This document shows positions 1 to 38,832 of a stretch of DNA of 38,832 nucleotides, piece by piece (position 1 is the stretch's first letter; each line of letters opens with the position of its first letter). The stretch spans positions 1 through 38,832 of the forward strand of contig WFNZ01000018.1 of the NCBI GenBank assembly GCA_015488335.1, read 5' to 3'. The position numbers and the translations under genes are program-made. The notes beneath the pieces were generated by a model. That model saw nothing but the letters and a program-made list of their open reading frames with translations. It was not told the origin of the DNA and did no database searches. Origin of the DNA: Thermovibrio sp. Lineage in GTDB: Bacteria > Aquificota > Aquificia > Desulfurobacteriales > Desulfurobacteriaceae.

Positions 1-1075
1 CGTCTGAGCCGAAAACTCCGCTTTTAACGTCGTTGGCCGCTATGAAGTCAAGGTTCTTCTTTTTGAGTTTTTCAACTGCATTCTCAATTAAATTCTCCGT
101 TTCCGCTGCAAACCCAACAACAATCTGGTTTTCTCTCTTTTTCTCTCCTGCAAGTTTTAAAATGTCTGGAGTTCTTTTAAACTCTAAGGTTAAAGTTCCC
201 TCTCCCTTTTTTATCTTCTCGCTGCTCTTCTTAACCGGCGTATAGTCTCCGATTGCTGCGGCGGAGATGTAAACGTCTGCTGAGCTGAACTCTTTTAAAA
301 CGGCCTCTTTCATCTCCTCTACCGTTTCAACCTCTACCGTTTTAACGCCGTATGGGGGCTTTAGGCAGGTTTTTCCTGTAATCAGAACAACCTCTGCTCC
401 CGTTCCTTTTGCAACTTTTGCAAGGGCGTATCCCATCTTCCCGCTTGACGGGTTTGAGATAAACCTTACAGGGTCTATGTATTCCCTTGTTGGCCCTGCA
501 GTTATTACAACCTTTTTCCCTTTTAGGAGTTTTGGGATAAACCAGTACTCGGCAGAGTCAACGATACTTGAAACCTCTGCAAGCCTTCCCTTTCCCTCCT
601 CTCTGCAGGCAAGATAGCCGCATTCTGGCTCAACAACTTCCCAGCCGAGATTTTTAAGTTTTTTCAAGTTTTCCTGAGTTATCGGGTTTTCGTACATCCG
701 AACGTTCATTGCCGGGCAGATAATTCCCTTTCCAAAACATAGGGCAAGGTCTGTTACAGGGGTATCAGCTATTCCGCAGGCGATTTTTGCTATGGTGTTA
801 GCAGTTGCCGGGGCGATGAGGAGGAGCTCCGCCCACCTTGAGAGCTCCGTGTGGAGTATTTCAGTTCCTCTTTCTGGAACGCTCTCGTCGTAAACAGGAT
901 AGCCTGTAAGGGATTCAAGGGTTAGGGGAGTTATAAACCTCTTTCCGGCAGGGGTTATGGCTACCCTTACCTCTGCTCCTTTTTTCTGGAGCTCCCTCAA
1001 AACCTCTACAGCCTTGTAGGCGGCGATGCTTCCCGTTATTCCAAGAACGATTTTCTTTTCCTTTAAAAAGCTCAC
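1..1075 (-). CDS. coaBC: Bifunctional phosphopantothenoylcysteine decarboxylase/phosphopantothenate-cysteine ligase (3' end cut by window edge)
   Basis: Two steps of coenzyme A synthesis: CoaB joins cysteine to phosphopantothenate and CoaC decarboxylates the product using FMN. I translated this frame myself; 358 codons are visible of the roughly 400 usual. The CoaC half shows the flavoprotein start (GITGSIAAYK), the probable catalytic His75 (ILHTELS), the PAMN motif at 121-124 followed by MYENP, and the substrate-clamp cysteine in ECGYLACREEGKGR. The CoaB half shows ITAGPTREYIDPVRFISN and SSGKMG, then AAIGDYTPVKKSEEKIKK with the conserved lysine. The start is GTG at 1075, chosen because it overlaps the stop of the upstream ClC gene as GTGA (4 bases), implying translational coupling. 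The missing part is the C-terminal tail of the CoaB domain. Family assignment is secure. Confidence 0.95.
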   Translation of the reverse strand, partial: MSFLKEKKIVLGITGSIAAYKAVEVLRELQKKGAEVRVAITPAGKRFITPLTLESLTGYPVYDESVPERGTEILHTELSRWAELLLIAPATANTIAKIACGIADTPVTDLALCFGKGIICPAMNVRMYENPITQENLKKLKNLGWEVVEPECGYLACREEGKGRLAEVSSIVDSAEYWFIPKLLKGKKVVITAGPTREYIDPVRFISNPSSGKMGYALAKVAKGTGAEVVLITGKTCLKPPYGVKTVEVETVEEMKEAVLKEFSSADVYISAAAIGDYTPVKKSSEKIKKGEGTLTLEFKRTPDILKLAGEKKRENQIVVGFAAETENLIENAVEKLKKKNLDFIAANDVKSGVFGSD

Positions 1076-2391
1076 TCCCTCTTCCTCATCATCATAGGCT
1101 TGAGCCTAATTTCCTGACCCAAGTAGAGGCTGAAGCCGAAGCTCGTTGTGTAGCTGGTTATTATTGCCGCAGTCATCGGGATGACAACGTCGGCGTGGGT
1201 CATCTCTGTAATCATAACGATTGCGGCCAGAGGAGTTTTGGCTCCCGCTGCAAGGGCTGCTCCCATTCCTGCAAGGGTGAATGTAACAATCTGGTGGGGG
1301 AAGTAGTGGCCGAAGATGTTTCCAACGGCTGCTCCTATGAGAAGGTTTGGAAGGACTAAACCGCCCGGAATTCCAAAACTCAAGGTTGAGCTGGTTATTA
1401 TGAGAACAAAAATGACGACAAGAATGTCTACCCATATTGGGAAGGGGATCTGCGCCAGCTTTGAGACTATTCCCATGTGGGCTGGGGCTGAGAGGAAGTC
1501 AACGTCGTGTGTAATCAGGTAGAGGAGAAGGAGAAATGGTAGGGCAACGGTTGTTCCTATTAACGGGCGAAACTTTGTGTCAAAGTATTTTGATACGCAG
1601 ACAGAGGTGTGGAAAACGAAGGTGTAGACGTAGATTATTAGGCTTATTACAAGTCCCATAACAACTATGTAGGGAATTGTCTGCAGATCCCACTGGGGAA
1701 CTTTTGAGAGTTTTATGAACGTGTGTTCTCCTCTAAAGAAGGAAAAGGTTAGGTAGCTGATGATTGAGGCAATTATCATCGGAACGAAGGGGCGGTAGTC
1801 TAAGTTGTACATCTCCTCAAGCTCCATTGCGAAGATGGCGCTTCCGAGGGGGGCTTTAAGGAGAGCTCCCGTAAAAGCACCGCCGCCGATTAAACCTAAG
1901 AGTTCCTTGTATCGCTTTCCAAGACCGTAAGCTCTTCCGAACCACTCTCCTATTGCAACACCAATAAAGAAAGAGGGCCCTTCCCTTCCGGCTATGAAAC
2001 CGCCAGAAAGGACAAAAGTTGATGTTATCAGCTTCAGAAGAACAGTTCTTGCCTTCAGGTAGGTTTTTGTTTTCAGGTGGAGTATTGCGTAGCCGATTCC
2101 GGGACCACCTATAACGGGATCAATCTTAAGGGCATAACCGACGAGAACCGAAACGACTAAAGGGTAGAGAAGAATAACAGCTGTGTTCTGAGAAAGAAGT
2201 TTGTTTAGATTTACAATGATGACGTCCATAAAAGAGGCAACGGTTCCGGTGGTTATTCCCACTGCAAAGGCAAAGGGAATCCACCGGCCGAAGAAGAGGG
2301 AGATTGTTGTTAAGTCAAAGCGGTGGATGAGGTTAGTTCGGGCACAGCCCTTTACGTACTCTTTAAAAAACTTCCACCGCTCCCCGTTCAT
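1072..2391 (-). CDS. ClC-family anion channel/transporter
   Basis: Membrane protein of the ClC fold, 439 residues, with many hydrophobic helices and no CBS domains. The three ion-pathway motifs are recognisable: GGPGIGYAI at 95-103 (where GSGIP is usual), GREGP at 135-139 with the gating glutamate E137, and GIPGGLVLP at 340-348 (the GxFxP-type motif). Two details stand out. The selectivity-filter serine is proline (P97), as in the plant nitrate exchanger ClC-a. At the position of the inner proton glutamate (E203 in E. coli ClC) I align Leu191, next to E190, so H+ coupling is uncertain. The gene starts with ATG five bases after the htpX stop and overlaps coaBC by four bases. The substrate (chloride, nitrate or another anion) cannot be fixed from sequence alone. 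Confidence 0.9.
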   Translation of the reverse strand: MNGERWKFFKEYVKGCARTNLIHRFDLTTISLFFGRWIPFAFAVGITTGTVASFMDVIIVNLNKLLSQNTAVILLYPLVVSVLVGYALKIDPVIGGPGIGYAILHLKTKTYLKARTVLLKLITSTFVLSGGFIAGREGPSFFIGVAIGEWFGRAYGLGKRYKELLGLIGGGAFTGALLKAPLGSAIFAMELEEMYNLDYRPFVPMIIASIISYLTFSFFRGEHTFIKLSKVPQWDLQTIPYIVVMGLVISLIIYVYTFVFHTSVCVSKYFDTKFRPLIGTTVALPFLLLLYLITHDVDFLSAPAHMGIVSKLAQIPFPIWVDILVVIFVLIITSSTLSFGIPGGLVLPNLLIGAAVGNIFGHYFPHQIVTFTLAGMGAALAAGAKTPLAAIVMITEMTHADVVIPMTAAIITSYTTSFGFSLYLGQEIRLKPMMMRKRE

Positions 2392-2395
2392 TTAA

Positions 2396-3313
2396 TTAGT
2401 ATCCTGCGTATCTCCAGTAAATTTCCCTGATTCTACCAAATAGTTTTCTGGCAAGCTCTAACAGCCTTGCGATTCGCTTCTCAGTTGGCGGGTGGGTTGA
2501 GAAAAGGGAAGCTAAAGCATCTCCCTTCAAGGGGTTTACTATGAACAGGTGGCTCGTTGCAGGGTTTACTTCACTCTTAACAAGCTCTGGGGGAATTCTC
2601 TGTGAGTACTCTTCCAGTTTTTTCAGGGCACTTGCAAGGGCTTCAGGCTTTCCTGAGATGATTCCGCCGGTTTCGTCTGCCTTGTACTCCCTTGCCCTTG
2701 AGATTGCCATCTGGATGAGGGCTGCAGCAATTGGAGCAAGAATGACCATTAAGAGGAGCCCTATGACTTCAGCCCAGCCTCCTCCTTCTTCTTCGTCCCT
2801 TGCTCCGCCAAAGAAGAGGAACCACTGGGCCATGTTTGCAAGCATTGTAATTGCACCGGCTATTGTTGCCGCAACTGCCTGAATGAGGGTATCTCTGTTC
2901 TTTATGTGGGAGATCTCGTGGGCAAGAACCCCCTCAAGCTCGTCTTCGTTGAGGAGCTCCACAATTTTAGGCGTAACAACAACAACTCCGTGTTTCGGGT
3001 TCCTTCCCGTTGCAAAGGCGTTTGGAACGTCCATCGGGGCAATTCCTACCTTTGGTTTTGGAATTCCAGCGTTCTTTGCCAGTTTTTCTACTGTTTTGTG
3101 GAGCCATGGAGCTTCCTCTTCAGAGAGGAGCCTCACGCCGTACATTGAGAGGACAATTTTGTCTGAGAAGAACCAGCTTCCGAAGTTCATAATGGCGGCC
3201 ATAAAGAGGGCAACCACCATTCCGGCGTTTCCGCCCAGGAGCTTTCCAAACAATAGAAGCAGGCCTGTAAGGAATCCTAAAAGAATTGCAGTCTTTATGC
3301 TGTTCCAGTTCAT
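2396..3313 (-). CDS. htpX: HtpX-type M48 membrane zinc metalloprotease
   Basis: Inner-membrane protease that degrades damaged membrane proteins, usually alongside FtsH. The product has 305 residues, close to the family norm. Two N-terminal transmembrane segments (about 7-24 and 30-50) precede the zinc site HEISH at 132-136, with the third ligand E209 in AREYKAD. Two further hydrophobic segments lie at about 145-170 and 183-203. The C-terminal part has the usual [14 protein letters not shown] longer reading frame exists, but I place the start at the ATG at 3313, where AGGAGG sits eight bases upstream and the protein begins MNWNSIK. That ATG shares one base with the stop of the upstream permease (TAATG), so the two are probably translated together. 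Confidence 0.94.
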
Positions 3314-4569
3314 TAAATTCCTCCTAAGAAAAAGAATTTGTAGAGAAAGATTGCAGTAATTAAAATTAATACCCAGTTCAAGTCCTTCCACCTGCCGCAC
3401 AGGAGCTTAACGGCCGTGTATGTGATAAAGCCCAGTCCCATTCCATCTGAAATGCTGTAGGTAAACGGAATTCCTGCAAAAGTGATAAAGGCCGGCAGGG
3501 CTTCTGTTATTTCCTCCCATTCAATTTTTTTGAGAGATTCCATCATGAAGTAGCCTACGTATATGAGAACTGCCGACGTTGTGAACGTTGGAATTACCGA
3601 AATTAGAGGGTAGAGGAAGAGGGAAAGGAGAAATAGAGTAGCAACGGTTACTGCTGTTAAACCTGTTCTACCGCCTGCCGCAACGCCGCTTGCACTCTCA
3701 ACGTAGGTAGTTACCGTTGATGTTCCAAGGAGAGCTCCCACCGTAGTTCCAACTGCGTCGCTGGTTAAGGCCCTTCCCACCTTTTCATCTTCCAATGGAA
3801 TTCCAAGCCGGGTGCAGAGGGCTGAGAGGGTTCCAACGGTGTCAAAAACGTCTACCAAGAGGAACGCCACAACAACCGGAACGATTGAGTATGAGAGAAT
3901 GTGGGAGAAGTCAAGCTGAAGGGCAGCTGAAGGTTTTGGAAGCCCTAAAACGGCCTCAGGCTTTTCAACAAGGCCGAAGGGAACAGAGAGGAGAACTGCA
4001 AAGAGAATTCCCAGGAGAAGGCTTCCCTTTATGTTTTTCTTCTGAAGGACGGTTATGAATATGAGGGTTAGAACTGTTATGAGAGCCTGGGGAGAGGTTA
4101 AGCTTCCGAGCTTTACAAGTGTTTCTTTTGAGTAGACTACAATGCCGGAGTTTTTAAGACCTATCAGAGTTATAAAGAGGCCTATTCCTGCCGATATTCC
4201 GTAGGCTAAGGATTTCGGCATTGACTTGAAGATTGCCCGCCGTGCCCCAAAGAGGGCCATAACGAGGAAAATGACGCCTTCTATGAAGACTGCCGTAAGA
4301 GCCGTTCTCCAGTCAACTCCCATCTGACCGCAGACTGTATAGGCAAAGTATGCGTTCAGTCCCATCCCCGGGGCGAGTGCAAAGGGAAGGCCGGCGTATA
4401 GCCCCATAGTGTATGTGGCAACGGCCGAGGCGACTGCCGTTGCAAATATTACGCCCTCTTTTGGAACTCCTGCGTCTGAAAGGATTGCCGGGTTTACGAT
4501 GAGGATGTAGGACATTGTGAGGAAAGTTGTGATGCCGGCAAGGAGCTCCCTCTTTACATCTGCCTTCAA
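3313..4569 (-). CDS. AzgA-like NCS2 purine permease
   Basis: Proton-driven uptake of purine bases (adenine, or guanine/hypoxanthine/xanthine) across the inner membrane. The 418-residue hydrophobic protein begins with the family signature [20 protein letters not shown] and [15 protein letters not shown]. It carries the substrate-site segment [15 protein letters not shown], and later [20 protein letters not shown] followed by [14 protein letters not shown]. These are hallmarks of the AzgA/PbuG/GhxP branch rather than the UraA/UacT branch. The start is TTG at 4569, with GGAG seven bases upstream and no in-frame ATG nearby; the N-terminus MKADVKREL matches relatives. It lies 28 bases after mutL and overlaps htpX by one base. 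Which purine is carried cannot be told here. Confidence 0.92.
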
Positions 4570-4597
4570 CTTACTGCTCCAAAAGGTTTAAGAAATT

Positions 4598-6043
4598 CTA
4601 CCAGCTCTTTGGAACCTTAAGCTTTCTGCCCAGCTGGGAGTAGATTTTTTCCTTCTTCATTTTGTAATAGATAGGCCTTCCGTGGGGACAGGTCTCCCTG
4701 TTCCTGCACCTTAAAAACCTCTCAAAGAGCTCCTCAAGTTCCTTAAATTCTAAAATCCTGTATCCAGACTTTACAGCCCTTCTGCAGGCCAGTTCCGCAA
4801 CAGATTCAACAGACTTTCTGCTCAGCTCTTTAATGTCCTCAATGTTCAGAATTTCTGGAATCTCCTCAACGTAAACGGTATTTCCTTCAACTCGGAACCC
4901 GACTCCAAGTCTTTTCAGCTTCTCCTCTGAACCTATCGGGAGCTCCACCTCTTTTAAGAGCTCAACCGTTGGTATCTCTCCACTTTTCAGCTTCTCAAGG
5001 AGCTCCTCGTAGTTGACCCTCTCGTGGATGAGGTGGATGTCAAAGAAGTAGTAGTTTTCAGGGTCGTGGGCTATGAGGACGGTTCCGTCTGAGCCTATAA
5101 GCTGAGGCTTAACGGAGTATTCAATTTCCCTTTTCTCCCTTACTGCCGAAATTCTGGGAAGGTTTAAGGAATAGCTGAGGCTCTCTTCAATCTCTTTGAG
5201 GTAGTTTTTATCCTCTATGTAAACCCTCTCCTTTGTTGGGGTGATGTTGGGGTCAACGAGCTCTGAGGGTATCTTGATAAACAGGATGTAGCTCTTTATT
5301 CCCTTTTCTTCAAGGAGTTTCTCGGCTTCGGGGAGCTCCACAGGCCTTCTATTGACGAAAGTAAACCTCAGCCCCTTCCTCTCCCTTGAGTAAAGGAGGT
5401 GGAAACTACTTCCCTTTACCTCTAAGAGCTCCCACTCTCTTCCAAAGAGCTGATGAATCCTCTCCTTCAGGGAAGCCTTGGGGAAAACTTTTTCGTTAAA
5501 GGAAAAAGAGACGCTGGGGTTTGAGAGTGCGTAGGTTTTCAGAAGTTTAAGAAGGGAGCTCCTCTCCTTCCTGCTTACAGCCTTCCTCCTTACCGGAGCG
5601 TTGAAGAAGAGCTCCTCAACGGAAACAGATGTTCCCTTCCTGTATGGAACCGGAGTGTACTCCTCAACTGTTCCACCCCTTACAACGAGCTTTCCGCCGG
5701 TTCCTCCCTCCCTTGAGCTCTTTATCGTGAGCCTTGAGAACTGGGATATTGCGTGGAGTGCTTCTCCTCTGAAGCCGTAAGTTTTCAGCTGTTTCAGGTC
5801 TTTTAAGTCCCTTATCTTGCTGGTTGCGAAACGTTCAACGGTTAGGGGGAGCTCCCTGTAGTCAATTCCACAGCCGTTGTCCACAACCTTGAAGTTAAAA
5901 GGGTTTTCCACCTTGACCGAAATCTCAGTTGCTCCGGCGTCAAGGGAATTCTCAAGGAGCTCCTTCAGAACGGCCGTTGGAGACGAGGCTATCTGCCCTG
6001 AAGCTATCTGCCTTACAACTTCCTGTGGGAGTTTCCTTATCAA
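4598..6043 (-). CDS. mutL: DNA mismatch repair protein MutL (endonuclease type)
   Basis: ATP-driven matchmaker of mismatch repair that also nicks DNA in bacteria lacking MutH. The N-terminal GHKL ATPase shows E28/N32 in KELLENSLDAGA, DNGCGID at 55-61 and GFRGEAL at 90-96. A short linker leads to a C-terminal domain with ACRRAV and CPHGRP, both typical of endonuclease MutL. The metal-binding DQHA(x)2E(x)4E motif reads DIHLIHERVNYE: D, H and both glutamates are kept, but Q and A are replaced. At 481 residues it is short, as in Aquifex. I chose TTG at 6043 (protein begins MIRKLP, as in relatives) because GAGGA lies five bases upstream; a TTG at 6055 would add four residues without a good ribosome site. 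Several usually invariant N-terminal residues differ (SGQIASSP for AGEVVERP). Confidence 0.93.
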   Translation of the reverse strand: MIRKLPQEVVRQIASGQIASSPTAVLKELLENSLDAGATEISVKVENPFNFKVVDNGCGIDYRELPLTVERFATSKIRDLKDLKQLKTYGFRGEALHAISQFSRLTIKSSREGGTGGKLVVRGGTVEEYTPVPYRKGTSVSVEELFFNAPVRRKAVSRKERSSLLKLLKTYALSNPSVSFSFNEKVFPKASLKERIHQLFGREWELLEVKGSSFHLLYSRERKGLRFTFVNRRPVELPEAEKLLEEKGIKSYILFIKIPSELVDPNITPTKERVYIEDKNYLKEIEESLSYSLNLPRISAVREKREIEYSVKPQLIGSDGTVLIAHDPENYYFFDIHLIHERVNYEELLEKLKSGEIPTVELLKEVELPIGSEEKLKRLGVGFRVEGNTVYVEEIPEILNIEDIKELSRKSVESVAELACRRAVKSGYRILEFKELEELFERFLRCRNRETCPHGRPIYYKMKKEKIYSQLGRKLKVPKSW

Positions 6044-6086
6044 TCTGTTCCTCAAAGAACTTTATAGAAGAAATATAGGAGTTTCC

Positions 6087-6116
6087 TTGAAATCTTCCCC
6101 GTTGGAGTCTTAAAAT
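6087..6116 (+). promoter_or_regulatory. Likely sigma70-type promoter for ppsA
   Basis: TTGAAA at 6087-6092 and TAAAAT at 6111-6116 are separated by 18 bases, each one mismatch from consensus. Transcription would start near 6123, leaving a leader of about 38 bases. This is the divergent region between mutL and ppsA and the only sizeable intergenic space on the left side, so a plus-strand promoter is expected here. Not tested by any computation. Confidence 0.45.
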
Positions 6117-6150
6117 ATCTATAGGTGCTGAATAGAATTTTTCTATAGAT
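6117..6150 (+). repeat. Perfect 8-bp inverted repeat in the ppsA leader
   Basis: ATCTATAG at 6117-6124 is the exact reverse complement of CTATAGAT at 6143-6150, with 18 bases between. Each arm contains the palindrome CTATAG. The left arm covers the predicted transcription start and the right arm touches the ribosome-binding site (GGAGG, 6151-6155) of ppsA. It could be a dimeric repressor operator or an RNA hairpin that hides the ribosome site. The spacing of 26 bases between arm starts (about 2.5 helical turns) does not favour one over the other. Confidence 0.5.
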
Positions 6151-6160
6151 GGAGGGAGTG

Positions 6161-8593
6161 ATGGAGAAGAACAAGTTAGTTCTCTGGTTAGAAGAGGTTG
6201 GCATTGAGGACGTTCCTCTTGTGGGAGGGAAGAACGCTTCACTGGGTGAGATGATGAAACACCTTACTCCGAAAGGAGTAAACATTCCTGAAGGTTTTGT
6301 TGTTTCTGCAAACGCCTACAGGTATTTCATTGAGTATAACAACCTTCAGGAGAAGATAAGGGAAATCCTGAAAGGCCTTGACATAAACAACGTAGACGAC
6401 CTTCACGAAAGGGGAGAAAGGATAAGGGAGCTCATCAGAAGCGGGAAATTCCCTGAAGATCTGAAAGAGCTGATTGTTGAATACTACAGGGAGCTCTCTA
6501 AAAAGTTTAACACTGAAGCCGTTGACGTTGCCGTCCGCTCGTCTGCAACGGCTGAAGACCTGCCAAACGCCTCTTTTGCAGGACAGCAGGATACCTACCT
6601 GAACGTGAGGGGAGTGGAGAACCTTCTTAACTCAATAAAGAAGTGTTTTGCATCCCTCTTTACAGACAGGGCAATCTCTTACAGGGAATCCTTCGGGTTT
6701 GACCATTTTAAGGTTGCGTTGGCCGTTGGCGTTCAGAAAATGGTCCGTTCAGACCTTGCATCTGCCGGAGTTGGCTTCTCGTTAGACACTGAAAGCGGTT
6801 TTAAAGACGTTGTTCTGGTAACAGGCTCCTACGGACTTGGAGAAATGATAGTTAGAGGAGCCGTAACTCCAGATGAGTGGCTTGTCTTCAAGCCCACACT
6901 GAAAAAGGGTTATAAGGCCATAATTGAGAAGAAGCTTGGTGATAAACAGCAGAAGATGATTTACGGCGAAACGGAAAAAGAGCCTGTTAAAGTAGTTCCC
7001 GTTCCCCTTGCAGATAGGGAGAGGTTCTGCCTTACAGACGATGAGGTCTTAACCCTTGCAAACTGGATATGCCTGATTGAGGAGTACTACTCTGAGAAGA
7101 ACGGCCGCTGGACTCCTATGGACGTTGAGTGGGCAAAAGACGGCCCGACAGACAGGCTCTACATCGTTCAGGCAAGGCCGGAAACCGTCCACTCCCACAA
7201 AGACTACTCAAAGATAACTGTTTACAGGATTACAGAGCCGCCTGAAGAAAGGGAGAAGAAAGTTCTTGTTAAGGGAATTGCCGTTGGGAGAAAGGTTGCT
7301 GAAGGAAAGGTGAAGGTTCTCATGTCTGTTGAAGAGGCTGACCGGTTTGAGAAGGGAGACATTCTGGTTACCGATATGACAGACCCTGACTGGGAACCGA
7401 TAATGAAGAAGGCCGCCGCAATAGTTACGAACAGGGGTGGTAGGACGTGTCACGCTGCAATAGTTGCAAGAGAGCTTGGAGTTCCGGCAGTTGTTGGAAC
7501 GGGAAACGCAACGGAAGTTCTGAAAGAAGGTCAGCACGTAACCGTCTCCTGCGCTGAAGGGACAGTTGGCTACGTTTACGACGGCCACGTTGACTATGAA
7601 GTTGAGGAGGTTGACCTCAACAAGCTTCCGAAGCCCAAAACGCCAATAATGTTCAACGTTGCAACCCCTGAAGGTGCCTTTGACCTCTCTTTCCTTCCAA
7701 ATGCCGGAGTGGGCCTTGCAAGGGAAGAGTTCATAATAAACAACTACATAGGAATTCACCCGAACGCCTTAATAAAGTTTGATGAAATCAAGGAAAAAGA
7801 CCCTCAGATTGCCGAAGAGATAGAGAAAAGAACCAAGGGGTATGAGGATAAGAGGCAGTTCTACGTTGAAAAGCTTGCCTTCGGTATAGCCAAAATTGCC
7901 GCGGCTTTCTACCCCAAGCCTGTTATTGTCAGGTTCTCAGACTTTAAGTCAAACGAGTACGCAAACCTCTTGGGCGGTAAGTTCTTTGAGCCTAAAGAAG
8001 AAAACCCTATGCTGGGCTGGAGGGGAGCTTCCCGTTACTACTCTTCCCAGTTTAAGGAGGCTTTCGGTCTGGAATGTCTGGCCATTAGGAAGGTTCGGGA
8101 GGAGATGGGCCTTGACAACGTGATCGTTATGGTTCCCTTCTGCAGGACTCCTGAAGAGGGAGAGAAAGTTATTAAGGTTATGGAGGAGTACGGCCTCAAG
8201 AAAGGGGAGAAAGGCCTTCAGGTCTACGTAATGTGTGAAATTCCGTCAAACGTTGTCCTCTTCAAGGAGTTTGCTGAGCACTTTGACGGTTTCTCAATTG
8301 GTTCAAACGACCTGACACAGCTCACCCTTGGAGTTGACAGGGACTCAAGCCTTGTTGCCCACATATACGACGAGAGGAACGAGGCCGTTAAGTGGATGGT
8401 TGCCCACGCAATTGAGAACGGGAAAAAGTATAAGAGGAAGGTGGGAATCTGCGGCCAGGCCCCTTCAGACCACCCGGACTTTGCTCAGTTCATAGTTGAA
8501 AAGGGAATTGACACGATTTCAATAAACCCGGACTCAATTTTGGACGTTATAAAGGCCGTTTACGAGATAGAGAAGAAGTTGGGGCTTCACTAA
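6161..8593 (+). CDS. ppsA: Phosphoenolpyruvate synthase (pyruvate, water dikinase)
   Basis: Makes PEP from pyruvate and ATP (products AMP and phosphate), the entry into gluconeogenesis; in autotrophs it draws carbon from pyruvate made by CO2 fixation. The product has 810 residues. The N-terminal ATP-grasp domain (PLVGGKNASLGEMM at 19-32, VRSSATAEDLPNASFAGQ at 125-141) is followed by the swivelling phosphohistidine domain with catalytic His431 in GGRTCHAAIVARELG. The C-terminal PEP/pyruvate barrel has GFSIGSNDLTQLTLGVDRDS and the catalytic cysteine in VGICGQAPSDHPDF. I start at ATG 6161, five bases after GGAGG; the in-frame ATG at 6149 lies inside the inverted repeat and lacks a ribosome site. 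Its neighbours pgi and the glycogen genes support a role in making sugar phosphates. Confidence 0.96.
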   Translation: MEKNKLVLWLEEVGIEDVPLVGGKNASLGEMMKHLTPKGVNIPEGFVVSANAYRYFIEYNNLQEKIREILKGLDINNVDDLHERGERIRELIRSGKFPEDLKELIVEYYRELSKKFNTEAVDVAVRSSATAEDLPNASFAGQQDTYLNVRGVENLLNSIKKCFASLFTDRAISYRESFGFDHFKVALAVGVQKMVRSDLASAGVGFSLDTESGFKDVVLVTGSYGLGEMIVRGAVTPDEWLVFKPTLKKGYKAIIEKKLGDKQQKMIYGETEKEPVKVVPVPLADRERFCLTDDEVLTLANWICLIEEYYSEKNGRWTPMDVEWAKDGPTDRLYIVQARPETVHSHKDYSKITVYRITEPPEEREKKVLVKGIAVGRKVAEGKVKVLMSVEEADRFEKGDILVTDMTDPDWEPIMKKAAAIVTNRGGRTCHAAIVARELGVPAVVGTGNATEVLKEGQHVTVSCAEGTVGYVYDGHVDYEVEEVDLNKLPKPKTPIMFNVATPEGAFDLSFLPNAGVGLAREEFIINNYIGIHPNALIKFDEIKEKDPQIAEEIEKRTKGYEDKRQFYVEKLAFGIAKIAAAFYPKPVIVRFSDFKSNEYANLLGGKFFEPKEENPMLGWRGASRYYSSQFKEAFGLECLAIRKVREEMGLDNVIVMVPFCRTPEEGEKVIKVMEEYGLKKGEKGLQVYVMCEIPSNVVLFKEFAEHFDGFSIGSNDLTQLTLGVDRDSSLVAHIYDERNEAVKWMVAHAIENGKKYKRKVGICGQAPSDHPDFAQFIVEKGIDTISINPDSILDVIKAVYEIEKKLGLH

Positions 8594-8612
8594 ACCAGAT
8601 TTGGAGTTTGGT

Positions 8613-9638
8613 ATGAAAGCCGCTTTCTTTGAGCTTGAGGGTTGGGAGATTCCGGTTATTGAGAGGGAGCTCCCGCCCCACGGAATAGAAGTTGTAAAGC
8701 TTGAGAAGAGGCCTCTTGAGAAAGAAGACCTTAAAGAACTTAAGGAAGTTGAAGTTCTCTCTGTGTTCATCTACTCCAAAATAACAAAGGAGGTTATTGA
8801 TTCACTTCCAAACCTTAAACTGATAACTACCCGGTCAACTGGGTTTGACCACATAGACGTTGACTACGCCTCTGAAAGGGGAATAGCAGTCTGCAACGTT
8901 CCAGACTACGGAATGGAGACAGTTGCAGAGTATACCCTTATGCTGATTCTCTCCCTTTTAAGGAAACTCCGTCCAACGTTAGAGAGGACCTGTAGGGGGA
9001 TATTTAGTAGGGAAGGGCTGAGGGGACACGACCTTGAGGGGAAAACGGTTGGTGTTATAGGAACCGGCAGGATAGGTTCAAGGCTTATCAAACTCCTTTC
9101 CGGTTTTGACCTTAATGTTCTGGCCTACGATGTAAAACCTAAGGAAGAGCTGATTGAGAAGTTTGGTGTGAGGTACGTTCCTCTGGAGGAGCTTCTCAGG
9201 AATTCCGACATTATCACCCTCCACGTTCCCTACCTTCCATCAACCCACCACCTTATAAACAGGGAGAACATAAAGCTACTAAAGAAGGGGAGCTATTTGA
9301 TAAACACGTCAAGGGGCAGCGTTGTTGAAACCGAAGCAGTAATCTGGGCTCTAAAGGAGGGTATTTTAGATGGAGTTGCCCTTGATACCTTTGAGGGAGA
9401 GGAGGTCTGGGCGGAAGAGGAGCTGATAATCTTCAGGGGAGAAAAGGACGTTTCTCCTGAAATTCTGAAGAAGGCGCTTGAGAGCTTTGCCCTCACCCAG
9501 TTTGAGAACGTAATACTCACTCCCCACAACGCCTACAATACCCACGAAGCTATAATGAGAATTCTTATGAAGACCCTGAAAAATATAATTTCCTACAAAG
9601 AGACCGGGAAGTGTATCTACCCGGTAATAAAAAGATGA
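8613..9638 (+). CDS. D-isomer-specific 2-hydroxyacid dehydrogenase (D-lactate dehydrogenase-like)
   Basis: NAD-dependent reduction of a 2-oxoacid to a D-2-hydroxyacid, or the reverse, in the cytoplasm. The 341-residue protein has a Rossmann fold with GTGRIG at 150-155 and the NAD-selecting D173. The catalytic triad is R234 (NTSRGSVV), E263 (LDTFEGE) and H305 (TPHNAYNTHEA). The length, LDTFEGEE and the long loop after it suit the D-lactate dehydrogenase/LdhA branch better than PGDH or glyoxylate reductase, but the true substrate is not certain. The start is ATG 8613, with GGAG six bases upstream; an in-frame TTG at 8601 is less likely. It follows ppsA by 19 bases, so pyruvate is a reasonable substrate by context. 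Confidence 0.88.
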   Translation: MKAAFFELEGWEIPVIERELPPHGIEVVKLEKRPLEKEDLKELKEVEVLSVFIYSKITKEVIDSLPNLKLITTRSTGFDHIDVDYASERGIAVCNVPDYGMETVAEYTLMLILSLLRKLRPTLERTCRGIFSREGLRGHDLEGKTVGVIGTGRIGSRLIKLLSGFDLNVLAYDVKPKEELIEKFGVRYVPLEELLRNSDIITLHVPYLPSTHHLINRENIKLLKKGSYLINTSRGSVVETEAVIWALKEGILDGVALDTFEGEEVWAEEELIIFRGEKDVSPEILKKALESFALTQFENVILTPHNAYNTHEAIMRILMKTLKNIISYKETGKCIYPVIKR

Positions 9639-9648
9639 GGGAGGGAGA

Positions 9649-10857
9649 ATGAAGGTTCTCTTTGAAGATTCTGGATTTCCGCTTCTTGACTACGAGCTTC
9701 TCCTTGAGGAGATTGACTACAAAAACCTGCTGAAACCTTCCGTTATGCCTTTTACGGAGCTCCCCACAGGAAACTACCTGATTTCAATAAGGGAAACGGC
9801 CGAGAGGCTTCAGGAGAAGTTCTCAACCCTCGTTGTAGTTGGAATGGGAGGCTCTTCCCGTGGAGCTAAAGCTCTCCACCAGGCCGTTGGTAAGGAGAAC
9901 TCACGACTTCTGTTCCTTGACAACATAGACCCAGACCTTCTGTCTGAAACCCTGAACAGAATTGACTGGGACAAAACAGCTTTTGCCTTCATCAGTAAAT
10001 CGGGAAAAACCCTTGAAACGGTTTCTCTTATGAACGTGATACTTGAGGAGCTAAAGGAGAAGGAGCTCCTTTCAGGGGAGAGGATAGTTTTTGTAGGAGA
10101 TAGGGGAAACGCCTTTCAGGAACTATCGGAAGAGCTCAAATCTCCATTCCTTGAAATACCTGAAGAGATAGGCGGGAGATTCTCTGTTTTCACAGCTGTT
10201 GGCCTTCTCCCTGCTTACTTTGCCGGCTACAACGTTGAACGTTTTTTAGAAGGGGCTTACGACCTGATTGCTACTCCACTGCCGGCCTTCTACATTGCCG
10301 CTTCAAAATATCTCCACTACAAAGCAGGAAGGAAAATCTCCGTTGTTATGCCTTACTCCTCCTACATGGCAGAGTTTACGGAGTGGTATGCCCAGCTCTG
10401 GGCAGAGTCTTTAGGAAAGGACGGCCAGGGGCAGACGCCTCTTAAAGCGATAGGAACTTCCTCTCAACACTCAATCCTTCAGCTCTTTGTTGATGGCCCC
10501 GATGACAAGTTCTACCAGCTTTTCTTCATCAACAGAAGGTCTTCAGACCTGAAACTGCCAGAAGGTGCAAAAGTTCTTCCCTATATAGGGGGTAAAACCC
10601 TTGGAGAGATCATGAGAGCAGAGTTTGAAGGAACTCTCTATGCTCTTAGACAGAAAAGTAGGCCGGTAATTCGGTTTGAGCTGAGCCAGCTTTCTGAATA
10701 CCAGATGGGCTACCTGTTTATGGCCTATATGGTTGCAGTGGTTGTTATGGCAAAACTGATGGGGGTAAACCCTTACGGCCAGCCAGCCGTTGAGATAGGT
10801 AAACGGTATGCGCGGCAGCTTCTTGAGGAGGGAAGAGATGGAGGTATGTCTCAGTGA
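9649..10857 (+). CDS. pgi: Glucose-6-phosphate isomerase
   Basis: Interconverts fructose-6-phosphate and glucose-6-phosphate, the branch point feeding glycogen synthesis. Both SIS folds are recognisable: VVVGMGGSSRGAKAL near residues 64-78, the phosphate-binding ISKSGKTLET, the signature IGGRFSVFTAVGLLP, and the active-site histidine segment GTSSQHSILQLFVDGPDD. At 402 residues it is short for the family (about 430-550), with a compact N-terminus and almost no C-terminal extension; no key motif is missing. A GGGAG ribosome site precedes the ATG. It lies 10 bases after the dehydrogenase and overlaps cfa by 20 bases. Confidence in the family is high despite the compaction. Confidence 0.94.
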   Translation: MKVLFEDSGFPLLDYELLLEEIDYKNLLKPSVMPFTELPTGNYLISIRETAERLQEKFSTLVVVGMGGSSRGAKALHQAVGKENSRLLFLDNIDPDLLSETLNRIDWDKTAFAFISKSGKTLETVSLMNVILEELKEKELLSGERIVFVGDRGNAFQELSEELKSPFLEIPEEIGGRFSVFTAVGLLPAYFAGYNVERFLEGAYDLIATPLPAFYIAASKYLHYKAGRKISVVMPYSSYMAEFTEWYAQLWAESLGKDGQGQTPLKAIGTSSQHSILQLFVDGPDDKFYQLFFINRRSSDLKLPEGAKVLPYIGGKTLGEIMRAEFEGTLYALRQKSRPVIRFELSQLSEYQMGYLFMAYMVAVVVMAKLMGVNPYGQPAVEIGKRYARQLLEEGRDGGMSQ

Positions 10858-12127
10858 AGAGGAACTGGTAAGGCTGAACAGGAAAGTTGTTGAAGAGCTC
10901 CTTAGGGGAGTTCCCGGCGAAAAAGACGTTTCCGTTGAGCTCTGGAACGGGAAGCGGGTCTGGGGGAAAGGGGAAAAGCTGAAAATAAGAATAAACAAAC
11001 CCTGGGCCTTAAGGGAAGCCCTCAGCACCTTCTCAGATCTCTCGCTGGCAGAGAGCTATATCTACGGCCTCATAGACCTCGTAGGCGACATCTACCTGGT
11101 CTTTCCCATTGCCGACTGGGTTATGGATAGGTTTAAGCCCTTAAGCGAAAGGCTCAAGTTCTGGAAGCTCCTGAGCCAGGTTCCAACCCTTGAGGAGTAT
11201 AAAAAGTGCAGGGCGGAGCTCTCTGGGGAGCTCCACAGCATAGAGAGGGACAGACAGGCCGTCCAGTACCACTACGACGTCTCAAACGAGTTCTACAAGC
11301 TCTTTTTAGACAGAAACATGGTCTACTCCTGCGCTTACTTCAGGAAGCCCACAGACTCTTTAGACAGGGCTCAGGAGCAGAAGATTGAGTACATCTGCAG
11401 GAAGCTGATGCTGAAGCCGGGAGAGAGGCTCCTTGACATAGGGTGCGGTTGGGGAGCTCTCATAATCCACGCCGCCAAAAAGTACGGAGTAAACGCCCTT
11501 GGAATAACCTTAAGCAAAAACCAGTATGAATACGTAAAAGAGAGAATAAAAAAGGAGGGACTTGAGGGGAAGTGTGAAGTCCTTCTGGCCGACTACAGGG
11601 AGCTCTCTGGCGAGGGAACCTTTGACAAGATCGTGAGCGTTGGAATGTTTGAACACGTGGGCCAGAAGAGGGCTCTTACCTACTTCCAGCAGGTCTATAG
11701 ACTTTTAAAGTATGGCGGAATATTCCTCAACCACGCAATAAGCTCAAACTATAAAGAGTTCGGAAAACCCCCTTCCCAGTTCATCAGGAAGTACGTTTTC
11801 CCTGATGGGGAGCTCCTCCCCATCTACCTAACCGTTGAAAAGGCCGAAGAGGCCGGCTTTGAGGTTAGAGACGTTGAGTGTTTAAGGGAACACTACACCC
11901 TAACGCTTATGCACTGGGTAAAAAACCTTGAGAGGAACTACGAGAAGGCCGTTCAGATTGCAGGAGAGGAGAAGTTTAGAATCTGGCGCCTCTACATGGC
12001 CTCAAGTGCCTACCAGTTCTTAACGGGAAGGATAGGCCTCTACCAGACTCTCCTGGTTAAAACCCACCCCACCGGCGAGTCCGGTTTCCCACTCACCAGA
12101 GAACACCTTTACAGGGAGGAGGCGTGA
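10838..12127 (+). CDS. cfa: Cyclopropane-fatty-acyl-phospholipid synthase
   Basis: SAM-dependent methylene transfer to the double bond of unsaturated fatty acids in membrane phospholipids, making cyclopropane chains that toughen the membrane. The 429-residue protein has the family N-terminal domain, then DRQAVQYHYDVSNEFY, YSCAYF with C165 (equivalent to C139 of the E. coli enzyme), and the SAM-binding DIGCGWG at 200-206. ALGITLSKNQ, VSVGMFEHVG and the C-terminal EHYTLTLMHWVKNLE complete the fit. I start at ATG 10838, with GGAGG six bases upstream, rather than the in-frame ATG at 10808. It overlaps pgi at its start and the next gene at its end (GTGA). No pathway link to sugar metabolism is evident; it seems simply embedded in the operon. 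Confidence 0.95.
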   Translation: MEVCLSEEELVRLNRKVVEELLRGVPGEKDVSVELWNGKRVWGKGEKLKIRINKPWALREALSTFSDLSLAESYIYGLIDLVGDIYLVFPIADWVMDRFKPLSERLKFWKLLSQVPTLEEYKKCRAELSGELHSIERDRQAVQYHYDVSNEFYKLFLDRNMVYSCAYFRKPTDSLDRAQEQKIEYICRKLMLKPGERLLDIGCGWGALIIHAAKKYGVNALGITLSKNQYEYVKERIKKEGLEGKCEVLLADYRELSGEGTFDKIVSVGMFEHVGQKRALTYFQQVYRLLKYGGIFLNHAISSNYKEFGKPPSQFIRKYVFPDGELLPIYLTVEKAEEAGFEVRDVECLREHYTLTLMHWVKNLERNYEKAVQIAGEEKFRIWRLYMASSAYQFLTGRIGLYQTLLVKTHPTGESGFPLTREHLYREEA

Positions 12128-14616
12128 AGGCAGTTGTGATGGCGGGGGGCTTCGGCACCAGGATTCAGCCCCTAACAAGTTCCCGGCCGAAGCCCATGTT
12201 GCCTGTTGTCAACGTTCCCATGATGGAACACATAATGCGCGAGTTAGTGGCCCTTGGAATAGAGGACATTGTGATTCTCCTCTACTACAAGCCTGAAGTG
12301 ATAAAGGATTACTTTGGAAACGGGGAGAGAATAGGGGCAAAGATAACCTACGTTCTTCCTGAGGCCGATTTCGGAACTGCCGGAGCTGTAAAGAAAGCCC
12401 AGAACTACCTTGATGAGACGTTCATAGTTGTAAGCGGAGACGTAATAACCGACTTTGACCTTCATGAGATAGTAGGCTTTCACGAATTTAAAAAGTCAAA
12501 ACTCACAATAACTCTAACCTCTGTTCCCAACCCTCTCCAGTTCGGAATCGTGATAAAGGATAAAGAGGGAAAGATACTAAAGTTCCTTGAAAAGCCAGGC
12601 TGGGGAGAGGTTTTCAGCGATACAATTAACACGGGTATTTACGTAATTGAGCCGGAAATTCTTGACTTTATCCCTGAAAACGTCCCCTTTGACTTCAGTA
12701 AAGACCTGTTTCCTCTCCTTATGGAAAAGGGAATCACTCTTTACGGCTTTGAGGCCAAAGGCTACTGGAAAGACGTTGGAAATCCCGACGCCTATAGAGA
12801 AGTTCACAGGGACATATTTGCCGGAAAAGTCAAGCTCCAGATTTCAGGGGAAGTAGTTAAGTTCCCTGAGGGAGTTCTCTTCCTCCAGGGAGAGGCGGAT
12901 GTTCCTGAATCTGTAAAAGTTAAGGGAATGGTCGTTCTGGGGGAAGAAGTTTCAATAGGCGAAGGGACTACCCTTGAGAACTGCTGCATAGGAAGTGGAA
13001 CAGAAGTTGGGAAGAGATGTCAGATAAAGGACTCTGTGCTCTGGGAGAACGTAAGCATTGGTGATGACGCAAAGCTGAGGAACTGCGTTATCTGTAACAA
13101 GGTAGACATAGGCTCAAGAGTCTGGGCACTGAAAGGTGCCGTTATTGCCGAGAAGGTAAAGATAGAAGACGATGTAAGGATTGAGAAAGACGTTGTTATC
13201 TGGCCAGAAAAGTTTGTTGAGAGCGGTTCAATTGTCAGCTCAAACCTTGTGTGGGGAGAGAGGTGGAAGCGCTCAATCTTTGAAGGGGGGAGGATCTCTG
13301 GAAGGATAAACGTGGAACTCTCCCCCGAGCTTGCCGCAAAGCTCGGGGCTGCCCTTGGAACGACCCTGCCTGAAGGGGCCGTTGTCTACACCAGTAGAGA
13401 CTACCACAGGGCTTCCCGGATGATAAAGAGGGCATTCCTCTCAGGTCTTCTCTCTGTAGGGGTTAACGTTGTTGATCTGAGGAAGTTCCCCAGCCCTGCC
13501 GGAAGGTTCCTTTTGAGGAACGGAGAAGTTCTTGCCGGCGTTCACTTTGAGACCTCTTCTGAAACTCCCGGCCATACAGACATTCTCTTTTTTGACGAGA
13601 GGGGAATACCAATAGATACGTCAAAAGAGAAGGCGATTGAGAGGGTATTCTTCAGGGAGCGCTTCAGGAGGGTGAGTCCATCTGAGGTGGGACAGATAAA
13701 GGAGGAGCCTTACAAAATCTTAGATTACGTGGAATCCATAAAGGAAAAGATAGACGACAAGATACGCCAGCCCCGGTTCAACGTTGTTGTTGACCTGATG
13801 AACGGTATATTCTCTGAAGTTTACCCGGAGCTCCTTGCCCACTTCAAGGTCAACTCAATCATTCTCAACTCCTACGAGTCAGAAGAGAAACTGATGCAGT
13901 ATCCACTTGTAAAGGCAAAAGCCCTTAAAGACGTTCCCGAAATCCTTAAGTCTACAGATTCAAACGTCGGTTTCATAATTCACCCGAGCGGAGAAAAACT
14001 TACAGTAGTTTCAGACACAGGAAAGGTTATCAATAACCACGTTCTGACTCTTCTGTTCCTGAAGCTCATAGATGAAGCGGTTAGCAGACCGGTTAAAGCC
14101 TACGTTCCGGTAAGCTGCCCATCAATTCTTGACAGAGAGTTGAAAAACGTATCTGTTGAGAGAGGTAAGTTCAGAGGCCTTTCGCCTACGCTACTGAACC
14201 GGTACTACTTCGTTGGAGACCTGAACGGAAGGTTTATCTTTCCTGAGTTCTCCTACTCTCCAGATGCCGTTTATTCCAGTATAAAGTTCTTAGAGCTCCT
14301 CTCTTACGCCGGAAAGACCGTTTCGGAGCTCCTTTCAGAGATACCTGACTTCTACTTTAACCACATCATCGTCAACTGCCCCTCTTCCGAAAAGGCAAAG
14401 CTCATGAGGAAGCTTTCTGAGGAGGCAATGGAGAAAAACGCTTCATTCATTGACGGTGTCAAGATATTTACAGATGGAGACTGGATACTCTTCATCCCCG
14501 ATCAGTTCACAGATAAGCTCCACATCTTCGTTCAGTCTGAAAGCAGAGAGAAGGGAGAGGAGCTCCTTGAACACTACAAGAAGCTGGTTGGAAGCTGGAT
14601 TGAGGAGGGAGAGTGA
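12124..14616 (+). CDS. Sugar nucleotidyltransferase fused to a degenerate phosphomannomutase-like domain
   Basis: The 830-residue protein has three parts. Residues 1-235 are a nucleotidyltransferase of the mannose-1-phosphate guanylyltransferase type (VMAGGFGTRIQPLTSSRPKP at 5-24, SGDVITD at 104-110, FLEKPGWGE). Residues about 250-375 are a left-handed beta-helix of hexapeptide repeats. Residues about 385-830 resemble alpha-phosphohexomutases, but the active-site loops are broken: the serine loop reads HFETSSETPGHT (474-485) instead of TASHNP, the metal loop HPSGEK (620-625) instead of DxDxDR, and the sugar loop NGRFIFPEFS (701-710) instead of GExSGH. I infer the mutase half is inactive, perhaps regulatory. 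The start is GTG, overlapping cfa by four bases. The sequence does not look like canonical GlgC, but its place at the head of the glycogen genes suggests it may supply an NDP-sugar, possibly NDP-glucose rather than GDP-mannose. Confidence 0.85.
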   Translation: MKAVVMAGGFGTRIQPLTSSRPKPMLPVVNVPMMEHIMRELVALGIEDIVILLYYKPEVIKDYFGNGERIGAKITYVLPEADFGTAGAVKKAQNYLDETFIVVSGDVITDFDLHEIVGFHEFKKSKLTITLTSVPNPLQFGIVIKDKEGKILKFLEKPGWGEVFSDTINTGIYVIEPEILDFIPENVPFDFSKDLFPLLMEKGITLYGFEAKGYWKDVGNPDAYREVHRDIFAGKVKLQISGEVVKFPEGVLFLQGEADVPESVKVKGMVVLGEEVSIGEGTTLENCCIGSGTEVGKRCQIKDSVLWENVSIGDDAKLRNCVICNKVDIGSRVWALKGAVIAEKVKIEDDVRIEKDVVIWPEKFVESGSIVSSNLVWGERWKRSIFEGGRISGRINVELSPELAAKLGAALGTTLPEGAVVYTSRDYHRASRMIKRAFLSGLLSVGVNVVDLRKFPSPAGRFLLRNGEVLAGVHFETSSETPGHTDILFFDERGIPIDTSKEKAIERVFFRERFRRVSPSEVGQIKEEPYKILDYVESIKEKIDDKIRQPRFNVVVDLMNGIFSEVYPELLAHFKVNSIILNSYESEEKLMQYPLVKAKALKDVPEILKSTDSNVGFIIHPSGEKLTVVSDTGKVINNHVLTLLFLKLIDEAVSRPVKAYVPVSCPSILDRELKNVSVERGKFRGLSPTLLNRYYFVGDLNGRFIFPEFSYSPDAVYSSIKFLELLSYAGKTVSELLSEIPDFYFNHIIVNCPSSEKAKLMRKLSEEAMEKNASFIDGVKIFTDGDWILFIPDQFTDKLHIFVQSESREKGEELLEHYKKLVGSWIEEGE

Positions 14617-16646
14617 AATTAGTTTTCCTGTGGCACATGCACCAGCCCGTTTACAAAAATGGCCTTACAGGTGAATATGAGCTTCCGTGGGTTTTCCTTC
14701 ACGCCATAAAAGATTACTACGATATGCCCTGGCATCTGAGCAAGTTTCCACAAATAAAGGCAGTTTTTAATCTTACACCTTCCCTTATTGCTCAGATTGA
14801 AGAATACGCATCTGGAAGAGCGAGATGCCGTTTTCTAACTCTAATGTCAAAACCTGTTAAGGAGCTCTCCCTTGAAGAGAAGTCTTACCTTGTGAAGATC
14901 TTTTTCTCAGGTTCTCCTAAACTCTTCTCTCCTTTCTCTTTTTTGAAAGAGCTCTCTGTGAGGTTTCAGAGGAATAAAAAGAGGGATTTCTGTAAAAACC
15001 TTACAAATCAGGACTTTTTAAACCTTCAGGTTCTTTTTCTCCTCTCCTGGTGTGGGAACTACTTAAAATCTGAAAATGAAACGGTAAGAAAACTTATAGA
15101 TAAAGGTTCGGCCTTCTCTGAAGATGAGAAGTTAAGACTGATAGAGGAGCTCCTTAAGTTCACAGGCAGAATTGTTCCTATCTACAGGAATCTTTCTAAG
15201 ATAGGACAGGTTGAGCTGACAACATCTCCTTTCTACCACCCCATTCTCCCTCTCCTCTTAAATATGGAAGTTGCAAAAGTCTCAACTCCTGAGGTGAAGC
15301 TTCCGGCCTTACACGTCTCTTTCAGAGACGATGCAGAGGTTCAGATTGAGAGAGCTCTCTCCTTCCACAGGCAGCGTTTCGGGAACTTGAAGGGCATCTG
15401 GTGTTCAGAGGGAGCTGTAAGTGAAGATGTTTTAGAGCTTCTGTCCCATAAAGGAATTGGCTGGACTGCAACCGATGAAGAGATACTTTTCCGCTCCTTA
15501 GAGGAGCGCTGGGGAACGAGGGAGCCCCTCTACAAGGTCTACTCTTTTAAAGGAGTTAAGCTCTTTTTCAGAGACAGGGAGCTTAGCGACCTTATAGGTT
15601 TTGTCTACAAAGGCTGGGATCCCTCTCAGGCTTCAGAAGACTTTGTAAAGAGGCTGAAAAATATCTCAGATAGCTACTCCTCATCTGTTGTTTCTGTAGT
15701 TTTAGACGGTGAGAACTGCTGGGAGTTTTATGATAACAACGGTTACGAGTTTAGAGAATCACTTTACAGCGCTATTTCAGACTCTACCTGGATAGAAACC
15801 GTTTTACCCTCAGAACTTGAGCCGGAGAGGGAACTTTCAAGATTATTCCCGGGAAGCTGGATAGGTGGTAACTTCCTCACCTGGATAGGAGATAACGAGA
15901 AGAACAGGGCCTGGGAGCTCCTTGGAACCACAAAACTGGAGCTTGAAAGGAGAAACGGTGATGTAGCCGTTAAAGAGCACCTTCTGATTGCAGAGGGTAG
16001 CGACTGGTTCTGGTGGTTCGGGAAAGGCCATTACTCCCCCTTCTCCCATGATTTTGACAGACTCTTCAGAAGCCACCTCATAGCCGTCTACAGAGAGCTT
16101 GGAGTTGACATCCCCCACGAACTTCTATCTCCCATCAAAAAATTTACCGGTGAAAAGTCAAAGCCGCCGAAAGGTTATGTTAAGCCGATTATAGACGGAG
16201 AAGTTACAAACTACTACGAGTGGCTGCTGGCGGGAGAGATTGACCTACTTGAGTTCTCAACTATGGAGACCACCTCTTTTGTTATGGAGAAGCTCTACTA
16301 CGGCTACGATGAGGAGGGAAACCTATACCTAAGGATTGACGGAAACTGGGAAAAGTTCCTGAACAGAAACTTTGAACTGATAGTTGAACTTGAGGGGAAG
16401 GAGCTCCAGAAGTTTTCCTTCAAGTTCTCAGATAACAGGGGAACGACCCCTGAGTGTAAAGGAACAGAAGCCGCTTTAAAGAAAGTTCTTGAGATAGCCA
16501 TTCCCTATTCCTGTTTTGAGAAAGCAGAAAGGCTTAAGCTTGCTGTTAAGCTCTTTCTAAATAGGAAGTTTGTTGAAGAGGCTCCCCACTTTACCTACGG
16601 CGTTTTGGAGCTCTCTAAAGACTTTGAAACCGACTGGATAGTTTAG
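14613..16646 (+). CDS. Glycoside hydrolase family 57 (amylopullulanase/alpha-amylase-like)
   Basis: Likely retaining alpha-glucan hydrolase or transferase acting on internal glycogen. The 677-residue protein shows all five GH57 conserved regions: HMHQP at 8-12, GQVELTTSPFYHPILP at 198-213, GIWCSEGAVS with probable nucleophile E266, VVLDGENCWEFY with probable acid/base D365, and EGSDWFWWFGKGHYSP from 461. These match the amylopullulanase-like subfamily, unlike the two other GH57 proteins in this operon. After about residue 500 comes a beta-rich C-terminal region with no motif I can name. No signal peptide is seen, so it is cytoplasmic. The start is GTG with GGAGG upstream, in a GTGA overlap with the preceding gene. 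By context it probably debranches or trims stored glycogen; the exact bond cleaved is uncertain. Confidence 0.88.
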   Translation: MKLVFLWHMHQPVYKNGLTGEYELPWVFLHAIKDYYDMPWHLSKFPQIKAVFNLTPSLIAQIEEYASGRARCRFLTLMSKPVKELSLEEKSYLVKIFFSGSPKLFSPFSFLKELSVRFQRNKKRDFCKNLTNQDFLNLQVLFLLSWCGNYLKSENETVRKLIDKGSAFSEDEKLRLIEELLKFTGRIVPIYRNLSKIGQVELTTSPFYHPILPLLLNMEVAKVSTPEVKLPALHVSFRDDAEVQIERALSFHRQRFGNLKGIWCSEGAVSEDVLELLSHKGIGWTATDEEILFRSLEERWGTREPLYKVYSFKGVKLFFRDRELSDLIGFVYKGWDPSQASEDFVKRLKNISDSYSSSVVSVVLDGENCWEFYDNNGYEFRESLYSAISDSTWIETVLPSELEPERELSRLFPGSWIGGNFLTWIGDNEKNRAWELLGTTKLELERRNGDVAVKEHLLIAEGSDWFWWFGKGHYSPFSHDFDRLFRSHLIAVYRELGVDIPHELLSPIKKFTGEKSKPPKGYVKPIIDGEVTNYYEWLLAGEIDLLEFSTMETTSFVMEKLYYGYDEEGNLYLRIDGNWEKFLNRNFELIVELEGKELQKFSFKFSDNRGTTPECKGTEAALKKVLEIAIPYSCFEKAERLKLAVKLFLNRKFVEEAPHFTYGVLELSKDFETDWIV

Positions 16647-16648
16647 GT

Positions 16649-18616
16649 ATGGCGAAACTTCTGTTTGGAGTTCACAACCACCAGCCTGTAGAGAACTTTA
16701 AACACATAGTTGATGAAGCAGTTAAAAAGGCCTACAGACCTTTTATAGAGGCCGTTTACCCTGTAAAGAGCTTTAAATTTGCCGTCCACTTCAGCGGCTG
16801 GCTTCTTGAGTATGTGGCTGAGAACTACCCTGAGGTGGTGGAGCTTCTCGGGTCCATGGCCCAGGAAGGGAGGGTAGAGTTCTTTACAGCCGGCTACTAC
16901 GAGCCTGTTCTCGTCTCCCTGCCTTCCCGTTGGCGCCGTTACCAGATAGAGAAGCTGAACAACCTCATTTTTGAACTTTTTGGCCAGAAACCAAAAGGAC
17001 TGTGGCTTACAGAGAGGGTCTGGGATGACTCGGTTATCTGCGATATCGTTGATTGCGGAATAGAGTATGTAGTTGTTGATGACTACCACTTCATCTGTGC
17101 CGGCTTTGAAAGGAACCAGCTTGGCGGTTACTTCCTGACAGAGAGCGAGGGAAAAATCCTTAAGGTTTTTCCCATAGACAAAAAACTCCGTTACTTAGTT
17201 CCGTTTAAACCCCCTTCAGATACGGCTGACTACCTTAAGTCTGCCTGGGGGAGCAGAACCCTATTTGACGACGGTGAAAAGTTCGGCATCTGGCCGGGAA
17301 CCTACAGCTGGGTTTATGAGAAGGGCTGGCTCAAGGAGTTTCTCTCTTTAGTTAAATCTGGAGAGATTGAGATGGAACTCTTCTATGAGAATGTTAAACG
17401 GGAAAAGCCTTTAGGTATAGCTTACCTTCCGACGGCTTCCTACTACGAAATGGGAGAGTGGGCACTCCCACCAGAAAGGTTTAAGGAACTGAAAGAGCTT
17501 GAGTCTTTTCTAAAAGAGAAAGGTCTTGAAACTTACATTGAAAAGTTCGTTAGAGGGAGCATCTGGAAAAACTTCTTCGTTAAATACCCCGAGAGCAACT
17601 ACATGCACAAGAGGATGCTTGACCTTTCACTGAGAGATGAAGACTCTGAACACTTTAGAGATAATCTGGCAAAAGCCCAGTGCAACGACGTTTTCTGGCA
17701 CGGCATATTCGGTGGAATCTACCTTCCCAACCTGAGGGACAACTTCTGGCGCTTTTTGTTGACCGCTCAGGGAGAGTCTGAAAAGGAAGATGGCTACGTA
17801 AAACTTGAAGACGTTAACTTTGACGGCTACCAGGAAGGGATACTTTCATCTGAAACTATCTTTGCCGTTGTTTTTCCAAAGGAAGGCGGAATTTTAGGAG
17901 AGCTCTCCCTTAAAAAGGAGAGATTCAACTACCAGAACGTAATCTCTCGCCACAGGGAAGGTTACCACTACTTCATGGGAGTGGAAAGAGAAAAAGGGAG
18001 CTCCCGAGGAATCTCCACAATTCACGAAAGGTCCCTTAAGATTCCTGAGGAGATAAGGAAAAAACTGGCCTTTGACTGGCACCTAAGGGGTTCCTTCGTC
18101 TCTCACTTTACGGATGATGTTAACGGGGAAACCTTTTTCAGGGAAAGCTTCAGGGAGCTTTCCGACTTTGCCAATACTCCCTACTCTGTAAGTCTTGAAG
18201 GTGAAAAACTGGTTCTTAAAAGGAGTGGTGGAATCTACTACGGCAGGAAGTTTCCGGCGGAGCTCCGTAAAGAATTTTCCCTGAAAGGGAACAGGCTTGC
18301 CTTCTCAGAACGCTTTAAAACCGATTTTGGAGGGGAGCTCCTCCACATCCTTGAGTTCAACTTCCACTTCCTCAACCCCGGCGGCTTTAAATTTAATTCA
18401 GATGGTAAAGTGCTGAAGATAGAGGATACTGGCCTTGGAAAGGAGATTGCACTTACCTCTTCTCTTCCCTTTACCCTTCTCCACTACCCTGTAGAAACTG
18501 TAAGCCAGAGTGAAAAGGGAGCAGAGCTAACAGTTCAGGGCCACTGTTTCGGCCTTGTTTTCACCTTTAGAGAATCCTTCTCTCTCACAATTGATTTAGA
18601 GGTAAAAGATGTCTGA
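16649..18616 (+). CDS. GH57 4-alpha-glucanotransferase
   Basis: Transfers alpha-1,4-glucan segments between chains in the cytoplasm. Length (655) and layout match the characterised Thermococcus litoralis enzyme (659): an N-terminal GH57 barrel with FGVHNHQP at 6-13, GLWLTERVW with nucleophile E122 (E123 in T. litoralis), and [13 protein letters not shown] from 207 holding the acid/base Asp (D214 in T. litoralis). The helical middle domain (DUF1925) includes NYMHKRM and [13 protein letters not shown], and the C-terminal beta domain (DUF1926) follows. It starts with ATG two bases after the previous stop and ends inside the GalT-like gene (8-base overlap). Archaeal relatives were sometimes called alpha-amylase; the transferase call rests on the conserved architecture. 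Confidence 0.92.
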
Positions 18617-19643
18617 GCTTAGATACAACTACCTGTGGGATACCTGGAGCGTTGTGGCTCCTGAAAGGGAGAGACGCCCACACGACTACCCTCCCCACAC
18701 CTACCCATCAAAGAGCGACCCGTCAAAGTGCCCCTTTGAGCCGGGGAAAGAATACCTCTCACCCCACGAGATATTTGCCCTGAGGGAACCGGGCACAGCC
18801 CCAGATACTCCCGGCTGGAAGGTAAGGGTAGTTCCCAACAAGTATCCCGCCTTCAGAATAGAGAACCCGGTTGAACCGTTTAGAGCTGGCATATACGATG
18901 CCGCCGGAGGCTTTGGAGCCCACGAAGTGGTTATAGACACCCCCGACCACTTTAAACACCCCCACAACTTTACCGTAGAGGAGATGAGAGATCTTCTCTA
19001 CGTTTACAGGGAGAGAATGAGGAGCCTTTACGGAGACAGCCGTATAAAATACGTATTAATCTTTAAAAACTACGGAAGGGAAGCTGGGGCTTCTCTAACC
19101 CATTCCCACTCACAGATAATTGCCACTCCCCGAATACCTAAACTGATTGATACCGTTGTTTCCCAGTCAAGGAAGTTCTTTAGGGAGAAAGGCCGCTGTT
19201 ACCTGTGTGATGAAATCGGTTACGAGCTCAACGAAACGGTTAGAGTTGTTTACGAGAACGAGAGGTTCGTTGTTTACTGCCCCTTTGCCTCACTGGTTCC
19301 TTTCCAGATCCGTATAGCTCCCAAGTATCACCAGTCCGACTTCTCTCAAATTTCAGACTCCGACCTCTATCTCCTTTCAGATGCCCTAAGAATGGCACTG
19401 AGAAAGCTCTACAAAACACTTGTCAACCCGCCCTACAACTTCTTCATTCACACGTCTCCTCCAGTCCGTCCCTTTCCCGAAAGACCCAACTACTTCTCCG
19501 GAATGGAGCTCTTCTTCCACTGGTATCTGGAAATAATGCCCCGAATTACAGTCCACGCAGGCTTTGAGCTGGGCAGCGGCTACGTGATCAACCCAACAAC
19601 GCCGGAAACGGCGGCAAGGTTTCTCAGAGAGGTGCTGCTATGA
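18609..19643 (+). CDS. galT: GalT-like hexose-1-phosphate nucleotidylyltransferase (HIT superfamily)
   Basis: The family swaps nucleotide between sugar phosphates through a histidine-nucleotide intermediate (classically UDP-glucose and galactose-1-phosphate). The 344-residue protein has [12 protein letters not shown] (160-171), with H167 the expected nucleophile in HSH where E. coli has HPH. Metal ligands partly differ: the N-terminal CxxC is CPFE (C41, E44), while a separate CYLC occurs at 197-200. [12 protein letters not shown] and PNKYPAF are also typical. No other galactose gene is present; it lies between a glucanotransferase and glgA. It could instead act as an ADP-glucose phosphorylase/adenylyltransferase, as a plant relative does. 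It overlaps the previous gene by 8 bases and glgA by 4 (ATGA). Confidence 0.85.
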
Positions 19644-21064
19644 GGGTTCTTTTCCTATCAAGTGAAATATACCCGTTTGCAAAAACCGGAGGACTTGCAG
19701 ACGTTTCAGCTTCACTCCCTAAAGCCCTCTCAGAGATAGGAGTTCACGTAAAGTCTGTAATGCCCCTCTACAGAACAGTTGATTTAGAGAAGTTCGGAAT
19801 TGTTCCCACAGGGAAGAAAGTTTCCGTTTCCGTCGGTGCAGGAAACTTTGATTTTGAGGTCTATAAGGTCTCAAACTCGGTTTCCCACTACTTCCTTAAG
19901 AACGACCACCTTTTTGGAAGGGACTACCTCTACGGAACCCCTGAGGGTGACTATCCTGATAACGACGTAAGGTTTGGAACTTTCTGCTGGGCAGTTGTTA
20001 AACTGATAGAAGAGGGGTTTTTCAAACCCGACGTTGTTCACGCCAACGACTGGCAGACTGCCCTTACGCCTGTCCTTATCAGTAAAAAGGGACTAAAAGT
20101 AAAAACACTTCAGACCATTCACAACCTGGCCTATCAGGGTATTTTCCCGAAAGAGGCCGTAGAAAGGTTGAGCCTTGGATGGGAACTTTTCAACATGGAG
20201 GCCCTTGAGTTCTGGGGCAAGGTCAACTTCCTGAAGGGTGGAATTATCTTCAGCGACGCGGTTAATACCGTAAGCCCCACCTACGCAAGAGAGATAACTA
20301 CACCCGAGTTTGGCTACGGCCTTGACGGTGTTCTAAAGAAGTACAGCTACAAACTTTTTGGAATACTCAACGGGATTGACTACGACGTCTGGAACCCTGA
20401 AACGGATCCCTACATCTACGTAAACTACAGTGAGAACACTGTTTCCAGAAAGGAGGAGAATAAACGGCTCTTTCTAAAGGAAACTGGGCTTTCAGGAGAG
20501 GAAAAACCCTTATTTATCTTTATAGGAAGATTTGCAAAGCAGAAAGGGATTGACCTGATTATGGAGTCTATGGAGGAGCTCCCCTCCCTTCCTGCAAACT
20601 TTGCCATTTTAGGAACTGGAGACACCGGTTACAACAGTTTCTTTAACTCCATAAAGGGTAAGTATCCCAACATTTTCGTTGAGGTTGCTTACGATGAACC
20701 TCTAAGCCGAAAGATGTACGCTTCGGCAGACTATCTCCTCATGCCCTCTCTATACGAGCCCTGCGGACTGAACCAGATGATTGCCATGAGGTATGGAACG
20801 CTGGTTGTTGCAAGGAAAACAGGAGGCCTTGCAGACACTGTTCGCGACGTTGACAAGCCGGGAGGTTATGGTTTCCTCTTTGAAGAGTTCTCTCCAGAGG
20901 CTTTCCTGAAAGCCGTAAAGAAGGCTGTAGACTTTTACTATAACAGCCGCAGCAGGTTTGCCCGTTTAAGACAGTTCGTTATGGGAATTGACTTCTCCTG
21001 GAACAATTCTGCCCTTAAGTATATGAGGCTTTACGAAAACCTGATTGAGGGGAAAGTGAAATGA
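19640..21064 (+). CDS. glgA: Glycogen synthase (GT5)
   Basis: Extends alpha-1,4-glucan chains from ADP-glucose (or UDP-glucose) in the cytoplasm. The 474-residue product is close to E. coli GlgA (477). It begins with [16 protein letters not shown], including the ADP-glucose-binding KTGGL at 15-19. [61 protein letters not shown] and [12 protein letters not shown] complete both GT-B halves. ATGA overlaps exist at both ends, so it is tightly coupled to the GalT-like gene before it and the DUF4912 gene after it. No frameshift or missing catalytic residue is seen. Whether ADP- or UDP-glucose is the donor matters here because no standard glgC is present in the window. Confidence 0.96.
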
Positions 21065-21657
21065 AATTGGAAATAAAGGTTGAAGACCTTGAAAAAATGA
21101 CAAAGAGGGAACTCTACCGGCTTGCGAAAGAGATAAACCTTAAAGGAAGGGGGAGGATGAGAAAGGGGGAGCTCCTTGAAGCTTTAAAGAGGGAGCTCCT
21201 TCTGGCCGAAAAGTCTGCCGTTGAGGAGCCCATTACGAGTAACGTCGTTCAGGCAGAGCCGATTGAAGAGAGAAAACCGGAGCCGGAAGAACTGCCGCTT
21301 CCAGCCTACAGAGAGGAGTTTATAACCCTCATTCCTGTAAACCCGGAGCTCTCTCTGGCGGTCTGGAACGTTCAGGGAGAGAAAGGCATTTTGCGGGTTT
21401 ACGTTGAGGGAGCTCCCGCCTTAGAAGTTCCCGTTGAGATAGGCTGGAAAAGGTACTACGTGAGAGTCAGAGCTCCCTTTAAAGAGTTAACTGCCGAACT
21501 CATCGTAAACGGTAAGACTTTCAGGTCAAATCCGATTGTTGCCCCTTCAGACGAAATTTCCATAGAGGTTTCCGAAGAGATGTCAGAGGAGCTCCTCCCC
21601 TCCATTCTCTCTTCCGGCTTTGAGGGAAGAGTTGGTTACGGGGGAAACAATGGTTAA
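21061..21657 (+). CDS. Rho_N/SAP-like plus DUF4912 protein
   Basis: 198 residues, no catalytic motif. Residues 1-46 form a helix-rich, charged Rho_N/SAP-like module ([19 protein letters not shown], then [11 protein letters not shown]). A Glu/Pro-rich linker spans about 50-80. Residues about 80-180 are beta-rich and match the DUF4912 pattern as I recall it ([17 protein letters not shown], then GWKRYYVRV and [14 protein letters not shown]). Function is unknown. The gene is wedged between glgA (ATGA overlap) and the GH57 branching enzyme (8-base overlap), so equal production with both is likely. I suggest a glycogen-granule or glucan-binding adaptor, possibly touching nucleic acid through Rho_N. 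The domain names rest on pattern recognition, not a search. Confidence 0.75.
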
Positions 21658-23230
21658 AGGTTACTTCTACCTCTTCCTCCACCACCATCTCCCCTTTGTC
21701 AAACACCCTGAGTACAGCTACTTCCACGAGGAGCACTGGCTCTTTGAGGCCGTATCAGAAACATACATTCCCCTCCTCAAAACTTTTTACTCCCTTGCAG
21801 AAGAAGAAATGAACTTCAGGGTAACCCTCTCCCTTACTCCACCCCTCTGTGAGATGTTGAGAGACCCTCTCCTCCAGGAAAAATTTGAGGAATACCTTGA
21901 TAGAACCATTGAGCTTACAGAAAAGGAGATAAAGAGGACAGAAAAAGAGCCTGTTTTCAATGAGCTTGCCCGTTTCTACAACAGCCGGTTCAAATCTGTA
22001 AAGGAATTCTACACCTCTTTAGGTAGAGACCTTCTAAAAGCATACTCTGAGTTAGAATCTGCCGGCTTCATAGAGATAGTTACCTGCGGTGCCACCCATG
22101 GTCTCCTGCCGGCCCTTCAGGGAGTTGAAGAAGCTGTGAAAACACAGGTTAAAGTTGCCGTTAAAAACTACAGGAAACACTTTGGAAAAACCCCAAAAGG
22201 TATCTGGCTTCCTGAGTGCGGCTACTATCCGGGAGTTGAGAAGTTCCTTAAAGAATTCGGCATAGAGTTTTTCCTATTAGACTCCCACGGCCTACTCTAC
22301 GGAAAGCCTTTCCCAAAATTTGGGGTCTACTCCCCTGTCTGCACACCTTCAGGAAGGGTTGCCCTCGGCAGAGACCCTGAGTCTTCAAAACAGGTCTGGA
22401 GTGCTAAAGAGGGCTATCCGGGAGATCCTTGGTACAGGGATTTCTACAGGGATATCGGTTTTGACCTTCCCATTGACTACGTTAAACCTTACATAAACCC
22501 CGACGGTTCAAGAACCTACACGGGAATTAAGTACTACAGGATAACGGGAGACGTTGACCTTGGAGAGAAAGAACCCTACGTCAGAGAGAAAGCCCTTGAG
22601 AGGGTAAGGATTCACGCAGACCACTTCCACTTCTGCAGAGATAAACAGTCTGAGAACTTAAAGGAAGTTATGGGGAGGGAACCTCTAATAGTTGCTCCTT
22701 TTGACGCAGAGCTTTTCGGCCACTGGTGGTTTGAAGGTCCCGAGTTCCTCTACTACCTGTTTAAGGACTTCCAAGAATACGGAGTAATAAAGCCGGTTCT
22801 CCTGAGGGAATACCTTGAGAAATACCCGGAAAACCCTGAAACTCAGCCTGCAGTTTCCTCCTGGGGAGACAGGGGCTACTTTGACGTCTGGGTCAACGGA
22901 GATAACGACTGGATTTACTACCACCTTACAGGAATGGCCAAAACTCTGAGCAGACTGAAATCTACACTGAAAAAAACTCCAGAAAATACCAGAATTTTGA
23001 ACCAGATGTTGAGGGAGCTCCTCTTAGCCCAGAGCTCCGACTGGCCGTTCCTCATAACAACTAAAACGGCCAGAGCTTACGCAGAAAGACGGTTAAGAGA
23101 GCACATAAATAACTTCTCAAAGCTATTAAAGATGGTTGAAACGGGAAAGGTTGACTACAAAAAGCTTGAAGAAATTGAGAGGAAAAATTCAATTTTTCAG
23201 GAGCTTAACTTCTGGGAGGACTGGGGTTGA
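21650..23230 (+). CDS. GH57 1,4-alpha-glucan branching enzyme
   Basis: Creates alpha-1,6 branches in glycogen; this family replaces the GH13 enzyme GlgB in many thermophiles. The 526-residue product matches the size of the Thermus and Thermococcus enzymes. It shows FLHHHLPFVKHPEY near the start, TCGATHGLLPAL, GIWLPECGYYPG with nucleophile E189 (E183 in T. kodakarensis), and APFDAELFGHWWFEGP with acid/base D352 (D354 there). The C-terminal helical part includes AQSSDWPFLI. The true start is ATG 21650, five bases after a GGGGGA site; an in-frame ATG 30 bases earlier is disfavoured. It overlaps the DUF4912 gene by 8 bases and the next gene as TTGA. Branching rather than amylase activity is inferred from the architecture and from glgA nearby. 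Confidence 0.92.
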   Translation: MVKGYFYLFLHHHLPFVKHPEYSYFHEEHWLFEAVSETYIPLLKTFYSLAEEEMNFRVTLSLTPPLCEMLRDPLLQEKFEEYLDRTIELTEKEIKRTEKEPVFNELARFYNSRFKSVKEFYTSLGRDLLKAYSELESAGFIEIVTCGATHGLLPALQGVEEAVKTQVKVAVKNYRKHFGKTPKGIWLPECGYYPGVEKFLKEFGIEFFLLDSHGLLYGKPFPKFGVYSPVCTPSGRVALGRDPESSKQVWSAKEGYPGDPWYRDFYRDIGFDLPIDYVKPYINPDGSRTYTGIKYYRITGDVDLGEKEPYVREKALERVRIHADHFHFCRDKQSENLKEVMGREPLIVAPFDAELFGHWWFEGPEFLYYLFKDFQEYGVIKPVLLREYLEKYPENPETQPAVSSWGDRGYFDVWVNGDNDWIYYHLTGMAKTLSRLKSTLKKTPENTRILNQMLRELLLAQSSDWPFLITTKTARAYAERRLREHINNFSKLLKMVETGKVDYKKLEEIERKNSIFQELNFWEDWG

Positions 23231-24090
23231 GCCTGGGTATTGATATAGGCGGAACGTTCGTGAAGTTTACAGATGGAGAGAGGAACTGGAAGGAAAAAAC
23301 TCCAGAAAGCACAGAGGAGCTCCTCAATCTCATCTCAGAAGCGGTAATCCGTGAGAAAGCCCGCAGGGTGGGTATTGTCGTTGCCGGCCTTGTAGACGTG
23401 AAAAGAGGAGTTGTTACAGATTCTCCCAACCTCAAGTTCCTTAAAGATCTTCCCCTCAAAAGTGAAATTGAGAGGAGAACCGCCTCTACCGTTTCTATCG
23501 TAAACGACGCAACAGCTGCCGCCTACGGAGAATACAGCTTGGGGGTGGGAAGGGGGAGCTCCCTCTTCATCTGCCTTACTTTAGGAACGGGGCTTGGCGG
23601 TGGAGCCGTAATAGACGGAAAACCCCTCCTTGGAGCTTCAGGCTCTGCAATGGAAGTGGGCCACATGGTCGTTGAAAAGGGGGGCTGGCTCTGCCACTGC
23701 GGGAGGAGAGGATGTCTTGAGGCCTACGTTTCGTCTTACGGCCTTGAGCGGTTCTACCACATGGAAACAGGAGAGAGCATATCTTCATTTAAAGTGATAG
23801 AGCGAGCAAAAAAAGGGGAAAAAGCTGCTCTTAGAGCTCTCTCAGAAATGGCCTCTTATCTCTCGTTAGGCCTTATGAACCTTCTCCACCTTTTTAACCC
23901 CGACATTGTCGCCCTTTCAGGGGGAATTCCTACCCACTACCCTGAGCTTTTAGAGAAAGTTGAGAGAAAAACAAAGGAAATTGCCTTCCCTCAGCCTGCC
24001 AGAGATTTCTCACTGAAACTTGCCCGCTTGGGTGAGTTCAGCGGTGCCGTGGGAGCTCTCCTTATCGCCCGAAATCAACTGGTATACTAA
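23227..24090 (+). CDS. ROK-family glucokinase
   Basis: Phosphorylates glucose (probably) with ATP, returning glucose freed by the GH57 enzymes to glucose-6-phosphate. The 287 residues begin LGIDIGGTFVKF (ATP site), with VNDATAAAYGEY (catalytic D94), LGTGLGGGAVIDGK and the ROK zinc site: H146 with C156, C158 and C163 in LCHCGRRGCLEAY. There is no DNA-binding N-terminal domain, so it is a kinase and not a NagC/XylR-type repressor. The start is TTG, overlapping the previous stop as TTGA; the codons immediately after it already encode the conserved core, so no later start fits. It ends 25 bases before fabD. Sugar specificity (glucose versus mannose or fructose) is inferred from context. Confidence 0.88.
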   Translation: MSLGIDIGGTFVKFTDGERNWKEKTPESTEELLNLISEAVIREKARRVGIVVAGLVDVKRGVVTDSPNLKFLKDLPLKSEIERRTASTVSIVNDATAAAYGEYSLGVGRGSSLFICLTLGTGLGGGAVIDGKPLLGASGSAMEVGHMVVEKGGWLCHCGRRGCLEAYVSSYGLERFYHMETGESISSFKVIERAKKGEKAALRALSEMASYLSLGLMNLLHLFNPDIVALSGGIPTHYPELLEKVERKTKEIAFPQPARDFSLKLARLGEFSGAVGALLIARNQLVY

Positions 24091-24115
24091 AACAAAAGTT
24101 CCTGGAGGGTTTTCA

Positions 24116-25048
24116 ATGGCCGTTGCTTTTGTCTTTCCCGGTCAGGGCTCCCAGTATCCCGGTATGGGGAAAGAGGTTTACGAATCATTCCCAGAGGCAA
24201 GGGAGGTGTTTGAAGAGGCCTCTGAGGGAGCAGGAGTTGACCTTAAAAAACTCTGTTTTGAAGCTCCTGAATCTGAGCTTACCCTTACCTACAACGCCCA
24301 GCCTGCAATTTTTACGGTCAGCATGGCCGTTCTAAAGGTGATTGAAAGGGCTGGAATAAAAGAGAAACCTATTTTAGTTGCCGGCCACTCCTTGGGTGAG
24401 TTCTCAGCTGCCGGTTCTGTAAAGGTCTTCTCCGTTTCAGAGGGAGCTCTCCTTGTCAGGAAGCGGGGTGAGTTTATGCAGGAGGCAGTTCCTCCCGGAG
24501 TTGGTGGAATGACCGCCGTTATAGGAATTCCTGCAGAGACCGTTGATGAGATTCTGAAGACTGTAAAGAGCGGTTTTGTTCAGGTTGCAAACTACAACAC
24601 GCCGGAGCAGACTGTAATTTCAGGAGAGATAAGGGCTCTGGAAGAAGCCGAGGAGAAACTAAAAGAAGCTGGAGCTAAAAGAATTGTGCGCCTTGCCGTT
24701 TCAGCTCCTTTTCACTCAGAGCTTATGAAGCCGGCAGCCGAAAAGCTGAAAGAGCTGATGGAGAGTATGGAGTTCAGAGGGGCAGAGGTTCCGATACTCA
24801 ACAACGCCGACGTTGAGCTTATAAGGAAACCAGAGGAGATAAAGGACTCCTTCTATAGGCAGGTCTTCTCCCCCGTCCGGTGGGTTGAAGACGTTAGAAA
24901 GATGGCCGAGATGGGAGTTGACAGGGTTTACGAAATCGGCCCCAAGAACGTTTTAAGAGGTCTTATAAGGAAGATAGACAAGAACTTAAAGGTTTTAAGC
25001 GTTGAAAAACCGAAAGATATTGAAAAGGCTATAGAGGAGCTCTCCTGA
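24116..25048 (+). CDS. fabD: Malonyl-CoA:ACP transacylase
   Basis: Loads malonyl groups onto acyl carrier protein for fatty-acid synthesis. The 310-residue protein shows FPGQGSQYPGMG at 7-18, GHSLGEFSA with nucleophile S92, catalytic H200 in SAPFHSELM, and QVFSPVRWVEDV. The start is ATG 24116, with GGAGG seven bases upstream; the open frame runs further upstream into the glucokinase gene but without a ribosome site. It shares one base with the following gene (TGATG). No other fab gene is in view, so it is separated from the usual fatty-acid cluster. Call is secure. Confidence 0.95.
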   Translation: MAVAFVFPGQGSQYPGMGKEVYESFPEAREVFEEASEGAGVDLKKLCFEAPESELTLTYNAQPAIFTVSMAVLKVIERAGIKEKPILVAGHSLGEFSAAGSVKVFSVSEGALLVRKRGEFMQEAVPPGVGGMTAVIGIPAETVDEILKTVKSGFVQVANYNTPEQTVISGEIRALEEAEEKLKEAGAKRIVRLAVSAPFHSELMKPAAEKLKELMESMEFRGAEVPILNNADVELIRKPEEIKDSFYRQVFSPVRWVEDVRKMAEMGVDRVYEIGPKNVLRGLIRKIDKNLKVLSVEKPKDIEKAIEELS

Positions 25049-26778
25049 TGCTGAAGCTCAGCGAAACGGCACTTGAGATACTGAAGGCCCGCTACTTGAG
25101 GCCGGGAGAAACTCCAGAGGAGCTCTTTGAGAGGGTTGCAAGGGGAGTTGCACAGGCGGAGCTCCTCTACGGCCCCGTCTCAAAGGTGAGGGAGTGGGAG
25201 GAGAAGTTCCACACCCTTATGACCAGCCTTGACTTCCTTCCAAACTCTCCCACCCTCATGAACGCCGGAACCGAACTGGGCCAGCTTGCAGCCTGCTTCG
25301 TCCTTCCCGTTGAAGACTCCATAGAGGAGATATTTGACACCCTCTCCCTCATGGCCAAGATACAGAAAACCGGCGGAGGAACAGGGTTTTCGTTCTCTCA
25401 CTTAAGGCCGAAGGGAGACATCGTCCGCTCAACAAACGGAAAGGCCTCAGGCCCCGTCTCCTTTATGAGGGTCTTTGACTGCACAACAGATGCCATAAAG
25501 CAGGGAGGAAAACGGAGAGGAGCAAACATGGGCGTCCTCTCCTACAACCACCCAGACGTTGAAGAGTTCATAACTGCAAAGCTTGACAAGAAGAGCTTTC
25601 AGAACTTCAACATCTCAGTTGCCTGCGAAGACTCCTTCTTTGAAAAGGTTAAAACCGGCGGAGAAGTAGAGCTCATAAACCCGAGGAATGGAAAAGTCTG
25701 GAAAAGAGTAAGTGCAAAGGATCTCTTTGACCTTATAGCAAGATCCGCCTGGGAATGTGGAGACCCGGGAATCCTCTACATAGACGAGATAAACCGCCAC
25801 AACCCAACCCCTGAAATCGGAAAGATTGAGGCCACAAACCCCTGCGGTGAGGTTCCTCTCCTTCCCTACGAGGAGTGCAACTTAGGTTCAATAAACCTCT
25901 CCCACTTTGAGAAGAATGGCTCTGTTGACTGGGAAAGGCTGGGAGAAACCGTTGAGACGGCAGTCAGGTTCTTAGACTGCGTTATAGACGTCAACAAATA
26001 CCCCGACGAAAGAATAGAGAGAATGGCGAAGGGTAACAGGAAAATTGGCCTTGGGGTTATGGGCTGGGCGGAGCTCCTCATAAAACTGAAAATCCCCTAC
26101 AACTCCGAAGAAGCACTAAAACTTGCAGACAGACTTATGGCCTTCATAAACAGAAAAGCCTTTGAAACCTCCGTAAAGCTCGCAGAAGAAAAGGGAAGCT
26201 TCACCAACATAGAAAAGAGTATCTACAGGGGAAAAAAGGTAAGGAACGCAACCAGAACGAGCATAGCCCCAACGGGAACCATCAGCATGATAGCCGGAAC
26301 AACGCCCAGCATAGAGCCCCTCTTTGCCGTTGCTTACGTTAAACGGATCCTTGACGGTAAGCCGGCTGTTCAGATAGAGCCACTCTTCCTCAAGTACGCC
26401 GGAAATATCCTTTCAGATGAACAGCTCCTTGAAGTCCTTAAAACAGGGAGCATTCAGAACGTTCCCGGTATCCCAGATGAAGTAAAGAGGCTATTTGTAA
26501 CCGCTTTAGACGTTCCCCCTGAGTGGCACGTAAGGGTTCAGGCCACATTCCAGAAACATGTAGATAACGCCGTTTCTAAAACTGTAAACATGAGAGAGAG
26601 CGCAACCGTTGAAGACGTTAAACACGTTTTTCTCCTTGGCTATAAGCTCAAAGTTAAGGGAATTACCATCTTCCGCCAGGGTTCAAAAAAGGGCGTAATA
26701 GAGTTCGGTCTTAAATCTGTTAAGGGAATATCCCCAAAAGACCTGATAAGATTCCAGCCGTGCAGTTGTCAGCTTTAG
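25048..26778 (+). CDS. nrdJ: Adenosylcobalamin-dependent (class II) ribonucleotide reductase, minimal form
   Basis: Makes deoxyribonucleotides using coenzyme B12, with no need for oxygen. At 576 residues it is short for the family: no ATP-cone or long C-terminal extension. The barrel shows FLPNSPTLMNAG, redox C83 (AACFVLP), KTGGGTGFSFSHLRP, NPCGE at 264-268 with thiyl-radical C266 and E268, partner C277 (EECNLGS), and TRTSIAPTGTISMIAGTTPS. The C-terminal redox pair is CSC at 572-574, two residues before the end. There is no sign of class I radical-subunit partners or a class III glycyl loop. Lack of the ATP cone suggests no dATP activity control through that domain. It follows fabD directly (TGATG) and ends nine bases before the lipoprotein gene. 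Confidence 0.93.
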   Translation: MLKLSETALEILKARYLRPGETPEELFERVARGVAQAELLYGPVSKVREWEEKFHTLMTSLDFLPNSPTLMNAGTELGQLAACFVLPVEDSIEEIFDTLSLMAKIQKTGGGTGFSFSHLRPKGDIVRSTNGKASGPVSFMRVFDCTTDAIKQGGKRRGANMGVLSYNHPDVEEFITAKLDKKSFQNFNISVACEDSFFEKVKTGGEVELINPRNGKVWKRVSAKDLFDLIARSAWECGDPGILYIDEINRHNPTPEIGKIEATNPCGEVPLLPYEECNLGSINLSHFEKNGSVDWERLGETVETAVRFLDCVIDVNKYPDERIERMAKGNRKIGLGVMGWAELLIKLKIPYNSEEALKLADRLMAFINRKAFETSVKLAEEKGSFTNIEKSIYRGKKVRNATRTSIAPTGTISMIAGTTPSIEPLFAVAYVKRILDGKPAVQIEPLFLKYAGNILSDEQLLEVLKTGSIQNVPGIPDEVKRLFVTALDVPPEWHVRVQATFQKHVDNAVSKTVNMRESATVEDVKHVFLLGYKLKVKGITIFRQGSKKGVIEFGLKSVKGISPKDLIRFQPCSCQL

Positions 26779-26787
26779 GAGGTTTAC

Positions 26788-28488
26788 GTGAGAAAACTTA
26801 GACTGCTTTTCTTACTTTTCTTCTTTCTTCTTCCTGCTTGTGGAGGGGGTGGCAGTGGAGGTGGTAGTAACTCCTCAGGTGGTGTATCAATTTCCGGCCA
26901 GTTTCTCTCAAGTTATGTAGAAGGACTGAAAGTCTGTACAGACAGCGGTTACTGTACGTATACAGATGCAGAAGGTAAGTTCCAGTTAAAGGTTTCAACT
27001 CTTCCAGTTCACGTCACCTTTTTTGTAAATAACCTTGAACTGGGAGATTATACCCTCAGGGAAAACAACGAAACAGTAACTCCTTTTAAATTATCGTCCA
27101 GCTCCCAGATTGGAGATATTCTTGCCAGGTTTATCCACGGGATGGCCGGAGATACAGAGGGAACTTTTAAAACGCTTAACTTCTCCGGTATTAAGGTTTT
27201 AAACTCTAATCTCCCTTCAGGTGAGTCCCTCACCGATGCCGTTCAAAACGGAGAAGACGTTAGGGTAGAGCTCCAGTCCAACGGAAAAACTTACTCTGTA
27301 GAGTACCACCCGGAAGATCGGTCTGTAGAGCTGTGCACAGCCGATAGCTGTCAGAAAGTTAACTACAGACAGTGGCTCATCCTGGTCTACATGGCTGCTG
27401 ATAACAGTTTAAACTCATTTGCATCGGAAGACCTGAAGGAGATGGCCTCAGTCAAGTTTACCCCTCAGGTAAAATTAGTTGTCCTCACAGACTTTCAAAC
27501 GGGAACGGATCAGATTTCAGAGAGCTCCGATACAACGGGGGATCTGACCTCTCAACCTCTGAATTACGAAGTAGATTCAGGCGACTATCAGACTCTTAAG
27601 AACTTTGTAGAACAATACTATAACTTATACCCTGCAAAGAACGTTGCCTTAATCCTCTGGGATCACGGAGATGGATGGAGAAGCAGATCAGCAGCCATTG
27701 ACGACACAGACTCCTCCCTTCTCCTTATGTTCCAGCTTAGAAAAGTCCTGTCAGACCTTAATTCAGAAGGGATAAACTTCAGTCTGATTGGCTTTGACGA
27801 ATGTTTAATGGGCATGGAAGAGGTCCTCTACGACATTAAAGATTTTGCTGATTACTTTGTGGCCTCAGAGAACGAAGAGCCTGGAACTGGCTGGGATTAT
27901 ACGAGAGTTTTTTCATACCTCGTTTCCAACCCCAATTCAACTCCTCAGCAGTTTGGAAAGGCCATAGTTGATGCCTATAAAGAGGCCTATTCCTCTCTTA
28001 GCACCGATTCCACCCTTACGCTTACCCTCTTCTCTAAAGATAACGTTGAGAGAATTGCCGGCGACCTGAACAGGTTCTACTACGATCTAAATTCAGACAC
28101 ATTCCCCGACTTCCAGTCTGCAAGGAGCTCCTCCCAGCAGGTTGTCTGCTCAGAAAACAATCAGAACTGTTCTTACTACTACGTTGATCTCTACTCCTTT
28201 GCATCTCAGCTTTCAGACAAATATCCTGAAGCTGCCGACATTGTTAACGTAATAGACTCCTTATACAAAACGGTTATACCTGGCAGCGACGGTAAAGACC
28301 TTCACGGTATCTCCGTCTACTTCCCTGCCAACCCAGATGAAGCAAATCAATCTGGATACGGCTGTTATACTGCCGAGACTCCCGTAACCTGCACCTTTGG
28401 AAATAAGCAGGTTAGCGGCTACTACAATCCCTTTGCTGCTGGAACCTACTGGGACAACTTCCTAACTGAATACTTATCTCTGGAGTAG
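26788..28488 (+). CDS. Clostripain-like (C11) cysteine peptidase lipoprotein
   Basis: Exported lipid-anchored protein of 566 residues. A signal peptide ends in the lipobox LPAC (C18), followed by a Gly/Ser-rich tether (19-33). Residues about 34-190 are beta-rich and resemble a carboxypeptidase-regulatory-like domain. The C11 domain from about 195 has ILVYMAADNSLN, LILWDHGDGW with H293 and IGFDECLMGMEEV with C339, the catalytic pair. Cysteines come in close pairs (50/56, 183/188, 454/461, 526/535), probably disulfides. The start is GTG 26788, five bases after GGAGG. Clostripain relatives cut after Arg or Lys; the target here is unknown. The next gene, four bases on, is also a lipoprotein. Confidence 0.85.
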   Translation: MRKLRLLFLLFFFLLPACGGGGSGGGSNSSGGVSISGQFLSSYVEGLKVCTDSGYCTYTDAEGKFQLKVSTLPVHVTFFVNNLELGDYTLRENNETVTPFKLSSSSQIGDILARFIHGMAGDTEGTFKTLNFSGIKVLNSNLPSGESLTDAVQNGEDVRVELQSNGKTYSVEYHPEDRSVELCTADSCQKVNYRQWLILVYMAADNSLNSFASEDLKEMASVKFTPQVKLVVLTDFQTGTDQISESSDTTGDLTSQPLNYEVDSGDYQTLKNFVEQYYNLYPAKNVALILWDHGDGWRSRSAAIDDTDSSLLLMFQLRKVLSDLNSEGINFSLIGFDECLMGMEEVLYDIKDFADYFVASENEEPGTGWDYTRVFSYLVSNPNSTPQQFGKAIVDAYKEAYSSLSTDSTLTLTLFSKDNVERIAGDLNRFYYDLNSDTFPDFQSARSSSQQVVCSENNQNCSYYYVDLYSFASQLSDKYPEAADIVNVIDSLYKTVIPGSDGKDLHGISVYFPANPDEANQSGYGCYTAETPVTCTFGNKQVSGYYNPFAAGTYWDNFLTEYLSLE

Positions 28489-28492
28489 GAGT

Positions 28493-28864
28493 ATGAAAAG
28501 GCTTTTTGTTCTGATATTTCTTACACTGCTATCTGGCTGTGCAACTGTTAACGTAAATGGCGAGGCCAGGGTAAGGCTATTTACCGTAGGTGAAATCCTG
28601 AAAAACTGTCCTGCACTGTCTGGAAAAGAAGTTGTAGTTGAAGGAACTTACAGAGGGTGGAGCTGCCCGGCAGATTGCAGAAACCCCGGTACAACCCGTT
28701 CCGACGTCTGTATTACCGATTCAACCGGCTGTATCTACCTGTCTGGAACAGGTGGACTTGACCCTTTAACAGACAGGGGAAAAAGGGTAAGAGTTCTTGC
28801 TTTGGTCTCTAAAAAGGGGAGTATCTGTTACCTGAAGCCGGAGAAGATAGATGAGCTTAAGTGA
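28493..28864 (+). CDS. Small Cys-rich lipoprotein, possible OB fold
   Basis: 123 residues with a short signal peptide and lipobox LSGC (C16). The mature part has six more cysteines, including WSCPADC, DVCI and TGCIYLSG. The pattern GKEVVVEGTYRGWSC, then CIYLSG, then GKRVRVLALVS resembles a small OB-fold (tRNA_anti-like) domain as found in some periplasmic proteins. I cannot assign a function. It sits four bases after the C11 lipoprotein and overlaps thiL by 14 bases. The cysteines could form disulfides or hold a metal; nothing in the sequence decides. Confidence 0.75.
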   Translation: MKRLFVLIFLTLLSGCATVNVNGEARVRLFTVGEILKNCPALSGKEVVVEGTYRGWSCPADCRNPGTTRSDVCITDSTGCIYLSGTGGLDPLTDRGKRVRVLALVSKKGSICYLKPEKIDELK

Positions 28865-29804
28865 GTTTGAGCTCATCTCCAAAATCTCCCGTCTTTTCAA
28901 AAAACTACCAGATATTGATGTGGGTATAGGGGATGATACTGCCGTTGTGACCTTAGGTTCAGAGAAACTTCTTCTTACATGTGACGCTTTGGTAGAAAAT
29001 TCCCATTTCCTTCTCAGCTGGAAATCTCTGGTAGACGATCTCTTTTTCTATCTGGGAAGGAAACTTGTCTCTGTTTCTGTCAGCGATATTGCCTCAATGG
29101 GCGGAGCTCCCCTCTTCTCCCTTATAACTCTCGGAGTTAACAGCTCTTTCTCTGAACCCGACCTTGACAAGCTTTACAACGGAATCCGCTCTGCCCTTTC
29201 AGATTACGGCCTTTCATTGGTCGGTGGTGATACAGTCAGAAGCGAAAACCTCTTCTTTGACCTCTTTTTGACCGGTAAAGCAAAAAGCGGTTTTATGCTG
29301 AGGAATTCTGCCAGGCCGGGAGAACTTGTCTTCGTTACAGGAACTTTCGGAGATGCAAAGGCCGGACTTGAACAGCTTTTAAATGGAGAAATTACTGACT
29401 CATACCTTGTAAACAGGTTCTTAAACCCTACGGCCCGTTTGAGAGAAGGTCAGAGAGCTCTCTCTTTAGGAGTTAAGTGCGGAACAGACGTAAGCGACGG
29501 CCTCGTTTTCAACCTTTACACTATTTCAGAGGCCTCTGGCGTAAGGATAGATGTAGATTTGAGCCTTATCCCAATATCAGAAAACCTGATAAACTACTGC
29601 GGAAAAGAGAGAGCTCTCTCATTCGCCCTCTTTGGAGGGGAGGATTACGAGCTTATAATTACGGCTCCAGAAGATAAAGAGGGGGAGCTCCGAAAAATCG
29701 GCTTCAAACAAATAGGGAAAGTCTCTGAAGGAAGCGGAGTCTATGGAAACGGGAAGCTCCTTCCTAAAAAGGGCTACGACCACCTGAAGGGGGATGATTC
29801 ATGA
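28851..29804 (+). CDS. thiL: Thiamine-monophosphate kinase
   Basis: Final step of thiamine diphosphate synthesis: ATP-dependent phosphorylation of thiamine phosphate. The 317-residue protein fits the PurM/ThiL fold: SEFELISKI at the N-terminus, DVGIGDDTAVV with metal-binding aspartates, SVSDIASMGGAPLFSLITLG, SLVGGDTVRS, TDVSDGL and FGGEDYELIITA. The start is ATG 28851, inside the previous gene, with GGAG seven bases upstream. It ends in an ATGA overlap with uppP. Thiamine diphosphate would serve enzymes such as pyruvate:ferredoxin oxidoreductase, but no other thi gene is in the window. Confidence 0.94.
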   Translation: MSLSEFELISKISRLFKKLPDIDVGIGDDTAVVTLGSEKLLLTCDALVENSHFLLSWKSLVDDLFFYLGRKLVSVSVSDIASMGGAPLFSLITLGVNSSFSEPDLDKLYNGIRSALSDYGLSLVGGDTVRSENLFFDLFLTGKAKSGFMLRNSARPGELVFVTGTFGDAKAGLEQLLNGEITDSYLVNRFLNPTARLREGQRALSLGVKCGTDVSDGLVFNLYTISEASGVRIDVDLSLIPISENLINYCGKERALSFALFGGEDYELIITAPEDKEGELRKIGFKQIGKVSEGSGVYGNGKLLPKKGYDHLKGDDS

Positions 29805-30577
29805 CTTTTACAGACTCAGTCATAATGGGAATAGTTGAAGGACTGACAGAGTTTCTTCCCGTCTCCTCAACCGGCCACCTGATACTCACCTCTCACATTT
29901 TGGGCCTTAAACAGACCGCTTTTGAAAAGACCTTTGAAATAGCCATTCAGCTTGGAGCAATTCTCTCCGTTGTTTTCATATACAGGGAAAAGCTCACCAA
30001 AAGCTGGGAGCTCTGGAAAAAGCTCATAGCTGCCTTTATACCTACCGGAATACTGGGTTTAGCACTCCACCACTACATTGAAAATCTATTCAATCCCGTT
30101 GTTGTTTCCTCCATGCTGATAATCTGGGGTGTTATCTTCATACTGGTGGAGCTCCTCCATAACGAAAAAGAGCACCACATCTCAGAGCCTGAAAAAGTAA
30201 GTTATCTTAAAGCAGTGGGAATCGGCCTTTTTCAATCCCTTGCAATGGTTCCCGGAACCTCCCGCTCCGGCGCAACCATAATAGGAGGAATGGTCTTAGG
30301 AATGAAAAGACCTGCCGCTACAGAGTTTTCGTTCCTCCTTGCCATTCCGACGATGTTCGCAGCTACCGGCTTTGAGCTGTTTAAAAACTTTAACTCCATC
30401 AACGTTGAAGACTTCAAGCTACTTCTGGTGGGAGCTATAACTGCCTTTGTATCGGCTTTCTTTGCAGTTAAGTGGCTTTTAGGTTATGTAAAACACCACA
30501 GCTTTATTCCTTTTGGCGTTTACAGAATCATAGTTGGGATAATTTTCCTCGTAGTTTTCTACTTTCAAAATAGTTAA
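29801..30577 (+). CDS. uppP: Undecaprenyl-diphosphatase (BacA type)
   Basis: Recycles the lipid carrier undecaprenyl diphosphate to the monophosphate at the inner membrane, needed for peptidoglycan and surface polysaccharides. The 258-residue, mostly hydrophobic protein shows GIVEGLTEFLPVSSTGHLIL near the N-terminus (catalytic Glu and Ser region) and PGTSRSGATIIGGM in the middle, the two family signatures. It starts inside the thiL stop (ATGA). It is the last gene before a 44-base gap that probably holds a new promoter. The name bacA is also used. Confidence 0.95.
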   Translation: MTFTDSVIMGIVEGLTEFLPVSSTGHLILTSHILGLKQTAFEKTFEIAIQLGAILSVVFIYREKLTKSWELWKKLIAAFIPTGILGLALHHYIENLFNPVVVSSMLIIWGVIFILVELLHNEKEHHISEPEKVSYLKAVGIGLFQSLAMVPGTSRSGATIIGGMVLGMKRPAATEFSFLLAIPTMFAATGFELFKNFNSINVEDFKLLLVGAITAFVSAFFAVKWLLGYVKHHSFIPFGVYRIIVGIIFLVVFYFQNS

Positions 30578-30597
30578 AACTTGAAATCGTTAGGGTT

Positions 30598-30606
30598 TGT
30601 TATAAT
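30598..30606 (+). promoter_or_regulatory. Probable extended -10 promoter for pilT-pilC
   Basis: TGTTATAAT at 30598-30606 is a perfect TGnTATAAT extended -10 box in the 44-base gap between uppP and pilT. A TTGAAA at 30581-30586 lies only 14 bases upstream, too close for a standard -35, so the extended element would carry recognition. Transcription from about 30613 would give a leader of only about 9 bases and start at the GGGGG ribosome site (30612-30616). That short leader is a reason for caution. Confidence 0.4.
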
Positions 30607-30621
30607 CAGCCGGGGGTAAAG

Positions 30622-31710
30622 ATGCAGAGTAACGTAACAATGCTTCAGCTTCTTAAAGAGGTTATTGAGAGGAAGGGATCCGACCTTCACATTGCTCCCG
30701 GTAGTCCTCCTCGTATAAGGATAATGGGAGACCTTGTTCCTTTAAACGAATACGGTATCCTTACTCCGGCAGATACAAAACGCTTAATCTACAGCGTTCT
30801 TACAGACCTCCAGAAGAAAAGGCTTGAAGAGGACTGGGAGCTTGACTTCTCCTTTGGAATAAAAGGGGTTGCCCGCTTCAGGGGAAATGCCTACTTCCAG
30901 AGGCAGTCTTTAGCTGCTGCTTTCAGGCTCATTCCGTTTGACATTCCCAGCTTTGACAAACTCGGCTTGCCAAAAGTTATAGAAACCTTTGCCCACAAAG
31001 ATAAAGGTCTTGTTCTTGTAACAGGTCCAACTGGTTCCGGTAAGTCAACAACCCTTGCTTCTCTCCTCAAAATTATCAACGATACCTATCCCTATCACAT
31101 AATAACAATTGAAGATCCAATAGAGTTTGTTTACGAGCACAGCAAGTCTCTGGTTACTCAGAGAGAACTGGGAAACGATACAAAGAGTTTTGCCAGAGCT
31201 CTCCGTTCAGCCCTCCGTGAAGATCCAGACGTTATCCTCGTTGGTGAGATGAGGGACCCGGAAACCATAGAAGCAGCCCTTACAGCAGCTGAAACTGGCC
31301 ATCTTGTCTTCTCAACACTCCACACAAACTCAACGATTGAAACGATAAACCGTATAGTAGATGTATTTCCAGCTGAAAAGCAGGCTCAGATAAGAACACA
31401 GCTCTCCTTCGTTCTTGTTGGAACAGTAGCTCAGAAGCTCTTAAAGAGGAAAGACGGTAAGGGCAGGGTAGCAGCTGTAGAGGTCTTTATACCAACACCT
31501 GCTATAAGGAACCTTATCAGAGAGAATAAACTCCATCAGATATATTCAATGATGCAGACAAGTCAGGCTGCAACAGGAATGATTACTCTGAACCAGCATC
31601 TGGCAGAGCTCTACACAAGTGGCCTTATAGATATTGAAGAGGCTAAAAGAGTATCGCCAGACCATAAAGAGCTTGAATCCCTGATAAAATCACTTTCCAA
31701 AGGTTTCTAA
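30622..31710 (+). CDS. pilT: Type IV pilus retraction ATPase PilT
   Basis: Cytoplasmic hexameric motor that pulls pili back, driving twitching motility and DNA uptake. The 362 residues contain the PAS-like N-terminal domain (GSDLHIAPGSPPRIRIMGDL), Walker A GPTGSGKST at 135-143, the Asp box IITIEDPIEFVY, Walker B VILVGEMRD near 204-212 and the His box TGHLVFSTLHTNS. The PilT-specific AIRNLIRENK at 294-303 separates it from PilB/GspE. The ribosome site GGGGG lies five bases before the ATG. It shares one base with pilC (TAATG). No pilin, pilB or pilMNOPQ genes are in the window. Confidence 0.96.
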   Translation: MQSNVTMLQLLKEVIERKGSDLHIAPGSPPRIRIMGDLVPLNEYGILTPADTKRLIYSVLTDLQKKRLEEDWELDFSFGIKGVARFRGNAYFQRQSLAAAFRLIPFDIPSFDKLGLPKVIETFAHKDKGLVLVTGPTGSGKSTTLASLLKIINDTYPYHIITIEDPIEFVYEHSKSLVTQRELGNDTKSFARALRSALREDPDVILVGEMRDPETIEAALTAAETGHLVFSTLHTNSTIETINRIVDVFPAEKQAQIRTQLSFVLVGTVAQKLLKRKDGKGRVAAVEVFIPTPAIRNLIRENKLHQIYSMMQTSQAATGMITLNQHLAELYTSGLIDIEEAKRVSPDHKELESLIKSLSKGF

Positions 31711-32927
31711 TGGCTGTTTACAGATACGTTGGCAGAGACGTTCTGAACAGGAGAAGGAGAGGACTTGTAGAAGCAGACAGTATTGATGCTGCGAGGGAGC
31801 TCCTCTTAAGCCGTGGAGTTGTTGTAGTAGAAAAGCTCTCTGAAGACAAATCCCTGTTTAAAAAGAGCTTTGACGTTCCCTTCCTCAACCGTATAACTCT
31901 CCGCGACCTTCTAATCTTCACCCGTCAGCTCTACGCCATGATCCACGCAGGAATCCCCTTGGTCCAGGCCTTGAGAGTCATAAAAGATCAAGTACCCAAC
32001 AAAAGACTTAAACAGATAATAGACGATGTGGCAACTTACATAGAGGAAGGGGGTAAATTTTCAACGGCCCTCTCAAAATACAGAGATGTCTTTGGAGACC
32101 TATACATTTCAATGGTAAGAGCTGCTGAAGAAGCTGGAACCCTTGAAGAAACCCTAAAACGCCTTGCCGAGTATTTAGAAAAGATAGAAAAGCTCAGAGG
32201 AAAGGTAAAGAGTGCTCTTTTCTACCCTGTATTTGTCCTTATAACGGCAACAGTTATAGTAGCTGGAATAATGATATTCGTAATTCCAACCTTCCAGCAG
32301 CTATACGCCGACCTTGGCGGTTCTTTACCAGCTCTAACCCAAATGGTTATAAACGCCAGCAACTGGCTCAGAGACTACATCGGCTGGTTTATCCTTGCAA
32401 TCTTTCTCTTTGTTGTCCTCTTTGTTCAGCTCCGTCGCGTTTCAAAACGGTTTAAATACCTGACAGACCTTGCACTTCTCAAAATCCCCGTTTTCGGAGA
32501 GCTCGTCCTCAAATCCAGCATTGCCAACTTCTCAAGAACATTCTCCTCCATGCTTTCCAGCGGAATAAACATACTTGAAGCCCTAAGAATATCCGCTGAA
32601 ACTGCAAACAACGAAGTGATAAGAGAGGCAATAGAAAAAGTTAGAGAACAGGTAGAAAAGGGAGTCAGTTTCTCATTAGCAATGTCAAGAATCTCAATCT
32701 TTCCTCCTATGGTAGTAAACATGGCCGCCATCGGTGAACAGGCCGGTAACTTAGACGAAATGATGTCAAAAGTTGCCGATTTTTACGAAGAAGAAGTAGA
32801 CCGCACCGTAGACGGCCTCACTTCCCTCATAGAACCCTTGATGATCGTCTTCATCGGCTCTATAATTGGCGTAATCATAATTGCATTGTATCTACCAATA
32901 TTTAAAATTGGTGAGCTTATAAAATAA
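31710..32927 (+). CDS. pilC: Type IV pilus inner-membrane platform protein PilC/GspF
   Basis: Polytopic inner-membrane protein on which the pilus motors act. The 405-residue protein has two repeated T2SSF domains, with FTRQLYAMIHAGIPLVQALR near 70-89 and the second copy around FSRTFSSMLSSGINILEALR near 270-289. Transmembrane segments follow at about 170-195, 220-240 and 375-398. Pairing with pilT marks it as the pilus protein rather than the secretion-system GspF. It starts within the pilT stop (TAATG). It is the last gene with the GC-richer composition of the left part of the window; base composition changes sharply in the 23 bases after it. Confidence 0.95.
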   Translation: MAVYRYVGRDVLNRRRRGLVEADSIDAARELLLSRGVVVVEKLSEDKSLFKKSFDVPFLNRITLRDLLIFTRQLYAMIHAGIPLVQALRVIKDQVPNKRLKQIIDDVATYIEEGGKFSTALSKYRDVFGDLYISMVRAAEEAGTLEETLKRLAEYLEKIEKLRGKVKSALFYPVFVLITATVIVAGIMIFVIPTFQQLYADLGGSLPALTQMVINASNWLRDYIGWFILAIFLFVVLFVQLRRVSKRFKYLTDLALLKIPVFGELVLKSSIANFSRTFSSMLSSGINILEALRISAETANNEVIREAIEKVREQVEKGVSFSLAMSRISIFPPMVVNMAAIGEQAGNLDEMMSKVADFYEEEVDRTVDGLTSLIEPLMIVFIGSIIGVIIIALYLPIFKIGELIK

Positions 32928-32950
32928 ATAAGTGTTTTGGAGAACTTCTT

Positions 32951-33757
32951 ATGTTTGATTGTAGGTCAGTTGTAGATATAGCGCGTAAAGCAGGTCAAGA
33001 AATAATGAAGATTTATAACTCAAGCTATGAAATTTCTTTAAAAAAGGACAATTCACCGCTTACACTTGCAGATAAACGTTCTCATGAAATAATAATTAAA
33101 GGACTTCAGGAAATATCTGATCTCCCTGTTTTGAGTGAAGAGGGAAGTAGTATTCCATATAATAAAAGAAAAAAGTGGGATGCTTTTTGGCTTGTTGATC
33201 CTCTTGATGGTACGAAGGAGTTTATAAAAAAGAACGGCGAGTTCACGGTAAATATTGCTCTTATAAAAGAAAATCAACCAGTTTTTGGTGTTGTTTATGC
33301 TCCAGCAAAAGGTATTCTTTATTACGGAGGCGTTGATTTTGGGGCTTTTTGTATTTCAGATGGAAAAGAAGATGCTATTGATGGGAACTCCCCTACAAAA
33401 TTTACGGTTGTAACGAGTAAATCACATATGAACAATGAAACCAGAGCTTTCATAGATAGGTTGAAGGAAATAACTGGTAATAAAGAAATAGAGACCATAT
33501 CTGTAGGCTCATCGCTAAAAATTTGCCTTGTTGCAGAAGGAAAGGCAACTCTGTATCCACGTTTAGGCCCTACTATGGAATGGGATACAGCTGCGGCCCA
33601 CGCCATTCTTAAAGGAGCAGGAGGGAAAGTAATTTCTTACGATTCTTTTAATAAATTAAATACTCTAAAGGAACTGTGTGAAAAGGAAGAACTGAAGTAC
33701 AATAAAGAGAATTTGCTTAACCCATTCTTTATAGCACTTTCTTCTGATGTTTGCTGA
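32951..33757 (+). CDS. cysQ: 3'(2'),5'-bisphosphate nucleotidase CysQ
   Basis: Removes the 3' phosphate from PAP, the by-product left when PAPS gives up its sulfate. The 268-residue protein is an inositol-monophosphatase-fold enzyme with the Li+-sensitive metal site: E63/E64 in LSEEGS, D83 and D86 in DPLDGTKEF, and D212 in WDTAAAHAI. The KEF ending and NIALI fit CysQ rather than SuhB. GGAG lies eight bases before the ATG. It is the first gene of the AT-rich block and overlaps the transporter by 11 bases. With cysC, sat and a sulfotransferase downstream, clearing PAP is the obvious job. Confidence 0.92.
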   Translation: MFDCRSVVDIARKAGQEIMKIYNSSYEISLKKDNSPLTLADKRSHEIIIKGLQEISDLPVLSEEGSSIPYNKRKKWDAFWLVDPLDGTKEFIKKNGEFTVNIALIKENQPVFGVVYAPAKGILYYGGVDFGAFCISDGKEDAIDGNSPTKFTVVTSKSHMNNETRAFIDRLKEITGNKEIETISVGSSLKICLVAEGKATLYPRLGPTMEWDTAAAHAILKGAGGKVISYDSFNKLNTLKELCEKEELKYNKENLLNPFFIALSSDVC

Positions 33758-35519
33758 GATAGTAGTTTCTCTGATTATTCTATTTACAGTTATAGCTCTT
33801 TATCGGGAGCTTTTTCATCCCGTTATTATCTTCCTTTTTAGTGTTTCTATTCTTCTTTTTTTGAGGATCCTATCCCCTAAAGATGTGCTGTTCGGATTTT
33901 CAAATGAGCAAATTATAGATGTTGTTCTTCTCATTCTCATAAGTAAAGTGCTACAATCAACTGGAGTTCTTAGTTTTTTTATATCTAAAATCTTAAAGAA
34001 AGAGCTTGATTACAAAGAATTTCTATCAAGAATGATGATTTTTGTTTCGGGGATTTCTACAGTTATCAACAATACTCCTGTTGTTGCTATGGTTTTACCT
34101 TATGTTAACGACTGGTGCCATAAAAAGAAAATCTCACCTTCAAAATTACTGATACCTCTATCTTATGCTTCTATATTTGGAGGAATGTCAACTCTTATAG
34201 GAACTTCAACTAACCTTGTTGTTAACGCTCTTACTGTTGAATCTGGTTTAAAACCTTTCTCTTTCTTTGACTTTAGCTATGTAGGTATTCCTATAATGCT
34301 TTTTGGCTTTTTCTACCTGTATTTTATTGGACATAAGCTTCTTCCGGAAAGGCCAGATATAGTAGAATCATTTTTATCTCGTAGGAGGGACTACTTAGTA
34401 GAAACTGTTTTGAAATCTAACTCTCCTCTTGTGGGTAAAACTATAAAACAGGCAAACTTACGTAATCTTGAGGGACTCTATCTGGCAGAGATAGTTAGAA
34501 AGAATATAAGAATTTATCCTGTTTCTCCGTCCGAAGTACTTCAGGAAGGGGATATTCTAATCTTTGTAGGAGATACCCGTGCTGTAGTTAGCCTTATACA
34601 GAACAACTACGGTTTATCTTTACCAAAGTTTTGTTTACTTGATAGTGAATATAAAGAACTTGTTGAGGTTGTTATCTCAAATAATTCAAGTTTGATTAAC
34701 AAAAAGATCAGAGATACTAACTTCAGAGCTAAATTTGATGCAGCTGTTCTTGCTGTACATCGTAATGGAGAGCGTTTGAAGGGAAAAATCGGAGAAATTG
34801 TTCTTAAACCGGGAGATTTATTATTACTGATAGTCGGAAAGGATTTCTGGAAAAAAGTGGAAGATATTACTGATTTTTACATAGTTTCGCGTATTGATGA
34901 AGTGCCTAATGAAAGAGAATTTTCTAAAGGCAAACTTCTATTTTTATTTTTTCTTTTGGCTATTTTACTTTCAGCTCTTAAATTAGTATCACTTTTTACT
35001 GCTCTTATTTTTGTTTTGCTTTTATCTGTTTTATTAAAGACAACAGATTATTCAAGACTTAAATCTAAACTTGACATCCATTTTTTTCTTATTGCTGTTT
35101 TTTCCCTTGCTCTCGGTAAAGCACTGATAAAAACAGGTTTGGCGAAAACTTTTGCAAGTGCTATTGATTCCTTGCTTGGTGGCTTTGGAACGTTTGGATA
35201 TATATTGGGAATTTACCTTGTTACCAATATACTTACAGAGTTTGTTAATAATGTTGCTGCGGCCTCTATAGCATTTCCTATAGCTCTGGCTTCTGCAAGT
35301 GTTTCGGGTATTGAACCTAAATACCTTATACTTGCTGTCGCTTACGGAGCTTCAGCCAGTTTTGTTACTCCTATCGGTTATCAGACTAATCTAATGGTGT
35401 TTGCTGCGGGAAACTATAAGTTTAAAGATTTTTTAAGAATTGGCTTGCCTCTATCAGTTTTAGTGTGTATATTATGTACAACAATTTTAACTTTTCTTGC
35501 TAAAAAGGGAGGGATATGA
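33747..35519 (+). CDS. SLC13/DASS-type transporter with two internal RCK_C domains (probable sulfate uptake)
   Basis: 590 residues: an N-terminal membrane half (about 1-200), two cytoplasmic RCK_C/TrkA_C domains (about 212-285 and 303-372) and a C-terminal membrane half (about 395-590). The halves carry the paired substrate motifs of the ion-transporter superfamily: VINNTPVVAM at 107-115 with GTSTNLVVN at 152-160, and FVNNVAAASIAFP with TPIGYQTNLMVF near the end. This architecture is seen in bacterial transporters of sulfate and other anions. Sitting between cysQ and cysC-sat, sulfate is the likely cargo, energised by Na+ or H+; this is inferred from neighbours. The start at ATG 33747 has no strong ribosome site and is reached by an 11-base overlap with cysQ. 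It overlaps cysC as ATGA. Confidence 0.85.
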   Translation: MFAEIVVSLIILFTVIALYRELFHPVIIFLFSVSILLFLRILSPKDVLFGFSNEQIIDVVLLILISKVLQSTGVLSFFISKILKKELDYKEFLSRMMIFVSGISTVINNTPVVAMVLPYVNDWCHKKKISPSKLLIPLSYASIFGGMSTLIGTSTNLVVNALTVESGLKPFSFFDFSYVGIPIMLFGFFYLYFIGHKLLPERPDIVESFLSRRRDYLVETVLKSNSPLVGKTIKQANLRNLEGLYLAEIVRKNIRIYPVSPSEVLQEGDILIFVGDTRAVVSLIQNNYGLSLPKFCLLDSEYKELVEVVISNNSSLINKKIRDTNFRAKFDAAVLAVHRNGERLKGKIGEIVLKPGDLLLLIVGKDFWKKVEDITDFYIVSRIDEVPNEREFSKGKLLFLFFLLAILLSALKLVSLFTALIFVLLLSVLLKTTDYSRLKSKLDIHFFLIAVFSLALGKALIKTGLAKTFASAIDSLLGGFGTFGYILGIYLVTNILTEFVNNVAAASIAFPIALASASVSGIEPKYLILAVAYGASASFVTPIGYQTNLMVFAAGNYKFKDFLRIGLPLSVLVCILCTTILTFLAKKGGI

Positions 35520-36124
35520 ATCAGCAGAAATTTATAGTTCCGTTTAAGGGCCGGATTTCGCGAAAAGATAGAGAAAGATTAAAAGGTCATAAATCTTTTA
35601 TTCTGTGGTTTACTGGTTTGTCAGGTTCTGGGAAGTCAACTCTCTCACACCGAGTAGAAGAACTGCTATATCAACAAGGTATTCATACTTATATCTTGGA
35701 CGGAGATAACATTAGATCGGGTCTGAATAAAGATTTAGGATTTTCTGAAAAAGATAGAAAGGAAAATATCAGACGAATAGGTGAAGTAGCAAAGCTTTTT
35801 GTAGATGCAGGAGTTGTTGTACTTTCTGCTTTTATTTCTCCTTACAAAAAAGATAGAGAATTTGTCAGAAATCTTGTTCCAGAAGGGGACTTCATAGAAA
35901 TTTATGTTAAGTGTCCTCTTGAAGTCTGCGAGCAAAGGGATCCTAAAGGACTATATAAGAAAGCCAGACAGGGAATAATAAAAAACTTTACCGGTATAGA
36001 TGACCCTTATGAAGAGCCGGAAAATCCAGAAATAGTTGTTGAGACTGATAAGATGGGAATTGACGAATGTGCCAGTAAAATTATCAGCTATTTGAAAGAA
36101 AGAGGACTTTTGGAGGTAGATTAG
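35516..36124 (+). CDS. cysC: Adenylylsulfate (APS) kinase
   Basis: Phosphorylates APS to PAPS, the universal sulfate donor. The 202-residue product has the P-loop GLSGSGKST at 34-42, the substrate segment LDGDNIRSGLNKDLGFSE, KENIRRIGEVAKLF, and FISPYKKDRE with the conserved serine. IYVKCPLEVCEQRDPKGLYK, FTGIDDPYEEPENPE and the C-terminal region are complete. GGGAGG stands just before the ATG, which overlaps the transporter stop (ATGA). It is a stand-alone kinase, not fused to sat as in some Aquificales. It directly abuts sat. Confidence 0.95.
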   Translation: MNQQKFIVPFKGRISRKDRERLKGHKSFILWFTGLSGSGKSTLSHRVEELLYQQGIHTYILDGDNIRSGLNKDLGFSEKDRKENIRRIGEVAKLFVDAGVVVLSAFISPYKKDREFVRNLVPEGDFIEIYVKCPLEVCEQRDPKGLYKKARQGIIKNFTGIDDPYEEPENPEIVVETDKMGIDECASKIISYLKERGLLEVD

Positions 36125-37276
36125 ATGATAAAACCTCATGGTGGAGACCTTGTTAATAGATTAGCTTCCGAAGAAGAAAAAAAGGAACTAATGGAAAAAG
36201 TAGAAACACTCCCAAAAATAGTTGCAGGTAACAGATATGTTGGTCACTGTGAAATGATAGCTATAGGAGGGTACTCTCCTCTCAGAGGTTTTATGACTAA
36301 AGAAGAAGCTGAGTCGGTTATTAAGGATGTTCACCTACCCAACGGTCTTTTGTGGTCAATACCGATTGTTCTTCCTGTAAGTGAAGAGCTCTGGAAAAGT
36401 ATTAAGGTAGGGGATGAAGTAGCGATCTATGATGAAAATAATAGGCCTATTGCGATTATTGTAGTGGAAGATAAATATACTTTAGATCTTGATTTTTACT
36501 GTGAAAACGTTTTTAAAACGACAGATGAAAATCATCCAGGAGTTGCTTTTGTCAAAAGTGCTGGGAACTTCTTTGTTGGAGGGGAGCTCCTCCGTCTCAT
36601 CAACCGCCCTATTCGTGAAGGTATCCCTGAACGTTACTACCAAGACCCTTTTCAGGTAAGAAAAGTGATAGAGGAAAAAGGCTGGAGAAGAGTTGTTGCA
36701 TTCCAGACCAGAAATCCTATACATAGAGCTCATGAGTACATTATTAAATGTGCTTTAGAAACAATGGATGGTGCCCTGATACATCCCCTTGTAGGAGAAA
36801 CAAAGAAAGATGATATTCCTGCACCTGTAAGGATGAAGTGCTATGAAGTTCTAATTGATAACTACTTCAACAAAAACAGAGTTCACCTCAGTGTTCTACC
36901 TGCTCCTATGCATTACGCCGGTCCTCGTGAAGCGGTTCACCACATGATAATGCGTAAAAACTATGGATGCACCCACATGATAATAGGTAGAGACCATGCG
37001 GGTGTAGGAAACTATTACGGCACTTACGAAGCCCAGGAATTTGTAGAACAGTTCATAGATGAGTTGGAAATTATGCCTTTAAAGTTTGAACACGCTTTCT
37101 ACTGTACAAAGTGTGAAAACATGGCAACATCAAAAACCTGTCCTCATCCAAAAGAGTTTCATATTCACCTGAGCGGAACAAAAGTTAGATCCATGCTCAG
37201 GGAAGGAAAACGTCCTCCTAAAGAATTTTCAAGACCAGAGGTGGCTGATATTTTAATTGAGTGGGCAACTTCCTAA
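36125..37276 (+). CDS. sat: Sulfate adenylyltransferase (ATP sulfurylase), homomeric type
   Basis: Makes APS from sulfate and ATP. The 383 residues show the active-site motifs QTRNPIHRAHEY at 194-205 and GRDHAGVGNYYG from 288, and a Zn-binding cluster C327, C330, C339 plus a nearby histidine, as in prokaryotic single-chain enzymes. There is no C-terminal APS-kinase-like domain. The ATG follows the cysC stop directly, with GGAGG eight bases upstream. Composition is mixed: the 5' part is AT-rich (30% G+C at line 36481), but around 36570-36700 it resembles the left part of the window (48% at 36601) and contains a GGAGCTCC. Single-chain Sat also serves sulfate reducers, but no aprAB or cysH is in view, and cysC beside it points to PAPS. 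Confidence 0.95.
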   Translation: MIKPHGGDLVNRLASEEEKKELMEKVETLPKIVAGNRYVGHCEMIAIGGYSPLRGFMTKEEAESVIKDVHLPNGLLWSIPIVLPVSEELWKSIKVGDEVAIYDENNRPIAIIVVEDKYTLDLDFYCENVFKTTDENHPGVAFVKSAGNFFVGGELLRLINRPIREGIPERYYQDPFQVRKVIEEKGWRRVVAFQTRNPIHRAHEYIIKCALETMDGALIHPLVGETKKDDIPAPVRMKCYEVLIDNYFNKNRVHLSVLPAPMHYAGPREAVHHMIMRKNYGCTHMIIGRDHAGVGNYYGTYEAQEFVEQFIDELEIMPLKFEHAFYCTKCENMATSKTCPHPKEFHIHLSGTKVRSMLREGKRPPKEFSRPEVADILIEWATS

Positions 37277-37298
37277 GAAAATTTGGAAGTTTATAACT

Positions 37299-38666
37299 AT
37301 GATTGCAGCTTTTAAAGAGAGGCTTCAAAGTAAGATTGCTGAAGATAGACATTTTGCTGAACTCATAAAGGGTTCAGGAATTGCTTTTGTCTTGAGGATT
37401 GTTGGAATAGTTGCAGGGTATATTTTTACTTTACTTGTTACAAGAACTCTCGGAGCTAAAGCTTGGGGAACTTTTGCCCTTTGTCTCGTTGTGCTTCAGA
37501 TAGCTTCTGTTATTGGAAGGCTTGGAATGGATACAGCTCTTTTAAGATTCACTGCCGAATACACAGCAAAGGGTGATATAAATACTTTAAAAGAAATTTA
37601 CAAAAAGGCTTTAACTCTTGTTGTTCCGTTTTCAATATTAGTTGCGATTTCAGTTTACTTTTTATCACCAATTTTAGCTAATAAGGTTTTCCATAAACCA
37701 TATCTGACTAATTACTTTCATATAGTATCCTTCATAGTTGTTCCGTTTGTTTTGTTATGGATCCACTCTGAAAGTATTAGAGGCTTAAAGAAAATAAAGG
37801 AGTACATGCTTTTACAGCAGTCAGGAATTTTCCTTATAGCTGTAGTTTTATTTCTAATAGGAACTCCGTTTGTAAAATCTAATTTTTTACCTATACTTTC
37901 TTATGGTGTATCTATTTTTGCTCTTGCTACTGGATCTATCTATCTCTGGCGTAAATACCTTACCAACCTTTTTATAAACTTTAAAACTTCTTCACTTTCT
38001 ACACTCTCTTATCAATTCTTACTCTCCATCTCTATTCCTATGCTCCTATCAAGTTCCTTGAGTTTGATTATGGGGTGGACAGATACTATAATGCTTGGAA
38101 TGTTTAGAAGTACTCAGGAAGTTGGAGTTTATAACGTTGCACTTAGAGTTTCCATGATAACAAGCATTACGCTGATGGCAATAAATACTATTGCAGCTCC
38201 AAAATTTGCTGAATTTTGGGGGAAGGGAGATATAAAAGGATTAGCGAAAGTTGCGCAGCAGTCAACAAAGCTAATTTTTTGGAGTTCTTTTCCTATGCTA
38301 CTACTATTTTTATTTTTTTCAAGGCCTATTCTTGGTATGTTTGGAGCAGAATTTCAGGCAGGATCCATAGTGCTAATGATTTTATCTTTTGGACAACTGT
38401 TTCACTCGATTTCGGGAAATAATGGAACCTTGCTTTATATGACAAATAGGCACTTTATTGACCAATATATAAATGTGTTCTGTTTAGTTTTGAATATATT
38501 TGTAAATTCTATTTTAATTCCTTTATATGGTATTGTTGGAGCGGCTATAGCAACTTTTACTACTGTTGTAATTAAAAACTTAGTTATTAATTTTTATATC
38601 AAAAGAGAGTTTAATTTTATGATGCTATATATCCCAACGATAAATATGAGGAGGAGAAATGGATAA
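37299..38666 (+). CDS. Polysaccharide flippase (Wzx/MATE-fold, oligosaccharide exporter)
   Basis: Membrane protein of 455 residues with about 12-14 hydrophobic helices, of the kind that flips lipid-linked oligosaccharides outward. The N-terminal pattern (KGSGIAFVLRIVG, GYIFTLLVTRTLGAKAWGTF, DTALLRFTAEY) and the middle MGWTDTIMLGMFRSTQEVGVY are typical of the Polysacc_synt family. The C-terminal NRHFIDQYINVFCLVLNI and GIVGAAIATFTTVV also fit. I prefer ATG 37299 (GGAAG nine bases before) to a TTG at 37257 that would overlap sat by 20 bases. It overlaps the sulfotransferase start by 8 bases. The cargo is unknown; by context a glycan that is sulfated on either side of the membrane. Confidence 0.87.
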   Translation: MIAAFKERLQSKIAEDRHFAELIKGSGIAFVLRIVGIVAGYIFTLLVTRTLGAKAWGTFALCLVVLQIASVIGRLGMDTALLRFTAEYTAKGDINTLKEIYKKALTLVVPFSILVAISVYFLSPILANKVFHKPYLTNYFHIVSFIVVPFVLLWIHSESIRGLKKIKEYMLLQQSGIFLIAVVLFLIGTPFVKSNFLPILSYGVSIFALATGSIYLWRKYLTNLFINFKTSSLSTLSYQFLLSISIPMLLSSSLSLIMGWTDTIMLGMFRSTQEVGVYNVALRVSMITSITLMAINTIAAPKFAEFWGKGDIKGLAKVAQQSTKLIFWSSFPMLLLFLFFSRPILGMFGAEFQAGSIVLMILSFGQLFHSISGNNGTLLYMTNRHFIDQYINVFCLVLNIFVNSILIPLYGIVGAAIATFTTVVIKNLVINFYIKREFNFMMLYIPTINMRRRNG

Positions 38667-38832
38667 ATTTTTATATAATTTAGAAAGATTTGTCCGCTGT
38701 TGGTTTGAAGTACCTAAATATTATAGGACGGAATTTATCTTATGTGCTTCTTTCCCAAAATCTGGAAATACTTGGTTTAGATTCATAGTTTCTAATATAA
38801 ACAACTTAGTAGGAAACTATAATGAGGAAATA
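38659..38832 (+). CDS. Sulfotransferase, N-terminal fragment (cut by window edge)
   Basis: 58 codons are visible. Residues 28-45 read LCASFPKSGNTWFRFIVS, which matches the 5'-phosphosulfate-binding loop PKSGxTW of PAPS-dependent sulfotransferases; K34 would contact PAPS. It is preceded by GAGGAGA and overlaps the flippase by 8 bases. With PAPS made by sat and cysC upstream and PAP removed by cysQ, this is the probable consumer. The acceptor (glycan, lipid or small molecule) cannot be judged from this fragment; a flippase next to it favours a surface glycan. Confidence 0.82.
   Translation, partial: MDKFLYNLERFVRCWFEVPKYYRTEFILCASFPKSGNTWFRFIVSNINNLVGNYNEEI

Follow-up and report, generated by a model that had tools for sequence, protein, structure and literature searches.

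A putative HIP1-like iterated palindrome, RGAGCTCY with GGAGCTCC as its best form, in the Desulfurobacteriaceae

Results

The stretch of DNA analysed here (the window, 38,832 bp) belongs to a genome of the Desulfurobacteriaceae (Aquificota) and carries mutL among its genes. It contained 40 copies of GGAGCTCC and 85 copies of GAGCTC. The original prediction of about 40 octamers spread over 823-36590 was reproduced in both number and span, while its figure of about 84 hexamers was right in size but not exact. The cyanobacterial HIP1 sequence itself, GCGATCGC, was rejected as the identity of the repeat, with 0 copies in the window. The copies were recorded without a strand, and their presence in relatives was read from alignments.

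Six copies were located in mutL, at 4939-4946 (also in G005 and G004), 4999-5006 (G003, G001 and G131), 5332-5339 (the host only, among aligned relatives), 5555-5562 (G005, G003 and G002), 5848-5855 (all five genus relatives and G135) and 5956-5963 (G005, G003 and G135). The most widely conserved copy of the window, at 2953-2960, recurred unchanged in each of the five genus relatives as well as in g6 and g7, two further genera, and the copy at 9756-9763 was likewise found in all five relatives. G005, G003 and G002 shared the copies at 8666-8673, 17997-18004, 18334-18341 and 21168-21175, to which G001 was added at 13827-13834 and both L002 and G001 at 15914-15921. G005 and G003 shared those at 4542-4549 and 10062-10069, together with G001 those at 11227-11234 and 21192-21199. 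The copies at 14325-14332 and 16400-16407 were also present in G005 and G002, that at 14559-14566 in G005 and G001, and those at 18259-18266 and 21588-21595 in G005. The copy at 823-830 was shared with G003 and G002, that at 988-995 with G003, G002, G135 and G125, that at 11809-11816 with G003, L002 and G001, and that at 23014-23021 with G003, G002 and G001. G003, G002 and G004 carried the copies at 23316-23323, 25158-25165 (read as Glu-Leu) and 26070-26077; G004 and G001 carried that at 23555-23562 (Gly-Ser-Ser), G002 and G004 those at 29103-29110 (Gly-Ala-Pro) and 30148-30155, G003 that at 21409-21416 (Gly-Ala-Pro), and G002 those at 29684-29691 and 36583-36590, the last of the window. Among aligned relatives, the copies at 15146-15153 and 31796-31803 were confined to the host; the copy at 20575-20582 was also found in the host only, with a one-off form in G003, and that at 28124-28131 had a one-off form in G002.

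The excess was evaluated by whole-genome counts and in a 313-kb genome sample. The host genome (1.645 Mb) contained 1,451 copies of GGAGCTCC, that is one per 1,134 bp or 882 per Mb, and the reversed control CCTCGAGG did not occur in it (0 copies). In the sample, 278 copies were counted against 14.5 expected from an order-2 Markov model (observed/expected 19), and GGAGCTCC ranked first among all 8-mers by both frequency and over-representation. The equal-base expectations given originally for the window (0.6 for GGAGCTCC and 9.5 for GAGCTC) were right, and a large excess persisted under proper null models. A Markov model of the suggested order (5-6) was also built on the window itself and gave 33 expected copies against 40 observed. 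Such a model masks the effect because the sub-words of GGAGCTCC themselves hold the excess, and therefore it was not a valid refutation test here; high-order nulls derived from the same sequence were discarded as circular.

It had been claimed that the copies occupy all three codon phases and that a Glu-Leu preference explains only one of them. The cited examples were read correctly (GCG GAG CTC CTC at 25158, GGG AGC TCC at 23555, and GGA GCT CCC at 29103 and 21409). The phases proved to be unequal in number, 204, 30 and 20 of the 254 coding copies being in the Glu-Leu, Gly-Ala-Pro and x-Ser-Ser phase, respectively. The predominance of the first would suit a codon or dipeptide preference of a purine-rich thermophile (GAG CTC), with no signal at the DNA level. 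However, 100 codon shuffles, in which protein sequence and codon use were held constant, gave 23.8 ± 3.9 copies, so that an approximately 10.7-fold excess remained, and enrichment over the shuffles was 11-fold for Glu-Leu, 6.6-fold for Gly-Ala-Pro and 28-fold for x-Ser-Ser. Copies outside genes were equally dense. A pure codon preference was refuted by this null, repeated also in relatives, and is hardly credible.

The density of GGAGCTCC was 0.88 per kb overall, 0.90 in coding sequence and 0.80 outside called genes. The copies lay in genes of both strands with no positional bias within genes. Counts per gene were Poisson-distributed (chi2/df 1.04), and hence the 6 copies within mutL and the 7 within mutS2, which look crowded, were not a significant clustering. 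Spacing was near-random, with too few copies less than 50 bp apart, and gave no sign of a periodic chromosome organisation. Longer inverted repeats (at least 4 extra pairs) enclosed 4 of 26 copies outside called genes and 14 of 252 within them, too few for the excess to be attributed to a terminator role. In a few cases an intergenic copy formed the apex of an inverted repeat rich in GC.

Both halves of the palindrome were required: full GGAGCTCC was enriched 10.75-fold and GGAGCT followed by any other right half 1.6-fold. Among words with GG and CC around a core, strong enrichment was recorded with the AGCT core only. The outer pair was graded: RGAGCTCY reached 5-10-fold in the palindrome-bearing genera against 0.2-1.2-fold for YGAGCTCR, and the whole genome held 2,727 copies of the former and 71 of the latter. 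The motif is therefore better given as RGAGCTCY, with GGAGCTCC as its optimum, than as GGAGCTCC alone. One-step transition neighbours were enriched as well, AGAGCTCC by 4.8-fold and the other transitions by 1.35-1.7-fold (GGAACTCC 1.7, GAAGCTCC 1.35), while central A/T changes were nearly absent. The features that define a highly iterated palindrome (Elhai 2015, PMC4390886), namely a palindromic 8-mer rich in GC whose copy number, about 300-2,700 per Mb, greatly exceeds expectation, with one-off deviations concentrated at the outer bases and a protected centre, were displayed by GGAGCTCC.

The sites were retained in related genomes. In a relative of 79% identity, 24 of 32 copies were conserved in place, compared with 22% of other 8-mers of equal GC; two further relatives gave 22 of 38 against 18% and 12 of 28 against 9%. 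Conservation at synonymous positions, a check called for in the original prediction, was also found, as synonymous codons inside the sites were identical in 51 of 55 cases in G003 (37.9 expected), 55 of 63 in G002 (37.7) and 28 of 30 in G004 (15.3). Differences between species were almost all single G-A or C-T transitions, chiefly at the outer bases.

The five genus relatives contained 683-1,354 copies each. In samples above 30 kb, the excess over the codon null was 6-11-fold for these five as well as for genera g6 and g7, with the exception of Thermovibrio ammonificans, where it was almost gone (RGAGCTCY 1.8-fold). The plasmid of that species carried the sites at chromosomal density. The distribution was patchy: three genera showed the trait strongly, Desulfurobacterium showed it weakly and three genera lacked it, and it recurred in some Aquificaceae, for example G049. 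The two outcomes that the original prediction had named as refuting it, counts matching a codon-shuffled null and enrichment confined to the Glu-Leu phase, were both looked for and neither occurred. Together with the codon null and the enrichment outside the Glu-Leu phase, the genus-wide occurrence and synonymous conservation supported the suggestion of a HIP1-like palindrome acting at the DNA level. No description of an iterated palindrome of this type in this lineage was found in the literature searched, in line with what had been stated.

A role as a methylation target had also been suggested. The palindrome could be coupled to a cognate methyltransferase acting on GAGCTC or AGCT, possibly through methyl-directed mismatch repair, as each cyanobacterium with an alternate HIP is reported to bear a capable methylase (Elhai 2015, PMC4390886); in the same survey the pairing was an association with exceptions, not a definition. 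The host genome encoded full-length PF01555 methylases of the m4C/m6A type. However, a search of five Pfam families in 22 genomes, mostly MAGs and with enzyme targets unassigned, so that an enzyme may have been missed, revealed no methylase family common to the palindrome-rich genomes, and a single shared methylase was not favoured as the explanation. PF00145 and PF02086 had no full-length match in the genus, with one weak partial PF02086 match in G005. G002, with 1,309 copies of GGAGCTCC at 99% completeness, had no PF01555 match, its sole strong methylase match being a Type I HsdM-like protein. Methylase clusters failed to span the palindrome-rich genomes, the families showed no association with the trait (Fisher p 0.34-1.0), and the m5C enzyme of Desulfurobacterium matched M.HaeIII (GGCC), not GAGCTC. 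By reading of its sequence, the MutL of the window retained variant endonuclease motifs (DIHLIHERVNYE and CPHGRP), which point to a nick-directed repair that would need no methyl mark. The suggested methylation target thus gained no support, and coupling to a methylase was judged improbable.

Discussion

We propose that RGAGCTCY, with GGAGCTCC as its strongest form, is an iterated palindrome present throughout the genome, an alternate HIP maintained by a weak force acting on DNA, probably through a putative dimeric factor and with no need of a shared methylase. We consider this explanation to have about an even chance of being correct. Dimeric recognition is suggested by the dependence on both half-sites, by the rigidity of the AGCT core and by the gradation of the outer R/Y pair. 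The two-fold symmetry and the dependence on both half-sites would also be compatible with a nucleoid or chromosome-organisation site bound by a sequence-specific protein. Under a mutation-selection-drift equilibrium each site would be favoured weakly: ln(observed/expected) comes to about 2.4 for GGAGCTCC, to 1.3-1.6 for the remaining forms of RGAGCTCY and to 0.3-0.5 for transitions in the core, values on the scale of codon-usage selection. A two-fold symmetric (dimeric) DNA-binding protein may read the chromosome about once per kilobase, independently of any shared DNA methylase, and the sites could serve chromosome structure or segregation, or repair and recombination. If such a factor exists, its affinity should follow the order GGAGCTCC, then AGAGCTCT, CGAGCTCG and CCTCGAGG.

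A functionless origin was considered the strongest alternative, although an unlikely one. Biased mutation, mismatch repair or gene conversion would then make GGAGCTCC from near-misses, an "epiphenomenon" in Elhai's term. The predominance of single transitions between species fits this, as do the gains and losses, which appeared by eye to be balanced in the two closest genomes, the even spread over genes and onto the T. ammonificans plasmid, and the occurrence of MutL in all but one genome. A converter, however, would deplete the transition neighbours, which were enriched, as would be expected if mutation out of favoured sites feeds them. Moreover, GAGCTC was kept in place at 46 of 56 positions against a 60% background even at 9% divergence, and MutL was equally present in palindrome-free genera. 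Selection on sites and a biased repair or conversion process would produce an equal excess, and relative rates of change would also be alike, so that function and repair by-product are not separated by these data. The near-loss in cultured T. ammonificans, set against its genus-mates, offers a natural contrast for finding the responsible gene and for distinguishing selection from biased repair; it also implies that at least one cultured species can do without the factor.

HIP1 was described in 1995 and has been studied in cyanobacteria, its function having been in question ever since; there, its link with methylases made it difficult to tell a function from a by-product. The palindrome reported here is HIP1-sized and HIP1-dense, belongs to an unrelated phylum and is strong in one genome with no recognisable cognate methylase among the families searched. 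Like HIP1, which in Synechocystis occurs once per 1,131 bp (PMC6604393), it is a GC-rich 8-bp palindrome and the top 8-mer at about one per 1.1 kb, found in genes of both strands, with one-off variants mainly at outer bases and a patchy presence in related genomes. It differs in its unrelated sequence, its core (AGCT rather than GATC), its phylum, the lack of a shared methylase in our search, and the palindrome-free genera and near-loss inside one family. Alternate cyanobacterial HIPs, such as GGGATCCC and GGCGCC, replace HIP1 at 500-2,500 per Mb (Elhai 2015, PMC4390886). They are likewise GC-rich palindromes other than HIP1 at high copy number, but sporadic and each accompanied by a capable methylase, whereas GGAGCTCC spans several genera and our search revealed no such methylase common to all bearers.

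The density of 0.88 per kb lies within the range of DNA uptake sequences. A role in natural transformation is further favoured by ComEC in the family, the intergenic copies at inverted-repeat tips, and the high copy number and gradual change through one-step neighbours shared with the uptake sequences of Pasteurellaceae and Neisseriaceae. Those sequences, however, are non-palindromic and over-represented outside genes (Bakkali 2007, PMC1939737), while GGAGCTCC is palindromic and shows no excess there. ComEC was equally present in palindrome-free genera; occurring with and without the trait, neither ComEC nor MutL explains it by presence, and we give an uptake function little probability. Chi and other polar chromosome motifs are also over-represented, Chi being an 8-mer read by a DNA-processing machine, but Chi is asymmetric and strand-directed, and a palindrome carries no direction.

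More tentatively, RGAGCTCY may represent a methylation-independent chromosome-wide signal in Aquificota, whose putative dimeric DNA-binding reader would have been gained or lost several times (g1, g2, g6 and g7; Aquificaceae, for example G049). Iterated palindromes would then be neither a cyanobacterial speciality nor dependent on a methylase.

As a separate observation, the palindrome CCTCGAGG was frequent in some other Aquificota; among those sampled, only G114 was mildly high (10 copies against 3.3 expected).

Abundance of the Palindrome

A recount of the window gave 40 copies of the palindrome GGAGCTCC and 85 of its core GAGCTC, in agreement with the original prediction of about 40 and 84. 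The whole genome (1.645 Mb, 99% complete), in which the window is contig C18, contained 1,451 copies of GGAGCTCC and none of the reversed-letter control CCTCGAGG. This control was not neutral, since TCGA itself was nearly missing from genes (16 occurrences versus 930 codon-shuffled in a 313-kb genome sample that included the window), and the argument therefore rests on null models. CTAG, GATC, GTAC and CGCG were likewise avoided in the sample. There, GGAGCTCC was observed 278 times when 14.5 copies were expected from an order-2 Markov model, and it ranked first among all 8-mers in both frequency and over-representation.

The codon-shuffled null proposed originally was run by permuting synonymous codons inside each gene, using the longest non-overlapping ORFs of at least 90 aa as a proxy for gene calls. 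These ORFs held 254 copies of GGAGCTCC against 23.8 ± 3.9 expected. Copies had been predicted in all three codon phases, and the x-Glu-Leu-x, Gly-Ala-Pro and x-Ser-Ser phases contained 204, 30 and 20 of them versus 18.6, 4.6 and 0.7 under the null, respectively.

Cyanobacteria are known to carry iterated palindromes of like size and density, namely HIP1 and the alternate HIPs (PMC4390886, PMC6604393). HIP1 occurs once per 1,131 bp in Synechocystis (PMC6604393), and GGAGCTCC once per 1,134 bp here. The literature found on highly iterated palindromes had cyanobacteria as its topic or mentioned such palindromes in passing, and none was found for Aquificota, as the original prediction had supposed.

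Conservation of the Sites

The window was aligned to five relatives of its genus, with other 8-mers of equal GC as the baseline. The exact 8-mer was kept at 21/29, 24/32, 22/38, 10/20 and 12/28 sites in G005, G003, G002, G004 and G001 (91, 79, 79, 77 and 74% identity) versus baselines of 53, 22, 18, 13 and 9%, respectively. Further, codons within sites were compared with the same codons elsewhere at conserved amino acids only. In the same order of genomes, 50/53, 51/55, 55/63, 28/30 and 34/41 codons were identical against 44.1, 37.9, 37.7, 15.3 and 22.6 expected, an excess in all five; a test of conservation at synonymous positions had been suggested originally. Sites differing by one base showed nearly exclusively G-A/C-T transitions, commonest at the outer bases. 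The window site at 2953 recurred in genera g6 and g7 of the Desulfurobacteriaceae.

Motif Preference and Its Possible Origin

When the left half GGAGCT was fixed, the complete palindrome was enriched 10.75-fold and other right halves just 1.6-fold; among GG-core-CC palindromes, strong enrichment was recorded for the AGCT core only. A purine was accepted at the left outer position and a pyrimidine at the right. AGAGCTCC and AGAGCTCT were enriched 4.8- and 3.6-fold, CGAGCTCC and TGAGCTCC reached 0.6-fold each, and variants changed at the central A/T were depleted. In palindrome-rich genera, RGAGCTCY stood at 5-10-fold versus 0.2-1.2-fold for YGAGCTCR. Their whole-genome counts were 2,727 versus 71 in the window's genome, 3,119 versus 194 in G135, and 28 versus 34 in the palindrome-free G129.

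Under an assumed mutation-selection-drift balance, the scaled advantage, ln(observed/expected), was about 2.4 for GGAGCTCC; AGAGCTCC and AGAGCTCT reached 1.3-1.6, and core transitions 0.3-0.5. Such a graded, two-fold symmetric preference is expected from a dimeric DNA-recognising protein. We proposed, as the first-ranked explanation, that GGAGCTCC may be a recognised chromosome-wide site, on which a protein of this kind would impose its preference. Biased repair was ranked second; the enrichment of one-step neighbours of GGAGCTCC counts against a machine turning near-misses into sites, but a moderately strong repair bias may still act. A DNA uptake sequence was ranked fourth. ComEC was missing from three of the 22 genomes and otherwise occurred in palindrome-bearing and palindrome-free ones alike.

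The third-ranked explanation was a methylase-linked HIP, as in Elhai's model. Full-length matches to PF00145 and PF02086 were absent from the window's genus, and PF01555 was absent from G002, which carries 1,309 copies of GGAGCTCC and is 99% complete. Strong PF02384 matches were scattered across palindrome-rich and palindrome-free genomes, and so was a conserved Eco57I-type methylase-domain protein of ~1,250 residues, patchy in the family (L243 on contig C20 of the window's genome, L242, L244, L245, L246 and L241) and probably a fused restriction-modification enzyme. None of the searched methylase families was associated with the palindrome. MutL was present in all but one of the 22 genomes, with or without the palindrome. 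The window MutL (4598-6055, minus strand) was read as putatively endonuclease-type from its variant motifs DIHLIHERVNYE and CPHGRP; such enzymes are generally considered to work without methyl marks. The methylase and MutL results make Elhai's model less likely, lowering rather than eliminating it, since the enzyme targets are uncertain and the genomes are mostly MAGs. In G122, the m5C enzyme matched M.HaeIII. A SMRT methylome of D. thermolithotrophum was used in PMC8259958, a part of which reports a CACC Type III system.

Placement along the Chromosome

The density of GGAGCTCC was 0.90 per kb inside ORFs and 0.80 per kb outside; part of the latter copies lie in unannotated gene ends, so the claim is limited to an absence of excess outside genes. 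Copy number per gene was Poisson with gene length (chi2/df 1.04), and position along genes showed no trend. Spacing was near-random (mean 992 bp, CV 0.92), with 4 pairs closer than 50 bp versus 12.6 expected. Six copies fell within the window's 1.46-kb mutL gene and seven within the 2.3 kb of mutS2 on L119, a crowding that was not significant once all genes were counted.

The longest GGAGCTCC-free gap in the sample, 8.5 kb, held a curli assembly operon of the genes csgE, csgF and csgG (L117, 12374-14458, minus strand), which fits DNA that was likely acquired recently. A regulator of the LuxR type is encoded near these genes, as is a TPR protein. At L114 14581, L116 3316 and L127 17328, GGAGCTCC formed the tip of long intergenic inverted repeats rich in GC, some of them leading into T runs; these copies apparently serve in terminator-like hairpins.

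Occurrence in Aquificota

Named relatives of the genome's PEP synthase (PpsA) belonged to Desulfurobacteriaceae, Aquificota, the nearest being that of MAG T11_metabat2_scaf2bin.178 (94% identical). The family was surveyed for RGAGCTCY over the codon null, several samples being small (16-20 kb). Excesses of 5.1-6.8-, 6.3-7.5- and 5.4-9.9-fold were obtained for genera g1, g6 and g7, respectively, except for Thermovibrio ammonificans HB-1 (g7; plasmid 76,561 bp) with 1.8-fold. Genus g2, which we take to be Desulfurobacterium (D. thermolithotrophum chromosome 1,541,968 bp), showed 2.4-3.8-fold, and g3, g4 and g5 0-0.9-fold. The palindrome-free genera did not form one clade on a MutL tree (single gene, arbitrary root), and the palindrome was thus probably gained or lost several times. 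Across 20 family genomes, the RGAGCTCY excess rose with TCGA avoidance (Spearman −0.72, kinship uncorrected), with G127, G123, G001 and G004 as exceptions.

Some Aquificaceae are a second occurrence in the phylum: samples G049, G046 and L020 gave 4.5-4.7-fold RGAGCTCY, G049 held 1,783 copies genome-wide, and G047 and G040 were also rich by whole-genome counts. A further gain is possible within the otherwise poor genus g28 (family f4), where G103 and G108 contained 139 and 166 copies versus 22-28 in five congeners, and just 2-3 of YGAGCTCR. Certain genomes of f3 g9/g10 and f5 g30 (G011, G013, G019, G028, G114, G116, G117 and others) were rich in CCTCGAGG, with a maximum of 374 copies, and their near relatives had few; a small sample showed a mild excess at most. 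The PEP synthase of L017 (RFFP01000013.1, titled 'Acidobacteria bacterium isolate J001') ranked with those of Aquificaceae, and the record is possibly a mislabelled Aquificota genome.

Follow-up and report, generated by a model that had tools for sequence, protein, structure and literature searches.

Sulfated capsules have been assigned to polysaccharide gene clusters in two bacteria. The cluster of Cobetia marina KMM 1449 contains genes for PAPS synthesis (cysN/C and cysD), cysQ, a sulfate permease and a sulfotransferase (PMC11766843). That of Vibrio sp. KMM 8419 carries second copies of the PAPS genes as well as sulfotransferases within a glycan cluster, together with signs of gene transfer; the authors consider PAPS genes and sulfotransferases occurring together to be a hallmark of sulfated polysaccharide synthesis (PMC11641403). 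A related arrangement, cysD-cysN-SLC13 permease-cysC amid glycosyltransferases and epimerases, is found on the E. coli plasmid pKTa005_1 (NZ_CP147085.1). The OBC3 O-antigen cluster of Pseudomonas protegens CHA0 offers a parallel of another kind: in the part of the source cited here, it is a low-GC cluster (51% versus 63.4% for the genome) at a conserved insertion site that can hold alternative clusters, with mobile elements, and low GC is given as general for such O-antigen clusters (PMC10715155).

We analyzed a locus in an Aquificota genome, G000 (1.65 Mb in 70 contigs). The window comprises contig C18 in full (38832 bases). In it, the pilus genes pilT and pilC are followed on the same strand by cysQ, an SLC13-type transporter gene, cysC, sat, a wzx-like flippase gene and the start of a probable sulfotransferase gene (Table 1). 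This content suggests a locus of known kind, with the same gene logic as the Cobetia and Vibrio sulfated capsule clusters. However, Cobetia has the two-subunit CysDN and ABC (Kps) export, and Vibrio has the cysNDC type, ABC export and another chromosome context, whereas the locus described here has single-chain Sat and Wzx. The SLC13 permease of pKTa005_1 is 38% identical to the window's transporter, but no cysQ or single-chain Sat is listed for that plasmid-borne cluster, which has an integrase and insertion sequences nearby. Unlike the locus in the window, OBC3 has no sulfation module in the part of its description cited here (PMC10715155). A search of the open-access literature found no description of sulfotransferases or sulfated glycans in thermophilic chemolithoautotrophs or Aquificota. 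We consider it likely that a surface-glycan locus, variable and probably sulfated, has its left edge at the pilC/cysQ boundary in this Desulfurobacteriaceae-type chemolithoautotroph.

Table 1. Features of the window around the pilC/cysQ boundary
Feature	Position	Strand	Basis
pilT, PilT/PilU-family retraction ATPase, native left flank	30622..31710	+	NCBIfam TIGR01420 above cut-off; syntenic with pilC in relatives
pilC, inner-membrane pilus protein, native left flank	31710..32927	+	TIGR02120/NF052607 matches; holds start of GC step
GC change-point interval (best 32860)	32816..32896		Two-segment likelihood fit; interval within 2 log-units
pilC-cysQ gap, 23 bp, left edge of inserted locus	32928..32950		Sequence; junction compared with empty-site relatives
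cysQ, 3'(2'),5'-bisphosphate nucleotidase (PAP recycling)	32951..33757	+	TIGR01331, 279 bits (cut-off 228.8)
SLC13/CitMHS-type transporter, two TrkA_C domains	33747..35519	+	PF03600, PF02080 (x2), PF00939
cysC, APS kinase	35516..36124	+	TIGR00455, 290 bits (cut-off 138.7); PDB APS kinases
sat, ATP sulfurylase	36125..37276	+	NF003166, 536 bits (cut-off 387); PDB relatives
wzx-like polysaccharide flippase, first exchangeable cargo gene	37299..38666	+	PF01943, PF01554, PF13440
Probable PAPS-dependent sulfotransferase, N-terminal 58 residues, cut by contig end	38659..38832	+	PKSGNTW loop; PDB matches

Composition step and insertion site

The earlier note on this DNA had described an abrupt change of composition between pilC and cysQ, with gene order and strand continuing unbroken across it. 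Both observations were confirmed. A two-segment fit separated 47.1% G+C on the left from 35.0% on the right, with a log-likelihood gain of 150.6 compared to no more than 30.4 in any of 100 block-permuted controls. GC3 was 44.7% in pilC, dropped to 25.4% in cysQ and remained at 24-32% in every gene to the right. Measured against a 249-kb sample of the genome (mean GC 45.0%), the right segment (5.9 kb, 35.2% GC) lay below all 83 same-size genome segments (minimum 39.9%). Its composition-corrected tetranucleotide profile, with a correlation of 0.724, ranked 1-2 of 83 for atypicality, whereas the left part reached correlations of 0.88-0.91. The size of the step had been overstated, however. Instead of a contrast of 58% with 27-32%, the local change was from about 43-44% to 36%, because uppP, pilT and pilC are already at 43-44%. 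The edge does lie near the 23-bp gap where the note had placed it, but the step starts 30-110 bases earlier, inside pilC, because the final ~75 bases of that gene are AT-rich. This tail is AT-rich in the window and in most relatives, including G018, a species with an empty site (35% GC versus 38% over the whole gene).

The palindrome GAGCTC, said to nearly disappear across the boundary, occurred 82 times in the 32.9 kb on the left and 3 times in the 5.9 kb on the right, all inside sat, which has 40% GC and is the sole right-hand gene with such sites. The drop was significant when uncorrected (P = 0.0003). At the lower GC, 6.7 copies would be expected (P = 0.10). Thus, the claim stands as a count but is weak as independent evidence, and the loss is mostly explained by composition. 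Given the composition correction and the 5 GAGCTC copies in the 4.3-kb module of the relative G001, the loss of the palindrome was rejected as separate evidence of foreign DNA.

Note that GAGCTC is present at 10x its base-composition expectation in the 249-kb sample. The palindrome GGAGCTCC is highly iterated in that sample (window positions 1-32927 and L162-L179): its 220 copies are 90x the expectation, a situation resembling that of HIP1 in cyanobacteria. Among the stretches compared, GGAGCTCC was also enriched in G001, G004, G005, G008, G010, G018, G020 and G007, more weakly in G013, and was absent from G006, G009, G011, G012, G016, G019 and the other families. It splits one genus, being enriched in G007 and absent from G012.

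The regions downstream of pilC were compared among same-family relatives, in 19 of 21 of which pilC was found. G002 and G003 did not contribute at this locus, owing to a contig end and to the kinase described below not being found. At the empty site of G018, pilC lies 2 bp from a convergent gene of ~650 amino acids, identified by Pfam in the G001 copy as a PAS/HAMP histidine kinase. Two short genes of native GC separate pilC from this kinase in G008 and G020. The interval expands to 10.8 kb in G001 and 17.8 kb in G005, where it is filled with low-GC glycan genes: a bacterial sugar transferase, a glycosyltransferase and Wzy in G001, and Wzx with several glycosyltransferases in G005. This cargo has 31-35% GC in both, and the right flanks 46%. 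Outside G000, G001 and G005, the module cysQ-SLC13 transporter-cysC-sat was absent from the site after pilC in every family member examined. The synteny comparison, which the earlier note had called for, thus identifies the region right of pilC as an insert. The note's proposal of an island placed at an operon end holds insofar as G018 has an empty site and the same flanks enclose differing low-GC cargo; a recent foreign arrival at the pilC/cysQ junction is not supported, as discussed below.

In G000 the kinase gene is on another contig, C20; between it and the contig end lie genes for a protein of unknown family, for TnpB and for an epimerase. The right end of the G005 island is 88.6% identical in DNA to this epimerase region. 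Because of the kinase and this match, the G000 island very likely spans from 32.95 kb in the window to C20 across the contig gap, its middle being unassembled. The TnpB (OrfB_IS605) gene, at positions 4430-6270 of L186 (contig C20), breaks into DNA that is otherwise collinear with G005, close to the island's right end, and looks like a secondary insertion.

Three other candidates found no support. Insertion by an integrase at a tRNA gene was not supported, the window having no tRNA and no convincing flanking repeats. A phage origin was not supported, as no relative of the APS kinase was confirmed among viral contigs. Promoter-like sites were fewer than in shuffled sequence (13 found, 20.9 expected), which argues against a dedicated promoter at the boundary; one of them, at 32838-32866, is pilC coding sequence. 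The 23-bp gap and the lack of a promoter excess would allow read-through from pilTC.

Age of the module and the border of exchange

In G001, as in the window, pilC is directly followed by cysQ, the SLC13 transporter gene, cysC and sat. The G001 DNA aligns with the window without interruption from uppP to the end of sat (80% identity). There is almost no step in composition at the G001 junction (GC/GC3 of 39/35 in pilC and 40/33 in cysQ). G005 retains a broken cysQ and remnants of two further genes, namely residues 208-382 of sat and residues 1-23 of a wzx of the window type. Since the module is intact in G001 and in pieces in G005, it was present before G000, G001 and G005 split. The wzx gene, which is absent from G001, was probably also present. 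Between G000 and G001, identity at four-fold sites was 48-63% for the module genes and 34-45% for uppP, pilT and pilC (44-45% for the pilus genes). With module and flanks diverged to the same order, shared descent is the simplest reading. The earlier note had held that relatives with the same genes after pilC, at the same composition, would indicate an old native locus. Such genes exist, intact in G001 and as remnants in G005, but the module is more AT-rich in G000. The AT-richness right of the boundary comes from the exchanged glycan genes and from the sulfation module, whose G000 copy is more AT-rich than its G001 copy.

Single-gene phylogenies, proposed in the earlier note as a check on acquisition, placed the window's cysC and sat within the own-family clade (99/97 and 98/99). 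Its cysQ and transporter leaned towards a second family, f3, but own-family monophyly was not rejected (AU p = 0.48 and 0.060, respectively). The trees suggest a mosaic origin, with cysQ and the transporter set apart from cysC and sat; by these p values it is not significant.

These data bear on the possibility that all six genes arrived as one block, a recent foreign island inserted cleanly into the pilC-cysQ gap. Such an arrival would account for the strong contrast in GC, codons and tetranucleotides, for the empty site in relatives and for the TnpB gene on the C20 side. However, the same four genes occupy the site in G001, with remnants in G005; the G001 junction lacks the GC step; module and flanks diverged alike; cysC and sat belong to the window's own-family clade; and no tRNA, integrase or convincing flanking repeats were seen in the window. 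We therefore regard a recent island as unlikely, and for the cysQ-sat part the comparison with G001 and G005 largely refutes it.

The alignment of the window with G001 stops at the end of sat, with no DNA in common beyond it. The border at which exchange is active thus lies downstream of sat, ~4.3 kb past the pilC/cysQ edge. In G013 and G020, which belong to another genus, the module is located elsewhere in the genome at 42-53% GC, and GC falls to 31-32% at wzx. The two wzx genes are 93% identical in DNA (86% at four-fold sites), compared to 73% (32%) for pilC. This pattern indicates a recent transfer of glycan cargo beside a module that diverged normally. The AT-rich transferred stretch is contained in L188 (G013) and L189 (G020), from about 12.1 kb of L188. 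A composition step can therefore mislead: the visible edge is the old left border, and the working exchange border follows sat.

Function of the locus

The preferred reading, a variable and probably sulfated surface-glycan locus, combines enzymes identified from sequence with a pathway deduced from established biochemistry. CysC and Sat, the enzymes of PAPS synthesis, scored above curated cut-offs. The transporter is a probable sulfate importer, judging from its context. Genes for glycan assembly and export accompany the module, namely Wzx in the window and the epimerase at the C20 end, with the sugar transferase, glycosyltransferase and Wzy in G001. In the proposed pathway, the SLC13 transporter would import sulfate, from which Sat and CysC would make PAPS. 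The sulfotransferase would place sulfate on sugars of the glycan, Wzx would flip the sulfated glycan across the membrane, and CysQ would clear the by-product PAP.

The assignment of the terminal sulfotransferase is based on a fragment. All 13 of its PDB matches were sulfotransferases (best E 0.0087). Pfam gave no match for the 58 residues, and BLAST gave none against the sulfotransferases of relatives, the fragment being too short and diverged. In G004 and G039 this position holds clear sulfotransferases. The only candidate in G001 is a gene with weak resemblance to sulfotransferases (E 0.002).

Among 61 genomes, a full APS kinase was found in 21. Sulfotransferase matches occurred in 12, all within those 21, an association with P = 1.7e-7 when relatedness among genomes is ignored. 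Four carriers of cysC (G007, G012, G021 and G022) had no sulfotransferase match at the thresholds used. Note that G022 has two tandem APS-kinase-like genes before sat (L195, 8772-10266), which share 41% and 59% identity with cysC of the window. In contrast, the APS kinase showed no association with strong matches to PAPS/APS reductase (P = 1.0).

Alternatively, the module could be an assimilatory sulfate-reduction operon, in which a reductase uses the PAPS from Sat and CysC for cysteine synthesis and the glycan neighbours are coincidental. The transporter, Sat and CysC would indeed be the first steps of that pathway, and the sulfate adenylyl transferase and kinase of Thermovibrio ammonificans have been labelled as sulfur assimilation (PMC5441870). 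However, neither G000 nor G001 has a PAPS/APS reductase match (PF01507) above the cut-off, and G013, which has the whole module, has no match of any strength. The APS kinase goes with sulfotransferases rather than reductases, and the module adjoins wzx also in G004, G013, G020, G025 and G039. An assimilatory role is thus very unlikely.

One further gene was observed in the left part of the window. Upstream of thiL and uppP, positions 26788-28488 encode a 566-residue protein with a clostripain-like domain (partial TIGR02806 match, below cut-off), a relative of which is present in the same place in G004.

Spread of the module in Aquificota

The transporter was found in 24 of 136 genomes of the phylum, in three families. 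Two of these, f1 and f3, apparently correspond to Desulfurobacteriaceae and Hydrogenothermaceae, respectively. Between them PilT is 56-60% identical and Sat 74-78%. The sat genes of G004, a congener of G000, and of G039, a member of f3, are 90% identical. A tree holding G000, G001 and G004 together for sat was rejected (AU p = 1e-47), as was own-family monophyly of the transporter including G004 (p = 0.00017). Together, the 90% match and the tree tests indicate that the module crossed families at least once, in G004. The G004 module (L187) is of a second type, occupies another site and is closest to f3.

It is extremely unlikely that the locus is simply old and native, its low GC due only to relaxed codon selection or local AT mutation without transfer: common descent in G000, G001 and G005 and the low GC described as typical of glycan loci generally (in the cited part of PMC10715155) would fit, but the site lacks the module in every other family member examined, the congener G004 has a different module type at another site that groups with another family, and cargo was transferred recently in G013/G020; the empty sites and the cross-family similarity refute it as a general account. 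Relaxed codon selection or local AT mutation could partly account for the difference in GC that separates G000 from G001.

Returning to the variable glycan locus, we tentatively propose that cysQ-SLC13-cysC-sat may be a portable sulfation module, passing from one Aquificota family to another separately from the glycan genes that it serves, and that it might give thermophilic chemolithoautotrophs interchangeable sulfated surface glycans. The locus points to sulfated surface glycans in Aquificota; if this is true, the annotation of APS kinase-linked genes in the group would change.
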